Shown in pieces: positions 1 to 64,000 of a DNA stretch of 64,000 nucleotides (position 1 is its first letter; the number at the start of each line of letters is the position of its first letter). The stretch lies in assembly GCF_004801305.1 (NCBI RefSeq), contig NZ_SSOD01000002.1, forward strand, positions 124,001 through 188,000, given 5' to 3'. The position numbers and the translations under genes were made by a program. The notes beneath the pieces are model-generated. The model did not search any database, was not told the DNA's origin, and was given only the letters and a program-made list of their open reading frames with translations. Source of the DNA: Pseudothauera rhizosphaerae (GTDB lineage Bacteria > Pseudomonadota > Gammaproteobacteria > Burkholderiales > Rhodocyclaceae).

Positions 1-1
1 C

Positions 2-790
2 CTGCTGGAAACCGACCCCATCGACGGCTTCCTGTTCGATACCCGCGAAGGCTTCTGCGAGCACTTCGCCGGCAGCTTCGTGTTCCTGATGCGTGCGGCG
101 GGTGTGCCGGCGCGGGTGGTGACCGGCTACCAGGGCGGCGAGATCAACCCGGTGGACGGCGCGATGGTGGTACGCCAGTCCAATGCCCACGCCTGGGCCG
201 AAGTCTGGCTGCCGAGCGAGGGCTGGCGGCGCATCGACCCCACGGCGGAGGCCGCACCCATGCGCATCGAGTCCGGCCTGAGCGCCTCCCTGCGCGAAGG
301 CGACCCGCGCCCACTGCTGATGCGCAGCGGCTTTTCCTGGCTGCGCCAGTTCCGCCACCGCTGGGAAGCGCTCGCCAACGACTGGAATCAGTGGGTTCTT
401 GGCTACAATCCGGACAGACAGCGCGATCTGCTGGAACGGCTCGGGTTTGCCGACGCGGACTGGCGGATGCTGACCATGCTGATGAGCGCCGCCGCCTCCG
501 TGCTGGCGGCAGCCCTGTTCGGCTGGGCCTTCATCCGCCGCCGCCACGCCGACCCGCTGGACCGCGCCTGGCAGACATTCTGCGCCAAGACCGCCCGCCG
601 CGGACTGGCGCGCCAGCCGTGGGAAGGCCCGGCGGACTTCGCCCGCCGGCTGGCCGCGGCCTTCCCGGCCCAGGCCGCCGAACTCGGCCGCATCGCGCAC
701 GACTATGCCCAGTTGCGCTACCGCAGCCCCGGCACGCCGGCAGACGTGCGCGCCCTGAGCCAACGCATCCGGAGACTCACCCTTTCATGA
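2..790 (+). CDS. tgpA: Transglutaminase-like TgpA family protein, C-terminal part (5' end outside window)
   Basis: The reading frame is open from base 2, so this is the 3' part of a longer gene. The visible part starts in the transglutaminase core: the catalytic Cys lies in GFCEHFAGSF, followed by GVPARVVTGYQGG, the His in NAHAWAEVW and the Asp in WRRIDPTA. A membrane segment follows (about MLMSAAASVLAAALFGWAF) and then a C-terminal DUF4129-like tail. The family consists of inner-membrane proteins with an N-terminal multi-spanning region, which is missing here only because of the window edge. The stop overlaps the start of mltB by four bases (ATGA), so the two are probably co-translated. The substrate is not known from sequence. 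Confidence 0.88.
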   Translation: MLETDPIDGFLFDTREGFCEHFAGSFVFLMRAAGVPARVVTGYQGGEINPVDGAMVVRQSNAHAWAEVWLPSEGWRRIDPTAEAAPMRIESGLSASLREGDPRPLLMRSGFSWLRQFRHRWEALANDWNQWVLGYNPDRQRDLLERLGFADADWRMLTMLMSAAASVLAAALFGWAFIRRRHADPLDRAWQTFCAKTARRGLARQPWEGPADFARRLAAAFPAQAAELGRIAHDYAQLRYRSPGTPADVRALSQRIRRLTLS

Positions 791-1779
791 CCCCGACCGC
801 CCGCCACCTGATCGCCGCCGCCGCGCTGGCCGTGCCGCTGGCCGCCGCGGCCTCCTACGTGCATCGCGAGGAGGCGCGCGAGTTCGCGCGCGAAATGAGC
901 GATGCCCACGGCTTCGACGTCACCGAGCTGTATGCCGTGCTCAACCGCGCCCGCCACGAACAGAAGGTGATCGAACTGATCCGCCCGCCGGCCACGCCGG
1001 CCGAGCGCTCCTGGCAGCGCTACCGTGCCCGCTTCCTCGACGGCAAGCGCATCGAAGGCGGCGTGGCGTTCTGGCGCCAGCACCGCGACACGGTACGGCG
1101 TGCCAGCGCCGAGTTCGGCGTGCCCGAGGAGGTCATCGTCGCCATCATCGGCGTGGAAACCTTCTACGGCCGCCACACCGGCAATTTCGAAACGGTTTCG
1201 GCGCTCGCCACGCTGGCCTTCGACTACCCGCCGCGTGCCCCCCTGTTCCGCCGTGAACTGGAGCAACTGCTGCTGCTCGCCCGCGAACAGCGGCGCGACC
1301 CCTTCAGCTACTACGGCTCCTACGCCGGCGCGGTCGGCTACCCCCAGTTCCTGCCCAGCAGCGTGCGCCATTACGCGGTGGATTTCGACGGCGACGGGCG
1401 CATCGACTTCGACGCCAGCCCGGCGGACGCCATCGGCAGCGTGGCCAACTACCTGAGCACCCACGGCTGGCAGGCCGGGCAGCCGGTGGCCGAGCCCGCG
1501 CGCCTGGCGCCGGGCACGGCGGCGCAGGCGCTGGTGGATGCCGGCATCGACCCCAGCCTGGCGCCTGAAACGCTGACGGAGGCGGGCGTCACCCGCCTGG
1601 ACGGCAGCCCCGCCGCGGCCACCGCGACCCTGGTGGATCTGATCACGCCCAACGCGGACACCGAATACTGGCTGGGCTACCGCAACTTCTACGTGATCAC
1701 CCGCTACAACCGCAGCAGCTTCTACGCGATGGCGGTGTTCCAGCTCGCCGAGGCGCTGCGCCGGGCGAACGGCGAATAG
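787..1779 (+). CDS. mltB: Membrane-bound lytic murein transglycosylase B
   Basis: A 330-residue protein that cleaves peptidoglycan glycan strands to 1,6-anhydromuropeptides in the periplasm. The N-terminus is a short signal-like hydrophobic stretch (LIAAAALAVPLAAAASY) without a lipobox Cys, so it may be soluble or membrane-anchored. The catalytic Glu is about residue 124 in IIGVETFYGRHTG. Further MltB signatures are YYGSYAGAVGYPQFLPSS, DFDGDGRIDF and SVANYLSTHGW. The start was chosen at the ATG that overlaps the upstream stop (ATGA) and gives a signal sequence; the open frame extends further upstream but reads through the preceding gene. It is convergent with rpoS. Confidence 0.93.
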   Translation: MTPTARHLIAAAALAVPLAAAASYVHREEAREFAREMSDAHGFDVTELYAVLNRARHEQKVIELIRPPATPAERSWQRYRARFLDGKRIEGGVAFWRQHRDTVRRASAEFGVPEEVIVAIIGVETFYGRHTGNFETVSALATLAFDYPPRAPLFRRELEQLLLLAREQRRDPFSYYGSYAGAVGYPQFLPSSVRHYAVDFDGDGRIDFDASPADAIGSVANYLSTHGWQAGQPVAEPARLAPGTAAQALVDAGIDPSLAPETLTEAGVTRLDGSPAAATATLVDLITPNADTEYWLGYRNFYVITRYNRSSFYAMAVFQLAEALRRANGE

Positions 1780-1795
1780 CGCCAGTCGCAACCGG

Positions 1796-2731
1796 TCAGA
1801 GCAGAACATCCTTGGAAATGCCGCGCCGCTTGAGGATGCGGCGCAACTGGGCGAGCGCCTCGAGCTGGATCTGGCGCACGCGCTCACGCGTGAGGCCCAG
1901 GCGGGCGGCCAGTTCCTCCAGCGTCATCAGTTCGCACTCGTCCAGCCCGTAGCGGTGGCGGATCACCAGCCGCTGCTTGTCGTTGAGCATGGCGATCCAC
2001 TCGCGGATCAGGCTCTCGATCTCGCCGGTATGGATCTGCGTCTCGGGCGTTTCGGCATGCTCGTCGGCCAGGGATTCGCCGATGGACAGGGAAGGGTCCA
2101 CGTCCAGCGGCGCATCAAGGGAGGCGGTATGCTCGGACAGGGCGAGGATGGCGCGCACTTCCTCCACCGGCCGGTCGAGCCGCTGCGCGATGTCCTCCAG
2201 CGAGTATTCGCCGTTGCCGGCCGCCTCGATGTGGCGCTGGGCGCGCAGCACCTGATTGAGTTCCTTGACCACGTGTACCGGCAGGCGGATGGTGCGCGAC
2301 TGGTTCATGATCGCGCGCTCGATGTTCTGCCGGATCCACCAGGTGGCGTAGGTGGAAAAGCGGAAGCCCCGCTCGGGATCGAACTTCTCCAGCGCGTGCA
2401 TCAGGCCGAGATTGCCTTCCTCGACCAGATCCAGCAGCGGAATGCCGCGATTGAGGTAATGCTTGGCGATATTGACGACCAGGCGCAGGTTGCGCTCGAT
2501 CATCACCTGGCGCGCATCGAAGTCGCCCGTGCGCACGCGCCGCGCCAGCGCGGCCTCCTCCTGCGCGGTCAGCAGGGGGTTGGCACCGATCTCGTTGAGG
2601 TAGATCTGGGTGACGTCGCTGAGGAACTCGCTTTCCGGCGCCGGCGGAGGAGGTTCGGCAAAAACCTCTACCTCCAAGGGTAGATCCGGTTCCTGGCAAT
2701 CGACGTCTTCAGGCATCACCGGATCGTGCAT
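1796..2731 (-). CDS. rpoS: RNA polymerase sigma factor RpoS (sigma-38)
   Basis: A 311-residue sigma-70 family factor for stationary phase and general stress. Region 1.2 ([20 protein letters not shown]), the region 2 core ([41 protein letters not shown]), region 3 ([14 protein letters not shown]) and the region 4 helix-turn-helix ([16 protein letters not shown]) are all present and in order. The length matches RpoS rather than RpoD because there is no long region 1.1. It lies 10 bases downstream of nlpD, the arrangement from which rpoS is usually transcribed in gamma- and betaproteobacteria. Confidence 0.95.
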
Positions 2732-2741
2732 GGGAACCTCG

Positions 2742-3656
2742 TCAGCGCGGCGGCAGGTACTTCATCGGATCGAGGGGTCTGCCCTGTCTGCGAATTTCAA
2801 AGTGCAGCATGGGGCGATCCGCATCGGTACTGCCCAGTTCGGCGATCTTTTGACCCCGGGTCACCGTGTCGCCCTCCTTCACCAGCAAGGCCTGGTTGTG
2901 GGCATACACGGTCTGGTAATCGGACTCGTGCCTGATGATGACCAGTTTTCCGAAACCGCGCAAGCCGCTGCCGGCATACATGACGGTCCCGGGCGCCGAA
3001 GCGACCACCGGCGTGCCCGGCGCGCTGCCGATGTCGATGCCCTTGTTGAGCAGCTTGCCGTTGTCGCCTTTCGGCTGCTCGAAACCGAGCAGGACCTGGC
3101 CGCCGTTGACCGGCCAGACCCATTCGCCCGCGGGCGTTTCGGCCGGCGGCTGGGCAGCCGGAGCCACCCCCGGAGCCGGCGTCGCGCCTGGTGCCGGGCG
3201 GCCCTGCACGGCGGCCCAGGCCTGGTCGCTGTAGGGCTGGCGGCCGCCCTTGGGCTCACTGAATACGGGAACGCCCTCCGCCGCCGGCTGCGGGCCGAGT
3301 GGGCGCAGTTCCGTGGTATCGGTGATGGGCTTGGTTTCGGCCACGGCGCCTTCCGGCGGGGCCACGCGGATCTCCTGCCCGACCGAGATCTGGTCGGGGT
3401 TGGCGAGACCGTTCCAGGCCACCAGATCGGCCACACTCTGGCCGTAGAGCCGGGAAATCGCCATCAGCGTCTCGCCCGGCTGCACCACGTGGAAGGGGCG
3501 CCCCTCCGTCGGCACGGTGGTTGCCGGCAATGGCGGAGCTTGGGTCGCATCGCGCACCGGGGCAGCCGTCTTGGCCACGCACCCCGCCAGCACACCTGCC
3601 GCGAAAATTATTGTAACCAGGCGCAACAAACCTCGGGACATCGCTCTGTTTCTCAT
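2742..3656 (-). CDS. nlpD: Lipoprotein NlpD: LysM plus M23-type LytM domain
   Basis: A 304-residue outer-membrane lipoprotein that activates amidases at the division septum. The N-terminal signal ends in a lipobox (FAAGVLAGC). A LysM peptidoglycan-binding domain follows ([20 protein letters not shown] ... [18 protein letters not shown]), then a Pro/Ala-rich linker and a C-terminal LytM domain ([20 protein letters not shown] ... [20 protein letters not shown] ... [19 protein letters not shown]). The LytM domain appears to lack a full set of metal ligands, as in non-catalytic NlpD/EnvC. The first ATG overlaps the pcm stop by four bases; a second in-frame ATG lies five codons in. Confidence 0.93.
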
Positions 3657-4318
3657 TCCGTTCCGGTCAGCAAGGGCACGAAGCGTACCGCTTCGAGCCG
3701 GCTTTCTCTGAATGTGGCCCCGTGCCGTTCGACCAGCACCAGACGTTGATCGGCCGTCCCCACCGGGATCATCAAGCGGCCGCCCGGTGCAAGCTGGTCC
3801 TTCAGCGCTTGCGGCACGGTGGGCGCCGCGGCGGCGACGATGATGGTATCGAACGGTGCCGCTTCGGGGAGCCCGAGATTACCATCCGCATGCTTCAGGC
3901 GCACGTTCGGGCGCCGCAGGGTGCGCAGGTTCTCACGCGCCCGGTCGAGCAGGGGCCGAATCCGTTCCACCGCATAGACTTCCGTGGCCACGAAGGACAG
4001 CACCGCCGCCTGGTAGCCGCAGCCCGCGCCGACTTCCAGCGTGCGCCCGAGTTCCCGCCCGTTGCGCAGGATCTCGATCATGCGCGCCACCACGAAGGGC
4101 TGCGAGATGGTCTGCTGGAAGCCGATCGGCAACGCCGTGTCGTCGTAGGCGCCATAGGCCAGCCCTTCCTGGACGAACTGGTGGCGCGGCACCTGCATCA
4201 TCGCGGCGAGCACCTTCTCGTCCTTCACGCCCTGGCTGCGCAGGCGCTCGACCATGCGCGCGCGGGCGCGCATGGCGCGGCCTGCGTCGGCGAGCGCCAT
4301 GTTCATCGCCCCACCCAC
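3653..4318 (-). CDS. pcm: Protein-L-isoaspartate O-methyltransferase
   Basis: A 221-residue SAM-dependent methyltransferase that repairs isoaspartyl residues in aged proteins. The SAM-binding motif I is [16 protein letters not shown]. Family signatures include the region around [21 protein letters not shown] and a late motif GGRLMIPVG. The gene overlaps surE upstream by 16 bases and nlpD downstream by four bases (ATGA), making a tight surE-pcm-nlpD-rpoS unit. The first ATG ([11 protein letters not shown]) is the longest start; ATGs four and six codons later are also possible. Confidence 0.94.
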
Positions 4319-5046
4319 TCGGACACCGCGGCGATCTGGCCGGTATGGGTCAGGTCGATCTGCAGCGGCGTGACCGAGACGTAGCCGTTGGCCACCGCGT
4401 GGAAATCGGTGCCCTCGCCCGCGTCGGCGGCACCGCCGGCGGCACCCACCCAGTACACCGTCTCGTTGCGCGGCGTGACGCCGCGGATCACCGGCTCGGC
4501 CTTGTGGCGCTTGCCCAGCCGGGTCACGCGCACGCCGGCGAGTTCCTCGTAGGGGCGATCCGGCACGTTGACGTTGAGCAGCACCGGCTGCCGGAAAGGC
4601 ATCCGCAGGAAACGTTCGGCGAGATCCGTGGCCACCCGCGCGGCGACGGAGAAATCGGTCGCGGCCTTGCTCACCAGGGACACGGCGATGGATGGGACGC
4701 CGAGCAGGAAACCTTCGGTAGCCGCGGCGACGGTACCCGAATAGATCGTGTCGTCGCCCATGTTGGCGCCGTGATTGACGCCGGACACCACCATGTCCGG
4801 CAAGTGGTCCAGCATGCCGGTCACGGCGAGGTGCACGCAGTCGGTCGGCGTGCCGTTCACGAAGTGGAAACCGTTGGCCGCGCGACGCAGCGACAGCGGC
4901 CGGTCCAGGGTCAGCGAATTGCTCGCGCCGCTGCGGTCGCGCTCGGGCGCCACCACCGTCACCTCGCCCACCGCGGCGAGCGCCTCGGCGAGCGCGGCGA
5001 TGCCCGGCGCGAAATATCCGTCGTCGTTGCTGACGAGTATGCGCAT
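4303..5046 (-). CDS. surE: 5'-nucleotidase SurE
   Basis: A metal-dependent nucleotide and polyphosphate phosphatase of 247 residues. The N-terminus [16 protein letters not shown] carries the DD metal ligands, and [20 protein letters not shown] is the second family block. The frame opens 11 codons earlier, but the ATG at 5046 gives the canonical SurE N-terminus, so I chose it. It is the first gene of the surE-pcm-nlpD-rpoS cluster. Confidence 0.94.
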
Positions 5047-5131
5047 GATCGATCCGTACTCAGTGGCCGCGGGGCGCATGCGCCACGGCTAACCCGCGGA
5101 GCATACCAGCATCCGCCGGCCCGCACCCGCA

Positions 5132-5160
5132 CAAAACAAAAAACCGGCCAAGGCCGGTTT
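5132..5160 (-). terminator. Rho-independent terminator of tRNA-Pro
   Basis: A 9-bp perfect stem (AAACCGGCC / GGCCGGTTT) with a 2-base loop, followed on the minus strand by a T-rich tract. It lies about 15 bases after the 3' end of the tRNA-Pro gene. Confidence 0.8.
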
Positions 5161-5175
5161 CTTGTCTGCAAACTT

Positions 5176-5253
<78 letters not shown>

Positions 5254-5304
5254 CACAGGAGCGCGATTATAGCACCAGTTTGCAGATTATCCAGCGTCGA
5301 CGAC

Positions 5305-5685
5305 TCAGGCTTTCAGTTGCGCGAGCAGCGCCTCGAGTTCGCCGCGAATCTGGTCGATCACGGCCTTCAGCCGGCCGCTTTCCTCTTCGACCTCGTGTTC
5401 GTGCATGGCCGTTTCGCCCAGACGGTTGCGCGCACCGGAGATCGTGAAGCCTTCGTCGTACAGCAACTGGCGGATGCGGCGCACCAGCAGCACTTCATGG
5501 TGCTGATAGTAGCGCCGGTTGCCGCGGCGCTTGACCGGCTTGAGCTGCGTGAACTCCTGTTCCCAGTATCGCAGCACGTGCGGCTTGACCGCACACAGTT
5601 CGCTCACCTCACCGATGGTGAAGTAGCGCTTGGCCGGAATCGGCGGCAAGGAATCGGTAGCCGGGCTATGGCTGCTTGCTTGCAT
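5305..5685 (-). CDS. MerR family transcriptional regulator downstream of ihfA
   Basis: A 126-residue MerR-type regulator. The N-terminal winged helix-turn-helix is clear: [20 protein letters not shown] followed by WEQEF, then [19 protein letters not shown]. The C-terminal half is a charged dimerisation helix with no Cys cluster for metal sensing. It overlaps the end of ihfA by 20 bases. A short MerR-like gene after ihfA is common in beta- and gammaproteobacteria; its ligand is unknown. Confidence 0.88.
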
Positions 5686-5971
5686 CGCTCAATTGCTCCA
5701 CCGCGGCCTTGAGCTTCTGGCTCGCGTGGAAGGTCACGACGCGGCGTGCGGTGATCGGAATCTCCTCGCCGGTCTTGGGGTTCCGGCCAGGACGCTGGGG
5801 CTTGTCGCGCAACTGGAAGTTGCCGAAACCGGACAGCTTGACGCTGTCGCCCTGTTCCAGCGCGAGCCGGATTTCCTCGAAGAAGCCCTCCACCATGTCC
5901 TTGGCTTCGCGCTTGTTCAGGCCGACGCGCTCGAAGAGCAGGTCGGCCAGTTCCGCTTTGGTCAGCGTCAC
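5666..5971 (-). CDS. ihfA: Integration host factor subunit alpha
   Basis: A 101-residue HU/IHF-family DNA-bending protein: [20 protein letters not shown] at the start and the beta-arm signature [20 protein letters not shown]. It partners IHF-beta (20323-20607 in this window). It follows pheT by 11 bases, the usual pheST-ihfA arrangement. Confidence 0.96.
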
Positions 5972-5982
5972 GCTTTTCTCCC

Positions 5983-8361
5983 TCAGGCACGCAACCGGGC
6001 ACCCAGCGTTGCTTCCGCGTGCCGCACCAGCGCTTCGACCGCCTGTTCCACTTCGGCGTCCTCAAGTGTTCGCTGAGTATCTTGCATCAACACCCTGAAC
6101 GCAAGGCTCTTTTTCTCGGGTTCGATGCCCCTGCCATGGTACACGTCGAACAGGCCGATCTCGCGCACGATGGCCGGCGCCGCCTCGCGCAGGACGTCCA
6201 GCACGCGGGCGGCGCCGACTTCCTGGCCGACGACCAGCGCCAGGTCGCGGAACACCGCGGGCATGCGGGAAATCTCCCGGTAGGCCGGCAGACCCGATTC
6301 CAGTGCGGCGTCGAGTTCGACCTCGAACACCACCGGCGCCGGCCCCAGATCGTAGCGCTGCACCCACACCGGATGCAGTTCGCCGACGATGCCGATGCGC
6401 CGGCCCTGGAACAGCACGGTGGCCGCGCGCCCCGGGTGCAGCGCCGGATGCGACACGGGCTCGAAGCCGAGCACGGCCGGGGCGAACAGCGCGTCCAGGT
6501 CGCCCTTGATGTCGTAGAAATCCACGTTGCGCGCCGGAGCCCCCCACTGCTCGCGCAGCGCGGGGCCGGCGGCCAGGGCCGCCACCCTGAGGGGCTGATG
6601 GAAGCCGGCGACCGGCTCGCCGTCCGCCTTGCGCTCGAAGCAGCGGCCGATCTCGAACACGCGCACGCGATCCTGCTGGCGGTTGCGGTTGGTGGCCACG
6701 TTGGCCGCCAGGCCGGGAATCAGGCTGGAGCGCATGACGCTCATCTGACTGGCGATGGGGTTGGCCAGGCGGATCACGTCGGCGTTGGCGCAGAAATCGC
6801 GCTCCCAGGCCTCGTCCACGAAGGAGAAATTCACCACTTCCTGGTAGTCCCGCGCAGCGACGAGACGGCGCACGTCCCACGCCGTGCGGCGGTCTTCCGA
6901 GCGCCCCAGCATGGTCAGCGCGCCCTGAGGCGCTACCGCGGGGATGTTGTCGTAGCCGTGCAGGCGGGCGACTTCCTCGATCAGGTCTTCCTCGATCCCG
7001 ATGTCGAAACGGAAGGACGGCGGCGTGACCAGCAGGTCGCCGCCCTCGCGCCGCACCGCCAGATGCACGCGCTCCAGCAGCGCAACGATGGCGTCGTCGC
7101 CGATGGCGATGCCCAGCACGAGCCGGACCCGCGCCGGACGCAGGCGCACCGCGGGACGCGCCGGCAGGTGCTGCGGCGACACCGCCTCTTCCACCGGCCC
7201 GGCCTCGCCGCCGCAGATGTCGAGGATCAGTCGCGTGGCACGCTCCATGGCCTGCCGCGCGAGGTCGAAGTCCACGCCGCGCTCGAAGCGGTGCGAGGCG
7301 TCCGACGAGAAACCGTAGCCGCGCGCGCGGCCGGCGATGGCGTCGGGGGCGAAGAAGGCGCTTTCCAGGAACACTTCAGAGGTGTCCAGCGTGATGCCGC
7401 TGTCCTCACCGCCCATGATGCCGGCCAGCGCCAGCGCCAGCGCCTCGTCGGCGATCAGCAGGGTATCGGCGCTCGGCGTGACGGTCTGTTCGTTGAGCAG
7501 CAGCACCTGTTCGCCGGCCCGCGGGTAGCGCACGTGGATGGCGCCGGACAGCTGCGTGTTGTCGAAGGCGTGCAGGGGCTGGCCGAGTTCCAGCATGACG
7601 TAGTTGGTGACGTCCACCAGCGCGCTGATCGCACGCACACCACTGGCCTGCAGGCGCTGCTTCATCCACTCGGGCGTGGGCGCCTTGGCATCCACGCCGC
7701 GGATCACCCGGCCGCAGTAGCGCGGGCAGGCCTGGGGCGCGTCGAGCACGATGGGGCGGCGCGCGTCCAGGGTCGGCGGCACAGCTTCCACCACGGGCAG
7801 CGCCAGCGGCTCGCCGGTCAGGGCCGCCACTTCGCGGGCGACGCCGGCGAGGCTGAGGCAGTCGGCCCGGTTGGGGGTGAGCTTGATGGTGAAGCGGATG
7901 TCGTCCAATCCCAGCGCACTGCGGATGTCCTCGCCGATCTTCAGGTCGGCGGGCAGTTCCAGCAGGCCGCCGTGGTCCTCCGACAGGCCCAGTTCCCGCG
8001 CCGAACACAGCATGCCGAAGGACTCCACGCCGCGCAGCTTGGCCGCCTTGATGGCGAATCCGCCCGGCAGCACGGCGCCGACCAGGGCGCAGGGCACCAG
8101 CAGGCCGGCGGCGGCGTTGGGCGCGCCGCAGACGATCTGCAGCGGTTCGCCCCCCGCATCCACCTTGCACACCCTGAGCTTGTCCGCATTGGGATGCTTT
8201 TCCGCTTCGACGATGCGCGCCACTACCACGGAGGTGAAGGGCGGCGCCACCGGCTCGGCCTCTTCCACTTCCAGGCCGGACATGGTCAGCAGATGCCCCA
8301 GGGCCTCGCTGTCCAGCGGCGGATTGACGAGGCTACGCAGCCACTTTTCCGAGAATTGCAT
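5983..8361 (-). CDS. pheT: Phenylalanyl-tRNA synthetase beta subunit
   Basis: A 792-residue subunit of the alpha2-beta2 PheRS. It has the N-terminal tRNA-binding EMAP-like domain ([20 protein letters not shown]), the B3/B4 editing region, B5 domain, the catalytic-like core ([19 protein letters not shown]) and the C-terminal anticodon-binding domain ([15 protein letters not shown]). Length is normal. It is seven bases downstream of pheS. Confidence 0.97.
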
Positions 8362-8368
8362 GATTCGT

Positions 8369-9418
<1,050 letters not shown>

Positions 9419-9422
9419 TCAG

Positions 9423-9451
9423 AAAAAAAAAGGAGGCCAGGCCTCCTTTTT
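9423..9451 (-). terminator. Terminator or attenuator between rplT and pheS
   Basis: A GGAGGC/GCCTCC stem with flanking A/T pairs, followed on the minus strand by a run of nine T. It sits 16 bases after the rplT stop and 22 bases before pheS. In E. coli an attenuator with a Phe-rich leader peptide sits here; I find no plausible leader ORF in these 66 bases, so partial termination or readthrough is the simpler reading. Confidence 0.75.
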
Positions 9452-9466
9452 CGATGCTGCGTTCGC

Positions 9467-9826
9467 TTACGCAGCAAGTTTGGCCCGGGCTTGTTCGGCG
9501 AGCGCGGCAAACGCCGGCTTGTCGAACACGGCCAGGTCGGCCAATACCTTGCGGTCCACTTCCACCGCGGCCTTCTTCAGGCCGTTCATGAAGGTGGAGT
9601 AGGTCAGACCCAGCTCACGGGCAGCCGCGTTGATACGGGCGATCCACAGGGCACGGAACTGGCGCTTGCGCTGACGACGGTCGCGATAAGCGTACTGGCC
9701 GGCCTTCATCACCGCCTGCTTGGCGATGCGGTATACGTTCTTGCGACGGCCGCGATAACCCTTGGCCTGGTCGAGGACCTTCTTGTGACGGGCGCGGGCG
9801 GTTACACCACGTTTAACTCGGGGCAT
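9467..9826 (-). CDS. rplT: 50S ribosomal protein L20
   Basis: A 119-residue, very basic protein. The start [18 protein letters not shown] and the block [20 protein letters not shown] are diagnostic for L20. It binds 23S rRNA early in assembly and in other bacteria represses its own operon. It is 12 bases downstream of rpmI. Confidence 0.97.
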
Positions 9827-9838
9827 GGCGGTCTCCTA

Positions 9839-10036
9839 TCAAGCGTAAGGCAGCATGGCGCGGATCAGCTTCTCGTCGGCGGCATGGACTTCCGTCATAC
9901 CGCGCAGCTGGCGCTTGCTCTTGGTGGTCTTCTTGGTAAGGATGTGGCGCTTGAACGCCTGGGACCGCTTGATCCCACCGCTGGCGCGGACCTTGAAGCG
10001 CTTCGCGGCGCCGCTCTTGGTCTTCATCTTGGGCAT
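9839..10036 (-). CDS. rpmI: 50S ribosomal protein L35
   Basis: A 65-residue basic protein, [20 protein letters not shown] at the start and [16 protein letters not shown] in the middle. Normal length. It lies between infC and rplT in the standard order. Confidence 0.97.
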
Positions 10037-10167
10037 TGCTGACTCCTGGGTTATGAATGCCGTCAGGTGGCCCCGGAAGGAGCGCTTTCACGACCTGACA
10101 CCACTTGTCTTACGGCAGCCTGGGCCGCCGTGGTGCCCCTTGCGGGGCTTTCAGGGCAAACGCCCGG
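10037..10167 (-). promoter_or_regulatory. Structured infC-rpmI spacer, possible L20-type leader
   Basis: The 131-base spacer holds several nested inverted repeats in the mRNA sense, including GTCAGGT (10093-10099) pairing with ACCTGAC (10062-10068), and an AGCCCC/GGGGC hairpin just after infC. In E. coli and Bacillus, L20 represses translation or transcription by binding structured RNA before rpmI or infC. A similar role here is an inference from position and foldability. Confidence 0.35.
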
Positions 10168-10692
10168 TCAGCGAACCTTCTTGACCGGGGCGATCACCAT
10201 GATCATCTGACGCCCTTCCATCTTGGGCATCTGTTCGACCTGGCCATGTTCCTCCAGGTCGGCCTTGACTCTTTCCAACTGGCGCAAGCCGAACTCCTGG
10301 TGCGCCATTTCGCGGCCACGGAAGCGCAGGGTCACCTTGCACTTGTCGCCTTCCTCGAGGAACCGCTTCAGATTGCGCAGCTTGATCTGGTAGTCGTTCT
10401 CGTCGGTACCGGGGCGCAGCTTCACTTCCTTGATCTGCACCTGCTTCTGCTTCAGACGGGCTTCGTGCGCCTTCTTCTGCTCCTGGTACTTGAACTTGCC
10501 GAAGTCCATCACCTTGCAAACGGGCGGCTTCGCCATCGGTGCGATCTCGACCAGGTCCAGGCCAGCTTCCTCGGCCGCGGCCAGTGCCGCATGCAGGGAC
10601 ACGATGCCGAGCTGCTCCCCCTCTTCACCGACCAGCCGGACTTCAGGCGCGTTGATCTCTCCATTGACGCGCTGCTTCTTATCTTGAGCGAT
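10168..10692 (-). CDS. infC: Translation initiation factor IF-3, non-canonical ATC start
   Basis: A 174-residue IF-3 that prevents premature joining of 50S and checks start codons. Without the upstream part the frame would begin at an ATG inside the N-terminal domain ([20 protein letters not shown]), missing the conserved [20 protein letters not shown]. Reading upstream, that block is in frame and is preceded by an ATC codon at 10690-10692 with GGAGAGG 4 bases before it. The product is then (M)[12 protein letters not shown]. infC genes typically use AUU or another rare start for autoregulation by IF-3 itself, so ATC fits. The C-terminal domain ([26 protein letters not shown]) is complete. Confidence 0.93.
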
Positions 10693-10719
10693 GGTTCCTC
10701 TCCAAAAATTGCAAAAAAA

Positions 10720-12636
10720 TCAGACCGGGCCGGCTTTCGCTTCGATTTCGCGACGCCAGTGACCGATCAGCGATTCCAGGGACATTTGGCCAAGATCCTG
10801 GCCTCCCCGCGCGCGGACTGCCACCTTGCCCTCGGCCTTTTCCTTCTCGCCGACGACCAGCAGGTAGGGCAGCTTGTGCACGCTATGTTCGCGGATTTTA
10901 TAGTTGATTTTCTCGTTGCGCAAATCGGCATCGACGCGGAATCCCGCCTGGCGCAGTTGTTTGACCACGTCGCGCACGTAGTCGGCCTGGCCTTCGGAGA
11001 TGTTCATCACCACCGCGTGGACCGGCGCCAGCCACAATGGCAGGGCACCGGCGTGGTGCTCGATCAGGATGCCGATGAAACGCTCCAGCGAGCCGAGGAT
11101 CGCCCGGTGCAGCATCACCGGGAACTTCCTGGTGTTGTCCTCGGCCACGTACTCCGCGCCGAGACGCACGGGAAGGTTGAAGTCGAGCTGCAGCGTGCCG
11201 CACTGCCACACCCGGCCCAGGCAATCCTTCAGCGAGAATTCGATCTTCGGCCCGTAGAAGGCCCCCTCGCCCGGCTGCAGGTCGTAGGCCAGCCCCTGGG
11301 CGTCGAGCGCCGCCGCCAGCGCCGCCTCGGCCGCGTCCCATTGCTCGTCCGTTCCGACGCGCTTGTCCGGCCGGGTGGACAGCTTGACCTGCACGTCCTC
11401 GAAGCCGAAATCGCGGTAAACCTGCTGCAGCAGACGGATGAATTCCGCCGACTCAGACTGCACCTGACCCTCCGTGCAGAAGATGTGGGCGTCATCCTGG
11501 ACGAAGTTGCGCACCCGCATGATGCCGTGCAGCGAACCCGAGGGTTCGTTGCGGTGGCAGGAGCCGAACTCCGCCATGCGCAGCGGCAGATCGCGGTAGC
11601 TCTTCAGCCCTTGGTTGAAGATCTGGATGTGGCACGGGCAGTTCATCGGCTTGACCGCGTAGTCGCGCTTCTCGGACTGCGTGGTGAACATCAAGTCGGC
11701 GTACATACCCCAGTGGCCCGATTTCTCCCACAGGGAGCGATCGACGATCTGCGGCGTCTTCACTTCCTGATAGCCGTGCTCGTGGATGGTCCGGCGCAGG
11801 TATTGTTCGACCTGCTGCCACAGCGTCCAGCCCTTGGCATGCCAGAACACCATGCCCGGTGCCTCTTCCTGGAGATGGAAGAGATCGAGCTGGCGGCCGA
11901 GCCTGCGGTGGTCGCGCTTCTCGGCCTCTTCCAGCATGTGGAGGTAGGCGTCGAGTTCGTCCTTCTTCACCCAGGCAGTGCCGTAGATGCGCTGCAGCAT
12001 CTCGTTCTTCGAATCGCCGCGCCAGTATGCGCCGGCCACCTTCATCAGCTTGAAGACCTTGAGCCTGGCCGTGGACGGGACGTGCGGACCGCGGCACAGG
12101 TCGATGAAATCGCCCTGGCGGTACAGGGAGACGTCCTCCGCCTGCGGGATGGAGGCGATGATCTCGGCCTTATAGTGCTCGCCCTGGGCCTTGAAGAAGG
12201 CCACGGCCTCCTCCCGCGCCCACACCTCGCGCGCCACCGGGATGTCGGCCTTGGCGAGTTCCGCCATGCGCCGCTCGATCTGCTGCAGGTCTTCCGGCGT
12301 GAAGGGGCGCTTGTAGGCGAAGTCGTAGTAGAAGCCGTTTTCGATCACCGGGCCGATGGTCACCTGGGCATCCGGGAACAGTTCCTTGACCGCGTGCGCC
12401 AGCAGGTGGGCGGTGGAGTGGCGGATCATCTCCAGCCCTTCCGGGTTCCTGTCCGTGACGATGGCCAGTTCGGCGTCGGTCTCGATGCGGTGGGACAGGT
12501 CCACCAGACGGCCATCCACCCGGCCCGCCAGCGCTGCCTTGGCCAGGCCCGCGCCGATGGAGGCCGCGACCTCGGCCACCGAGACCGGCTGTTCGAAACT
12601 GCGGACGGAGCCGTCCGGAAGCGTGATGTTCGGCAT
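10720..12636 (-). CDS. thrS: Threonyl-tRNA synthetase
   Basis: A 638-residue class II synthetase. It has the N-terminal TGS domain ([20 protein letters not shown]), the editing domain ([20 protein letters not shown]), the catalytic core with the zinc-binding Cys in [10 protein letters not shown], motif 2 ([20 protein letters not shown]) and the C-terminal anticodon-binding domain. It is the first gene of thrS-infC-rpmI-rplT; infC begins 27 bases after its stop. Confidence 0.97.
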
Positions 12637-12685
12637 CGTTCAGAAACCTCAGGCTGACCCCGGCCCGGCCGGGATGCTACAGACG

Positions 12686-12715
12686 AAAAAAAAGTGCGGT
12701 CGAGACCGCACTTTT
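12686..12715 (-). terminator. Rho-independent terminator after tRNA-Val
   Basis: A 12-bp perfect stem (AAAAGTGCGGTC / GACCGCACTTTT) with a 2-base loop and T runs on both sides, so it could act in both directions. On the minus strand it lies about 85 bases after tRNA-Val and 50 bases before the thrS start. Confidence 0.8.
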
Positions 12716-12799
12716 CTTGGAGCACACAGCGGAACCCGACGTTCGAAATTCAGGATTCGGTGGTCGTAGTTCGGAACATGGCTTCCGGCTCCAGATGTC

Positions 12800-12876
12800 T
12801 GGTAGGCGCGATTGGACTCGAACCAACGACCCCCACCATGTCAAGGTGGTGCTCTAACCAGCTGAGCTACGCGCCT
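12800..12876 (-). tRNA. tRNA-Val (anticodon GAC)
   Basis: On the minus strand: acceptor AGGCGCG/CGCGCCT, D-arm with AGCTCAGCTGGTTAGAGC, anticodon stem CCACC/GGTGG with loop TTGACAT (anticodon GAC), T-arm GGTTCGAGTCC, discriminator A and encoded CCA. Confidence 0.96.
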
Positions 12877-12926
12877 GCTAAGAGCCGCGCATTATAAAGC
12901 TTCCACGGCCTCTGTAAAGCGTTTTC

Positions 12927-13727
12927 TCACTGCCCCCCGTTCTCCGGCCACGCCTCCAGGTACTGCTGCCAATGCGGCGCGCCGATGCGCGCCAGCGATT
13001 CGCGCACCAAGGCTAGCTCGGCGGCCCAGGCGGCGCCATCCAGGTGGCCGCGCATACGCTGGAAACCCAGATACACAAGGTAGGTGTTGACCACGTCGGT
13101 CTCGCAGTAGTCGCGGATCTCGGCCGCCCGCCCCTCCTGCCAGGCCTGCCACACTGCGCTGCCGTCCATGCCCAGCTTGCCGGGAAAACCCATCAGCTTG
13201 GCCATGTCGTCCAGCGGCGCGTTGGCGCGCGGCTGGTAGAGGGCGAGGAGGTCCATCAGGTCCAGGTGGCGCTGGTGGTAGCGGCTGATGTAGTTGTTCC
13301 ACTTGAAGTCGCGGGAGTCGTTGTAGTCGCCCTCGCCCATGTCCCAGTAGCGCGGCGCGGCCACGCCGTGGATGAGGCCGCGGTAGTGCAGCACCGGCAG
13401 GTCGAAGCCGCCGCCGTTCCAGGACACGAGTTGGGGCGTATAGCGCTCGATGCCGTCGAAGAAGCGCTGGATGATCTGCGCCTCCTGGCTGTCGGGCTCG
13501 GACAGGGAGAACACGCGGAACTGGCCCGCGTCGCGCAGCACGCAGGAAATGGTGACTACACGGTGCAGGTGGTGCTGCAGGAAGTCGCTGCCGCCGGCCG
13601 CACGGCGCTGCTGGAAAGCGAACTCGGCGACTTCGTAGTCCGGCAACTCATCGGGCAGCCGGTTGAGGGCCCGCACCCCGGCCACGTCGGGGATGGTCTC
13701 GATGTCGAAGACCAGGACAGGCGTCAC
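12927..13727 (-). CDS. 3'-5' exonuclease of the PolB-like DEDDy family
   Basis: About 266 residues. The start VTPVLVFDIETIPDVAGVRA contains the ExoI motif (FDIET). The ExoII region is around PQLVSWNGGGFDLPVLHYRG, and the ExoIII region includes YCETDVVNTYLVY. The family is annotated as a predicted 3'-5' exonuclease related to the PolB proofreading domain, without a polymerase domain. A GTG start at 13727 overlaps the preceding stop (GTGA) and gives the motif close to the N-terminus, as expected; the frame continues upstream only as a shadow of the previous gene. Its cellular substrate is unknown. Confidence 0.85.
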   Translation of the reverse strand: MTPVLVFDIETIPDVAGVRALNRLPDELPDYEVAEFAFQQRRAAGGSDFLQHHLHRVVTISCVLRDAGQFRVFSLSEPDSQEAQIIQRFFDGIERYTPQLVSWNGGGFDLPVLHYRGLIHGVAAPRYWDMGEGDYNDSRDFKWNNYISRYHQRHLDLMDLLALYQPRANAPLDDMAKLMGFPGKLGMDGSAVWQAWQEGRAAEIRDYCETDVVNTYLVYLGFQRMRGHLDGAAWAAELALVRESLARIGAPHWQQYLEAWPENGGQ

Positions 13728-14149
13728 TTCTGCACCCAGCCGCCGCCGCCCTGCACCCACCAGCCCTTCTGCGCGCGGTCGATCCAGCGCTGAGCGAAGG
13801 TGGCGCGCACGTCCGCCTCCCATTCCGGATGGCCGTTGGCACGGGCGATCTCGCGGTACAGCGCGGCGCGGTCGGCGTTCTCGGCGGCGATCAGGGTGTT
13901 GGCCTGGGCGCGCTGGGCGAGCGGCACCCTGGACGCGTCGCGCAGCGCGACCGTGCCGTCGCGCGCCAGGCCAACCGCGCCCGATGCATAGAGCGGCGCG
14001 AGCTGGGCATGGCGCTGCTGCATGGACTGCCGGAGCGCGGAGATGGCCGGGGTGTTGATCTCCAGGTTGCCCTGGGCAGCGGCGAGGCCGGCGAGGCCCA
14101 GCAACAGGGCGGCGAGCCAGAGCCTGAAACGGCGGGCGGCATGGTTCAT
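13724..14149 (-). CDS. ydbL: YdbL family protein (DUF1318), periplasmic
   Basis: A 141-residue protein with a signal peptide (FRLWLAALLLGLAGLAAAQG) and the DUF1318 body (LEINTPAISALRQSMQQRHA ... VALRDASRVPLAQRAQANTL). The ydbH-ynbE-ydbL trio is conserved; in E. coli it acts with AsmA-like YdbH in phospholipid transport to the outer membrane. The start overlaps the ynbE stop by four bases. Confidence 0.85.
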   Translation of the reverse strand: MNHAARRFRLWLAALLLGLAGLAAAQGNLEINTPAISALRQSMQQRHAQLAPLYASGAVGLARDGTVALRDASRVPLAQRAQANTLIAAENADRAALYREIARANGHPEWEADVRATFAQRWIDRAQKGWWVQGGGGWVQK

Positions 14150-14328
14150 TGCGGGGCTCCTTGCTCGGCCGGCGGGGTGGCGCCGTTCTTCAACTGCCAG
14201 ACCTCGTCGATGATGCGGTCGGCGGCCTTTTCCGCCGCCGCCGCCGGGAAATAGATGTTGATGGTCACGCAGGCGCTGCCTGCGGCGAGCAGGCCGGCGA
14301 GCAGGGTCAAGCGGAGGATGGATGTCAT
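14146..14328 (-). CDS. ynbE: YnbE-like lipoprotein
   Basis: A 60-residue small lipoprotein. The signal (RLTLLAGLLAAGSAC) ends at a lipobox Cys followed by VTINIYFPAAAAEKAADRII, the YnbE signature. In E. coli YnbE caps the outer-membrane end of the YdbH bridge. It is flanked by ydbH and ydbL in the standard order. Confidence 0.87.
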   Translation of the reverse strand: MTSILRLTLLAGLLAAGSACVTINIYFPAAAAEKAADRIIDEVWQLKNGATPPAEQGAPQ

Positions 14329-14364
14329 GGGATTCCCTGTGCGGAAACGGAGGTCTGCGGCCCG

Positions 14365-16437
14365 CTATCGGACGACCGGCGGAGCATTGGATTCGATCAC
14401 GCGCTGCAGCCGGTCGATCAGCTCCTGCCAGTCCACGCGGCGATTGTAGCCGATGACATTGAGGGCCGGGATGCCGCCGCCGCGCACGAGCGCGAAGCCT
14501 CCCGCCGGGCTGCCGTCGGCGAGCCCGCCCATCAGGCAGATTCCGTCGGCGAGCACGCAGGAGAGGCCGATCTCCCGGTAGCCGAAGGATTCGAAGAAAC
14601 CCAGCATGCTGCGCTGGATGGCGGCGACCGCGCCGGCACCGCCCAGCGCGCTGATGTTCTGCACCGCGCGCTGGCTGATGCGGCGCGGATAGCTGCCGGG
14701 GCTGCTGCGCACGCGGGCGTCGAAGCGCACCGGGCGCCAGCGCACCAGTTCCAGGCCGCCCACGCTGGCATCCACGTAGCCGGTGACGCTGCCGAAGGAG
14801 AAGGTGTCCGTGAGTTGGGCCAGGTCGATATGGCGCGCGTCGATGTCTGCATACAGGTAGGCGGCCACGCCGAAGGGTTCGAGCAGGCGCAGTTCGGTGA
14901 CCTGCAGGTAGCCGTCGAACACCGAGACCACCAGCGTGCCGTCGAGCACGATCTCGCCGGGTGACACCCGCAGGCCCGGCAGGGCCGCGGACAGTACGCC
15001 GGCCATTTCCGGCAGGCCCAGCGCGGCGGTCAGCAGCGGCACCGACAGCGGCTCCACCACCAGGCTGCCGGCGCCGGACCACCCCTCCTCACCACGCCGC
15101 AGTTCGAGTTTGTCGAACACCAGGGCGCCGTCGAGAAGCGGAATGCGCAGGCGCGGAATCTCCACCTGCGTGCCATGCAGGCGCGCGGCCAGTTCGAAGC
15201 TGCCCAGGGCGAGTTTCTCCCAGCGTCCGCCGGCCACCGTCAACATGGCTTCGGTGAGGGAGTCCGCGCGCCAGAGCAGGCTGCCGCTCAAGGGTCCGAA
15301 GCTCAGTTCGCCGCCCGCGAGGCTGAAGCCGGCCTCGTCGAAGCCCGCGTCGATGCCGACCACGCGCCCTTCTTCGATGCGCAGGCCGCCGCTGGCGTGG
15401 CCGGCGAAGCGCAGGCGCTCGGCCTGGGCCGGCGTCAGCAGGGGCGCCAGATATTGCGGCCCGACCACCGCCAGATCCGCGTCGGCTACGGTCAGCCCGG
15501 CTGCGCGGAGCACCCCGGCGGCCAGGTCGTACTCGCCGGCCGCGGCGATGGTGCGCACACCCTCGGTCTGCAGCGTCGCCTGGGTGACGCTCAGGCGCTC
15601 GCCGACGAGCTGGCCGGCGGCCTGCAGGCGGGAGCCGGCGACGAGATAGAGCGGATGGAAATAGGCTTCGCCTGCGGACCATTTCAAATCGGCCTGCCAG
15701 TCCCAGCCACCGGCCCGTTTGCGTGCGCTGGCGGCCATGGTGGCGCCGACGCCTTCGGCCGCGTGCAGGCCGTCGGCGGTGGCGAAGCCGCCGGCCTTCA
15801 GCGCGAGCGCCAGCGAGCCCTGTCCGCCGTCGGCGGGGGTGTATTCCGCGTATCCGTTCAGGCGCCCGGCCGGCTGCCATTCGGCGAGCTGCGGCAGCAG
15901 GCCCCGCAGCCTCGCCGCGTCCAGCCCGCGGAAATCGGCACGCAGGCGTCCGCCCGCGAGCGCTTCGAGCGCCACCGTCTCGCCCGCGGCGAGCGTCAGG
16001 CGCAGCGTCCCGGTCCGTTGCTGCGGGTCCGCCGCCAGGCTAAGCGCGGCCCCGGCGGGCAGACCCGGCGCGTGCAGCCGTCCACCGCGGCAACTCAGCG
16101 TTTCCTCCGTGAGATGAAAGGCGGGGCAATCCAGGCGCAGGCCGCGCAGCCGGCGGCCGGCGACATCGAGCGTCCCGATGCGCACGCTGGCCGCTTCGTT
16201 GCCGGCATCCAGCGTCAGGCGCAGGTCGCGGGCGACGAAGGAAGGATGGACGAGTTGCTCGACCTCCAGCGTCAGTTCGCGCGCGGCGGACGTGGAGGCG
16301 AGGACGGACAGCAGGGCGCAGGCCAGCGCATGCCGGACGACGCGCTGCAGCCGGGGGAAAGCCCGCTCAGGCGGGGAACACGCCGGTGGACAGGTAGCGG
16401 TCACCACGGTCGCACACGATGGACACGATGACCGCAT
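14365..16437 (-). CDS. ydbH: YdbH-like AsmA-superfamily intermembrane transport protein
   Basis: Up to 690 residues, dominated by beta-rich repeats of the AsmA type (for example LAGGELSFGPLSGSLLWRAD) and a conserved C-terminal domain (QNISALGGAGAVAAIQRSML ... GFFESFGYREIGLSCVLADG ... VDWQELIDRL). A hydrophobic signal or anchor is near the N-terminus (HALACALLSVLASTSAA). The start is uncertain: the ATG at 16437 overlaps cysM by about 70 bases, GTG codons at 16407 and 16404 are alternatives, and the signal itself begins near 16338. Upstream of ynbE and ydbL, it fits the YdbH bridge between inner and outer membranes. Confidence 0.8.
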   Translation of the reverse strand: MRSSCPSCATVVTATCPPACSPPERAFPRLQRVVRHALACALLSVLASTSAARELTLEVEQLVHPSFVARDLRLTLDAGNEAASVRIGTLDVAGRRLRGLRLDCPAFHLTEETLSCRGGRLHAPGLPAGAALSLAADPQQRTGTLRLTLAAGETVALEALAGGRLRADFRGLDAARLRGLLPQLAEWQPAGRLNGYAEYTPADGGQGSLALALKAGGFATADGLHAAEGVGATMAASARKRAGGWDWQADLKWSAGEAYFHPLYLVAGSRLQAAGQLVGERLSVTQATLQTEGVRTIAAAGEYDLAAGVLRAAGLTVADADLAVVGPQYLAPLLTPAQAERLRFAGHASGGLRIEEGRVVGIDAGFDEAGFSLAGGELSFGPLSGSLLWRADSLTEAMLTVAGGRWEKLALGSFELAARLHGTQVEIPRLRIPLLDGALVFDKLELRRGEEGWSGAGSLVVEPLSVPLLTAALGLPEMAGVLSAALPGLRVSPGEIVLDGTLVVSVFDGYLQVTELRLLEPFGVAAYLYADIDARHIDLAQLTDTFSFGSVTGYVDASVGGLELVRWRPVRFDARVRSSPGSYPRRISQRAVQNISALGGAGAVAAIQRSMLGFFESFGYREIGLSCVLADGICLMGGLADGSPAGGFALVRGGGIPALNVIGYNRRVDWQELIDRLQRVIESNAPPVVR

Positions 16438-17257
16438 TCTCGAGCTGCGCTGCGATCCGCAGGGCCACGTACATGGCGCCGCCCGAGGAGATGCCCGCGA
16501 AGATGCCCTCCTCGCGCGCGAGCCGCCGGGTCATTTCTTCCGCCTCCGCCTGGCTGACGTATTCGAGCTGGTCCACCCAGGTGCCGTCGTAGATCCTGGG
16601 CAGGTAGGCCTCGGGCCACTTGCGGATGCCGGGGATCTGGGAGCCCTCCTCCGGCTGACAGCCGACGATGCGGACGGCCGGATTCTTTTCCTTGAGGTAG
16701 CGCGAGGTACCCATGATGGTCCCGGTGGTGCCCATGCTGCTGACGAAATGGGTGATGGTGCCGCCGGTCTGTTCCCACAGTTCGGGGCCGGTGCCTTCAT
16801 AGTGGGAGAGCGGATTGTCTGGGTTGGCGAACTGGTCGAGGATGATGCCCTTGCCCTCGTCACGCATCTGCTCGGCCACGTCGCGCGCCATCTCCATGCC
16901 GCCCTGCCTGGGCGTGAGCACCAGTTCCGCACCGAAGGCGCGCATGGTCTGGCGCCGCTCCACGCTCTGGTTCTCGGGCATGACCAGGATCATGCGATAG
17001 CCGCGCATCGCGGCCGCCATCGCCAGGGCGATGCCGGTGTTGCCGCTGGTGGCCTCGATCAGCGTGTCGCCGGGACGGATGTCGCCGCGCCGCTCGGCAT
17101 GGACGATCATGGACAGCGCCGGACGGTCCTTCACCGAACCGGCCGGGTTGTTGCCTTCCAGCTTGGCGAGGATGACGTTGTTGCGCCCCGCGCCCAGGCG
17201 CTTGAGGCGGACCAGCGGCGTGCCGCCGACGTAGTCTTCCAGGGTCTTGTATTCCAT
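16367..17257 (-). CDS. cysM: Cysteine synthase B (O-acetylserine sulfhydrylase)
   Basis: A 296-residue PLP enzyme of the cysteine synthase family. The PLP Lys is in NNPAGSVKDRPA (about residue 43), the substrate loop is ATSGNTGIALAMAAAMRG and the phosphate-binding loop is SSMGTTGTIMG. CysM rather than CysK is suggested by the short length and by RQTMRAFGAELVLTPRQGGM. The start MEYKTLEDYVGGTP was chosen because it matches the family N-terminus; the frame upstream is a shadow of ugd. Confidence 0.93.
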   Translation of the reverse strand: MEYKTLEDYVGGTPLVRLKRLGAGRNNVILAKLEGNNPAGSVKDRPALSMIVHAERRGDIRPGDTLIEATSGNTGIALAMAAAMRGYRMILVMPENQSVERRQTMRAFGAELVLTPRQGGMEMARDVAEQMRDEGKGIILDQFANPDNPLSHYEGTGPELWEQTGGTITHFVSSMGTTGTIMGTSRYLKEKNPAVRIVGCQPEEGSQIPGIRKWPEAYLPRIYDGTWVDQLEYVSQAEAEEMTRRLAREEGIFAGISSGGAMYVALRIAAQLENAVIVSIVCDRGDRYLSTGVFPA

Positions 17258-17337
17258 GTCCGCGTCCGTTGTGCGTGATGGGGCGATGGTAACCCGAACG
17301 CCCGGCGCACGAATCATGAAACGCAGGCCGGCGCTCC

Positions 17338-18660
17338 CTAGCCGCGGCCGATGCCGAAGTACTCGATACCGTGGCGCTCGAGCACCGCGGGCTCGTACAT
17401 GTTGCGCCCGTCGAACACCACCGGCTGGCGCAGCAGGTCGCGCACGCGGGGGAAGTCGGGGCTGCGGAACTCCTTCCACTCGGTGACGATGACCAGCGCG
17501 TCCGCACCGTCCACCGCATCCATCGGCCGCGCGGCATAGGCCAGGCGCGGCTCGTCGCCGAAGATGCGCTGCGCCTCGTCCATCGCCACCGGATCGTAGG
17601 CCACCGCGCTGGCGCCGCGTCGGAAGAGTTCTTCCAGCACCACCCGGCTGGGCGCCTCGCGCATGTCGTCGGTGTTGGGCTTGAAAGCCAGTCCCCACAG
17701 GGCGAAGCGCCGTCCGGCAAGGTTGTCGCCGAAGCGTGCCACGATCTTGTCCACGAGGCGCCGCTTCTGGCGCTCGTTGACCGACTCGACCGCGCCCAGC
17801 AGGCGCAGGTCGTGACCGTGCTCGCGGCCGGTGCGCACCAGCGCCTTGACGTCCTTGGGAAAGCAGGAGCCGCCGTAGCCGCAGCCGGCGTAGAGGAAGT
17901 GCCAGCCGATGCGCGGGTCCGAGCCGATGCCCTGGCGCACCAGTTCGATGTCCGCGCCCAGGGTCTCGGCCAGATTGGCCAATTCGTTCATGAAGCTGAT
18001 GCGAGTGGCGAGCATGGCGTTGGCGGCGTACTTGGTCAGTTCGGCGCTGCGCACGTCCATCACCAGCAGGCGCTCGTGGTTGCGCTGGAAGGGGGCGTAA
18101 AGCTCACGCATCCAGTCGATGGCGCGCGCGTCGTCGGCGCCGACGATGATGCGGTCCGGGCGCATGAAGTCGTCCACCGCCGCGCCTTCCTTGAGGAACT
18201 CGGGGTTGGACACCACGCTGTACTCCAGCGCCGCGCCGCGCGCCGCCACTTCCTCGGCGATGGCCGCGCGCACCTTGTCCGCGGTGCCCACCGGCACGGT
18301 GGACTTGTCCACCACCACGCGGTAGCCGTCCATGTGGCGGCCGATGTTGCGCGCGGCGGCCAGCACGTACTGCAGGTCGGCCGAGCCGTCCTCGTCCGGC
18401 GGCGTGCCGACCGCGATGAACTGCACGTCGCCGTGGCGCACCGCTGCCGGGATGTCGGTGGTGAAGCGCAGGCGGCCGGCCTGCACGTTGCGCTGCACGA
18501 CTTCGAGCAGGCCCGGCTCGTGGATCGGGATGCCGCCCTCTTCAAGGATGCGGATCTTGGACGGATCGACGTCCAGGCACAGCACGTCGTTGCCCACGTC
18601 GGCGAGGCAGGCGCCGCTCACCAGACCGACATAGCCGCTTCCCACAACAGTCACTTTCAT
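17338..18660 (-). CDS. ugd: UDP-glucose 6-dehydrogenase
   Basis: A 440-residue enzyme that oxidises UDP-glucose to UDP-glucuronate for polysaccharide synthesis. The NAD-binding motif is [20 protein letters not shown], the catalytic Cys lies in [13 protein letters not shown], and the C-terminal domain has [13 protein letters not shown]. Normal length. Confidence 0.95.
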
Positions 18661-18744
18661 GATGGTCTTCCCGGAATGACAGGAATGCTCTGTTGGCGGA
18701 GCCTGGCACAGACCGGTTACAGGCGGACTGCCGGTACCGGTGGC

Positions 18745-19920
18745 TCAGGGCGCCAGATCGAATTCTTCGGTGCGCTTGGGCGGGTAGGTTTCCCATCCGC
18801 CGCAGGCCGGGCAGCGCCAGTGGAACTGGCGCGCCTTGAAGCCGCAGGCGTCGCAACGGTAGCGCGCGACCTTGCGGGTGTGGCCGTGGATCAACTGCTT
18901 GACCAGTTCGATGTCGCCGCGCTGGTCGGCCGGCGCGGAGATCAGCGCGGCTTCCAGCAGCTTGTCCAGCCCGAGCAGGGTCGGATTGCGGCGCAGTTCC
19001 TCTCGCACCAGATCGTAGGCCGCCCGGGCGCCACGGGACTCCAGTTCCCAGTGGAAAACCTCGTCGAGCAGATCGAGGGAAGGATGGCGCTCCAGCCAGG
19101 CGCGCTGCAGCACATGGCCCTGCTCGATGCGGCCGAGCCGCTGATAGGCTTCCATGACGCGCTCGGCCACCAGCGCGAGGTAGACCGGATTCTGGTTGTC
19201 CACCTTTTTCCACGCCTCCAGCGCCGCCTCGTCCTGCCCCTGGGCCGCCAGCAGGTCGCCCAGGATCAGGCTGGCGCGCACGCAGCGCGGGTTGATCGCC
19301 AGGGCCTCGTCCACCTGGCTTCGCGCCTCGTCGAGGCGGGAGTCGGCCAGCGCGGCGGCGGCGAGTTCGCAGTGGAAGTTGGCGACCTCGGTGCGCCACA
19401 GCACGCTCTCGTGGTCGGGCAGCGCGCGCGCCGCGGCGATGGCCTTGGCCCAGTCCTTCTCCTGCTGGTAGATCTCCAGCAGATAACGCAGGGCCACGTC
19501 GTTGAGGCGGGTGCCGCGCAGCTTCACGAACACCGCCTCGGCGCGGTCGAGCAGGCCGGCCTTGAGGAAATCCTGGCCCAGTTCGCCGAGGGCCTGCAGG
19601 CGCTGCTCTTCGGACAGATCCTCGCGATCCACCAGGTTCTGGTGCATGCGGATCGCCCGGTCGGTCTCGCCGCGGCGGCGGAACAGGCTGCCGAGGGCGA
19701 AATGCAGCTCGATGGTGTGCGGGTCGATCTTGACCGCCTCGATGAAGGCGTCGATGGCCTTGTCCTGCTGCTCGTTGAGCAGGAAGTTCAGCCCGTTCAG
19801 ATAGGAGCGCGGCAGGGCGCGGGATTCATGCACCACCTGCTTGATGTCGATGCGCGCGGCCAGCCAGCCGAGCGCGAAGAACAGCGGCAGCGCCAGCAAC
19901 CACCAGAATTCGATTTCCAT
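18745..19920 (-). CDS. lapB: Lipopolysaccharide assembly protein B (TPR protein with rubredoxin-like tail)
   Basis: A 391-residue protein: an N-terminal membrane anchor (FWWLLALPLFFALGWLAARI), a series of TPR repeats (for example ELHFALGSLFRRRGETDRAI), and a C-terminal zinc site with two CxxC pairs (CDACGF ... CPACGG). In E. coli LapB directs FtsH to degrade LpxC and so limits LPS synthesis. It lies five bases after lapA. Confidence 0.93.
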   Translation of the reverse strand: MEIEFWWLLALPLFFALGWLAARIDIKQVVHESRALPRSYLNGLNFLLNEQQDKAIDAFIEAVKIDPHTIELHFALGSLFRRRGETDRAIRMHQNLVDREDLSEEQRLQALGELGQDFLKAGLLDRAEAVFVKLRGTRLNDVALRYLLEIYQQEKDWAKAIAAARALPDHESVLWRTEVANFHCELAAAALADSRLDEARSQVDEALAINPRCVRASLILGDLLAAQGQDEAALEAWKKVDNQNPVYLALVAERVMEAYQRLGRIEQGHVLQRAWLERHPSLDLLDEVFHWELESRGARAAYDLVREELRRNPTLLGLDKLLEAALISAPADQRGDIELVKQLIHGHTRKVARYRCDACGFKARQFHWRCPACGGWETYPPKRTEEFDLAP

Positions 19921-19925
19921 CGTGT

Positions 19926-20228
19926 TCAGAACGCCTCGGGGGCCTGCTCGTCGACCTTCGCCGGCACGGCCGGGCGGTCGCGCTCGGCGCGGGCGGCCTG
20001 ACGGCGCAGGCGGCCGATTTCACGGCGCTGGCGCAGCAGCGAGCCGAAGGTCGCGGTCGTGCCGAGCACCGCGCCGGCGGTGAAGACCGCCAGGATCACG
20101 AACACCAGCGGCAGTTCCCACTCGGCGCCGAAGAAGAAGTGCAGCCGCACGAGGTGATCGTTCTTGACCGCAAAGCCGAACAGGAGGAAGAACAGCAAGA
20201 GGCGGAGAATCCACATTACGAGGCGCAT
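19926..20228 (-). CDS. lapA: Lipopolysaccharide assembly protein A domain protein
   Basis: A 100-residue inner-membrane protein with two transmembrane helices (ILRLLLFFLLFGFAVKN and LPLVFVILAVFTAGAVLGTT) and a cytoplasmic coiled-coil (LLRQRREIGRLRRQAARAER). This is the LapA/DUF1049 architecture, always next to lapB. Confidence 0.9.
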   Translation of the reverse strand: MRLVMWILRLLLFFLLFGFAVKNDHLVRLHFFFGAEWELPLVFVILAVFTAGAVLGTTATFGSLLRQRREIGRLRRQAARAERDRPAVPAKVDEQAPEAF

Positions 20229-20256
20229 GGGTGGGCATTATCTCCGAGGGAATGAC

Positions 20257-20284
20257 AAAAAAGAAGGCGGCACGTGCCGCCTTC
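20257..20284 (-). terminator. Rho-independent terminator between ihfB and lapA
   Basis: An 11-bp perfect inverted repeat (GAAGGCGGCAC / GTGCCGCCTTC) followed on the minus strand by six T. It would end or attenuate the rpsA-ihfB transcript before lapA. Confidence 0.8.
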
Positions 20285-20322
20285 ATGAGCTTTCACTGCA
20301 TCCGGTGTCGCCGCCGGGAACA

Positions 20323-20607
20323 TCAACCGGCCAGGTCGACGCGTTCGCGCAACTCCTTGCCGGCCTTGAAGTGCGGCACGTACTTCTCGGGCACGTGCAC
20401 CTTTTCGCCGGACTTGGGATTGCGCCCCACGCGCGGTGGCCGGTAGTTGAGTGCAAAACTCCCGAACCCGCGGATCTCGATGCGGTCACCGCGCGAAAGC
20501 GCGTCGGTCATCGCATCGAGGATCATCTTGACCGCGTAATCGGCGTCCTTTGCGACAAGCTGCGGAAAACGCGCCGCAAGCTGCGCAATCAGCTCCGATT
20601 TGGTCAT
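20323..20607 (-). CDS. ihfB: Integration host factor subunit beta
   Basis: A 94-residue HU/IHF protein: [20 protein letters not shown] and the arm region [20 protein letters not shown]. The rpsA-ihfB neighbourhood is the standard one for the beta subunit. Confidence 0.96.
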
Positions 20608-20618
20608 GGTGGGCGGGC

Positions 20619-22322
20619 TTATTGCTTCTGCTCGTTCAGCTTGGCCTTCAGCAGGGCCCCCAGGTTCGTGGTGCCGGTGGCCGCAGAGCTTTCGGAAGCC
20701 AGCTTCTGCATGGCTTCGGTCTGCTCGGCCTGATCCTTGGCGCGGATCGACAGGCTGATCGAACGGGTCTTGCGATCGACGTTGATGATCACGGTCTCGA
20801 CCTCGTCACCGGCCTTCAGCACGGTGGTCAGATCGTCGACACGGTGGGCGGCGGCCTCGGAGGCACGCAGATAGCCTTCCACGTCGTCGTTCAGCGCGAT
20901 CACCGCACCGCGGGCTTCGACCGACTTCACGGTACCGCGCACCAGCGAGTTCTTCTCGTGAGTGGCGATGAAGTTGGTGAAGGGGTCGCCTTCGAGTTGC
21001 TTGACGCCCAAGGAGATGCGCTCGCGCTCCACGTCGATGGCCAGCACCACGGCTTCCACCTCGTCACCCTTCTTGAAGCGGCGCACGGCCTCTTCGCCCG
21101 GCTCGCTCCAGGACAGGTCGGACAGGTGCACCAGGCCGTCGATGCCGCCGTCCAGGCCGATGAACACGCCGAAGTCGGTGATGGACTTGATCTGACCGCT
21201 GACCTTGTCGCCCTTCTTGTGGTTCATGTTGAACTCTTCCCACGGGTTGGCAGCGCACTGCTTCATGCCCAGGGAGATGCGGCGGCGGTCCTCGTCGATG
21301 TCGAGGATCATCACTTCGACCTCGTCGCCGAGCTGGACGACCTTGGTCGGATGGATGTTCTTGTTGGTCCAGTCCATTTCGGACACGTGCACCAGGCCCT
21401 CGATGCCCTGCTCGACTTCCACGAACGCACCGTAGTCGGTGATGTTGGTGACCTTGCCGAACAGGCGGGTGCCCTGCGGGTAGCGGCGGGCGATGCCGAC
21501 CCACGGATCTTCGCCGAGCTGCTTGAGGCCCAGGGAGACGCGGTTCTTCTCCTGATCGAACTTGAGCACCTTGGCTTCGATCTCGTCGCCCACGTTGAGC
21601 ACTTCGGACGGGTGGCGGACGCGGCGCCAGGCCAGGTCGGTGATGTGCAGCAGGCCATCAATGCCGCCCAGGTCGACGAACGCACCGTAGTCGGTGATGT
21701 TCTTGACGATCCCCTTGATGATGGTGCCTTCCTTGAGGTTGGAGAGCAGCTTTTCGCGCTCTTCGCCCATCGACTCTTCCAGCACGGCGCGGCGGGAAAC
21801 CACCACGTTGTTGCGCTTGCGGTCGAGCTTGATGACCTTGAATTCGTATTCCTTGCCTTCGTACGGCGTGGTGTCCTTGACCGGACGCATGTCCACCAGC
21901 GAGCCCGGCAGGAAGGCGCGGATGCTGTTGGTCATGACGGTGAGGCCGCCCTTGACGCGGCCGGTGATCACGCCCTTGACCAGCGCGCCTTCGTTGAGCG
22001 CCTTCTCCAGGTCGTTCCACGCGGCGATGCGCTTGGCCTTGTCGCGGGACAGGCGGGTCTCGCCGTAGCCGTCTTCCAGCGCCTCGATGGCGACGTGGAT
22101 GAAATCGCCGACATTGGCTTCGAGTTCGCCGCGGTCGTTGCGGAACTCCTCGATGGGCACGTAGCTTTCGGACTTCAGGCCGGCGTTGACGACCACGAAG
22201 TTCTGGTCGATGCGCACGACTTCGGCGGTGATGACTTCGCCGGCGCGCATTTCCTGACGGGCGAGGCTTTCTTCGAAAAGAGCGGCGAAACTTTCCTGGG
22301 TAGCGGGGGTGGCAGTAGACAT
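20619..22322 (-). CDS. rpsA: 30S ribosomal protein S1
   Basis: A 567-residue protein with six S1/OB-fold repeats, for example [40 protein letters not shown] and [20 protein letters not shown]. It binds mRNA and helps it onto the 30S subunit. The start [16 protein letters not shown] at 22322 is the family N-terminus; the frame extends 23 codons upstream but without similarity to S1. Confidence 0.96.
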
Positions 22323-22435
22323 GTGATTGAAGGGAACCCGGAGCCGCCGTGAAGCGGCCAGTTTGTTGGTTGGCAAAACGGCCGCGGACACATTCCCACA
22401 GCCGCCACGACAATGGACGCCGCGCGCGCCGCGGA

Positions 22436-24376
22436 TCAGTCCGCGACCGGCACGCGTTCGAGCACGAAGCTCACTGCCTGCTCCACGTCCAGGTTGGTGG
22501 TGTCGAGGAGCACTGCGTCCGGCAGCTTCTTCAAAGGCGCCACGGGCCGTGCGGCATCCCGCGCGTCCCGTTCGTGCAAATCCTTCAAAAGACTTTGCAT
22601 GTTAGCAGCCATTCCCTTTGCCATCAACTGCTTATAACGGCGCTCGGCACGCGCTTCCGCCGTGGCGGTCAGAAAGACCTTCAGCGCGGCATCCGGAAAC
22701 ACCACCGAGCCCATGTCCCGCCCTTCGGCCACCAGGCCGGGCGCGGCACGGTAGTCGCGCTGGCGGTCCAGCAGCGCGGCGCGCACCGCCGGCAGGGCGG
22801 CCACTTTCGAGGCCCCCGCGGAGCAGGCCTCGCTGCGGATGTCGTCGGTGACGTCGGCGCCGTCCAGCAACACCCGGCCGTCCTCGAAGGACGCCGGCAG
22901 GGCCGCGGCGAGGGCCGCCAGGCGCCCCTCCTCCTCCAGCGCCACGCCGGCACGCAGGGCCGCGAGTGCGACCAGGCGGTAGAGCGAGCCGCTGTCCAGG
23001 TAGTGCCAGCCCAGCGCCTGCGCCACGCGCGCGGCCACCGTGCCCTTGCCGGAGGCCGAGGGGCCGTCGATGGCGAGCACCGGCACCGGGCGCGCGACCT
23101 CGGCGAAGCGCTCGAAATAGGTGGGGAAGGTCTTGTTCACGCACTTCGGATCGTTGATCCGCACCCGCAGCCCGCCCAGGCTGACCAGCGAGAAGCACAT
23201 GGCCATGCGGTGGTCGTCGTAGGTGGCTATGGCTGCCACCCGCAGGCGGGTGGGCGGCGTGACCTTCAGAGTGTCCGTGCCCTCCTCCACCGTGGCGCCC
23301 ACCTTGCGCAACTCGGTGGCCATGGCCGCGATGCGGTCCGTCTCCTTGACCCGCCAGCTCGCGATGTTGCGCAGGACGCACGGCCCGTCGGCGAAGAGCG
23401 CCGCCACGGCGAGCGTCATGGCCGCGTCGGGGATGTGGTTCAGATCCATGTCGAAGGCACGCAGGCGGCCGGATTCGGGGGCACGCGCCTCGATCCAGTT
23501 CGGCCCCATGTCGATGCGCGCCCCAAGCTCGGCCAGCGCCTCGGCGAAGCGCACGTCGCCCTGGATGCTGTCGCGCCCCACGCCCTCGACCCGCACCGGA
23601 CCGCCGCCGATGGCGCCGGCGGCGAGGAAGTAGGACGCGGACGAAGCATCGCCCTCCACATACACGATGCTGGGGCTGCGGTAGCGCGCGCCGGCCGGCA
23701 CGGTGAAGCGCGCCCAGCCCTCGCGCCGCACCTGGACGCCGAAGCGTTCCATCAGCGCCAGCGTGATGGCGATGTAGGGCTTGGAGATCAGCTCGCCGAC
23801 CACCTCGATGACGGTTTCCGCGCCGGTCAGCGGCAGCGCCATCAGCAGCGCGGTGAGGAACTGGCTGGAGACGTCGCCGCGCACCTGGAGCACGCCGCCG
23901 GCACGCACGCTGCCCGGATGAATGGCCAGCGGCGGATAGCCGTCTTTGCCCAGATAGTCGATGGCTGCGCCGGCCTGGCGCAGGGCATCCACCAGATCGC
24001 CGATGGGGCGCTCGTGCATGCGCGGCACGCCGGACAGGCGGTACTCGCCGCCGGCCAGCGCCAGCGCCGCAGTGAGCGGACGGAAGGCGGTGCCGGCATT
24101 GCCGAGGAAGAGGTCGGCCGTCTTGACCGGAAACACGCCGCCCACGCCCCGCACGGTGTAGTCGTCGCCGTCGCCGCGCCGCGTCCAACGCACGCCGAGG
24201 GCCTGCAGCGCTTCCAGCATGCGCTCCACGTCGTCGGAGGCGAGCAGGTCGCGGATGTCGGTTTCGCCTTCGGCCAGCGCGGCGAGCAGCAGCACGCGGT
24301 TGGAAATGCTCTTGGAGCCGGGCAGGCGCACCCGCCCGCGGGCACCCAGCAGCGGGACAAGGTCGAGGAATTCCAT
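22436..24376 (-). CDS. aroA-cmk: Bifunctional EPSP synthase / cytidylate kinase fusion
   Basis: A 646-residue single chain. Residues 1 to about 425 are 5-enolpyruvylshikimate-3-phosphate synthase: [57 protein letters not shown] and [17 protein letters not shown]. After a short linker ([10 protein letters not shown]) residues from about 433 are cytidylate kinase, with P-loop GPSASGKGT at 438-446 and [20 protein letters not shown]. No stop or frameshift separates the domains. In most bacteria aroA and cmk are adjacent separate genes before rpsA; here they are joined. Start [14 protein letters not shown], four bases after tyrA. Confidence 0.95.
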
Positions 24377-24380
24377 AGGC

Positions 24381-25268
24381 TTACTCGGTGACGATGTTGG
24401 TCTGCTGCTCGGCCCAGGCGTTGCGCGCGCGGCGCGCCTCGTCGAACAGTTGCTCGAGCCCGGCGGCGTCGCCCGAGAGCAGCAAGGCGCGCAGGAAGGC
24501 GAGCTCGGCGAGGTACTGGTCCAGTTCGCCGAGCAGGGCCTGGCGGTTGGCCATGCAGATGTCGCGCCACATCTCCGGGTGGCTGCCGGCGATGCGCGTG
24601 AAGTCGCGGAAGCCGCTCGCGGCATAGCTGAACAGCAGCTCGGCGTTGGCCCGTCCGGCCAGATCATGCACCAGGCCGAAGGCGAGCAGGTGCGGCAGGT
24701 GGCTGACCGCGGCGAACACACGGTCGTGATCGGCCGGCGACATTTCGCTGAGCACGGCACCGCAGGCCGCCCACGCAGCACGTACGCGCTCGACGGCCGA
24801 TGCGGCATTCTCCGGCAAGGGGGTGACCACCACCTTCCTGCCCTCGTATAAGGTTGGAAAGGCAGCGTCCACGCCGCTTTTCTCTGCGCCGGCAATGGGG
24901 TGCGCCGGCACCACGTTGGCCAGGTGCGCATCCAGGTGGCGGTAGATCGCCTCGATGACGTCGCGCTTGGTACTGCCGGCGTCGGTGACCACGGTGTCCG
25001 GGTTCAGGTGCGGCGCCATGGCGGCCATAAGGGCGTCCATCTGGCCCACGGGCGCGGCGAGTAGGACCAGATCCGCACCGTCCAGCGCCGTCGCCCAGCC
25101 GGTGGCGGCCTCGTCGATGACGCCGAGCTCGACCGCGCGTGCCAGCGAATCCGCGCTGCGGCCCATACCGACGATGCGTCCGACCGCACCGGCACGGCGC
25201 AGGGCCAGTGCGAAGGAGCCGCCGATGAGGCCGACGCCGCACACCACCAGTTTGCCGATCAGGGCCAT
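24381..25268 (-). CDS. tyrA: Prephenate dehydrogenase
   Basis: A 295-residue NAD(P)-dependent enzyme of tyrosine synthesis. The Rossmann motif is [20 protein letters not shown], and the active-site His region is [20 protein letters not shown]. No chorismate mutase or ACT domain is fused. Start MALIGK was chosen at the Rossmann fold; the frame upstream is a shadow of hisC. Confidence 0.94.
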
Positions 25269-25284
25269 CTGCGTGCGCTCCGCG

Positions 25285-26382
25285 TCAGGCCAGCGCCTGC
25301 TTGAGCGCGGCGATGAAACGGGCGTTTTCCTCCGGCAGGCCGATGGACACGCGCAGCCACTCGGGCATGCCGTAACCGGCGATCGGGCGCACGATGACGC
25401 CCTGACGCAACAGACTGGCATTGACCGCAGCAGCGTCGCCCACCTTGAAGGTGACGAAGTTGCCCGCAGAGGGGATCCACTCCAGTTCCAGTTCGGCCAG
25501 CGCCTCGGTGATCTGCCCCATGCCGCGCGCGTTGAGGCGCGCACTCTGGGCGAGGAACTCCTCGTCGGCGAGCGCCGCCTCGGCCGCCGCCAGCGCCACG
25601 CTGGAGACGTTGAAGGGCTGGCGCACGCGGTTCATCAGGTCGGCCACGTCCGGGTGGGCGATGCCGTAGCCCACGCGCAGGCCGGCCAGGCCGTAGGCCT
25701 TGGAGAAGGTGCGCGACACCAGCAAGTTGGGGAAACGCTCCAGCCAGGCCAGGCTGTCGTAATGCTGGTCGGCGTTGAGGTATTCGGTGTAGGCCTCGTC
25801 CAGCACCACCAGCACGTCCGCCGGCACGCGGGCGAGGAAGGCTTCCAGTTCGGGGCCATGCACGAAGGTGCCGGTGGGATTGTTCGGGTTGGCGACGAAC
25901 ACCACGCGGGTGTCGGGCCGGATGGCGGCGGCCATGGTGTCCAGGTCGTGGCCGTAGTCCTTCGCCGGCACCTGGATGCCGTGGGCACCGACGGCGTTGA
26001 TCGCCAGCGGGTAGACCGCGAAGGCGTATTCCGAGAACACTCCGGACAGCCCCGGCGCCAGGAAGGCGCGCGCGGCCAGCTCCAGCACGTCGTTGGAGCC
26101 GTTGCCGAGCACGAGCTGGGCGGGCTTCACGCCGTAGCGGCGCGACAGCGCACTCTTCAGCGCGAAGCCGTTGCCGTCCGGGTAGCGCTCGATGCCGGAC
26201 AGGGAGCGCAGCGCCGCCTCGCGCGCAAGTGGCCCCATGCCGAGCGGATTCTCGTTGGAAGCCAGCTTGACGATGCCCGCTTCCGGGATGCCCATCTCAC
26301 GCGCGAGCTCGGAAATCGGCTTGCCGGGCTGGTAGGGCGATATGGCGCGGATGTATTCGGGGGCCTGGCTGGCAACGCTCAT
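25285..26382 (-). CDS. hisC: Histidinol-phosphate / aromatic aminotransferase
   Basis: A 365-residue class I/II PLP aminotransferase. The PLP Lys is in SRTFSKAYGLAGLRVGYG; other blocks are ANPNNPTGTFV and VVLDEAYTEYL. Its place between pheA and tyrA suggests that it works on phenylpyruvate or prephenate as well as, or instead of, histidinol phosphate; this is an inference from context. Confidence 0.92.
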   Translation of the reverse strand: MSVASQAPEYIRAISPYQPGKPISELAREMGIPEAGIVKLASNENPLGMGPLAREAALRSLSGIERYPDGNGFALKSALSRRYGVKPAQLVLGNGSNDVLELAARAFLAPGLSGVFSEYAFAVYPLAINAVGAHGIQVPAKDYGHDLDTMAAAIRPDTRVVFVANPNNPTGTFVHGPELEAFLARVPADVLVVLDEAYTEYLNADQHYDSLAWLERFPNLLVSRTFSKAYGLAGLRVGYGIAHPDVADLMNRVRQPFNVSSVALAAAEAALADEEFLAQSARLNARGMGQITEALAELELEWIPSAGNFVTFKVGDAAAVNASLLRQGVIVRPIAGYGMPEWLRVSIGLPEENARFIAALKQALA

Positions 26383-26424
26383 GGTGATCTCCTGTCGTGT
26401 TTCCGTGGTGCCGGTAGCGGGCGT

Positions 26425-27489
26425 TCAGATCGCCGCCACCGGGTAGGACCCCAGCACCTTGACGAAGGCCGCGCGCTCGTTGAGCTCCTTGAGCGCCGCG
26501 GCCACCGCCGGGTCCTCCTGGTGGCCCTTGAAGTCCACGTAGAACACGTATTCCCACAGGCCGCCGCGCGCCGGGCGCGACTGCAGCTTGGTCATGTCCA
26601 CACCATGGCGCGCCAGCGGTTCGAGCAGGGAATGCATGGCACCCGGCCGGTTCGGCGCCGAGACCACGATGGAGGTCTTGTCCTGTCCGGAAGGACCGGC
26701 GTCGTGGCGGGCAATGACCAGGAAGCGCGTGGTGTTGTTCGGATCGTCCTCGATGTTGGCGGCCAGGATGTTGAGGCCGTACAGCTCGGCCGCAGCCTCG
26801 CCGGCGATGGCGCAGGACTCCGGGTCTTCGGCGGCCAGCCGCGCAGCCTCGGCGTTGCTCGCCACCGGCACGCGCGGCAGGCTGGCGAGGTTGCGGTTGA
26901 GCCACTCATGGCACTGGGCCAGCGACTGGGCATGGGAGTACAGGCGCTTGGCGGCGCCGATGCCCTCGGCGCGGGACAGCAGTTGCTGGTGGATGCGCAC
27001 CTTGACCTCGCCGCAGATCTTCAGCGGATTGGCGAGCAGCAGGTCCAGCGTGCCGCCCACCGCGCCTTCGGTGGAGTTTTCCACCGGCACCACGCCGTAA
27101 TCCACGTTGCCGGCCTCGACCGCGCGGAACACGTCGTCGATGGCGGCCGTGGGCAGAAAGTTGGGCGCGGCACCGAAGTGCTTGCGCGCGGCGCTTTCGG
27201 AGAAGGTGCCGGCCGGCCCCAGGTAGGCCACCCTGAGGGGCTGCTCCAGCGCCAGGCAGGCGGACATGATCTCGCGGAAGATCTTCTTCACCGCCTCGTC
27301 GGGCAGCGGGCCCGGATTGGCATCTGCCAGCCGGCGCAGCACCTGGGCCTCGCGCTCCGGGCGGTAGATGTTGCCGTGCTTGATCTCGCCCACGCGCTGG
27401 GCGCAGCGGGCGCGCTCGGCGAGGCGGGCGAGGATTTCCTCGTCCAGGTGATCGATCTGGTTGCGCAGCTTCAGCAGTTCGTCGCTCAT
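26425..27489 (-). CDS. pheA: Chorismate mutase / prephenate dehydratase (P-protein)
   Basis: A 354-residue bifunctional enzyme of phenylalanine synthesis. AroQ chorismate mutase domain: LLKLRNQIDHLDEEILARLA. Prephenate dehydratase: AYLGPAGTFSESAARKHFG and VPVENSTEGAVGGTLDLLL. C-terminal ACT domain: VVSAPNRPGAMHSLLEPLAR with a later LQSRPARGGLWEYVFYVDF, the regulatory site for phenylalanine. The start MSDELLKLRNQ was preferred over an upstream ATG because it gives the usual N-terminus. Confidence 0.95.
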   Translation of the reverse strand: MSDELLKLRNQIDHLDEEILARLAERARCAQRVGEIKHGNIYRPEREAQVLRRLADANPGPLPDEAVKKIFREIMSACLALEQPLRVAYLGPAGTFSESAARKHFGAAPNFLPTAAIDDVFRAVEAGNVDYGVVPVENSTEGAVGGTLDLLLANPLKICGEVKVRIHQQLLSRAEGIGAAKRLYSHAQSLAQCHEWLNRNLASLPRVPVASNAEAARLAAEDPESCAIAGEAAAELYGLNILAANIEDDPNNTTRFLVIARHDAGPSGQDKTSIVVSAPNRPGAMHSLLEPLARHGVDMTKLQSRPARGGLWEYVFYVDFKGHQEDPAVAAALKELNERAAFVKVLGSYPVAAI

Positions 27490-27508
27490 GGTCGGCTCGT
27501 TCCCGTGT

Positions 27509-28602
27509 TCAGCCGTGGCGCGCGGCAAAGGCCTTCATGTAGTCGACCAGGGCGGCCACACCCTCGATCGGCATCGCGTTGTAGATCGAGGCGCGCATGC
27601 CGCCCACGGACTTGTGCCCCTTCAACTGCACCAGGCCCGCCTCCTTGGCCCCGGCCAGGAAGGCGTCGTTGAGGGATTCGTCCCTGAGGAAGAAGGGCAC
27701 GTTCATGCGCGAGCGGCAGGCCGGATCGACGCGGTTCTCGTAAAAGCCGCTGCCATCGAGGTAATCGTAGAGCAGGCGCGCCTTGGCGACGTTCCTGGCC
27801 TCGATGGCGGCCACGCCGCCCTGGCGCCTAAGCCACTGGAACACCAGTCCGGCGACGTAGATGGCGTAAGTGGGCGGGGTGTTGTACATGGAGCCCGCTT
27901 CGGCCACCGTCTTGTAATCGAAAGCCGAGGGGCAGTGGGGCATGGCGCGGCCGAGGAGATCCTCGCGTACGATGACGATGGTGAGCCCGGCGGGGCCGAT
28001 GTTCTTCTGCGCGCCGCCGAAGATCAGGCCGTATTTCGCCACGTCGATGACGCGCGACAGGATGTGGGAGGACATGTCGGCCACCACCGGCACCCCGGCA
28101 CGGCCGATGCGGGCGAGATCGGGCTCGAAGGGGTATTCCACCCCGCCTATGGTCTCGTTGGTGCAGGTGAAGAGATAGGCCGGGTCGGCCGACAACTGCC
28201 ACGATTCCAGCGCCGGCACGGTAGTGTACCCGCTCGCCTCGGCGCTGGCGGCGACGTGCACCCGCCCGTAGCGGCCCGCTTCCTTGTGCGACTTGACCGA
28301 CCAGGAGCCGGTGAGCACGTAGTCGGCGGTGCCTTTGCCGCCCATCAGGTTCAACGGGATGATGGCGTTCTCGGCGATCGCCCCGCCCTGCATGAACAGG
28401 ACGCGGTAGTTCGCCGGCACGGCGAGCAGTTCGCGCAGGTCGGCCTCGGCGGCCTCGGCAATGGAGACGAACTCCTTGCCGCGGTGGCTCATTTCCATGA
28501 CGCCCATGCCGGCGCCGTGCCAGTCCAGCATTTCCTCGGCGGCCTGGCGCAGCACCTCTTCGGGCAGCGCCGCGGGGCCGGCGCTGAAGTTCCACACCCG
28601 GC

Positions 28603-28606
<4 letters not shown>
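27509..28606 (-). CDS. serC: Phosphoserine aminotransferase
   Basis: A 365-residue PLP enzyme of serine synthesis, and also of pyridoxine synthesis. N-terminus [20 protein letters not shown] and the region [20 protein letters not shown] with the PLP Lys are diagnostic. It overlaps gyrA by four bases. Confidence 0.96.
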
Positions 28607-31212
<2,606 letters not shown>

Positions 31213-31432
31213 GTCGCGGCGGCGGGATTATCCGCTTGATCAAAAGCTTGCAATTTTAGCATGGCGACGGGCCCGAGCCGCTCCCCGATCACGCCGGATC
31301 GCCGCGCCCGCACGTGCGGGCGGCCCGCCGCTGCCTTGCGGTGGCAATCGGCGCATGGCGCAAGTAAGCTCGCCCCATCGAATCCGTGCCCGCCCTGCGG
31401 CGGGCCGCCCTCATCAGGACTGGAGAGACCCC

Positions 31433-32752
31433 ATGCCCGACACAGCCGACCAGCTCATCGAGGCCCGCTGGATCGTTCCGGTGGAGCCGGCCGGCGTCAC
31501 CCTGGAGCAACACAGCGTCGCCCTGCGCGGCGAGCGCATCGTCGCCGTGCTGCCGCGCGACGAAGCCCGCCGGCGCCATCCGCAAGCCCGCGTCACCAGC
31601 CTGCCCGACCACGTGCTGATCCCGGGTTTCGTCAACCTCCATGCCCACGCCGCCATGGCGCTGATGCGGGGCATCGCCGACGACCTGCCGCTGATGCGCT
31701 GGCTGCAGGAAGCGATCTGGCCCATCGAAGGCCGCCACGTCTCGCCGGCCTTCGTGCGCGACGGCACTTTGCTCGCCGCAAGGGAGATGTTGCGCGGCGG
31801 CATCACTACTTGTAACGATATGTATTTCTTCCCCGACGCCGCGGCCGAAGCCTTCGACCATGCCGGCATGCGTGCCGTCCTCGGTGCGGTGGTGATCGAT
31901 TTCCCCACACCCTACGCCAGCGACGCCGACGACTACCTGCGCAAGGGCCTGGCCGTGCGCGACCGCTGGCGCGGCCACCCACGCATCGGCTTCACGCTCG
32001 CACCCCATGCGCCCTACACGGTTTCCGACGATCCACTCGCGCGCGTCGCCAGCCTGGCGGCGGAGATCGAAGTGCCGATCCACATCCACGTCCACGAAAC
32101 CGCGCAGGAAGTCGCCGAATCCCTCGCCCGCCACGGCGTACGCCCGCTCGCTCGGCTGGAGCGCCTGGGCCTGCCCGGCGCCAATTTCATCGGCGTGCAT
32201 GCGGTACACCTCGATGCCACCGACATCGACCTGCTCGCCCATCACGGCTGCAGCGTGGCGCACTGCCCCACTTCGAACATGAAGCTCGCCAGCGGCGCCG
32301 CGCCGGTCACAGCCCTGCTCGAACGCGGCGTCAACGTCGGCCTGGGCACCGACGGCGCGGCCAGCAACAACCGCCTCGACATGTTCACCGAGATGCGCCA
32401 CGCCGCGCTGCTCGCCAAGGTCACGACCCTGGATGCCGCCGCCCTGCCGGCCCACACCGTGCTGCGCATGGCTACCCAGGGTGGCGCCGCGGCGCTGGGC
32501 ATGGCCGACCGCATCGGCGCCATCGTCCCGGGCAAACTGGCGGACCTGTGCGCAGTCGCCTTCAACACTCCCGAAACACAGCCGTGCTTCGATCCAGTCT
32601 CCCATCTCGTGAACGTCGCCGGACGTGAACATGTGACACATGTCTGGGTTGGAGGTGAATTAAAGCTGGAACATGGAAAAAGCCTGTTGCAAACTGGCGA
32701 CGCCGAACTGCTCCGGCTTGCAGCGGTGTGGCAAACTAAATTCGGTAGTTGA
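31433..32752 (+). CDS. mtaD: 5-methylthioadenosine / S-adenosylhomocysteine deaminase (TRZ/ATZ family)
   Basis: A 439-residue amidohydrolase. Metal ligands are in GFVNLHAHAAMALMRG, HIHVHETAQEV and NFIGVHAVHL, with the late Asp in VGLGTDGAASNNRLD. This subfamily deaminates MTA/SAH; in betaproteobacteria it often precedes ubiG, a SAM-using gene, and here it is two genes upstream. The ATG at 31433 (MPDTADQLIEARWIVPV) follows a GGAGAG ribosome site; the frame upstream is non-coding. Confidence 0.88.
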   Translation: MPDTADQLIEARWIVPVEPAGVTLEQHSVALRGERIVAVLPRDEARRRHPQARVTSLPDHVLIPGFVNLHAHAAMALMRGIADDLPLMRWLQEAIWPIEGRHVSPAFVRDGTLLAAREMLRGGITTCNDMYFFPDAAAEAFDHAGMRAVLGAVVIDFPTPYASDADDYLRKGLAVRDRWRGHPRIGFTLAPHAPYTVSDDPLARVASLAAEIEVPIHIHVHETAQEVAESLARHGVRPLARLERLGLPGANFIGVHAVHLDATDIDLLAHHGCSVAHCPTSNMKLASGAAPVTALLERGVNVGLGTDGAASNNRLDMFTEMRHAALLAKVTTLDAAALPAHTVLRMATQGGAAALGMADRIGAIVPGKLADLCAVAFNTPETQPCFDPVSHLVNVAGREHVTHVWVGGELKLEHGKSLLQTGDAELLRLAAVWQTKFGS

Positions 32753-32852
32753 ATTGGATAGATTTTTCCCCTTCAATGAGATGGTAAGTCCCGAAAGCAC
32801 TTCGGATATATTCGGGTCCATACAGTCCCCTGCCCTTCGACGAGGAACAAAA

Positions 32853-33566
32853 ATGATTAAACAGACCAAGATGCTGATGCTCGCCGCCGTCGCCGCGGCC
32901 AGCTTCTCCGCTCCCGCCGCCTTTGCCCAGGCCACCGACATCGTGGTCGACGGCGCGGGAGAAATTCCGTACGCCATCGATGCCCGCAACGTCGTGGCCC
33001 GCAGCGGCACCGGTCTGTGCTGGCGTACCGGCTACTGGACCCCGGCCGCCGCCAGCACCGTCCTGGCCGGCCAGTTCCCGGTCGGCTGCCAATGCGACGG
33101 CGACATCGTGCCGAAAGAAAAGTGCACCGCGCCGGAACCGGCCGCTGCACCGGCCCCCGCCGCGCCGGCCCCGGTCGTGCGTCCGACCGCCGACAAGATC
33201 AAGCTGTCCGCCGACACCCTGTTCGACTTCGACAAGGCCGTGCTGAAGCCTGAAGGCAAGACCCGCCTCGACGAACTCGCCGCCCAGGCCCAGGACCTCA
33301 AGCTGGAAGTCATCCTCGCCGTCGGCCACACCGACCGCATCGGCTCCGACGACTACAACCAGCGCCTGTCCGAACGCCGCGCCGCTGCGGTCAAGACCTA
33401 TCTGGTCGAAAAGGGGATCGAAGCCAACCGCATCTATACGGAAGGCAAGGGCGAACGCCAGCCGGTCACCGGCACCACGTGCGACAAGGTCAGCCCGCGC
33501 TCCAAGCTGATCGCTTGCCTGCAGCCGGACCGCCGTGTGGAAGTGGAAGTGATCGGCACCAAGTAA
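32853..33566 (+). CDS. OmpA-family protein with peptidoglycan-binding domain
   Basis: A 237-residue exported protein. The signal peptide ends MLAAVAAASFSAPAAFAQA. A short N-terminal region with three Cys follows (CWRTGYW, VGCQCDGD), then a Pro/Ala linker and a C-terminal OmpA domain (LFDFDKAVLKPEGKTRLDEL, VGHTDRIGSDDYNQRLSERR). The Asp and Arg that bind diaminopimelate are present. There is no transmembrane beta-barrel of OmpA length. The domain carries a small insertion with two Cys (TTCDKVSPRSKLIACLQPDR), common in betaproteobacterial members. RBS GAGGAAC; a strong terminator follows. Confidence 0.88.
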   Translation: MIKQTKMLMLAAVAAASFSAPAAFAQATDIVVDGAGEIPYAIDARNVVARSGTGLCWRTGYWTPAAASTVLAGQFPVGCQCDGDIVPKEKCTAPEPAAAPAPAAPAPVVRPTADKIKLSADTLFDFDKAVLKPEGKTRLDELAAQAQDLKLEVILAVGHTDRIGSDDYNQRLSERRAAAVKTYLVEKGIEANRIYTEGKGERQPVTGTTCDKVSPRSKLIACLQPDRRVEVEVIGTK

Positions 33567-33583
33567 TTCCGCCGCGCACCAGG

Positions 33584-33612
33584 AAAGCCCTGCTTCGGCA
33601 GGGCTTTTTCTT
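33584..33612 (+). terminator. Rho-independent terminator after the OmpA-like gene
   Basis: A 10-bp stem AAAGCCCTGC / GCAGGGCTTT with a TTCG tetraloop and a T-rich tail, 17 bases after the stop codon. Confidence 0.92.
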
Positions 33613-33683
33613 TGTGCGGCGGCTATTGGGGGATTTCCGGTAACATGCGGCCTCTTGCCGTGTTTCCTGCGAGACGAAGCCAG

Positions 33684-34385
33684 ATGAACGCCAACGCCGA
33701 TCCCACCGAAGTCCAGAAGTTCAGCGATCTGGCACACCGCTGGTGGGACCCCGCCTCCGAATTCAAGCCGCTGCACGAGATCAACCCCCTGCGCCTGAAC
33801 TGGATCGACAGCCAGGCCGTACTGGCCGGCAAGGAGGTTCTCGACGTGGGCTGCGGCGGCGGCATCCTGTCCGAAGGCATGGCCTCGCGCGGCGCGCGGG
33901 TGACCGGCATCGACCTGTCGGACAAGGCCCTCGGCGTCGCCCGCCTGCATCTGTTCGAGAGCGGGCTCAAGGTCGACTACCATCACAGCAGCGCGGAGCA
34001 CTTCGCCGAGGCGCACCCGGAACGCTTCGACGTGGTGACCTGCATGGAAATGCTCGAGCACGTGCCGGACCCGGCCAGCACGGTCGCCGCCTGCGCGCAC
34101 CTGGTCAAGCCCGGCGGCATGGTGTTCTTCTCCACCCTGAACCGCAATCCGAAGTCCTACCTGTTCGCCGTCATCGGCGCCGAGTACGTCCTGAAGCTGC
34201 TGCCGCGCGGCACGCACGATTACGCCAGGTTCATCAAGCCTTCGGAACTCGCGCGCCATGCCCGCCAGGCGGGGCTGGAGTCCCGCGAACTGATCGGTAT
34301 GCACTACAACCCGTTCTCCAGGGTCTATTCGCTGGGCGGCGCTACCGACGTGAATTACCTGTTGAGCACCATCCGAGCCGTGTGA
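33684..34385 (+). CDS. ubiG: Ubiquinone biosynthesis O-methyltransferase
   Basis: A 233-residue SAM-dependent methyltransferase for both O-methylations in ubiquinone synthesis. N-terminus [23 protein letters not shown] motif [17 protein letters not shown], and [11 protein letters not shown] plus [20 protein letters not shown]. The ATG at 33684 was chosen for the family N-terminus. Confidence 0.95.
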
Positions 34386-34464
34386 CCCGCCTTATCGACG
34401 GGGCGTGCTAGACTGCCGCTTGAAATTCGAACCGCGCATCACCATATCTGTCACAACGATCACT

Positions 34465-34842
34465 GGGGCCGACCTGGCTTCGACGTGGGTCGCGAAGCAG
34501 AGCAGTGCATACCGAGGACCAGTCACCTCGTAAATCCATCTGGAAACAAACAAACGCCAACGACGAGCGTTTCGCTCTCGCCGCTTAATCCCGGCGGGCG
34601 CTGCACCGGCAGGTCTCTGGGCCGGGTGGTTCCAGCGTAAGCTGGACCGCTGCAGTGTCATTTACAGAGAATCGCGAGCAGGGCCGGGTTACTTGGCCCC
34701 GCAGCTAAAGGTAAGGTAACTCGCCCCTGTCCGGCCCGCCTGGCGGCTAAGGCAGGGGTTAAATCCAAATAGCCGGGCTAAGTATGTAGATCTGTCTGTA
34801 GAGGGCTTGCGGACGGGGGTTCGATTCCCCCCGGCTCCACCA
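34465..34842 (+). ncRNA. ssrA: Transfer-messenger RNA (tmRNA)
   Basis: A 378-base one-piece tmRNA. The 5' end GGGGCCGACCTGGCTTCGAC pairs with the 3' end GGCTCCACCA to form the tRNA-Ala-like acceptor; the T-arm is GGGGGTTCGATTCCCC. The tag frame runs 34556-34588 with resume codon GCC, encoding ANDERFALAA then TAA. A TTGAAA hexamer at 34420 is a possible -35 element but the -10 is weak. The 3' end is the insertion target of the element that follows. Confidence 0.97.
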
Positions 34843-34843
34843 G
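34819..34843 (+). repeat. attL: ssrA 3' end next to the integrase
   Basis: The last 25 bases of the tmRNA 3' region (GTTCGATTCC through CCACCAG) recur in degraded form at 55294-55317: 21 of 25 positions match with one single-base gap. The integrase gene starts about 165 bases further on. This is the usual layout when a tyrosine recombinase inserts into the 3' part of an RNA gene. Confidence 0.6.
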
Positions 34844-34867
34844 AAACACTTCCGAAGTAGTCCTATA

Positions 34868-34912
34868 AGGGCCGGAAAACCAAGAGAAATCAAGGTTTCC
34901 GGCCTTTTTCTT
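34868..34912 (+). terminator. Terminator supplied by the element after ssrA
   Basis: Inverted repeat GGCCGGAAAACC / GGTTTCCGGCC (one bulged A) with a 12-base loop and a TTTTTCTTT tail, 26 bases after ssrA. It now ends the tmRNA transcript; the displaced host terminator appears to be at 55324. Confidence 0.8.
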
Positions 34913-34954
34913 TGCCTATGTGTTCCTACGAGTACCGTTGCAAGCCGGCCGGAA

Positions 34955-35007
34955 GTGGGGGCAACATATGGGGCAACTCAGTTGCCCCCGCAGGACTTGC
35001 CCCCAAA
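34955..35007. repeat. Left-end cluster of TTGCCCCC sites (candidate integrase arm sites)
   Basis: Four copies of a GTTGCCCCC-type 10-12-mer lie within 53 bases: inverted at 34955-34965 and 34967-34978, direct at 34980-34991 and 34995-35007. The last runs into the integrase ATG. The same word occurs twice at the right end (55219-55243) and is not obvious elsewhere in the element. This fits arm-type binding sites for a tyrosine integrase and possible autoregulation. Confidence 0.55.
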
Positions 35008-36227
35008 TGGCCCTGACCGACACCGCTATCCGTGCTGCCAAGCCCGCCGAGAAGCCCGTCAAGCTGTTCGACGAGAAGGGCTTGTATCTCGAACTCTCCC
35101 CTGCTGGGGGCAAGTGGTGGCGGCTCAAGTACCGCTTCGGGGGCAAGGAGAAGCGGATCAGCCTCGGGACCTACCCGGACGTCGGCCTGAAGCAGGCCCG
35201 CGAACGCCGCGACGAAGCCCGTAAGCTCCTCGCCGACGGGATCGATCCAGGCGAGCACCGCAAGGCGCAGAAAGCGGCCGGCGAGGAGCGCGCCGCCAAC
35301 TCGTTCGAGGTCGTAGCGCGGGAGTGGTACGCCAAGATGGCCGCGACGTGGGTGCCGTCGCACGGCGAGAAAATCATCCGGCGCCTGGAGCGCGACATTT
35401 TCCCGTGGCTCGGCCGCAAGCCGGTTGGCGATATCGGTTCGCCTGAACTGCTTGCCACCATCCGCAAGATCGAGGACCGCGGCCGGCTGGAGACCGCACA
35501 CCGCGCCCTGCAGAACTGCAGCCAGGTGTTCCGCTACGCCATTGCCACCGGCCGGGCCGAGCGAGATCCAGCCGCGGACCTTCGCGGCGCCCTGCCTCCG
35601 GTGCGCGAGACCCACTTCGCTGCCATCACCGACCCCAAGGAAGTAGCCGGGCTTCTCCGGGCGATCGATGGATTCACCGGCACGTTCATCGTGAAGGCGG
35701 CACTCCAGCTCTCCCCGTTGGTCTTCGTGCGCCCCGGCGAGCTGCGCCGCGCCCGGTGGGAGAGCATCGACCTCGATGCCGGCGAGTGGCGCTATTTCGT
35801 GACCAAGACAGCAAGCGACCACCTGGTGCCGCTCTCCACCCAGGCGGTGGCGATCCTGCGCGAGTTGCAGCCGCTCACCGGCCGCAACCAGTGGGTATTT
35901 CCCGGCATGCGCGACCACCAGAAGCCCATGAGCGAAGCCGCCATCAACGCCGCGCTGCGCCGCATGGGCTACGACACCAAGGCCGAGATGACCGGCCACG
36001 GCTTTCGTGCGATGGCCAGGACGATCCTGCACGAAGAACTCGGGTTCGACCCCGCGGTGATCGAGCACCAGCTCGCGCACCAGGTACCGGACGCGCTGGG
36101 CACGGCCTACAACCGGACGAAGTTCATCAAGGAGCGCCGGCAGATGATGCAACGCTGGGCGGACTACCTGGACAAGCTCAAGGCTGGGGCGGATGTGATC
36201 GAGATGCCGACCAAGGGTGCGGCGTGA
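35007..36227 (+). CDS. int: P4-type tyrosine integrase
   Basis: A 406-residue site-specific recombinase. N-terminal DUF4102 arm-binding domain: MALTDTAIRAAKPAEKPVKL and LGTYPDVGLKQARERRDEAR. SAM-like core-binding domain in the middle. The catalytic domain has Arg 242 (FVRPGELRRARW), His 331/Arg 334 (HGFRAMAR) and nucleophile Tyr 368 (GTAYNRT). The ATG at 35007 follows an upstream repeat cluster and gives the canonical start; the frame opens 29 codons earlier without similarity. It has everything needed for integration into ssrA. Confidence 0.95.
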   Translation: MALTDTAIRAAKPAEKPVKLFDEKGLYLELSPAGGKWWRLKYRFGGKEKRISLGTYPDVGLKQARERRDEARKLLADGIDPGEHRKAQKAAGEERAANSFEVVAREWYAKMAATWVPSHGEKIIRRLERDIFPWLGRKPVGDIGSPELLATIRKIEDRGRLETAHRALQNCSQVFRYAIATGRAERDPAADLRGALPPVRETHFAAITDPKEVAGLLRAIDGFTGTFIVKAALQLSPLVFVRPGELRRARWESIDLDAGEWRYFVTKTASDHLVPLSTQAVAILRELQPLTGRNQWVFPGMRDHQKPMSEAAINAALRRMGYDTKAEMTGHGFRAMARTILHEELGFDPAVIEHQLAHQVPDALGTAYNRTKFIKERRQMMQRWADYLDKLKAGADVIEMPTKGAA

Positions 36228-36619
36228 CGACCTGAGAAAACCTGAGTTCTGCCGCGCCTACTCCGGGGGAGGGAAACCGAGTTCCCTATCTTGGCGAGCA
36301 CAGGAATAGGGCGTTGATCTTGTCGAAAACCGGATCAGCGCCGGCATAAAACGCTTTTTCCATTCATTCAAACAGTACCTTATGGCCTCCCCCCCCTGTA
36401 GGTCTAATTCCACCGGAAATCGTCATCAAAACAGCAACCGTCAAACTAAATTAACATTGAAATTCAGTATCATATGATTCGGCTGCGATTGGCAAAAAGC
36501 CACCGAGATCCAACTACCCCCCCCCTGTAGGGCTACACCTGTCTGATCGGACGTACCGAGAATTGCCATGTGTTCCGACGAAAGCCGGAGCGCTTCTCCT
36601 CAAACAAAGGAAAGCAAAC
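36228..36619. promoter_or_regulatory. AT-rich int-alpA spacer with paired C-tract repeats
   Basis: 392 bases without a convincing gene, clearly more AT-rich than its surroundings (for example 36440-36480). A direct repeat C8-TGTAGGTCTA (36389-36406) recurs as C9-TGTAGGGCTA at 36517-36535, 129 bases apart. Position before alpA and composition suggest promoters and repressor sites controlling int and alpA; no promoter can be assigned with certainty. Confidence 0.5.
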
Positions 36620-36850
36620 ATGGCCGCTCAACTTCAGACCGCCCCCACGATCCTCCGCCGCAAGCAGGTCGAACAACGGCTTTCGATCAGCCGCACCACG
36701 ATCTACAGCCGAATCAATCCGAAATCCCAGCACTACGATCCGACTTTCCCGAAGCCGATTGATCTCGGTTACCGCTCCGTCGGGTGGATCGAATCCGAGA
36801 TCGATGCCTGGATTGCATCCCGCATAGCCGCCTCCCGGGCCGCGGCCTGA
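36620..36850 (+). CDS. alpA: AlpA-family transcriptional regulator
   Basis: A 76-residue protein with an excisionase-like helix-turn-helix: ILRRKQVEQRLSISRTTIYS, then NPKSQHYDPTFPKPIDLGYR and GWIESEIDAWIASRI. AlpA proteins in P4-like satellites and PICIs activate excision or the replication module. The ATG at 36620 gives MAAQLQTAPTI; an ATG 19 codons upstream is possible but unsupported. Confidence 0.9.
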   Translation: MAAQLQTAPTILRRKQVEQRLSISRTTIYSRINPKSQHYDPTFPKPIDLGYRSVGWIESEIDAWIASRIAASRAAA

Positions 36851-36861
36851 CGGGTGCCGCG

Positions 36862-37248
36862 ATGACCGGGCAAGAAAAAGCCGTCGCGGTGGTGGCACAC
36901 CGGACGGCCCTGGATACTGCTGAAGCGACTCAGCGCCGATTCTCGTTCCCGTCGCCGGGTTCGGTCAAGGCCGGCGTGCTGGCTGACCTGCTGGACGGCC
37001 AGCGCCTCACGCACCTGACCGTCTGGACGCGGTACGGATCGAGCCGCGCCGCCCATCACGTCCTGCGCCTGCGCCAAGCCGGGTTCCCGGTGGAGACCGT
37101 CACCATCGACGCGCCCACCCATGACGGCCGGACATCCCGCATTGCCGAATACCACCTGCCGGCCAGCGTCATCAAGCAGGTGGGTGAGGATGGGCGCCGC
37201 TTCGTCAAAACCGTTCGCGTGGGGCGGATGCGCGGAGGCAGCCAATGA
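36862..37248 (+). CDS. Winged helix-turn-helix protein (phage-type)
   Basis: A 128-residue protein. The central part VKAGVLADLLDGQRLTHLTV ... WTRYGSSRAAHHVLRLRQAG ... FPVETVTIDAP resembles the helix-turn-helix domain often found in prophage proteins that set up replication. It starts 11 bases after alpA and overlaps the SSB start by four bases (ATGA), so it belongs to the replication operon. Its role is unknown. Confidence 0.65.
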   Translation: MTGQEKAVAVVAHRTALDTAEATQRRFSFPSPGSVKAGVLADLLDGQRLTHLTVWTRYGSSRAAHHVLRLRQAGFPVETVTIDAPTHDGRTSRIAEYHLPASVIKQVGEDGRRFVKTVRVGRMRGGSQ

Positions 37249-37649
37249 TCCGCGCGCTCGTCACTGGCGAGCTGTGGGCCGATCCGCAGCAGCGCACCAG
37301 CAAGAACGGCAACCCCTACGCCCTGGCGCGGCTGTCCGTGCCGATGGGCGAGGATGGCCGCGTGTCGTGTTCCGTGATTGCCTTCCAGGATGACGCCGTT
37401 GCCCGCCTGCTGCAACTGAAGGCGGGCGCATCGGTGGCCGTGGCCGGGACACTGAAGGTGGGCATCTTCACCGGCAACGACGGCACCGCCCGCCCGAGTC
37501 TGGACATGGTGGCCGACGAGGTTGCGTCGACCACGCCGAGGCCGAGAAAGCCGAAGGCCCCGCGCGCCGCACAGGACGGCGGACAGGCCGGTGGCGATCC
37601 GTTCGGCGACCTGCCAGGCGCCGGGGATCTGGACTGGATGGGGACGTGA
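37245..37649 (+). CDS. ssb: Single-stranded DNA-binding protein, divergent
   Basis: A 134-residue OB-fold protein: MIRALVTGELWADPQQRTSK, NPYALARLSVPM, SCSVIAFQDDAVARLLQLKA and VAVAGTLKVGIFTG follow SSB spacing. The tail is acidic and ends DLDWMGT instead of the DIPF tip of chromosomal SSB, so its partner binding may differ. It is translationally coupled to the upstream helix-turn-helix gene. Confidence 0.78.
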   Translation: MIRALVTGELWADPQQRTSKNGNPYALARLSVPMGEDGRVSCSVIAFQDDAVARLLQLKAGASVAVAGTLKVGIFTGNDGTARPSLDMVADEVASTTPRPRKPKAPRAAQDGGQAGGDPFGDLPGAGDLDWMGT

Positions 37650-37650
37650 C

Positions 37651-38058
37651 ATGCCGTCGGCCATCACCTTACCCAGACGCGCCACTGCGTCGCGCCGCCC
37701 GTTTCCTGCCTACGGCCGACAGATTGCGGACCTGCGCAAGCAGGGGATGCGGCCGGCCGGCGAATCCGTGTTCGTTCGGCTGGACACCTGGCCGCCTCGC
37801 AAACGGCCGGCGCATCTGAGGTTCCCGCAAGTCGTTGTATCCGACGAGGCCGAACCCGCCGCGCTGAGTTTCGCGTTCCTCGACGACTTGGATGTGCTCG
37901 TTGCGCACTGGCGCTCGAAGTCCGAGCCGCGGCGCCTGCGCGACCTGCTGCGGGAAATCCTGACCGCGAACCCGCGCCGGCTGATCGTGCTCGATGTCGA
38001 GCATGAAAAGCACTGGTGGGTGAAGTCCGTCGACCGTGGCGTGGAGGTGTCGTTGTGA
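37651..38058 (+). CDS. Unknown protein in the replication module
   Basis: A 135-residue basic protein with no motif that I recognise (MPSAITLPRRATASRRPFPA ... RLIVLDVEHEKHWWVKSVDR). It begins one base after the ssb stop and its stop overlaps the GTG start of the next gene (GTGA), so it is tied to replication by context only. Confidence 0.65.
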   Translation: MPSAITLPRRATASRRPFPAYGRQIADLRKQGMRPAGESVFVRLDTWPPRKRPAHLRFPQVVVSDEAEPAALSFAFLDDLDVLVAHWRSKSEPRRLRDLLREILTANPRRLIVLDVEHEKHWWVKSVDRGVEVSL

Positions 38059-39128
38059 CTGCTCCACGGATTGCCGCCGTCCCGGACCCCGCCCCACGTG
38101 CGCGCCGCTTCAAGCTGCTGACCGCCGCCGACCTTGCCGGCCGGCCGCGGCTGCAATGGCGCGTGAAGGGCGTACTGCCACAGACGGGCATTGCCGCCAT
38201 CATCGGGCCGAGCGGCAGCGGGAAGACCTTCCTGGCGCTGGACCTCGTTGCCGCCATCGAGCACGGCGTGTCGTGGTTCGGCTGCCGCGTGCGGTCCTGC
38301 CCGGTGGCATACCTCGCGCTGGAAGGCGAAGCCGGCATCTCGAACCGCGTCGCGGCCTACCAGGCACACACGGGGCACCGCTTTTCAGACCGTTTCCGCG
38401 TCGTCGTCGAACGCTTCGAGCTGCTGAGCACCGGCGACGTGCCCGCGCTGGCCGACACGCTGCAGGAATCGGGCGTTGCCGGTGGCGTCATCGTCCTCGA
38501 CACCCTGAACCGCGCCGCCGCCGGGGCCGACGAGAACAGTTCCTCAGACATGGGGCTGCTGATCGCAGCAGCGACCGAGCTGCAGGTTCGGACGGGCGGG
38601 CTGGTGCTGATCGTCCATCACTCCGGGAAGGATGCCACCAAGGGCGCGCGGGGACACTCCAGCCTCTTCGCCGCTCTGGATGCCTGCATCGAGGTCAGCC
38701 GCACCGACGAGCGGCGAACGTGGAAGGTTGCGAAGTCCAAGGACGGCGAGGATGGCCACAGCCGTGCATTCCTGCTGCGTGTCGTCGAGATCGGCGAGGA
38801 CGCGGATGGTGATCCCGTCACGTCCTGCGTCGTGGAGCCGGAAGAGCAGGCCGTCGAAGAGGTGCGCCGCGTCGTTCTGCCAGCCGGCGGCAATCAGCGC
38901 ATCGTGTTCGACGCCCTTCGCGATCTGCTGCGCGAAGCCAGGCACTTCGGCATGGCCGGCGCTCCCCCGACCCGCCCTTGCATCGCACTGGAAGAGGCCA
39001 TCACCAAGACTCGCGACCGGTTGGCCTGCGAGTCTGATCGTAGGACGGAGCGCACCAGAGCCGCACTCACGGGGCTGGTGAGTCGGGGGGCAATCGTGCT
39101 GCGGGAGGGCTGGATATGGCTCCCCTGA
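38055..39128 (+). CDS. RecA-like AAA ATPase, RepA-type replication helicase
   Basis: A 357-residue ATPase. Walker A is GPSGSGKT at residues 51-58; the Walker B strand is GGVIVLDTLNRAAAGADENS; a following sensor-like strand GLVLIVHHSGKDATKGARGH is typical of the plasmid RepA / DnaB-like AAA_25 group. The C-terminal part may be a winged helix (ALTGLVSRGAIVLREGWIWL). The start is a GTG at 38055 overlapping the previous stop; upstream ATG codons belong to the previous gene. It is probably the element's replication helicase. Confidence 0.8.
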   Translation: MTAPRIAAVPDPAPRARRFKLLTAADLAGRPRLQWRVKGVLPQTGIAAIIGPSGSGKTFLALDLVAAIEHGVSWFGCRVRSCPVAYLALEGEAGISNRVAAYQAHTGHRFSDRFRVVVERFELLSTGDVPALADTLQESGVAGGVIVLDTLNRAAAGADENSSSDMGLLIAAATELQVRTGGLVLIVHHSGKDATKGARGHSSLFAALDACIEVSRTDERRTWKVAKSKDGEDGHSRAFLLRVVEIGEDADGDPVTSCVVEPEEQAVEEVRRVVLPAGGNQRIVFDALRDLLREARHFGMAGAPPTRPCIALEEAITKTRDRLACESDRRTERTRAALTGLVSRGAIVLREGWIWLP

Positions 39129-39133
39129 CACCG

Positions 39134-39256
39134 CCCCCGTTTTCGTCCCCGTTTTTCCCCGTTTCCCCCACCCCCCTAAAGGGGGGTGTGGTGGGTTACG
39201 GGGGAGAGAAAGGACCGGGCGGGACCGAAACGGGGATTTCGGGGAATTTCGGGGAC
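39134..39256. repeat. Iteron-like CCCCGTTT repeats after the replication gene (candidate origin)
   Basis: Starting six bases after the replication ATPase stop: three direct copies of (C/T)CCCCGTTT at 39134-39143, 39146-39155 and 39156-39164; a hairpin CACCCCCC/GGGGGGTG around 39169-39188; and three inverted copies (AACGGGGATT, TTCGGGGAAT, TTCGGGGAC) at 39228-39256. Strong strand asymmetry. Repeats next to a replication gene are typical of origins in small replicons and PICIs. The longer frame through this region (from 39116) is low-complexity and probably not translated. Confidence 0.5.
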
Positions 39257-39265
39257 AAGCCTTCC

Positions 39266-39442
39266 ATGACCGCCCCACGCCTCTCCGACCGCTGGCTGAT
39301 CCACTGGCTGGAGATCGAACCGACCATTTGCCGCTACCAGCAGCCAGTCCCGTTGTCCCGAGTGCTCGCCGAGCATGCCGCCGCCATCGCTGCAGAACCG
39401 GTCGATGACATGCCGGCCGCCACCAACATCACGAGGAACTGA
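39266..39442 (+). CDS. Small unknown protein
   Basis: 58 residues from an ATG at 39266 (MTAPRLSDRWLIHWLEIEPT). The stop is four bases before the next gene. I do not recognise it; an earlier in-frame ATG at 39116 would add a low-complexity stretch encoded by the repeat cluster. Confidence 0.5.
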   Translation: MTAPRLSDRWLIHWLEIEPTICRYQQPVPLSRVLAEHAAAIAAEPVDDMPAATNITRN

Positions 39443-39445
39443 ACC

Positions 39446-40612
39446 ATGACCACCGCAACCTTGCTCGCAAAACCCGTGCCGCAGTCCGACAACCCGCTGC
39501 ATCGCTCCCTCTTCTCGCTGCCGCCGCTTCGCCCGAGCGAACAGACCCTGCCGGCCGTGCCGACGCTGCCCCCGAAGCAGCGCGTGACCGGCGACAAGGA
39601 AGTCGATGCCGTCCTCTGGCTGCGCGAGGTCATCGGCACCGGCGACGCCGCCCTGATCGCCCAGGCACAGGAAGCGGCGAAGAAGATCCGGACGCCGCTG
39701 AAGGAATTGGAAAATCGCTATGCAAAGCACCTGATCGATGCCAGTGGCGGTCAGCCGTTTGCTGCGCTCCCTTCCTTCGGCTTCGCCGACCTGAACGAAC
39801 TGGCCGAGCGCTCCATCAAGCGCCGGGCCTTGCAGGTCGAGGCGCAGGGCCGGTTCGGCGACACCCTCTTCGATAACACGCCTGCTGAGGTCTTCTGCAT
39901 CTCCGCATTGAAGGGGCTCGAACCGCAGGAAGACTTGTTCTACCAAATCGATCCTGTCGAAGCGGAAACCCGTTTCCGTTGGCACCCGGCCGAGATGCCG
40001 CACACCCTGGCCGACTGCCTGCATGAACTCGCGTACTGGCATGACTTGGCCGGGCTGCGCTATGCGTTCGGAACTGTGAGTGGCGATCAATTGCACGAGG
40101 TCGATGCGCGTGAATGCTTCGTGTTCAGCCTCCTCGCTGAGATTCCGCCCCGCAACCGCTCCGAGGCCCGTAGCGTTCTCGACTACCTCTATGCCGCCAG
40201 GCGAATGGACGCCATGGAAACGCGGGCAATCCTCGCCAACCTGATCGGCCGACTCCACCACCAGGAACCAGACTCCATGAGACCCGCCCGCTACGCGGAA
40301 CTCCACGAGGCCGGCCAAGGCGACACCGCCGAAGCGCGTGCGCTGCTTTCCGCCGCGATGCGCTATGCACCACCCGAGTTCCTGGAGATGGCCAGACGAG
40401 AAGCGCGAGCACTTGGCCTGTTGCCCGAGCCAGACGGCTACCTGGCCGACGGCACGCGCGCTTACTCCGTCGCCACCGTGGCCGCACATCTCGGCGTCAC
40501 CGAGGCGGAAGTCATCGAGGGCATCGACCAACTGAGCCTGGAACAGGAAGCGCTCGGCCTTCCCGTCGAAGAGCTTTTCGTCCCTGCAGACGCCGTGCAT
40601 GGGGCGCATTGA
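39446..40612 (+). CDS. Unknown 388-residue element protein
   Basis: No recognised domain. The N-terminal 50 residues are Pro-rich (LFSLPPLRPSEQTLPAVPTL), the middle is mostly helical, and the C-terminus has a helix-turn-helix-like stretch (YSVATVAAHLGVTEAEVIEG). It could bind DNA or act as a scaffold. It starts directly after the 58-residue gene and precedes the coiled-coil gene by 37 bases. Composition matches its neighbours. Confidence 0.72.
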   Translation: MTTATLLAKPVPQSDNPLHRSLFSLPPLRPSEQTLPAVPTLPPKQRVTGDKEVDAVLWLREVIGTGDAALIAQAQEAAKKIRTPLKELENRYAKHLIDASGGQPFAALPSFGFADLNELAERSIKRRALQVEAQGRFGDTLFDNTPAEVFCISALKGLEPQEDLFYQIDPVEAETRFRWHPAEMPHTLADCLHELAYWHDLAGLRYAFGTVSGDQLHEVDARECFVFSLLAEIPPRNRSEARSVLDYLYAARRMDAMETRAILANLIGRLHHQEPDSMRPARYAELHEAGQGDTAEARALLSAAMRYAPPEFLEMARREARALGLLPEPDGYLADGTRAYSVATVAAHLGVTEAEVIEGIDQLSLEQEALGLPVEELFVPADAVHGAH

Positions 40613-40649
40613 CGTCTTGCCATAACCACCATCCACCGAGGAACTGACC

Positions 40650-41222
40650 ATGACCATCCGATCCGCAGTTGTGAGCAATGACAGAAGAACGAACGAAGAA
40701 CCCCGTTATGCCGGGTCTACCGTCAGCAAGACGGGATACCAAATGATGATCGAGCGCCAGGAAGCCAATGCGGAGCAGATCGCGAGAGCGCGCCGCGCCG
40801 CGGAACTGCCTGATTCGCTCTTCGTGGACCATCCGGAAGTGCAGCGACTGCAGGCACTGGTCGCCCAGCGCGAGAACCGGGTGCGCCTGATGAACGATGG
40901 ACAGCAAGTGCTGCTCATCAGGGGGCGGATTGAGGCCTTGAGGGCGAAGCTCCAGCAGAAGCAGGATGAGATCGAAGGCGCGGCGCTCGACGATGCCTTC
41001 GACGAATCCCAAGCCTACGAACGCTCCTACGCGCTCTCGGAAGACATCCGCCGGCTCGAACTCTCCATCAAGTCCGCCGAGCTTGCGCACAAGGTGCTGA
41101 CAACGAACACCATGGCGCCGAGGCAATCCGAACTGCTGCGGGCAGAGAGGAATCAACTTGCCTCCCTGCTCAAGATGCTGAAGCTCGAACACCTGGATGG
41201 CGAAAACGGGGTAACGCCGTGA
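40650..41222 (+). CDS. Unknown coiled-coil protein
   Basis: 190 residues, highly charged. Long predicted helices with heptad-like spacing: IRGRIEALRAKLQQKQDEIE, YALSEDIRRLELSIKSAELA and RAERNQLASLLKMLKLEHLD. Probably an extended coiled coil. The stop overlaps the next GTG start by four bases. Confidence 0.7.
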   Translation: MTIRSAVVSNDRRTNEEPRYAGSTVSKTGYQMMIERQEANAEQIARARRAAELPDSLFVDHPEVQRLQALVAQRENRVRLMNDGQQVLLIRGRIEALRAKLQQKQDEIEGAALDDAFDESQAYERSYALSEDIRRLELSIKSAELAHKVLTTNTMAPRQSELLRAERNQLASLLKMLKLEHLDGENGVTP

Positions 41223-41806
41223 GATCGATCAGCGACGAGGCCAACATCCTGTTGAACGCCGCGCTGACTCAAGCAGCCGATGCAAACGCCCGTGATTTCG
41301 TCGGCAGCATTCTGCTGTGTGCCTCGACAGGGGGTTTCCGCCGCAAGCGCGCGTTGCTGAAGGCCGTCGAGAACACGCGAGAACTGGCTCAGGCGGCCGT
41401 CAGCGCTGTGACTGCCGAGACCTTCGCCCTCTTCTGCGGTGAGCGCGTCCGAAATGCGGACGCGGAGACAGCTTGCATTTCCACCCGTCGGGCGGATGGG
41501 GCTGGCGTTTCTGCCGCCACCGAAGCCGAGCAGACGATCATCGGAGATTCGTTCGCCAGCATGATCGATTTCGTCCTCTCAGAAATGGAGGCGAAGGACA
41601 TCCGCTACTGCGACCAGGAAATCGCAAGAGCGCTGGCTGTCTTCGAAGAGCAAGGATTGCTCCAAGGCCCGATCCGCATGCTTTGCGCACGTGTCATCGC
41701 CGAGATTTCCTTCCGCATCGAAGAGTATGGGTTCGCCCTGGAGCGCATCGAGGCCATCCGCACTGGCGTCGACAACAATCCTCAACACGGCAATCCGGAG
41801 GAGTGA
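41219..41806 (+). CDS. Unknown helical protein with GTG start
   Basis: 195 residues, no recognised motif. Starts at a GTG that overlaps the previous stop (GTGA), so translation is probably coupled. Sequence is mainly amphipathic helix (LLNAALTQAADANARDFVGS ... MLCARVIAEISFRIEEYGFA). Four bases separate it from the next gene. Confidence 0.68.
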   Translation: MRSISDEANILLNAALTQAADANARDFVGSILLCASTGGFRRKRALLKAVENTRELAQAAVSAVTAETFALFCGERVRNADAETACISTRRADGAGVSAATEAEQTIIGDSFASMIDFVLSEMEAKDIRYCDQEIARALAVFEEQGLLQGPIRMLCARVIAEISFRIEEYGFALERIEAIRTGVDNNPQHGNPEE

Positions 41807-41810
41807 GCCC

Positions 41811-42335
41811 ATGGCCTACGCGGTAAAGCACGCCCGGAAGTCCACCGCCCACATCGTTCTGGAAGCGGTACAGGACCTGCATGCGAAGGAGCAGATCGTC
41901 ACGCGCGAGACCCTGGCCGAAGTCACGGGAATGAAGCTGGTGGTCATTGATGACCGACTGTCTTACCTGACCGACAACGGCAATGTCCGCCGGGTGCAGC
42001 GCGGCGTCTACGTGCCGGTGGAGCAGCACAAGCCAGCCAGGCTCATCACGCGAACTCTTCTGCCGGACGGTACGACGGTGCTGGAGATCGGAGACGAGAC
42101 GGCGCTCGTTCTCACCCCGCGCGAGGCGCGAATGGTCGGCGAGCTGATGGTCGGGTCGGCGCAGCAATACGCTGCCATCCAGATCGGGCAAGAGGTGGAG
42201 CGCCAAAACAACGCTCTTCGCACACGCATCTCCGAACTGCGCCGGGGGGTGGATCAACTGATAGGCGGCAATCCCGGTGTAGGGCTGGATTGCCAATTCC
42301 GTGCGGCCGACGATGCGTCATCCGACGAAAACTGA
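41811..42335 (+). CDS. Winged-helix protein, probable DNA-binding
   Basis: 174 residues. The N-terminal 65 residues look like a winged helix (TAHIVLEAVQDLHAKEQIVT, RETLAEVTGMKLVVIDDRLS, YLTDNGNVRRVQRGVYVPV), similar in pattern to the AbiEi-type N-terminal domain. The C-terminal half contains a helix (GQEVERQNNALRTRISELRR). A regulator of the large-protein genes that follow is possible but not shown. Confidence 0.65.
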   Translation: MAYAVKHARKSTAHIVLEAVQDLHAKEQIVTRETLAEVTGMKLVVIDDRLSYLTDNGNVRRVQRGVYVPVEQHKPARLITRTLLPDGTTVLEIGDETALVLTPREARMVGELMVGSAQQYAAIQIGQEVERQNNALRTRISELRRGVDQLIGGNPGVGLDCQFRAADDASSDEN

Positions 42336-42349
42336 GAGGAGCAGCAAAC

Positions 42350-44410
42350 ATGTACGGACTGAGATCCATCATCGAGCGCGGACGGGCGCAAGAGCTTGCA
42401 AACGGCGGGCGGGTGCGTGGCCCAGGCACCGGCACATCCGACAGCATCAAGGCCACGGTGCCGGAAGGAAGCTACATCATGCCGGCCGACAGCACCGCAC
42501 AGGTCGGGCTGGGTTTCGGGCTGCCGAAGCGGCCGACGAAGGCCAACCCGGACGACGCCCCGAAGTTGGGCCTTCGTCGCAATGGCGTGCCTGTGAACCT
42601 GAGCAACGGCGAGCATGCCTTGTCGCCCGAGCAGGTGCAGGACATCGGCGCCAAGGTACTCGATGCCGTCAGGGATGCCACCCACGTGCCGGCGCCGAAG
42701 CTTGGCCTCCGGCCATTCCTGGCCGATGGAGGGAAGGTGAAAGCGCAGGAGCGTGGTTTCGGTCTGCCCGGCTACAAACCGCCTGCGCCGGCCAAACAGA
42801 ACACGGATGGGTCGGGGTTCGGACTCAAGCGCCCCCCGCCGCAAGAACAGCCGAAGCTCGGGCTGCCCGACTATGCCACTGTCGCACGCTGGTTGAGCGA
42901 GAAGGACGAGAACGGCGCGAACCCGATTTGCGACCTGTACGCGCGCGCGAAGGAAGCCCAGGAGGCGAATGCGCCGAAGCTTGGCTTCGGTCCTACATCG
43001 GTGCTCGCCAGGACAAAGGCGGAACGCCAGTCGTTCGCCGATGGTGGTGCCGTCGAAGATGACCCTGAGCGCCGCCGGTTCGCGGGCGGTTTCGGCCAGC
43101 CGGCTACCGCACCATCTGCATCGAGGACGCCAAGTACCGAAGCGACCTCTACGCAGTCTGCTGGCGGTCTTCCTGGCTGGGCTGATCGCAACGTCCTGCC
43201 CGTCACGCGCAATGCGCTGGATACCGCCGCGCGGGACGCTGAGCAGCGCTGGCAGTCGGGCGACTACAGCGGCGCCATCGGCAGAACGGTGCGTGGCGCG
43301 GCAGAGACTGTCGGATCACTTCCGCTGGATGCCTATGAGTACGCTCGCCGCGGCGTTGAAGCGGTAGCCCCTGCGGCGCGCGGGCTGACTGCCGGCCTGG
43401 CCGGGGCGCCGTCTCCTGCACCCGCCACAGCCAGCAAAGCGGTGAGTGCCAGCCCGGCAGGCACGCAGCCTGCGACATCCGCGCCCGCCCGCGGCATCGC
43501 GCCGTTCAACGCTGCCGACCTGACCGATCAGCAGCGCAACACGGCCGGCGACATCTACCGCGAATCGTGGCAGCGCCAGGCGCCCGGCGGCCTGCGGCGT
43601 GCCGGTGGCGACGCGACAGCTCTCTACAACGCCGAGCAGCAGGTTCGAGGAACTGGCATCACGGCGCGCCGCGGCGCCAATGGTGTGATGGAGTTCTCCG
43701 GGACGGATGTAACGCGCTCGCCGGCCGGGGCATTCACGGAAGGCGTTGACCTGAACTCCGCCAACGAGAGGATGGCCCGCGCCAATGCAATTCGCGGCGA
43801 GACGACGGCGATCCGAGACCAGATCAACTTCAACGCCGGTGGCGGCGGGCTCTCGCGGCAGAAGACGAACGAGGAGATTGTCCGCGACATGCTCACCGGC
43901 CCGAGCCGGTCCGGGCGTCAGGTGGCCGCAGGGCTGATCCGTGGGCAGCAGGAAGATGCGCAGGCGATTGCGCGGCTCGGCCTGGACCAGGAGCGTGCGG
44001 CCGGCGAGGCGGAGACACGCGGTTTTCAGACGCAGCAGCAGCGCAACATCGCCGCGCTGCAGGACCGTATCGTCAATCCCAAGTCGGCGGCAGACGCCGC
44101 ACTGGCTTCGCGCTCACTCGCGGCGATTCAGGGGAAGGAGCCGCAGAACGCCCAGGTCATCTACAACGAGGAACTGATTAACCCGGCGCAGCCCATGGCC
44201 GGCACCCGCCGCGTGCCGATGATCCTGAACCGCGACGGCACCGCATCGGTGGTCACGCCGCGCGCGGCACCGAAGGCCTTGCCGAATGGCGTCAGCCGCG
44301 ACGCCGCGATCCAGTCGGCGCGCCGAGCTCTCGAAAGCGGCTACAACCGCGAAGCGGTCCTGGCCCGCCTCGGCGAGTACGGCCTGAGCTTCGAGGACAT
44401 CGCACGATGA
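42350..44410 (+). CDS. Phage-type protein with KLGL/GFGL repeats (686 residues)
   Basis: The N-terminus carries a block typical of phage structural or ejection proteins: LANGGRVRGPGTGTSDSIKA, VPEGSYIMPADSTAQVG and GVPVNLSNGEHALSPEQVQD. At least six short repeats follow within 220 residues: PKLGLRR, PKLGLRPF, RGFGLPGY, SGFGLKRP, PKLGLPDY, PKLGFGPT, plus FADGG words. The rest is Ala/Gly-rich and helical (AIRDQINFNAGGGGLSRQKT). It overlaps the 1971-residue gene by four bases, so the two are made together. Such proteins are commonly virion-associated; that role here is an inference. Start ATG 42350 with AGAGGAG upstream. Confidence 0.75.
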   Translation: MYGLRSIIERGRAQELANGGRVRGPGTGTSDSIKATVPEGSYIMPADSTAQVGLGFGLPKRPTKANPDDAPKLGLRRNGVPVNLSNGEHALSPEQVQDIGAKVLDAVRDATHVPAPKLGLRPFLADGGKVKAQERGFGLPGYKPPAPAKQNTDGSGFGLKRPPPQEQPKLGLPDYATVARWLSEKDENGANPICDLYARAKEAQEANAPKLGFGPTSVLARTKAERQSFADGGAVEDDPERRRFAGGFGQPATAPSASRTPSTEATSTQSAGGLPGWADRNVLPVTRNALDTAARDAEQRWQSGDYSGAIGRTVRGAAETVGSLPLDAYEYARRGVEAVAPAARGLTAGLAGAPSPAPATASKAVSASPAGTQPATSAPARGIAPFNAADLTDQQRNTAGDIYRESWQRQAPGGLRRAGGDATALYNAEQQVRGTGITARRGANGVMEFSGTDVTRSPAGAFTEGVDLNSANERMARANAIRGETTAIRDQINFNAGGGGLSRQKTNEEIVRDMLTGPSRSGRQVAAGLIRGQQEDAQAIARLGLDQERAAGEAETRGFQTQQQRNIAALQDRIVNPKSAADAALASRSLAAIQGKEPQNAQVIYNEELINPAQPMAGTRRVPMILNRDGTASVVTPRAAPKALPNGVSRDAAIQSARRALESGYNREAVLARLGEYGLSFEDIAR

Positions 44411-47400
44411 GCGCCGCCGACGACCTCTTCTCGGACTTGGCGCCGAGCCGTGCCGGGCGTACCGCGCCGCCTCCCGCGCCTTCTGCTGCGGACGATCTGT
44501 TCGCCGACCTTGCTCCCGGCCGGGGGGCCACAAGGGCAGGCGGGCAAACAGGGGCCGACGCACTGTTCGCCGATCTGGCCCCGCCCAAGCCGAAGCGCAA
44601 CGCTTTCGCCTACGCGAACGACTTCATGATCGACACCGCGAACGCCGCCGCCGGCCTGGCGAAGGCGGGTGTCGATCTGGTCGCGCCGGGCTCGGCGGCA
44701 TCGAAGGCCATCGGCGGCTTCATCGAGTCCGGCCAGCAATCGCAATCCGACTGGAAGAAGAAGCAGCGCGCCCAACTCGGCCAGCAGCTTGCCGGCGCCG
44801 AAGGCGAACTGGACAAGGCCGGCATCTACCTGAAACACGCCATCACGGAAGACCCGCTCGGCACGGTCGCGGAAGCCGCCGGCAACATCGGTCCCTTCGG
44901 CGTCGCCGGCAAGGCGCTGCAGGGGGCCAATGCTGCGGTACGGACCGGCGCCACCATGGGGCTGGCCGGTGGCCTGACGGCGGGCGAAGTGCGCGGCAAC
45001 ATCTTCGAGAAGATCGACAGCACACCGGATGCCGAGCTGCAGGCATCGAGCCCCGAGTATGCCCGCCTGCGGCAGACGATGACCGAGGCCGAGGCCAAGG
45101 CGGAGATGGGAGGCAGCTTCGGGCGGAATGCCCCCGAGATCCTGGCGGCCGGTGCCGTCGGCGCGCTCGGCGGGAAGTACGGCCTGGAAGGGATGGCGGC
45201 GCGCGTCGCACCGGCCCACGGCCGCATCGCGAATGCCGCCATCGGCGTGCTGGATGAAGGTTCGCAAGGGGCCGTCGAGCAACTGGCCTCGAACGTCGGC
45301 GTGCGCCGCGCGCTGCCCGACCAGCCCCTCACGGAGGACGTGGCCCTCAACGCCGCAGCCGAGGGCATCCTTGGCCTTGCTGGCGCTGCGGTGGGGCCGA
45401 CGCGCGGCGCACAGCCCGCGCAGTTGCCGGGAGAGGATTTCGATGTCGAGGCCGCGCTTGCACAGACCCTGCCGCCGTCCCGGCAGATGGGTCTGGACCC
45501 GAACGCCGGCCCGATCTCCGCCGCCGCGGCGCTCGCTGTCGATAGCGGCGCTGCTGCGCCTGCCGTCGAGCCGATGGCCGTCGGCACCATCCCCGACACG
45601 GCACCAGCCGGGACTGACAGCGAAGGCGGCGAAGCCGATGTGCTGCCGACGCCGGACTTCGGCGAGTTCGCCGCCTTCACGCCCAACCAGTCGCCCGTCC
45701 CGCTGGAGAACGCCCAGCGCCTGGCCGGCGGAACACCGGTCGCGGTCGTGCCGAACGTGGATGGCACCGGCTTCGGGATTGCGCCGGTCGATGCACTGAC
45801 GCCCGAGCAGCGCACCGCCGTGGCGCGCTTCCAGCCACGCCCACAGCCGGCCATCCAGCGCATGAGTATCCCGCTCGGCACGATGGATGCGGCGCAGCGG
45901 GTTGCAGCGAGAAACCGCGAGCGCTCCGGCGGTGAGTGGGTGGCGATACCGCATCCGCGGCAGGAAGGCCGATTCGTGGCCGCGCTGGTGGCGCCGGATC
46001 AAGCACCCGTCAGGAACGAAGCCCCGGCCGTTGCCGGCGCTGCGCCGGCAGCTGGCGCCATCGGTCCAGGAAACGCCGACGGCCTCTTCGCCGACCTCGC
46101 CCCGCCAGCCACCCGCTGGGCCGCCATGACCCCGGCCGAGCGCCAGGCGGTGGTCGACCGCGCCGGGCTCAACCCGGTGCAGCGCAGGAACGTGCCGGGC
46201 ATCCCCTGGACGGTGCTGAACGCTGGCCTGCGGGACCGGCTGGCGCAGGCGATGCAGACGGCAGCCCCCGTCGCCACCGGCAACCCGACGGCGGACAGCC
46301 TGTTCGTTGATCTGGCACCCGCCGCGGCACCGAGTACGGCTGCACCCGCACCGCAGGTGCAGCGCACGCAAGCAGCGCCCGCGAACATCAGCCGCCAGTG
46401 GGATGCCATGCCGGTCGATCAGCGCCAGGCGTTGGCCGCCCGCACCGGCTGGACCACGAAGACGGGCGAACCCAACGTGCTCGCCAAGCGGGCGGCGACG
46501 AAGGCGTGGGCGGACCTGAGCGAAGCAGTACGCGGGCGGCTGACGGCCGTGCTTGCCCCTGCACCGGAAGCGATGCCCGGCACCCGCACCCAGCCCGACC
46601 AGGCCACCCAGCAGGAGGCCCCCGATGCCCAGCCCGACCCTTACCGCACCATCGACACCCGCGCGGACACGACCGACGCCCAGCGCGACACCGGACGTGC
46701 TGCGCTCCGAGACCTTCGCCGACGGATCATCAGTGCGCGTACTGCCCGATCGCCTCATCCTGACGGAAGCCCAATCGCCGTACTCGGCTCGGCCCTCTAC
46801 GAAGGTTTCGTAGTAGGCCGCGCCAACCAACTGACCGGCTTGCGCATCGACAGCCCGGCCGACCTGGCGAGCCTCGCCCAGGTCTATCGCGATCCGCGCT
46901 TCGAGACCTTCCGCGCCTTCTACGTGAAGGACGGCCGCATCGTCGGCGAGACCGGCCTGACCTCGCGCATGCCGGCGGCCGTTGCCCTTCCACGTGCGGA
47001 CGTGTTCGACGCGGACATCCGCGCGAACATGACCCGCTTCGATGCGGACGGCTTCTACGTCCTGCACAACCACCCCTCGGGCTATGCCCGCCCTTCGTCG
47101 GCGGACATCCGCATCACGGAGAGCATCTTCCGCGCCCACCCGGGAGCCTTCCGCGGCCACGTCGTCATCGACCACAACGAGTACGCGGTCATCCGCCGCC
47201 TGGATGACGTGGAAGTTGTGAAGGCCCCGGAACTCGCCGGCATCGACTTCAAGAGCCGGCCCGAACTCGAACACGAACTGTTGGGCGTGAAGCTCTCCGG
47301 CCCCAAGGACGTGGCGATGATCGGCAAGATTCTGCAGGTACCCAACGGCCACGCGACCATCATCACCACCGACGCCAAGGGACGCGTGCAGTTGCTGGTG

Positions 47401-50322
47401 GACCTGCCGGCCGCGCTGCTGAAGGACGCCACGCAGAAGGGAATCACCCGGCTGAAGGCTGTTGTGCGCCGGGCGGCGCGAGAGACCGGCAGCGGTGGCC
47501 GCCGCTTCCTGGTGCTGCCCGAGGACGGCGAGGTCAGCGACTTCGTGACCCTGATGCAGGAAGGCGTTTTCTCCGACGTGGTGCAGGCGGACGGCTTTTC
47601 CCTGATGGATGCCGGCGTGCTGGCCGGGCCTGATTTCATGAAGGGCCGCCTCAAGTCCATGCCGGTGCGCGAAGAGGGCACGCCCTACGCCGACAGCCCG
47701 GCTCCGCCGCGTCTCACCCCTGCCGAATGGGCCGCCCACGCCCTGCGCACGAACCGCGGCTGGGCACTCGGTGCACTGACCCGCGACCAGATCACCGACA
47801 TCTGGGGCAAGACCATGCCCGGCGTGCGCCGCTTCGATGAAGTCGTGCGGCAGATGGACACCGTGCGCCAGCGCAACGCCGAGCGCGCCGACGCCCTGAT
47901 CGAGCGCTGGCGGCAGTTGCCGTCCACGGTCTCGGATCGTATGTCCGACCTCATGCACCGGGCGACGCTGGCGAAGTACGACCCGGCGGAACACAAGGAC
48001 AGTCTCCTGCCACCTGGCGAGCTGCAGGACATGCAGAAGCTGTGGGACAGCCTGCCCGAGGCCGCCAAGACGCTGTATCGGGACGTGCGCAACACCTACC
48101 GCGACACGTTGTTGGCGATCCGCGACGGCCTCGCGGACCGGGCCGAGAACGCCGGCACGAACGGCGCCCGGGTAGCCGCGCAAATCCGCCTGGAGTTCGA
48201 CAACTACCTCAAGGACGGCCCCTACTTCCCGCTGGCGCGCTTCGGCGACCTGGTGCTGATCGCCGACAAGGGCAAGGAGCGCATGGTCGAGACCTACGAA
48301 TCGAGCGCCCAGCGCGAGCTGCGCATGCGCCAACTTCGCCTGGCCGGCTGGACGGTGAAGGCCACCAGCAAGGCGCAGTACTCGGCCACGCGCGACGGTG
48401 CGGCCGGCCAGTTCATCGGCGACGTACTGGAGAAGATCAACGCCCTGGACCTGCCGGCCACGCAGAAAGCCAACCTCATGGACAACCTGAACCAGTTGGC
48501 AATCGGCACCCTGCCGGATGCGAGCTACCGCCGGCACTTCCGCCACCGGAAGGGCGTGCCCGGCTTCTCGAACGACGCCATGCGCGCCTTCGCGGCGAGC
48601 ATGCAGCACGCCGGGCACCACATCGCCAAGATTCGACACGCGCACGAACTCTCCCTGCTGCTCGACGAGATGCAGAAGAACCTCCGCGACGCGGGCGGCA
48701 ACGTCGATGTGACCGCGCAGCAGCAGGTGGTCAATGAACTCTCCCGCCGGCTGGACGCCATGCTGAGCCCGAACACCCATCCGGTGGCTGCCGCAGCCGG
48801 GCAAGTGGGCTTCGTGATGTCGCTGGGCGGATCGGTGGCGAGCGGCATCGTGAACATGACTCAGACGCCGTTCGTGACCTTCCCGTGGCTTGGTGCCAAG
48901 TACGGCTTCGGCAAGGCCAGCGCGGCGCTCACGAAGGCTAGCCGCGACTACTTCGGCGGCAAGTGGGAGAAGTGGTCAGGCTTCGTGATGGCGGGCAATC
49001 CCAAGCTCACCGCCGACGAACAGCAGGCCATCCGTGAGTTGGAGAACATGGGGCTCATCAACCTCACCCAGGCCCACGACCTGGCCGGCACGGCGAACAC
49101 CGACAGCACGGTGAGCAAGCGCGCCTTCGCGATCAACCGGGCCATGAAAATCATCGGCTGGACCTTCCACGTGCCGGAGGTCTTCAACCGGCAGGCCTCG
49201 GCGCTGGCCGCCTACCGGCTCGCACGTGACAACGGCCGGGACCATGCCGGCGCCGTGGAAGCCGCACGCGGGGCGCTGATCCGCACGCACTTCGACTACT
49301 CGGCCTCGAACCGCGCGCGCTTCATGCAGGGCAATTTCACGCGCGTCATCACGATGTTCAGGCAGTACAGCCAGCAGATGACCTACCTGCTGTGGCGGAA
49401 CGCCTACCAGGCGCTGAAGGGCGAAAGCCAGGAGGTGAAGCGGGAGGCGCGCCGGATGCTGCTGGGCGTGGCGGCGATGCACTTCACCGCCGCCGGCACG
49501 CTGGGCTTGCCGCTGGGCGTCTTCGGTATCTCGCCGCTGCTGGCATTGCTCTCGATGGGCATGGGCGACGAGGACGACCCGTGGGACTGGGAAACCGAGT
49601 ACCGGAAGATGCTGGCCGATGTGTTCGGCGTGGAAGCGGGCGAAGCCATCGCGCACGGCCCGCTGCGCATGCTGCTCAACGTCGACATGGCTTCCCGCGT
49701 CGGGCTCGGGGATCTGTGGATTCGCCCGCCGGCCAAGGAAGCCGAAGGCCGCGATCTGGTGGAAGCCTGGATGCTCACCCTGCTCGGCCCGGTGGCGGGC
49801 TACGCCGGCCAGATGGGCACGGCCGCCCAGGCCTTCGACGAAGGCAAGTTCGCCCGTGGCGTGGAAGCCATGATGCCCAAGTTCGTCAGCGCCCCGCTGA
49901 AGGCCTATCGGTTCAGCGACGAGGGTGTGCGGTCCTGGCGCGGTGACGACCTCGGCATCGACCTGACGCCGGCCGAGATTGTGGGGGCAGCGCTGGGCTT
50001 CCAGCCGTCGCGCATGGCCGAGATGTACGAGGGCCGCAGCGCGGTGAAGGGGCGCGAAGCCCGGCTGCAGGATCGGCGCTCGGAGATCCTGAACATGTGG
50101 GTGGCGGCGAACATGGCCGGCGACAACGCGGCGATGACTGAAGCCGTGCAGGCGGCACAGCGCTTCAGCCGCCAGAATCCCGAATTCGCGCTCGGCCCCA
50201 CCCACTTCCAACAGGCCTATCGCGCCAAGATGCGCAATGCTGCACAGATCAAGGATGGCATCTACCTCACCCGTAAACGTGAAGGGCTACGCGAGGAAGG
50301 CGCCTTCGCGAATGTGCACTGA
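44407..50322 (+). CDS. Giant polyvalent protein: JAB-type protease motif and PLxRFG motif (1971 residues)
   Basis: One uninterrupted chain. Residues 1-640 are low-complexity with five copies of LF(S/A/V)DLAP (residues 7-13, 31-37, 53-59, 560-566, 632-638). Two related units follow the last copies: RWAAMTPAERQAVVDRAGLN and RQWDAMPVDQRQALAARTGW. A RadC/JAB-like metalloprotease motif lies near 860-905, with the metal-binding HNHPSG at 887-892 followed by PSSADI, and a candidate Glu in VGETGLTSR. The PLxRFG motif (PLARFG, 1275-1280) marks phage polyvalent proteins. A hydrophobic segment begins near 1684 (MLLGVAAMHFTAAGTLGLPL). Known relatives are delivered with phage DNA or into recipients of conjugation. 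Its substrates are unknown. Confidence 0.85.
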   Translation: MSAADDLFSDLAPSRAGRTAPPPAPSAADDLFADLAPGRGATRAGGQTGADALFADLAPPKPKRNAFAYANDFMIDTANAAAGLAKAGVDLVAPGSAASKAIGGFIESGQQSQSDWKKKQRAQLGQQLAGAEGELDKAGIYLKHAITEDPLGTVAEAAGNIGPFGVAGKALQGANAAVRTGATMGLAGGLTAGEVRGNIFEKIDSTPDAELQASSPEYARLRQTMTEAEAKAEMGGSFGRNAPEILAAGAVGALGGKYGLEGMAARVAPAHGRIANAAIGVLDEGSQGAVEQLASNVGVRRALPDQPLTEDVALNAAAEGILGLAGAAVGPTRGAQPAQLPGEDFDVEAALAQTLPPSRQMGLDPNAGPISAAAALAVDSGAAAPAVEPMAVGTIPDTAPAGTDSEGGEADVLPTPDFGEFAAFTPNQSPVPLENAQRLAGGTPVAVVPNVDGTGFGIAPVDALTPEQRTAVARFQPRPQPAIQRMSIPLGTMDAAQRVAARNRERSGGEWVAIPHPRQEGRFVAALVAPDQAPVRNEAPAVAGAAPAAGAIGPGNADGLFADLAPPATRWAAMTPAERQAVVDRAGLNPVQRRNVPGIPWTVLNAGLRDRLAQAMQTAAPVATGNPTADSLFVDLAPAAAPSTAAPAPQVQRTQAAPANISRQWDAMPVDQRQALAARTGWTTKTGEPNVLAKRAATKAWADLSEAVRGRLTAVLAPAPEAMPGTRTQPDQATQQEAPDAQPDPYRTIDTRADTTDAQRDTGRAALRDLRRRIISARTARSPHPDGSPIAVLGSALYEGFVVGRANQLTGLRIDSPADLASLAQVYRDPRFETFRAFYVKDGRIVGETGLTSRMPAAVALPRADVFDADIRANMTRFDADGFYVLHNHPSGYARPSSADIRITESIFRAHPGAFRGHVVIDHNEYAVIRRLDDVEVVKAPELAGIDFKSRPELEHELLGVKLSGPKDVAMIGKILQVPNGHATIITTDAKGRVQLLVDLPAALLKDATQKGITRLKAVVRRAARETGSGGRRFLVLPEDGEVSDFVTLMQEGVFSDVVQADGFSLMDAGVLAGPDFMKGRLKSMPVREEGTPYADSPAPPRLTPAEWAAHALRTNRGWALGALTRDQITDIWGKTMPGVRRFDEVVRQMDTVRQRNAERADALIERWRQLPSTVSDRMSDLMHRATLAKYDPAEHKDSLLPPGELQDMQKLWDSLPEAAKTLYRDVRNTYRDTLLAIRDGLADRAENAGTNGARVAAQIRLEFDNYLKDGPYFPLARFGDLVLIADKGKERMVETYESSAQRELRMRQLRLAGWTVKATSKAQYSATRDGAAGQFIGDVLEKINALDLPATQKANLMDNLNQLAIGTLPDASYRRHFRHRKGVPGFSNDAMRAFAASMQHAGHHIAKIRHAHELSLLLDEMQKNLRDAGGNVDVTAQQQVVNELSRRLDAMLSPNTHPVAAAAGQVGFVMSLGGSVASGIVNMTQTPFVTFPWLGAKYGFGKASAALTKASRDYFGGKWEKWSGFVMAGNPKLTADEQQAIRELENMGLINLTQAHDLAGTANTDSTVSKRAFAINRAMKIIGWTFHVPEVFNRQASALAAYRLARDNGRDHAGAVEAARGALIRTHFDYSASNRARFMQGNFTRVITMFRQYSQQMTYLLWRNAYQALKGESQEVKREARRMLLGVAAMHFTAAGTLGLPLGVFGISPLLALLSMGMGDEDDPWDWETEYRKMLADVFGVEAGEAIAHGPLRMLLNVDMASRVGLGDLWIRPPAKEAEGRDLVEAWMLTLLGPVAGYAGQMGTAAQAFDEGKFARGVEAMMPKFVSAPLKAYRFSDEGVRSWRGDDLGIDLTPAEIVGAALGFQPSRMAEMYEGRSAVKGREARLQDRRSEILNMWVAANMAGDNAAMTEAVQAAQRFSRQNPEFALGPTHFQQAYRAKMRNAAQIKDGIYLTRKREGLREEGAFANVH

Positions 50323-50340
50323 CTCTGCTGAGAAAACCAC

Positions 50341-50826
50341 ATGACACGAGAAACCAAAGCAAGGAGGGGGCGGCCTACCGCCTACCGCGAAGAGTGCGCC
50401 GAGCAGGCGCGCAAGCTCTGCCGGCTCGGCGCGACCGACGTGGAATTGGCGGACTTCTTCGAAGTGAATGCACGGACTATCAACCGTTGGAAGGCCGAGC
50501 ATCAGGAATTTTGTCAGTCCCTAAAGGCGGGCAAGGCCGCCGCTGATGCCGAGGTGGCTGATCGGCTCTATCAGCGCGCCCTTGGATACTCGCATCCGGC
50601 CGTCAAGATCATGAGCATCGCCAACCAGGTGGTGCGTGAGGACTACACAGAGCACTACCCACCGGATACCACGGCGGCAATCTTCTGGCTCAAGAACCGT
50701 CGCCCAGACCTGTGGCGTGACCGCATCGACAATACGCACTCGGGTCCGAATGGTGGCCCGATTCAGGCGCGCATTACGGTTGAGTTCGTGAGGACTTCCA
50801 AGCACGAGGACAACGGCGCGATTTGA
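50341..50826 (+). CDS. terS: Small terminase subunit-like protein (TerS)
   Basis: 161 residues. N-terminal helix-turn-helix: RRGRPTAYREECAEQARKLC, GATDVELADFFEVNARTINR, followed by KAGKAAADAEVADRLYQRAL and the family motif HYPPDTTAAIFWLKNRRPDL and WRDRI. This is a common podovirus/siphovirus TerS type. TerS recognises the pac or cos site and loads the large terminase. No large terminase gene follows; instead there is a 275-base repeat-rich spacer. An orphan TerS is characteristic of PICI satellites. Confidence 0.83.
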   Translation: MTRETKARRGRPTAYREECAEQARKLCRLGATDVELADFFEVNARTINRWKAEHQEFCQSLKAGKAAADAEVADRLYQRALGYSHPAVKIMSIANQVVREDYTEHYPPDTTAAIFWLKNRRPDLWRDRIDNTHSGPNGGPIQARITVEFVRTSKHEDNGAI

Positions 50827-51101
50827 AACCTTGGCTAGCGCTGCCCTGAGATACCCGAAACTATCGGGTATGTGGAGCTGGTTGCGGTAGGTACGCACAG
50901 ACCGCCAAAGCCGATGAACTGGTTTCCAAGTCTGAGGTTTCCAGGCGAGTTTCCAAGGAAACCGCGTCGTGAGAACACTGGTACGCACCCTGGTACGCAG
51001 GCCGGTACGCACGAAATTCACGTAGACCACCCCTCTGCGGTCCCGCCAAGATACCCGGAATCACGGGTATGTAAGCGCACGAATCGGCGGCGTGTTTCTA
51101 C
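50827..51101. promoter_or_regulatory. Repeat-rich spacer next to terS (candidate packaging or replication site)
   Basis: 275 bases with no gene. Palindrome ATACCCGA-N5-TCGGGTAT at 50851-50871 and its near copy ATACCCG-N6-CGGGTAT at 51051-51070 bracket two families of direct repeats: GTTTCCA(A/G)G at 50922-50930, 50937-50945 and 50949-50957, and GGTACGCA at 50890, 50980, 50992 and 51004. It separates the plus-strand TerS from the minus-strand toxin-antitoxin genes. A pac/cos site for TerS, an origin or a repressor region would each fit. Confidence 0.5.
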
Positions 51102-51353
51102 TCACCCGGCCAGCGCCCGCAGTACGTGTTCCGGATCGTTGTGGATGGCGCGCAGTAGCGCCTTGGCCGGGCCGGTGGGTTCGCGGCGCCCTTGCTCCCA
51201 GTTGCGCAGGAGGCCCACCTGCACATCGATCACCCTGGCAAACCGTGCCTGCGACAGCCCGGTGGCCTTGCGGATTTCCTTGACCTGCAGCGCATCGACG
51301 GCGAACTCGCGGGACGGCTGACGCTCGCCGCGGCGGATTTCGTCCATCGTCAT
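51102..51353 (-). CDS. Helix-turn-helix antitoxin-like regulator
   Basis: About 83 residues from an ATG at 51353 with a GGGGG site just upstream; a GTG at 51362 is possible. The XRE-type helix-turn-helix ALQVKEIRKATGLSQARFAR ... VGLLRNWEQGRREPTGPAKA resembles antitoxins paired with RelE-like toxins (NadS/HigA type). No second toxin gene is adjacent, so it may be an orphan or a regulator of the module upstream. It lies 12 bases after the antitoxin gene. Confidence 0.75.
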   Translation of the reverse strand: MTMDEIRRGERQPSREFAVDALQVKEIRKATGLSQARFARVIDVQVGLLRNWEQGRREPTGPAKALLRAIHNDPEHVLRALAG

Positions 51354-51365
51354 TGCCCCCACGTT

Positions 51366-51686
51366 CTACGCATGGGCGCGCTCGCCATGCACCGGCACCG
51401 CGACCAGCTTCACGCCCAGGGCCGCGCACACGCGGCTGATAGTCTCGAAACGCGGCTGGCTGGTGGGGCGCAGCGCCTTGTACAACGCCTCGCGTGTGAT
51501 GCCCGAAGCCTTGGCGATGTCGGACATGCCGCGGGCGCGCGCCACCGTGCCGAGCGCGTCGGCAAGCGCCGCGGGGTCGTTCTCTTCCAGCACGATGGTC
51601 AGGTATTCGGCGATGGCCTGTTCGTCCGGCAGATGCTCGGCCATGTCGAATTCGGGCAGTTCGGAAACCTTGATCTTCCTGGTCAT
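51366..51686 (-). CDS. Type II antitoxin, HI1420/HigA-like
   Basis: 106 residues: the N-terminal part binds the toxin (VSELPEFDMAEHLPDEQAIA, EYLTIVLEENDPAALADALG), followed by an XRE helix-turn-helix (GMSDIAKASGITREALYKAL). This is the addiction-module antidote pattern, encoded three bases after the toxin gene. It probably represses its own promoter through the palindrome at 51995-52012. Confidence 0.87.
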   Translation of the reverse strand: MTRKIKVSELPEFDMAEHLPDEQAIAEYLTIVLEENDPAALADALGTVARARGMSDIAKASGITREALYKALRPTSQPRFETISRVCAALGVKLVAVPVHGERAHA

Positions 51687-51689
51687 GGT

Positions 51690-51986
51690 TCAATCCTCCA
51701 GCTTCGCGGCCAACGTGATGGCCTTGGCAATGTCGGTGGCCTGTGTGGATTTGTCGCCACCACCCAGCATCACGATCAACACTTCGCCGCGCTGCACGTA
51801 GTACATGCGCCAGCCCGGTCCGAAGAACTCGCGCATCTCCCACACCCCTTCGCCCACCGGCTTCACGTCGCCCAAGTTGCCGCGCTGGACCTTCTCCAGC
51901 CGCCGGGCCAGGCGTAGCCGCGTCATGCCGTCCTTGAGGCCAGACAACCATGCGGCGAATTCCGGGAGTTGGCGAATCGTGTACAT
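51690..51986 (-). CDS. Type II toxin, RelE/ParE superfamily (HI1419/HigB-like)
   Basis: 98 residues: LPEFAAWLSGLKDGMTRLRL, ARRLEKVQRGNLGDVKPVGE, GVWEMREFFGPGWRMYYVQR and LIVMLGGGDKSTQATDIAKA match the upstream-encoded toxin of the HI1419/HI1420 family, with the conserved GDKS motif near the end. Relatives of this superfamily cleave mRNA at the ribosome or poison gyrase; the activity here is inferred. The module may stabilise the element. Confidence 0.87.
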   Translation of the reverse strand: MYTIRQLPEFAAWLSGLKDGMTRLRLARRLEKVQRGNLGDVKPVGEGVWEMREFFGPGWRMYYVQRGEVLIVMLGGGDKSTQATDIAKAITLAAKLED

Positions 51987-51994
51987 GGCCGCAT

Positions 51995-52012
51995 TGTAAT
52001 CGTTCGATTACA
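51995..52012. promoter_or_regulatory. Palindromic operator before the toxin-antitoxin operon
   Basis: A perfect inverted repeat TGTAATCG-TT-CGATTACA, nine bases upstream of the toxin start codon. Length and place suit autorepression by the antitoxin. Confidence 0.65.
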
Positions 52013-52202
52013 TCAGTCAAGGCCGTACTTGCGACGACTCTCTGGTGATGGATCACCGCTGCGCCGGCCAGCGGTCAAGGGCCTATCTGCGGCTCATGCT
52101 GTCGCAGGGCATCGAACCATTGCGGAGGCATTGCGAACACCTGTGTCCACCCCGCGTACCTTGGTCGCCATTGCGACGACCGAGGATCACGCCATGCCAG
52201 AC

Positions 52203-52544
52203 CTACCGATCACCACCAGCAGAAGCCTCGCGCTGCAGCGCCAGCAACTCCGCTTCGAGCTGCCGCACCGTGCGGATCAGACCCTGCACTCGCGCGCTGG
52301 GTCCGGCTGCCTGACCGCCCTCATAGGCCGGCACCTCCTCCGCTACTTGGCTGCCCACCACGGGCACCAGAAGGCCGGCCGCTTCCAGCCTGAAGGACTG
52401 CTCCAGGCGGAAGACGATTTCGGCGTTCAGCGAGCGGCCGGCCGCTTCGGCTGCGGTTTTCAGGCGGTCGCGCATCCCGCCGGGGAAACGGACGATGTAC
52501 TTGTCGGCGTGACGCGACTCGGAATCTTGGGGCTTTCTGCTCAT
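52203..52544 (-). CDS. Arc-type ribbon-helix-helix repressor (long form)
   Basis: 113 residues from the ATG at 52544 (MSRKPQDSESRHADKYIVRF); an ATG at 52571 falls inside the operator and is less likely. The Arc/Mnt fold is clear: KYIVRFPGGMRDRLKTAAEA, GRSLNAEIVFRLEQSFRLEA. The C-terminal tail contains a helix (QGLIRTVRQLEAELLALQRE) that may add tetramerisation. It is divergent from a second Arc-type gene. Confidence 0.85.
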   Translation of the reverse strand: MSRKPQDSESRHADKYIVRFPGGMRDRLKTAAEAAGRSLNAEIVFRLEQSFRLEAAGLLVPVVGSQVAEEVPAYEGGQAAGPSARVQGLIRTVRQLEAELLALQREASAGGDR

Positions 52545-52557
52545 GTGCGGATTCTGC

Positions 52558-52657
52558 TGGCCTGATGCCATAAAAACAATTGATGGCCTCAGGCCATATT
52601 TTGCCTTGGCGGATCATGGCCTGAGGCCATATCGTTAATCGCATGGCGATAGGCCAT
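52558..52657. promoter_or_regulatory. Four palindromic operators between divergent Arc genes
   Basis: TGGCCTGATGCCA (52558-52570), ATGGCCTCAGGCCAT (52583-52597), ATGGCCTGAGGCCAT (52616-52630) and ATGGCGATAGGCCAT (52643-52657). The second and third are perfect palindromes apart from the central base. Centres are spaced about 26, 33 and 27 bases. They lie between and overlap the promoter area of both Arc-type genes, so both probably compete for them. Confidence 0.75.
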
Positions 52658-52675
52658 GCACAAGGAGAAGCACGA

Positions 52676-52864
52676 ATGAGCACACGCAATGAAGACAAGT
52701 ACATCTTGCGGTTCGAACAGCCCGGCCACCGCGACCGGCTCAAGGAACTGGCAGCGCGCGAGAAGCGCAGCCTGAACAAACAGATCCTGGTGCTGATCGA
52801 TGCCGGCGAAGCGGCGATGTACCCGGCGCACGGCGGCACCACCAACGCGAACAAGGAGGCATGA
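52676..52864 (+). CDS. Arc-type ribbon-helix-helix repressor (short form)
   Basis: 62 residues: EDKYILRFEQPGHRDRLKEL and EKRSLNKQILVLIDAGEAAM give the Arc fold with no C-terminal extension. The ATG at 52676 has AAGGAG upstream. It is divergent from the 113-residue Arc protein and heads the operon of small genes; its stop overlaps the next ATG by four bases. Confidence 0.83.
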   Translation: MSTRNEDKYILRFEQPGHRDRLKELAAREKRSLNKQILVLIDAGEAAMYPAHGGTTNANKEA

Positions 52865-53268
52865 CCATGGCACGCACCACACAAGGCGCGACCGCGCCCA
52901 GCACCGCCAAGAAGCCAACGCCCGTCGAGGTATCTGGCGACCGTATCCGCAACCTGACGGATGCCATCAACAACATGGATAGCGCGGCGCATCACGGGCT
53001 TTCCGAAATCTCGGCCATTGCCAGGCTCACCTTGGCGGCGATGGAGACGCCGCACCCCTATACCTTTCCTGAATTGATCGCCCAAGCGCTACGCGCCATT
53101 TGGGAGAAAGCCGACGACATCCGGGGAATCATCGGCTGCGAGGCCGAGGATGTCGGCTGCGAGAACCAGGACGAGGCCTCAGATCGTCGCCTAGATGCGC
53201 ACTGCCTTCCCAAACGGATTGAAGCCTTGCCCGTTGCCCATGCCGCTTCAGAAGGGGGTGCAGCATGA
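52861..53268 (+). CDS. Unknown small protein in the Arc operon
   Basis: 135 residues (ATG 52861; an ATG two codons later is equally good). Helical middle part (ISAIARLTLAAMETPHPYTF, LIAQALRAIWEKADDIRGII) with three Cys in the following region. The start overlaps the Arc stop and its own stop overlaps the next start (ATGA both times). Not recognised. Confidence 0.65.
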   Translation: MTMARTTQGATAPSTAKKPTPVEVSGDRIRNLTDAINNMDSAAHHGLSEISAIARLTLAAMETPHPYTFPELIAQALRAIWEKADDIRGIIGCEAEDVGCENQDEASDRRLDAHCLPKRIEALPVAHAASEGGAA

Positions 53269-53498
53269 AGGCTACCGCACAGCAACGCACCGCCGCCGAG
53301 GACGACATGGATCAAGTCGACCCCGCGCTCGGCCACGCCAACGCCATCCTTGATCTGATCTTCACTCTCGCCAGTACCGGGGACATCGAAGGGCTTTGCG
53401 ATTCCACTCTGAGCACGGCCACCGGCTTTGCCATGGAACTGATCGAAGGGGCGCGCACGGCCCTTGACGCGGAGCGCGCCGCTCAGGGGAGGGCTTGA
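53265..53498 (+). CDS. Unknown small acidic protein
   Basis: 77 residues: AEDDMDQVDPALGHANAILD and LIFTLASTGDIEGLCDSTLS then TATGFAMELIEGARTALDAE. The last part resembles the phage small-protein pattern also seen in the 98-residue gene at 54526 (helix pairs in a short acidic chain). Function unknown; coupled by ATGA overlap to the gene before it. Confidence 0.62.
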   Translation: MKATAQQRTAAEDDMDQVDPALGHANAILDLIFTLASTGDIEGLCDSTLSTATGFAMELIEGARTALDAERAAQGRA

Positions 53499-53500
53499 GC

Positions 53501-53839
53501 ATGAGCACGATGCAGAACGTGATGATGAACCTGTTCGAGCACGCGAAGCGCAGCATGGACGACGCAGACATGAAAGAGGTTGCGAACCTCACCGACTCGG
53601 CGGCCGACGAAGCGCGCCGCCTTGCTGCCATCTGCGAAAGCCTTGGGTGCCTGATCTCCTCAGACGGCGACAACAGTCCCATGGCGGGTAGCTTCCGGGA
53701 TTCAGACGAGGTATCCGGGCTGTTGTGGGCTTTGGGGCATTCGTTCGACACCATCGCGGCAATGGTTGAAGTGGGTGACGAAGCGACCTTCCACTTGAAC
53801 GAGCTGCGGATGAAGAAAGCGTCGGAGGGCCAGGCATGA
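53501..53839 (+). CDS. Unknown small protein (DUF-like, helical)
   Basis: 112 residues from the ATG at 53501 (a TTG at 53495 that overlaps the previous stop is an alternative). MNLFEHAKRSMDDADMKEVA, AADEARRLAAICESLGCLIS and FDTIAAMVEVGDEATFHLNE suggest a helical bundle. Its stop overlaps the next start. Not recognised. Confidence 0.62.
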   Translation: MSTMQNVMMNLFEHAKRSMDDADMKEVANLTDSAADEARRLAAICESLGCLISSDGDNSPMAGSFRDSDEVSGLLWALGHSFDTIAAMVEVGDEATFHLNELRMKKASEGQA

Positions 53840-54249
53840 GCAATGGCAACGTGATGCGCGACATCCGCAGCATGTTGGAAGCTCTCAAGCGGGATTCAAA
53901 TCTGAATCCTTTTTGTAAAACAACAACCTACATTGGCGAGAACGGTCAGGAGTACGAGCAGTACGAACTCGACAAGGACACGTGCCTTACCCTGCTGTTG
54001 GGCTATGAACCCGTGGCGCGCATGAAAGTGGTCAAGCGTTGGCAGGAACTCGAAGCCAAGGCCGCGCCGGCCCAACTCGCCGAAGGGTTTGCCAACATCG
54101 AGCCCGAAGCCTTCTCCGAACTGCTCGATTGTTTCGACGACTTCAAGCACCACTGCCAGGCCGGGATGGAACTGGCCGACTGCGCCACGGCCCGCCTGCT
54201 GGCCGTTGGCATGTACATCGCAAACCTCCACGAAGGAGAAACAGCATGA
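53836..54249 (+). CDS. Rha-family phage regulatory protein
   Basis: 137 residues. The block YIGENGQEYEQYELDKDTCL, TLLLGYEPVARMKVVKRWQE matches the core of phage Rha regulators, which affect phage growth in hosts lacking IHF. The N-terminal part of a full Rha is shortened: only about 30 residues precede the core. The C-terminus (LDCFDDFKHHCQAGMELADC) is specific. The host encodes both IHF subunits in this window. Confidence 0.68.
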   Translation: MSNGNVMRDIRSMLEALKRDSNLNPFCKTTTYIGENGQEYEQYELDKDTCLTLLLGYEPVARMKVVKRWQELEAKAAPAQLAEGFANIEPEAFSELLDCFDDFKHHCQAGMELADCATARLLAVGMYIANLHEGETA

Positions 54250-54326
54250 ACGCCCTGATCCCCACGGCCCGCCTGCTCTGGCCGTCGGTGACCCAACACG
54301 CCAAACAACAGGAGGTGAAGCCGTGA
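54246..54326 (+). CDS. 26-residue small protein
   Basis: MNALIPTARLLWPSVTQHAK plus six residues. Supported only by arrangement: its ATG overlaps the previous stop (ATGA) and its stop overlaps the next GTG (GTGA), the same coupling used by all neighbours, and AAGGAG lies upstream. It could be a coupling leader rather than a functional peptide. Confidence 0.45.
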   Translation: MNALIPTARLLWPSVTQHAKQQEVKP

Positions 54327-54526
54327 TCCAAGCGAACGACGAAAGCATCTTCCGCGCGATGTGCCAGCTTGAAGGCCTGCTCGAACTCATGGTTGTAGCC
54401 TCGGCCGAAGTTCATCTCGGTGTCCATGAGAGCGTGACAGCCGATTGCACCGAACTGTGTCTGAGCCTCGCCAGGGAAATCAGCGAGAAGTATGGGAGCG
54501 TGCACAACCTTGAGAGGACGAAGTGA
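54323..54526 (+). CDS. Unknown 67-residue protein with GTG start
   Basis: Starts at the GTG overlapping the preceding stop, with GGAGG ten bases upstream. Sequence QANDESIFRAMCQLEGLLEL and ESVTADCTELCLSLAREISE is helical and acidic. The same frame is open further upstream only as a shadow of the Rha-like gene. Not recognised. Confidence 0.55.
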   Translation: MIQANDESIFRAMCQLEGLLELMVVASAEVHLGVHESVTADCTELCLSLAREISEKYGSVHNLERTK

Positions 54527-54822
54527 TGAGCCAAGAACAGAAAGGCACCGACCTGGAAGAGCGCGACGGCGTCGTGACCATGTCCAAGGGGCGGCAGCTC
54601 GTGGCGCTGGAAGCAGCGTGGGAGATCGAAGCGTTGTGCAACACGCTGCGTAATGCCGTGGCCCCGAACGATGACATGGAGCACCTTGTCGTGCGCGGCC
54701 TGGCGTTGCGCATCAGGGAGCTGGCAAGGGCCGCGATGAGCGCTACCGGCGACGAAGTGAGCCGCACGCGGGACATTGCAAGGCGTGTCGGATGCGACGA
54801 CGCGGAGGAAGCCCCCGCCTGA
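54526..54822 (+). CDS. Unknown 98-residue acidic helical protein
   Basis: Starts at ATG 54526 (a GTG one codon earlier overlaps the previous stop). VALEAAWEIEALCNTLRNAV and DMEHLVVRGLALRIRELARA give a helix pair that recalls a phage small-protein pattern. It is the last gene of the plus-strand operon and is followed by a terminator. Confidence 0.62.
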   Translation: MSQEQKGTDLEERDGVVTMSKGRQLVALEAAWEIEALCNTLRNAVAPNDDMEHLVVRGLALRIRELARAAMSATGDEVSRTRDIARRVGCDDAEEAPA

Positions 54823-54855
54823 CACCGAGCAACAGGCCAGCACCACCAGCACCAG

Positions 54856-54882
54856 ACCCGCCCGCGTGGCGGGTTTTCTTTT
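54856..54882 (+). terminator. Rho-independent terminator of the Arc operon
   Basis: Stem ACCCGCC / GGCGGGT with a CGCGT loop and TTTTCTTTT tail, 34 bases after the last small gene. Confidence 0.85.
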
Positions 54883-55293
54883 GGGCGCCTGTCGAGCAGC
54901 AACAGGCCGCCCCATTCTCCCGCAACAGCAAGGTTTCTTAGCCAACCTGCTGCCTACCAGCAGGCCACCCTGCCACCTCTGGCGCCTCTGGCGCCTCTGT
55001 GAGGTGGTGAAACGTCACCCCATCTCTGCACATCCCCGATAATTTCGGGTTGGTCGCGGCGGGGAAGCCGTTTCTGGAAGGACGTCCGGTTGCAGGCCAT
55101 GCAGGAGCGCGGAGGAGCAAACCGCCAAATCGGCGGTTTGGGTTTCCAGAGAGATTCGGGGAAGCTGCGACCGACAGCCTGCAGGCCAAGTGAAGACAGC
55201 AGGGTGTCATCATGTGAGCTTGGGGGCAACTTTGGGGGCAACTATCAGAACGGCAGTTGTGAATTCCTTGCTATTAAAGGTGATATCGAGATA
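54883..55293. other. Gene-free right end of the element
   Basis: About 410 bases where every open frame looks spurious. It holds a tandem of TGGCGCCTC (around 54978-54997), a palindrome CCCGA-N5-TCGGG at 55035-55049 that is a third copy of the pair flanking the terS spacer (16-base match with one difference to the first), a perfect 9-bp hairpin CAAACCGCC/GGCGGTTTG at 55118-55140, and the right-end integrase-type repeats. Confidence 0.5.
55219..55243. repeat. Right-end TTGGGGGCAACT repeats (candidate integrase arm sites)
   Basis: Two head-to-tail copies of TTGGGGGCAACT (55220-55231 and 55232-55243), the reverse complement of the left-end word. They lie about 50 bases inside the proposed attR. 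Confidence 0.55.
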
Positions 55294-55317
55294 GTTCAAT
55301 GGCCCCCGGCCCACCAG
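55294..55317 (+). repeat. attR: degenerate copy of the ssrA 3' end
   Basis: GTTCAATGG then CCCCCGGCCCACCAG: 21 of 25 positions of 34819-34843 match with one single-base gap. The 8-base CCCCCGGC and 7-base CCACCAG blocks are exact. The terminator that follows six bases later resembles a displaced ssrA terminator. Confidence 0.55.
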
Positions 55318-55323
55318 TCACCG

Positions 55324-55360
55324 AACCCCAACCGCCCCCGCGGTTGGGGTTTTCTTTTTT
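55324..55360 (+). terminator. Strong terminator, probably the original ssrA terminator
   Basis: A perfect 12-bp stem AACCCCAACCGC / GCGGTTGGGGTT with a CCCC loop and TTTCTTTTTT tail on the plus strand. No plus-strand host gene precedes it now, which fits displacement from ssrA by the element. It may also serve the convergent GGDEF gene. Confidence 0.85.
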
Positions 55361-55387
55361 GCTGCGCGCGCGGCGATGCCCCGTCGT

Positions 55388-56899
55388 TCAGGCTGCTCCC
55401 GACGCATGCAGCACGTAGCGGTTCTTGCCCTGCTGCTTGGCCTGGTACATCGCGTGGTCGGCGCACTCGAGCAGGCCGTCGACCGACGTCGCGTGATCGG
55501 GATAGACGGCGATCCCGATGCTGACACCGACGTGGAAAGTCTCCTCGCCGACCGTGACCGGACGGTTGACGGCGGCGATGATGCGTTCGGCCGCCGCCAC
55601 GATCTGGTTCACCTCCAGCACCGGCTCGACCAGGATGGTGAATTCGTCGCCACCCAGGCGGCTCACGGTGTCGGCTTTGCGCACGCTCGCCACGAGCCGC
55701 CGCGCCACCTCCTGCAGCAGATGGTCGCCGGCGTCGTGGCCGGCGCTGTCGTTGACCGCCTTGAAGCCGTCCAGGTCGAGGAACATCACCCCGATGCGCC
55801 CCTGGGTGCGGTCGGCTCGATAGACGGCATGGCCGAGACGGTCGTGGAAAAGCGCGCGGTTCGCCAGATGCGTGAGCGGATCGTAATGGGCGAGGTGCTG
55901 CAGTTGCTCGGTCTGCGCCTTCTGCGCAGTGATGTCCGAGGACACCCCCACGTAGTGGCTCACCCGTCCCGTCTCGTCGCGCAAGGCCGTGATCGACAGT
56001 GCCTCGGCGAATAAATCGCCGTTCTTGCGCCGGTTCCAGACCTCCCCCTGCCATGCTCCTTCGTGCTCCAGCGCCTCCCACATGGCGCGGAAGAAGCTGC
56101 GCTCGTGCAGCCCCGAAGCGAGCAGGCTGGGCGAGTGGCCGATCACTTCCTCGCGCCGGTAGCCGGTCGTGTCGCAGAAGGCCTGGTTTACCAGGACGAT
56201 GCGCCCGGTCGCGTCGGTCACCAGCACGCAGTCGCGCGTCTGGGCGAGCACTGCGGTGGCGAGCTGGCGTTGCGCCTCGTCGTCGCGCGCCTCGGTGCGA
56301 TCACGCCCCCTGAGCGTCACACGACGGATCGGCCTGACCGCATCGGCGACCGCGCAGGCACTCCAGCGCACGGTGCGCCGCCCGGCCGCCGTGTCGAGCG
56401 CACTCTCGTTGCTGTGTGCCTGCCCGTCGGCGAACGCTGCCGCGACGAGCTCTGCGGCGAACCGGAGCGGATCGGCAGTGAAGCTCTCGCTGCACAGGCG
56501 CTTGGCGGCCGGGTTGCGGTAGACGCAGCGCGGCGCTCCGGAAGAAGTGCGACGAAACACGAACACGAACCCGGGATCGGCCGCGCAGGCCGCATCGAGC
56601 GCTGCGGCGCGACGGCGCAGCCGGCCTACGTAGCGGACCACGACGATGGTCGCGGCCACCATCGCGATGGCAAGGAAACCCGCAGCCACGACTGTCGGGG
56701 CAAGGCCGCCCTCCCCCGCCCCGGAACCCCACACCGGACCAGCACGCACGAGCCCCCCAGCGACCGCCGCCCACGCCAGACGGCCCGCACGGGCAGGCGC
56801 AGGCGAGGTAGACATGTGGGCGGGAGTGGAACGGGACATGGGGGAAGGACGCGCGAATACATGCAACAACATTATGTAGCGCGCGCGAACATCCACCAA
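55388..56899 (-). CDS. Membrane PAS-GGDEF diguanylate cyclase
   Basis: Up to 503 residues. A transmembrane helix near the N-terminus (VVAAGFLAIAMVAATIVVVR), a first PAS-like region (PGFVFVFRRTSSGAPRCVYR), a second, clear PAS domain (DCVLVTDATGRIVLVNQAFC ... GYRREEVIGHSPSLLASG) with PAC (ITALRDETGRVSHYVGVSSD), and a C-terminal GGDEF domain (HYDPLTHLANRALFHDRLGH; active site RLGGDEFTIL). It should make c-di-GMP. No EAL domain. The start is uncertain: ATGs at 56839 and 56815 fit as well as 56899. Convergent with the element; divergent from the Tad pilus genes. Confidence 0.88.
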   Translation of the reverse strand: MVDVRARYIMLLHVFARPSPMSRSTPAHMSTSPAPARAGRLAWAAVAGGLVRAGPVWGSGAGEGGLAPTVVAAGFLAIAMVAATIVVVRYVGRLRRRAAALDAACAADPGFVFVFRRTSSGAPRCVYRNPAAKRLCSESFTADPLRFAAELVAAAFADGQAHSNESALDTAAGRRTVRWSACAVADAVRPIRRVTLRGRDRTEARDDEAQRQLATAVLAQTRDCVLVTDATGRIVLVNQAFCDTTGYRREEVIGHSPSLLASGLHERSFFRAMWEALEHEGAWQGEVWNRRKNGDLFAEALSITALRDETGRVSHYVGVSSDITAQKAQTEQLQHLAHYDPLTHLANRALFHDRLGHAVYRADRTQGRIGVMFLDLDGFKAVNDSAGHDAGDHLLQEVARRLVASVRKADTVSRLGGDEFTILVEPVLEVNQIVAAAERIIAAVNRPVTVGEETFHVGVSIGIAVYPDHATSVDGLLECADHAMYQAKQQGKNRYVLHASGAA

Positions 56900-57105
56900 T
56901 CGGACCTCGGTTCAGGTTCGGAGAAGATAGGATATTTCCGATAGTAGTTATAAGAATTATCTGATTCGTGACGTACTTCACGCTGACTTCGGCATGCCTC
57001 GTACGGGAAACCCCTGACGTTGACACCCATCAAAATCCGACAGCCGGCACCGTGACACTCTTTGCTCCAGATCAAGAATTCATAAATTTTCATCGGGAGA
57101 ACAGC

Positions 57106-57276
57106 ATGTCCGTCACACAACTGCTTGCGCGCTTCGTGCGCGAAGAGGAAGGCGCCAGCGCCATCGAGTATGCACTCATTGCCGCGATGGTCGCGGTTGC
57201 CCTCGTTGCATTCGTCACTCCCATAAGGGAAGCGGTTACGGCCATTTTCGAGCAGATACAGGGCGCGCTCGAATAA
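57106..57276 (+). CDS. flp: Flp-type pilin
   Basis: 56 residues: leader SVTQLLARFVREEEG then the Flp motif ASAIEYALIAAMVAVALVAF. The conserved Gly before the hydrophobic helix and the following Glu-Tyr mark cleavage by the TadV peptidase. The ATG at 57106 has GGGAGA upstream; the frame upstream is not pilin-like. It is the first gene of the Tad locus. Confidence 0.93.
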   Translation: MSVTQLLARFVREEEGASAIEYALIAAMVAVALVAFVTPIREAVTAIFEQIQGALE

Positions 57277-57295
57277 TCGGCGGGGACGTTTCCTC

Positions 57296-57751
57296 ATGGA
57301 CCCACGCTGGCTGGTGGCGGCGTGGGCGGTGGCAATCGCCTTGTCGGATGCGCGCTGGCGCAGGATTCCCAACGCGCTCACGCTCGGGGTGTGTGCCGCA
57401 GCCCTCGTCGTCCTCGCCCTCGACGGCCGCTCGCTGCTCGGCGGTGAGCCGTGGAATGTGGCGGGCGCCGCGGCCATCGCGCTCCTGCTCACCGTGCCGG
57501 GCTGGCTCACCGGGAGGCTGGGGGCGGGCGACGCGAAGTTCCTGCTCGCCTTCGCCTGTCTGTCCGGCCTCGAAGCGGTGCTGATCACGTTCGCCGTGGG
57601 CGGGCTGACAGCCGGGGCGCTCGCGCTGGGCGTGCTGGTGCGCGTGCCGACCTTCCTCTATCACCCTGGCGTCGACTGCCGCCGCCCGCTGCCCTTCGGC
57701 ACCTGTCTCGCGGTCGGCATGCTGGCGGCACTCGTCGCGGGAGGCCGCTGA
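57296..57751 (+). CDS. tadV: Prepilin peptidase TadV/CpaA
   Basis: 151 residues, an integral membrane aspartic protease (A24). The two catalytic Asp are in LSDARWRRIPN and GRLGAGDAKFLLAF (GxGD). It lacks the N-terminal methyltransferase domain of PilD, as TadV enzymes do. It processes Flp and the TadE-type pseudopilins. Confidence 0.92.
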   Translation: MDPRWLVAAWAVAIALSDARWRRIPNALTLGVCAAALVVLALDGRSLLGGEPWNVAGAAAIALLLTVPGWLTGRLGAGDAKFLLAFACLSGLEAVLITFAVGGLTAGALALGVLVRVPTFLYHPGVDCRRPLPFGTCLAVGMLAALVAGGR

Positions 57752-58260
57752 TGCGTATTCCCATGCCCCGCGGCCCCGCATCCTGTCGCATCTGTCCGCC
57801 GCCGCGTCAGCGCGGGGCGGCCGCGATCGAGTTCGCCCTGCTCTTCCTGCTTTTCTTCGTGCTTTTCTACGCCCTCGTGAGCTATGCGATCGCGATGCTG
57901 ATGGTAACCGGCTTCGAACACGCCGCCCTGGGCGGTGCCCGCGCCGCCATCGCGGTCGACCCCGGCGCCTTCAGCGGCGGGACCTACATCGCAGAAGGCG
58001 TGGCGCCGCGGGTGCGCGAGAGCGTGGCGCGCTCCCTCGACTGGTTACCCCCGGCGGCCAAGGCCCGAGTGCTGGGCGAAGGCAACACCAACGTCGGGGT
58101 GGCCTACGGTGCGGGCGTGCTCACCGTGCGCGTGCGCTATCCGGACTACGCCGCCCAGCCGCTGCTGCCGGTACTCGTGGTACCGCTCATCGGCCCGGTT
58201 CCCCGGCTGCCCGAAGATCTGGAGGGGCAGGCCGTAGTGGAACTCGTTCCCTCACCCTGA
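57751..58260 (+). CDS. tadE: TadE-like pseudopilin
   Basis: 169 residues. The N-terminal positively charged segment ends RQRGAAAIEFALLFLLFFVL, the TadE signature for TadV cleavage. The rest is an exported domain (ALGGARAAIAVDPGAFSGGT). The start overlaps the tadV stop by one base (TGATG). TadE genes usually lie at the distal end of tad loci; here it is second after flp. Confidence 0.87.
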   Translation: MRIPMPRGPASCRICPPPRQRGAAAIEFALLFLLFFVLFYALVSYAIAMLMVTGFEHAALGGARAAIAVDPGAFSGGTYIAEGVAPRVRESVARSLDWLPPAAKARVLGEGNTNVGVAYGAGVLTVRVRYPDYAAQPLLPVLVVPLIGPVPRLPEDLEGQAVVELVPSP

Positions 58261-58278
58261 ACGCGGAGGTTCTCCATC

Positions 58279-59217
58279 TTGAACAGCATCGTGTTGCGCA
58301 GCCTGGCGGGCGTGCTCGCGGCGGGTGCCCTGCTCGCGGCCTGGCTCGGTTACCGCCTCGGCTCGGAACCGGCCGAACCCGAAGCCGCGCCGCCCGCCGC
58401 GCACGTTCCGGTCATGGCGCCGGCCGTGCTCGCCGCCCGGCCCATCGCACCGGGGCAGCTCATCGGCGCGGAGGATGTGACGCTCGGAGCCGTCGAGGAA
58501 CCGGCACCCAAGGGCGTGGGCCGCGTGGAGGCGGTGGTCGGGCGCCTCGCGGTGGCGCACGTGGCGTCGGGCGAGGCGGTGCTTCCGGGACATCTGGCCC
58601 AGCAGGGGGCGGTCACGCCGCTGCTCGGGGCGGGCGAACGGGCGGTCGCGGTGAAGGTGGACGACGTCGTGGCGGTGGGCGGCTTCCTGCGTCCCGGCGA
58701 CCGCGTCGATGTGCTGCTCTACCTGCGCGCCGAACGCGAGACCGACAACCGCGCCTCGGCCCAGGTCGCACTGGAGAACCTGCGCGTGCTGGCGGTGGGC
58801 GAACTGGTGCCGGAATCGCCCGAGCCGGCTGGCGCATCCGAGGCCGCGTCCGGGAAGGACGGACTGGTTTCACGCAGCTCGGGCGACTCGCGCGAGGACG
58901 CGAAGAAGAAGGCCGGTGCGACCCGCGCCGTGGTGCTCGCGGTGCCGGCGGCCGAGGCGGCGCGGCTGATGCTCGCGGCCTCCGGCGGCACCCTGCGCCT
59001 GGCGTTGCGCGGCAATGCCGAGATGGCAGCAGCGGGCACGGCGCCCATCGCTGCCCGCCCGCTGCGCCTGGATGAACTCGCCCGCGGCGAGGACGCGTCG
59101 GCACGGACGGGCGGCACACAGGCGCCGCGCACGGCAGCGCGGCGCGTCGAATCCGGCCACCGCGTGACCGGACACCGCGGCGAACAGGTGGAAGTGGTTT
59201 CCGTGGGGGCACGGTGA
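58279..59217 (+). CDS. cpaB: Flp pilus assembly protein RcpC/CpaB
   Basis: 312 residues: N-terminal membrane helix (VLRSLAGVLAAGALLAAWLG), SAF domain (VLAARPIAPGQLIGAEDVTL) and RcpC domain (RAVAVKVDDVVAVGGFLRPG, DRVDVLLYL). The start is a TTG with GGAGGT eight bases before it. The stop overlaps the following GTG. It interacts with the secretin in the periplasm. Confidence 0.9.
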   Translation: MNSIVLRSLAGVLAAGALLAAWLGYRLGSEPAEPEAAPPAAHVPVMAPAVLAARPIAPGQLIGAEDVTLGAVEEPAPKGVGRVEAVVGRLAVAHVASGEAVLPGHLAQQGAVTPLLGAGERAVAVKVDDVVAVGGFLRPGDRVDVLLYLRAERETDNRASAQVALENLRVLAVGELVPESPEPAGASEAASGKDGLVSRSSGDSREDAKKKAGATRAVVLAVPAAEAARLMLAASGGTLRLALRGNAEMAAAGTAPIAARPLRLDELARGEDASARTGGTQAPRTAARRVESGHRVTGHRGEQVEVVSVGAR

Positions 59218-60581
59218 GGCAGATGATGAAGAACTGGATCCGGAGAGCTTGGCCGTTCGCGGCGGTGCTGATGCTGGTCGTGGCGGGAATCGCCCGGGCA
59301 GAGGGCGGTGCGGTCGAAACCTTCGCCGTCGAGGCGGGCAAGCAGGAGGTGCTGGTGCAGCCTGCACCCATCGTGCGCTGGGCGATCGGCGATCCCGAAC
59401 TCGCCGGCGTGATGGTGCTCAACGCGCGCACGCTGCTGATCACGGGCAAGCGCACCGGGGCGACCTCGCTCCTGGTATGGGGTGCAGGCACGGCGGGCAG
59501 CCCGGCGCGCCGCTATACGCTCGCGGTACTGCCGGGGGGCGACGGCGCCGGCACGCTCGCGCCCGCCCCCGCCGGCCGGGAACTCGTGCTGCAGGGCGAG
59601 GCGCCCTCCCTTGAAGCGCACGGGCGCAGCCGCCAGTTGCTCGCCCGTGGTGGCGGCGAAGGCGCGACGCCCCTCGACGCCAGCCGCAGTGCCTTCGACG
59701 GCCAGGTGCAGATCGACATCAAGGTGGTCGAGGTGAGCCGGCAGAGCCTGATGGACGCGGCTTTCTTCTTTGGCCGCAACAACCGCCACGGCAGGCTGGC
59801 CGCGCTGTCCGGGCGCGGCGTGCTGGACAGCATCGAGAGCAGCAACGGTGGCTGGACGGTGAAAAGCGCCACCGGCTTCCTCTCCAACCAGGACGCCTTC
59901 AACTTCGCCTGGGGTAACGCCGGGGCGGGGCTGCTGGCCACGCTTTCCGCACTGGAAGCGAACGGCTTCGCCTACACCCTGGCCGAGCCCTCGCTGGTGG
60001 CCCTGTCGGGGCAGACCGCGCGCTTTCACGCCGGCGGCGAGATTCCCATTCCGCTGCGCACCGGCAGCGGCGACGGCAGCAGCGTCACCATCGAGTACAA
60101 GGAATACGGCGTGCGTGTGGCGCTCACGCCCACCGTGCTCGACGGCGAGCGCATCTGGCTCAAGGTGGCGCCCGAGGTGAGCGAGCTCGACTTCGTCAAT
60201 GGCGTGCAGATCGGCGGCTTCAGCGTGCCGGGGCTCACGGTGCGCCGCACCGACACCAGCCTCTCGCTGGGCAACGGCGAGAGTTTCGTGATCAGCGGGC
60301 TCATCAGCCGCAACACTCTGAGCCAGGTGGACAAGTTCCCCGGCCTGGGCGACCTGCCTCTCATCGGCGCCTTTTTCCGCTCCACCCGCTTCGACCGCGA
60401 CGACAAGGAACTGATGATGGTGGTGACCGCACACCTGGTGCGCCCGCTCGCGCGCGATGCGCGCATGCCGCCCCTGCCCGGCGCGGCCGAGCACGAATAC
60501 AAGCCAAGCTTCTTCGAGATGTTCTTCCAGACCGCCCCGGTGGCGGCCCAGACCACCACCGACTCAGCGACAGGCGAGTAG
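59214..60581 (+). CDS. cpaC: Outer-membrane secretin RcpA/CpaC
   Basis: 455 residues: signal peptide (AWPFAAVLMLVVAGIARAEG), N-terminal domain (RTLLITGKRTGATSLLVWG) and secretin domain (SALEANGFAYTLAEPSLVAL, EYKEYGVRVALTPTVLDGER, FPGLGDLPLIGAFFRSTRF). The GTG at 59214 overlaps cpaB; ATGs at 59223 and 59226 are alternatives. It forms the outer-membrane pore of the pilus. Confidence 0.92.
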   Translation: MRQMMKNWIRRAWPFAAVLMLVVAGIARAEGGAVETFAVEAGKQEVLVQPAPIVRWAIGDPELAGVMVLNARTLLITGKRTGATSLLVWGAGTAGSPARRYTLAVLPGGDGAGTLAPAPAGRELVLQGEAPSLEAHGRSRQLLARGGGEGATPLDASRSAFDGQVQIDIKVVEVSRQSLMDAAFFFGRNNRHGRLAALSGRGVLDSIESSNGGWTVKSATGFLSNQDAFNFAWGNAGAGLLATLSALEANGFAYTLAEPSLVALSGQTARFHAGGEIPIPLRTGSGDGSSVTIEYKEYGVRVALTPTVLDGERIWLKVAPEVSELDFVNGVQIGGFSVPGLTVRRTDTSLSLGNGESFVISGLISRNTLSQVDKFPGLGDLPLIGAFFRSTRFDRDDKELMMVVTAHLVRPLARDARMPPLPGAAEHEYKPSFFEMFFQTAPVAAQTTTDSATGE

Positions 60582-60585
60582 CCGC

Positions 60586-61788
60586 ATGAACGAGCGCAAC
60601 AGCTTCATCGTCGTCACCCAGCGGCCCGACTGCGTCGCCTGGCTCACCAATGCGCTGCGCGAGGAAGGCGAGGTGCTGGAGGCCGAGAGCCCCTCGCTGG
60701 AACGCATCCTGCAGCTTGCCGATCTGGCCGGCGCTTCCGAGATATTCGTGCATCTCACCGCCGAGGGCCTGCGCCAGGAGGCGGTGCTGATCGAGAGCCT
60801 GGTGGCGGCCAAGCCCTTCCTGCCGGTGCTCGCCATCGGCGACAGCATGGACAACGTGCTGCTGCTCGCGGCCATGCGCGCCGGGGCGCGCGACTTCATC
60901 ACCCTCAAGGCGCAGCAGAGCGAGCTGCTCTCCATGGTGCGCCGCATCAAGCCGCGCGAGAACGGCGGCCAACGCACGCCCGGCGAACGCCGCGGCAAGG
61001 TCACCGCGGTGGTGAGTGCGCGCCCCGGCAGCGACGCGCCCATGCTCGCGCTGCACCTGGCGCTGGCGGTCCAGGAGCGCGAGCCGACCCTGCTCCTCGA
61101 TCTCGGCATGCCCCACGGCGATACCCTGATGTACCTGGGGCTGCAGCCCTCCTACAGCTTCGTCGATGCGGTGCGCAGTCTGCGGCGCCTGGACGTGACC
61201 CTGATCGAGACCGGCTTCGCGCGCCACCGCTCGGGCCTGTCGGTGCTGGCGATGCCCGACGAGCCGTGGTCCATCGGCCAGATGACCTCGGCCGACGTAT
61301 ACCTGCTGCTCTGTGCGCTGCGCTGGCATTTCGCCCACCTGGTGATCAACCTGGGCGGGCTGGTGCGTTCGGAGTTCCTGCTGCTGATGCTGAGCAACGT
61401 GGACAACATGGTGGTGCTCGCCGAGCAGAGCGTGCCGAGCTGCAAGCAGAACATCGGCCTGCTCAAGTACCTGCGCGAGAACAAGATCGACCTGGCGCAT
61501 GCCGGGCTGGTGGTCGACCGCTACCTCACGCGCATCCCGCCCGACGCCGACGGCATCGCGCGTTCGTTCGGCCTGCCCCTGTGGGGAACGCTGCCGCCCT
61601 CGGGCTTCACGCGGCTCACCGCCATGAACTGTGGCGAGAGCCTGTTCGAGATCGCGCCCAAGGACCCCTATACCGTCGGCGTGCGCCACCTTGCCCAGCG
61701 CCTCGTCGGTGAGCGCACCGACGCCGCCGAGCGCGGCCCGGGCTGGCTCGGGCGCCTGGGTGCGCGCCTGCGCGGCGCGGGGGCCTGA
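60586..61788 (+). CDS. tadZ: TadZ/CpaE, ParA-like localisation ATPase with deviant P-loop
   Basis: 400 residues. An N-terminal receiver-like domain (SFIVVTQRPDCVAWLTNALR ... VLAIGDSMDNVLLLAAMRAG ARDF) is followed by a ParA/MinD fold (GKVTAVVSARPGSDAPMLAL, LLLDLGMPHGDTLMYLGL, NVDNMVVLAEQSVPSCKQ). The P-loop position reads ARPGSDAPM, without the Lys and Thr of a functional Walker A, as in several TadZ proteins, so it may bind but not hydrolyse nucleotide. TadZ positions the Tad machine at the cell pole. Start ATG 60586. Confidence 0.88.
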   Translation: MNERNSFIVVTQRPDCVAWLTNALREEGEVLEAESPSLERILQLADLAGASEIFVHLTAEGLRQEAVLIESLVAAKPFLPVLAIGDSMDNVLLLAAMRAGARDFITLKAQQSELLSMVRRIKPRENGGQRTPGERRGKVTAVVSARPGSDAPMLALHLALAVQEREPTLLLDLGMPHGDTLMYLGLQPSYSFVDAVRSLRRLDVTLIETGFARHRSGLSVLAMPDEPWSIGQMTSADVYLLLCALRWHFAHLVINLGGLVRSEFLLLMLSNVDNMVVLAEQSVPSCKQNIGLLKYLRENKIDLAHAGLVVDRYLTRIPPDADGIARSFGLPLWGTLPPSGFTRLTAMNCGESLFEIAPKDPYTVGVRHLAQRLVGERTDAAERGPGWLGRLGARLRGAGA

Positions 61789-61790
61789 TC

Positions 61791-63058
<1,268 letters not shown>

Positions 63059-63062
<4 letters not shown>

Positions 63063-63976
63063 ATCCCTATTTCGCGCTCGCGCTGTTTCTTGCCGGCCTG
63101 CTGCTGGCGCTGGCCGGCTGGTCCTTCGTGTCGGGGCGGCAGGCCCGCGTGCGCGAGAAGGTCGAGCGCCACTTCGCCGGCATCATTCCCGGCGAGGCCC
63201 AGGCCGCCGTCACGGCACCGCGCCCCGGCGAGGCACGGTGGTGGCAACGCGCCCGGACCCGGCTCGGCGGGGCGCTCGGATACCAGTTCCGCCGCCGCGA
63301 CCTCGTGCTGTGGCCCGCGGCGCTTGCCGCGGCTGCCGTGCTCGGCGGCACGTGGCAGGGCGTTGCCGGCGCCGCGTTGGTGCCGGCGGGAATCCTCGCC
63401 GCCGCCGTGCTGGTGCTGCGCATGCGCCTGGCACGCCAGCGCGCACACCTGGTGGCGCAGTTGCCGGTCTTCCTCGACCTGATGCTGCGCGCGCTCGCCA
63501 CCGGCCGCGACGTGCACTCGGCGCTGCGCCTCGCAACCGAGGAATCGCAGGACCCGCTGCGCGAACTGATGATGCGGGTGAGACGCGAATCGGAACTCGG
63601 CGTGGACCTGGGTGAAGCCCTGCGCAACGTGGCCGAGAGCCGGAAGATTCCCGAGATCGGGCTGGTGGCCATGGGCCTCAAGATCAGCTACCACTTCGGC
63701 ACCAGCCCGAAGGAGATGCTGGCGTCGGTGATCACCATGATCCGCCAGCAGGAGCGCGCGCGCGGCGAACTGGCCGCGATGACCGGCGAGACGCGCATCT
63801 CGGCCTGGGTGCTGGGCTTGCTGCCGGTCGGCGTGGCGACCTACATCGCGCTCACCAACCCCGGCTATATGGCCGCCATGCTCGACGACCCGACCGGGCG
63901 GCTGACCTTTGCCGTGGCGGCAGGGCTGCAGGTGCTGGGCGTGCTGATCCTGTGGCGGATGATGCGCAGTGTGTGA
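63059..63976 (+). CDS. tadB: Inner-membrane platform protein TadB
   Basis: 305 residues, GspF-type: N-terminal helix (FALALFLAGLLLALAGWSFV), a central T2SF domain (LPVFLDLMLRALATGRDVHS, GEALRNVAESRKIPEIGLVA) and two C-terminal helices (ISAWVLGLLPVGVATYIALT; GRLTFAVAAGLQVLGVLILW). ATG start overlapping tadA. It is followed nine bases later by another ATG. Confidence 0.92.
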
Positions 63977-63985
63977 GGACGGATC

Positions 63986-64000
63986 ATGAACTGGTGGTGG
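63986..64000 (+). CDS. tadC: Start of the next Tad gene, probably tadC (cut by window end)
   Basis: Only five codons (MNWWW) are visible after the tadB stop, with AGGACGG upstream. tadC normally follows tadB, so the call rests on position. Confidence 0.5.

Follow-up and report, generated by a model that had tools for sequence, protein, structure and literature searches.

The element and its boundaries

The window analysed here, 64,000 nucleotides of a Pseudothauera rhizosphaerae contig, holds a ~20.5-kb element that adjoins the tmRNA gene ssrA; counted from where ssrA stops through the right attachment core, it measures 20,475 bp (C2:158.8–179.3 kb in the genome). Genes were called by our own script, and all calls in the element except three small ones (58, 77, and 67 aa) were compared with the Pfam or PHROGs family libraries; over the large genes the scans covered the sense strand. 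The element reads int-alpA-HTH-SSB-AAA_25, and further on two giant genes and TerS. The initial annotation had reported int, alpA, SSB, a RecA-like ATPase, and a terminase small subunit (TerS) in this order at ssrA; these ORFs are indeed open and identified, and the tmRNA is complete.

34465..34842, +: ssrA (tmRNA), intact, the integration target (ARAGORN; Rfam RF00023, 206 bits, model 1–374 of 374)
34828..34843, +: left attachment core, the ssrA 3' end CCCCCGGCTCCACCAG (sequence, compared with the right end)
55303..55317, +: right attachment core CCCCCGGCCCACCAG (comparison with the ssrA 3' end; shuffle test)
55323..55352, +: intrinsic-terminator-like hairpin outside the right att (computed from sequence; putative role)

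The right core is the ssrA 3' end minus one base, an imperfect att repeat. Allowing up to one mismatch, it has a single match in the whole window and 0 in 100 shuffles. In L129, a related ssrA element of another genome, the far end also seems to repeat the ssrA end imperfectly, and related integrases lie at ssrA in G040, G008, and G011. An empty site was not found in the 20 kb 3' of ssrA in four congeners (G001, G002, G003, and G005), where GGDEF matches (31%–43%) alone were seen, in three of the four genomes; a search with right-flank DNA likewise gave scattered GGDEF-type matches and no empty site. The right boundary as placed is well supported, short of proof, and the hairpin outside it is presumed to be the original ssrA terminator.

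Integration, replication, and small genes

35007..36227, +: tyrosine integrase with arm, central, and catalytic domains (Pfam; 68% to the L129 integrase)
36620..36850, +: AlpA-type regulator/excisionase (PF05930)
36862..37248, +: winged HTH, HTH_39 (PF14090; same Pfam domain in the Hydrogenophaga element L019)
37245..37649, +: single-strand DNA-binding protein, SSB (PF00436; dN/dS 0.22 against L136)
37651..38058, +: ORF of 135 aa with no assigned function (gene call; PHROG search without match)
38046..39128, +: RecA-like ATPase (AAA_25), matching replication helicase-primase families (Pfam, PHROGs)
39446..40612, +: g7 (phrog_6204; viral contigs share its N-terminal part, L129 and further integrative elements its C-terminal part)
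40650..41222, +: g8 (37% homologue in L129)
41219..41806, +: g9, 195 aa (no family in Pfam or PHROGs)
51102..51362, -: HTH regulator (PF01381)
51366..51686, -: HigA-type antitoxin, dnstrm_HI1420 (PF21716)
51690..51986, -: HigB/Gp49-type toxin (PF05973; phrog_3445)
52203..52571, -: Arc-like ribbon-helix-helix regulator (PF03869)
52676..52864, +: Arc-like small regulator (weak PHROG matches; scan began at 52643)
52867..53839, +: three ORFans (gene call), the last (53501–53839) with a 46% homologue in L129 (comparison)
53836..54249, +: pRha/Ant-type antirepressor domain (PF09669; phrog_63)
54233..54272, +: 40-bp stretch matching, at 95% identity, the beginning of the antirepressor gene of the C22 prophage in the same genome; opens a 26-aa ORF here
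54323..54822, +: two small ORFans (gene call)

Phage F116 encodes an integrase with 38% identity to this one. Against relatives, dN/dS is 0.16 for the integrase, 0.22 for SSB and for g10, 0.37 for TerS, and 0.35 for a segment of g12.

Giant ejection-type genes

41811..42335, +: g10, small protein with a weak AbiEi-type HTH (Pfam; phrog_8117; 63% in L129)
42350..44410, +: g11, 686 aa, ejection-type, F116 p58 homologue (phrog_11341; F116 N-terminus 33%, C22 prophage C-terminus 46%)
42862..42962, +: in-frame 101-bp patch in g11, 89% DNA identity to part of the TerS gene of the F116-like contig L097
43742..43995, +: patch in g11, DNA 84% identical to the resident C22 prophage (254 bp)
44407..50322, +: g12, 1971-aa polyvalent protein with RadC/JAB domain, LPD39, and DarB-like C-terminal region (Pfam, PHROGs, tblastn)
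44416..44582, +: ADxLFxDLAP motif, three N-terminal copies in g12 (repeat search; two more copies deeper in g12)
45852..45998, +: patch in g12, DNA 88% identical to the C22 prophage polyvalent gene (147 bp)
47017..47136, +: RadC-like JAB core (HNHPSG...PSSAD) in g12 (PF04002; 2qlc alignment)

These large genes have unbroken reading frames and lie close together, with 14 bp between g10 and g11, a 4-bp overlap of g11 and g12, and 18 bp between g12 and TerS. At the protein level the TerS-like patch of g11 is 94% identical over 33 aa. By alignment, the g10 homologue of F116 sits before TerS; p58 and p60, the latter homologous to the C-terminus of g12, close the F116 late operon, and the late genes of the C22 prophage likewise end with such proteins. 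The 686- and 1971-residue proteins had been described at the outset as being of the ejected kind, which agrees with this homology to late phage proteins, read as ejection proteins. In the podovirus JC1, mass spectrometry detected in virions the adjacent proteins gp68 and gp69, the second of them DarB-like, whose genes close the morphogenesis module (PMC9144972); they may be counterparts of g11 and g12. With a RadC domain, LPD39, and a DarB-like region beside TerS, g12 is of the same class as the polyvalent proteins (RadC, LPD domain, DarB-like part) of Iyer et al. 2017 (PMC5512222), described there as transferred or packaged with DNA; the word "satellite" has 0 occurrences in the main text there.

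An orphan TerS without virion genes

50341..50826, +: orphan terminase small subunit TerS (phrog_309; PHROGs, comparison with CUS-3)

The element TerS shares 60% identity with its phage CUS-3 counterpart and 50% with that of the C22 prophage. At E<=1e-10 this TerS type was found in 1 of 249 family genomes, and a six-sequence profile (E<=1e-12) found it in 1 of 399 genomes of the order, a sample that overlaps the first. In both cases the genome is this one, with the same two copies (element and C22).

ORF scans against Pfam and PHROGs found no TerL, portal, capsid, tail, or lysis gene in the element, and six-frame whole-genome searches with phrog_2 and phrog_38 found no TerL there; both families gave matches elsewhere in the same genome. 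The absence of these genes from 20 kb, as first annotated, is thereby upheld, and with it that of the TerL, portal, and major capsid protein of an F116-like or P22-like prophage. The only structural-type names returned were TerS, weak matches of ~40 residues at the g11 N-terminus to tape-measure families, and a weak virion-RNA-polymerase match in g12. As it has no shell of its own, the element would have to borrow helper particles.

Related elements

The closest ssrA relative, L129, has int, alpA, SSB, g8, and g10 in common with the element and lacks g11, g12, and TerS; its host genome is 82% complete, and its far end carries transposase and reverse-transcriptase pieces. L019, in Hydrogenophaga, encodes an integrase, HTH_39, primase, AlpA, 389-aa and 719-aa proteins, TerS, and a g10-like protein between perfect 52-bp att repeats. 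Its module order is that of our element, with TerS after the ejection-type genes. The 719-aa protein has a counterpart with 50% identity in the 39.5-kb viral contig L296; there the pair lies, as judged by eye, ahead of tail-fibre and lysis genes. A protein of EBPR podovirus 1 is 27% identical to the 719-aa protein. L019 has no TerL, and since the Hydrogenophaga genome has none of either family (phrog_2, phrog_38), it is without a resident helper by these tests. L058, in an Erythrobacter MAG, is flanked by repeats and encodes an integrase (32% to ours), an AlpA-like HTH, AAA_25, TerS, a 2027-aa protein, and an AbiZ-like protein, with no TerL. The 2027-aa protein has 30% homologues in phages of 40–46 kb; in phage HU1 the homologous gene comes after a "putative structural lysozyme."

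Two further elements without TerL, whose integrases and sites differ, thus also combine an orphan TerS with a giant ejection-type protein. The searches, which included the 249 family and 399 order genomes, found no true sister carrying this g11-g12-TerS set.

Remnant, island, or satellite

One explanation is that a complete podovirus prophage at ssrA lost everything from TerL through the tail and lysis genes, leaving the integration, replication, and ejection genes and TerS. All three of g10, g11, and g12 are phage genes of F116 type, the missing F116 block (TerS to p57) would lie between g10 and g11, and g11 homologues lie in a complete F116-like prophage of another genome of the family (G047). 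The 101-bp TerS patch of g11 might be a scar; together with the dN/dS of 0.61 for the g11 segment aligned to C22, it could mean mosaic decay, and the 40-bp antirepressor start persists as a 26-aa ORF. However, the element has its TerS behind g12, while F116 and the C22 prophage have theirs ahead of TerL and the ejection genes, so deletion alone cannot yield the order seen. The large ORFs are also intact, and L129 has the int-alpA-SSB module with g8 and g10 at ssrA without this block. Homologues of g10, g11, and g12 do occur in F116, C22, and G047, the complete-prophage setting that the initial annotation had named as telling against a satellite, but in another order and without this integrase and replication module. 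Because of the TerS position and the same module order, between perfect att repeats and without TerL, in L019, a simple deletion remnant is unlikely. In L058, TerS precedes the giant gene and a g11-like partner is absent, and therefore gene order is no argument against deletion there.

It is less probable still that the element is a non-transmissible phage-derived island whose TerS and polyvalent protein serve defence against, or interference with, podoviruses and not its own packaging. The AbiZ-like gene of L058 and HigBA here fit such a role, and helper interference is among the PICI features given in PMC6092414. Yet to block phages with virion-type genes that take up nearly 8 kb and have conserved domains is costly, int and alpA are kept, and both L019 and L058 are repeat-flanked.

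We consider it probable that the element is a mobile, helper-dependent satellite of F116/P22-type podoviruses that carries its own TerS and ejected polyvalent proteins; we infer satellite lifestyle, induction, packaging, and helper identity from sequence. The initial proposal of a satellite supplying its own ejected polyvalent protein is supported in its architecture, orphan TerS, and giant proteins, and amended in that both large proteins, not one, are ejection-type. The integrase and AlpA would excise the element from ssrA, and SSB and the RecA-like ATPase would replicate it. With a helper podovirus active, the element TerS, identified as such above, would recognise a pac site on satellite DNA and pass it to the helper TerL. 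Shell, portal, and tail would come from the helper, none being recognisable in the element within the limits of the scans. Inside the particle g11 and g12 would take the place of the helper's internal proteins, or be added to them, and would leave it before the satellite DNA, the RadC/JAB domain and DarB-like C-terminus of the 1971-aa protein perhaps acting as an entry or anti-defence payload.

Comparison with known systems

F116-like (Hollowayvirus) podoviruses share with the element a related integrase and homologues of g10, g11, and the g12 C-terminus, but the element lacks their TerL-to-tail block and lysis genes and has another replication module. Capsid-forming PICIs (cfPICIs) bring their own capsid and packaging genes; the element resembles them as a satellite supplying some virion genes but brings only TerS and ejection-type proteins, without capsid or TerL. 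The E. coli phage vB_EcoP_Kapi1 is, from its name, a podovirus. It is the helper of EcCIMP1, an E. coli PICI and the closest precedent: as described in PMC11773190, EcCIMP1 has int, AlpA, and replication genes and no identifiable capsid genes, and its excision and transfer require the helper. EcCIMP1 has no identifiable terminase gene there, whereas our ~20.5-kb element has an orphan TerS and a giant RadC/LPD39/DarB-like protein.

Gram-negative PICIs, as described in PMC6092414, likewise carry integrase, AlpA, replication genes, and in some cases TerS, and no capsid, portal, tail, or lysis genes. The defining features given there include a size of about 12–15 kb, absence of phage structural genes, an att site never occupied by prophages, and helper induction and transfer. 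The likeness to PICIs noted initially stands for the integrase, replication module, and AlpA master regulator in conserved order; it fails for size (20,475 bp) and for the complete lack of virion genes, since g11 and g12 are virion-type homologues. A satellite need not bring an ejection protein, because one such protein of phage 80alpha is dispensable for SaPI transfer (PMC7290940).

Scope and candidate helper

More tentatively, with somewhat less than even confidence, we suggest a recurrent, separately assembled class of podovirus satellites whose kit is a pac-recognising TerS and one or more giant ejected proteins of their own; it would span three hosts with differing integrases and replication modules. 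Known satellites redirect packaging or capsid size. Members of such a class would steal shells and also reprogram what the particle injects ahead of DNA, bringing their own entry and anti-defence apparatus, and the first step in the next cell (envelope crossing, restriction and other defences) would be controlled independently of the helper. The combination of an orphan TerS with an adjacent giant gene of podovirus ejection type, in the absence of TerL, offers a simple search rule for satellites outside present PICI criteria.

The helper is likely an F116/P22-type podovirus. The C22 prophage has a phrog_38 TerL, portal, capsid, head closure, and endolysin, and the shared DNA patches and related TerS make it, or a relative, the likely helper. 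No integrase was recognised there with the seven integrases tried, and its own activity is therefore uncertain. Packaging by another resident phage, not a podovirus, with g11 and g12 as mere cargo, is very improbable: TerL-like matches do exist at C8, weakly on C19 and C6, and broken at C2:259 kb, but F116/P22-type phages are indicated by the TerS type as well as by the ejection-type proteins, and C22, the TerL locus whose DNA was compared with that of the element, has patches in common with it. The element and the C22 prophage form a testable pair within one genome.

Organization of the Element

A complete tmRNA gene (34465-34842 in the window, G000:C2:124001-188000, where G000 is the host genome and C2 its contig) is followed by a tyrosine integrase and then, in order, by AlpA, a winged-helix protein, SSB, and a RecA-like AAA_25 ATPase. 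Next come g7, an ORF whose relatives lie in replication regions, the smaller ORFs g8, g9, and g10, two large proteins of 686 and 1971 aa (g11 and g12), and a phrog_309-family TerS. Domains or families were identified in each member of the int-alpA-SSB-RecA-like ATPase-TerS series, which bears out the order read in the initial annotation. Beyond TerS, the minus strand carries an HTH/HigBA cluster; Arc-like regulators, a pRha-type domain, and ORFans come after it, as far as position 54822. The putative ends are marked by the following features.

Candidate ends of the element (window coordinates)
ssrA 3' end: left attachment core, the sequence of the gene end
55303-55317: right attachment core, a copy of the left core minus one base
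directly beyond the right core: terminator-like hairpin

If these ends hold, the element spans 20,475 bp (34843-55317). Neither the regions 3' of ssrA in relatives nor a DNA search yielded an empty ssrA site.

PHROG and Pfam scans of the element's larger proteins (three genes of 58-77 aa and the antisense ORFs lay outside the scan) found no TerL, portal, capsid, head-closure, tail, or lysis gene, the exceptions to this blank being weak tape-measure-like matches of the g11 N-terminus and a weak virion-RNA-polymerase match of g12. Six-frame searches of the whole genome with the TerL families phrog_2 and phrog_38 gave no match in the element, and both matched other sites in the genome. The second family matters because the TerL of a prophage resident on contig C22 belongs to phrog_38 and is overlooked by phrog_2, which alone would have made a weak search. 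The absence of portal, TerL, capsid, tail, and lysis genes, first noticed by inspection, is upheld by these scans. About 80 kb off on the same contig (G000:C2:259045-260799), a sequence resembling a large terminase is interrupted by two stop codons; it is probably a decayed prophage.

Gene order, an orphan TerS, and the lack of TerL make the element resemble the phage-inducible PICI satellites, as had been proposed, but its size and its two virion-type proteins set it apart from Gram-negative PICIs as defined in PMC6092414, which are wholly free of virion genes. We have filed it as a phage satellite of a new variety, outside the PICIs. Among the open-access papers listed in the literature searches, none, judged by title or start of abstract, describes a satellite with both an orphan TerS and polyvalent or ejection proteins.

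The Giant Proteins and a Proposed Mechanism

The smaller giant protein, g11, matches phrog_11341 and the N-terminus of phage F116 p58 (33%), and its C-terminal part is 46% identical over 248 aa to the corresponding protein of the prophage in the same genome. The g12 protein has LPD39 and a RadC/JAB core; its C-terminal part matches F116 p60 (24%) and DarB-like phage proteins, the phages among the matches listed being mostly ~57-63 kb. The F116 homologues of g11 and g12 have a late position in a block that runs from TerS, TerL, and portal to p58, p59, p60, and holin. Mass spectrometry of the podovirus JC1 virion detected gp68 and its DarB-like neighbor gp69 (PMC9144972). Taken together, the homology to F116, the late position there, and the JC1 analogy lead us to read g11 and g12 as putative internal virion (ejection) proteins.

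Several giant ejection-type proteins open with short repeated acidic-aromatic motifs, of which F116 p58-p60 and an Erythrobacter MAG locus (L058) have no clear copy. The motifs could be a virion-targeting tag.

Acidic-aromatic motifs at the start of giant proteins
window 44416-44582: ADDLFADLAP-like, three copies
G000:C22:51729-58958, resident prophage: NFFDQFD, two copies
L034:8195-10897, Camelimonas locus: NVFDQF, two copies
L019:7690-9849, Hydrogenophaga element: VQWDD/VVWDE
L296:10007-12253, viral contig: AAWDE/PAWEA

We consider it quite probable that the element is a helper-dependent podovirus satellite that supplies its own TerS and ejected proteins. Int and AlpA would excise it, its TerS would direct the loading of its DNA by the TerL of a helper, and g11 and g12 would be built into helper particles and ejected together with the satellite DNA. 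An ejection protein of phage 80alpha was dispensable for SaPI transfer (PMC7290940), and a satellite's own ejection proteins may therefore be needed only with podovirus helpers.

Kinship to F116-Like Phages and the Resident Prophage

In F116, TerS is immediately preceded by a g10 homologue of 49% identity (homologues in other phages reach 60%), and a 62-kb F116-like viral contig, L097, has g10 (70%), TerS, TerL, and portal in that order. Within g11 (window 42862-42962), and in frame with it, lie 101 bp that match the TerS gene of F116-like L097 at 89% DNA identity. The TerS of the element is ~60% identical to that of CUS-3 and 50% identical to that of the C22 prophage, with weak matches to the solved terminase small subunits 3hef and 4dyc, of phage Sf6.

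The C22 prophage (span ~40 kb, with approximate ends, within 49-89 kb of its contig) encodes TerS, TerL, portal, capsid, head closure, p58- and p60-related proteins, and endolysin. Its DNA is shared with the element over 254 bp of g11 (84%), 147 bp of g12 (88%), short patches of TerS, and 40 bp at an antirepressor start (95%). There, a 26-aa ORF (window 54246-54326) begins like the C22 antirepressor (MNALIPTA) and then diverges; the antirepressor gene itself seems to have been lost from the element. The element's history includes mosaic exchange with phages of the F116 and C22 kinds. As the element is about half the prophage span, two-copy headful packaging is possible, a speculation.

In samples of 249 family genomes and 399 order genomes, TerS of this type turned up only in the element's own genome, in both copies, a co-occurrence that is one case seen after the fact and not a statistical test. 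Sisters of g11-g12-TerS were likewise not found via g12, and via g11 only L097 emerged, by a 33-aa TerS patch. Matches to g11 occur in 8 of 150 genomes and are mostly short and N-terminal, except in its own genome and G047.

A Survey of Orphan TerS Loci

We collected 304 TerS loci from four scans with 100, at least 600, 64, and at least 600 relatives, at most the best 80 of each being kept and some loci sharing a contig. TerL lies somewhere in the retrieved stretch, with adjacency not always confirmed, for 283 of them. Iterative tblastn found none for the other 21, 15 of which have at least 2.5 kb downstream. Three of these 15 (L067, L078, L083) have a Walker-A ORF after TerS, judged by eye to be TerL. 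Clean TerL-less elements are rare: two of the 12 remaining candidates, and of the 304 loci, qualify (L019 and L058). In L034, ~5 kb with reverse-oriented genes separates TerS from an ejection-type pair; L014 resembles an int and TerS remnant with an IS; and eight others (L027, L033, L055, L056, L066, L071, L072, L351) are fragmentary or of ambiguous type. The viral contig L351 (IMGVR_UViG_3300025302_000068) has at 9245-15198 two TerS-like ORFs, one recognized by eye, then a 1425-aa ORF that is tape-measure-like by eye, with no TerL in the retrieved stretch; it may be a satellite of tailed phages that brings a tail ruler of its own.

The L019 element (15.3 kb, Hydrogenophaga sp. NFH-34) is bounded at both ends by perfect 52-bp repeats of a tRNA-His end. 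It encodes an integrase with no BLAST match to that of the window, toxin-antitoxin-like genes (by eye), HTH_39, primase, AlpA, 389- and 719-aa proteins, TerS (phrog_309), and a g10-like protein (phrog_8117). Its host genome holds only one TerS of this type, and searches there for a phrog_2 or phrog_38 TerL found none. The 719-aa protein shares 50% identity with a protein of the 39.5-kb contig L296, where, by eye, the pair lies upstream of tail-fibre and lysis genes. A resemblance seen by eye between ORFan 53501-53839 and L019:14101-14448 was dropped (BLASTP E 4.0).

The L058 element encodes int, an AlpA-like HTH, AAA_25, TerS, a 2027-aa protein (phrog_9880), and an AbiZ-like abortive infection protein (12874-14055) that is probable defence cargo. 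Short repeats bracket it, at 645/16169 and 781/16096, and no TerL was found on the contig. In phage HU1 a homologue of the giant protein follows a "putative structural lysozyme." That a TerS and one or more giant ejected proteins form the kit of a recurrent class of podovirus satellites is a proposal whose chances we put just short of even.

Satellite or Deletion Remnant

It is improbable that the element is a simple deletion remnant of a podovirus prophage. Deletion within a prophage of the F116 type could bring g10 and g11 together, and p58/p60-type genes do occur in the C22 prophage, the kind of finding that the initial annotation said would favor a remnant; but TerS precedes them there, and a deletion would leave TerS before g12, whereas in the element it follows g12. 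The long reading frames are open, and dN/dS against relatives (Nei-Gojobori, at high synonymous divergence) is 0.16-0.37 for int, SSB, g10, TerS, and a segment of g12; for a segment of g11 it is 0.61. L019, also TerL-less and with perfect repeats, counts against a remnant as well. On this evidence, and less strongly on L058, the satellite reading is clearly better. In L058, TerS lies upstream of the giant gene, with no sign of a g11-like partner, which slightly lowers our confidence in the satellite reading and in a recurrent class and slightly raises the chances of a remnant. A helper-independent prophage with a hidden TerL was rejected on the six-frame phrog_2 and phrog_38 searches.

Related Integrative Elements

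At ssrA in genome G040, locus L129 shares int (68%), alpA (55%), SSB (75%), g8 (37%), g10 (63%), and one ORFan with the element, carries primase/helicase genes where the element has the ATPase, and is without g11, g12, and TerS; hence, by gene content, the ssrA chassis occurs without the hijack module. Also 3' of ssrA, L274 (G008) has this integrase type (72%), alpA (43%), and restriction-modification-like cargo by eye, with no TerS match. Small elements in G053, G199, and G166 (L132, L134, and L136) each have int, a primase-like ORF, a ~700-aa ORF, a homologue of the g7 C-terminus, and a protein of 210-216 aa; the integrases of L134 and L136 lie behind the same chromosomal gene.
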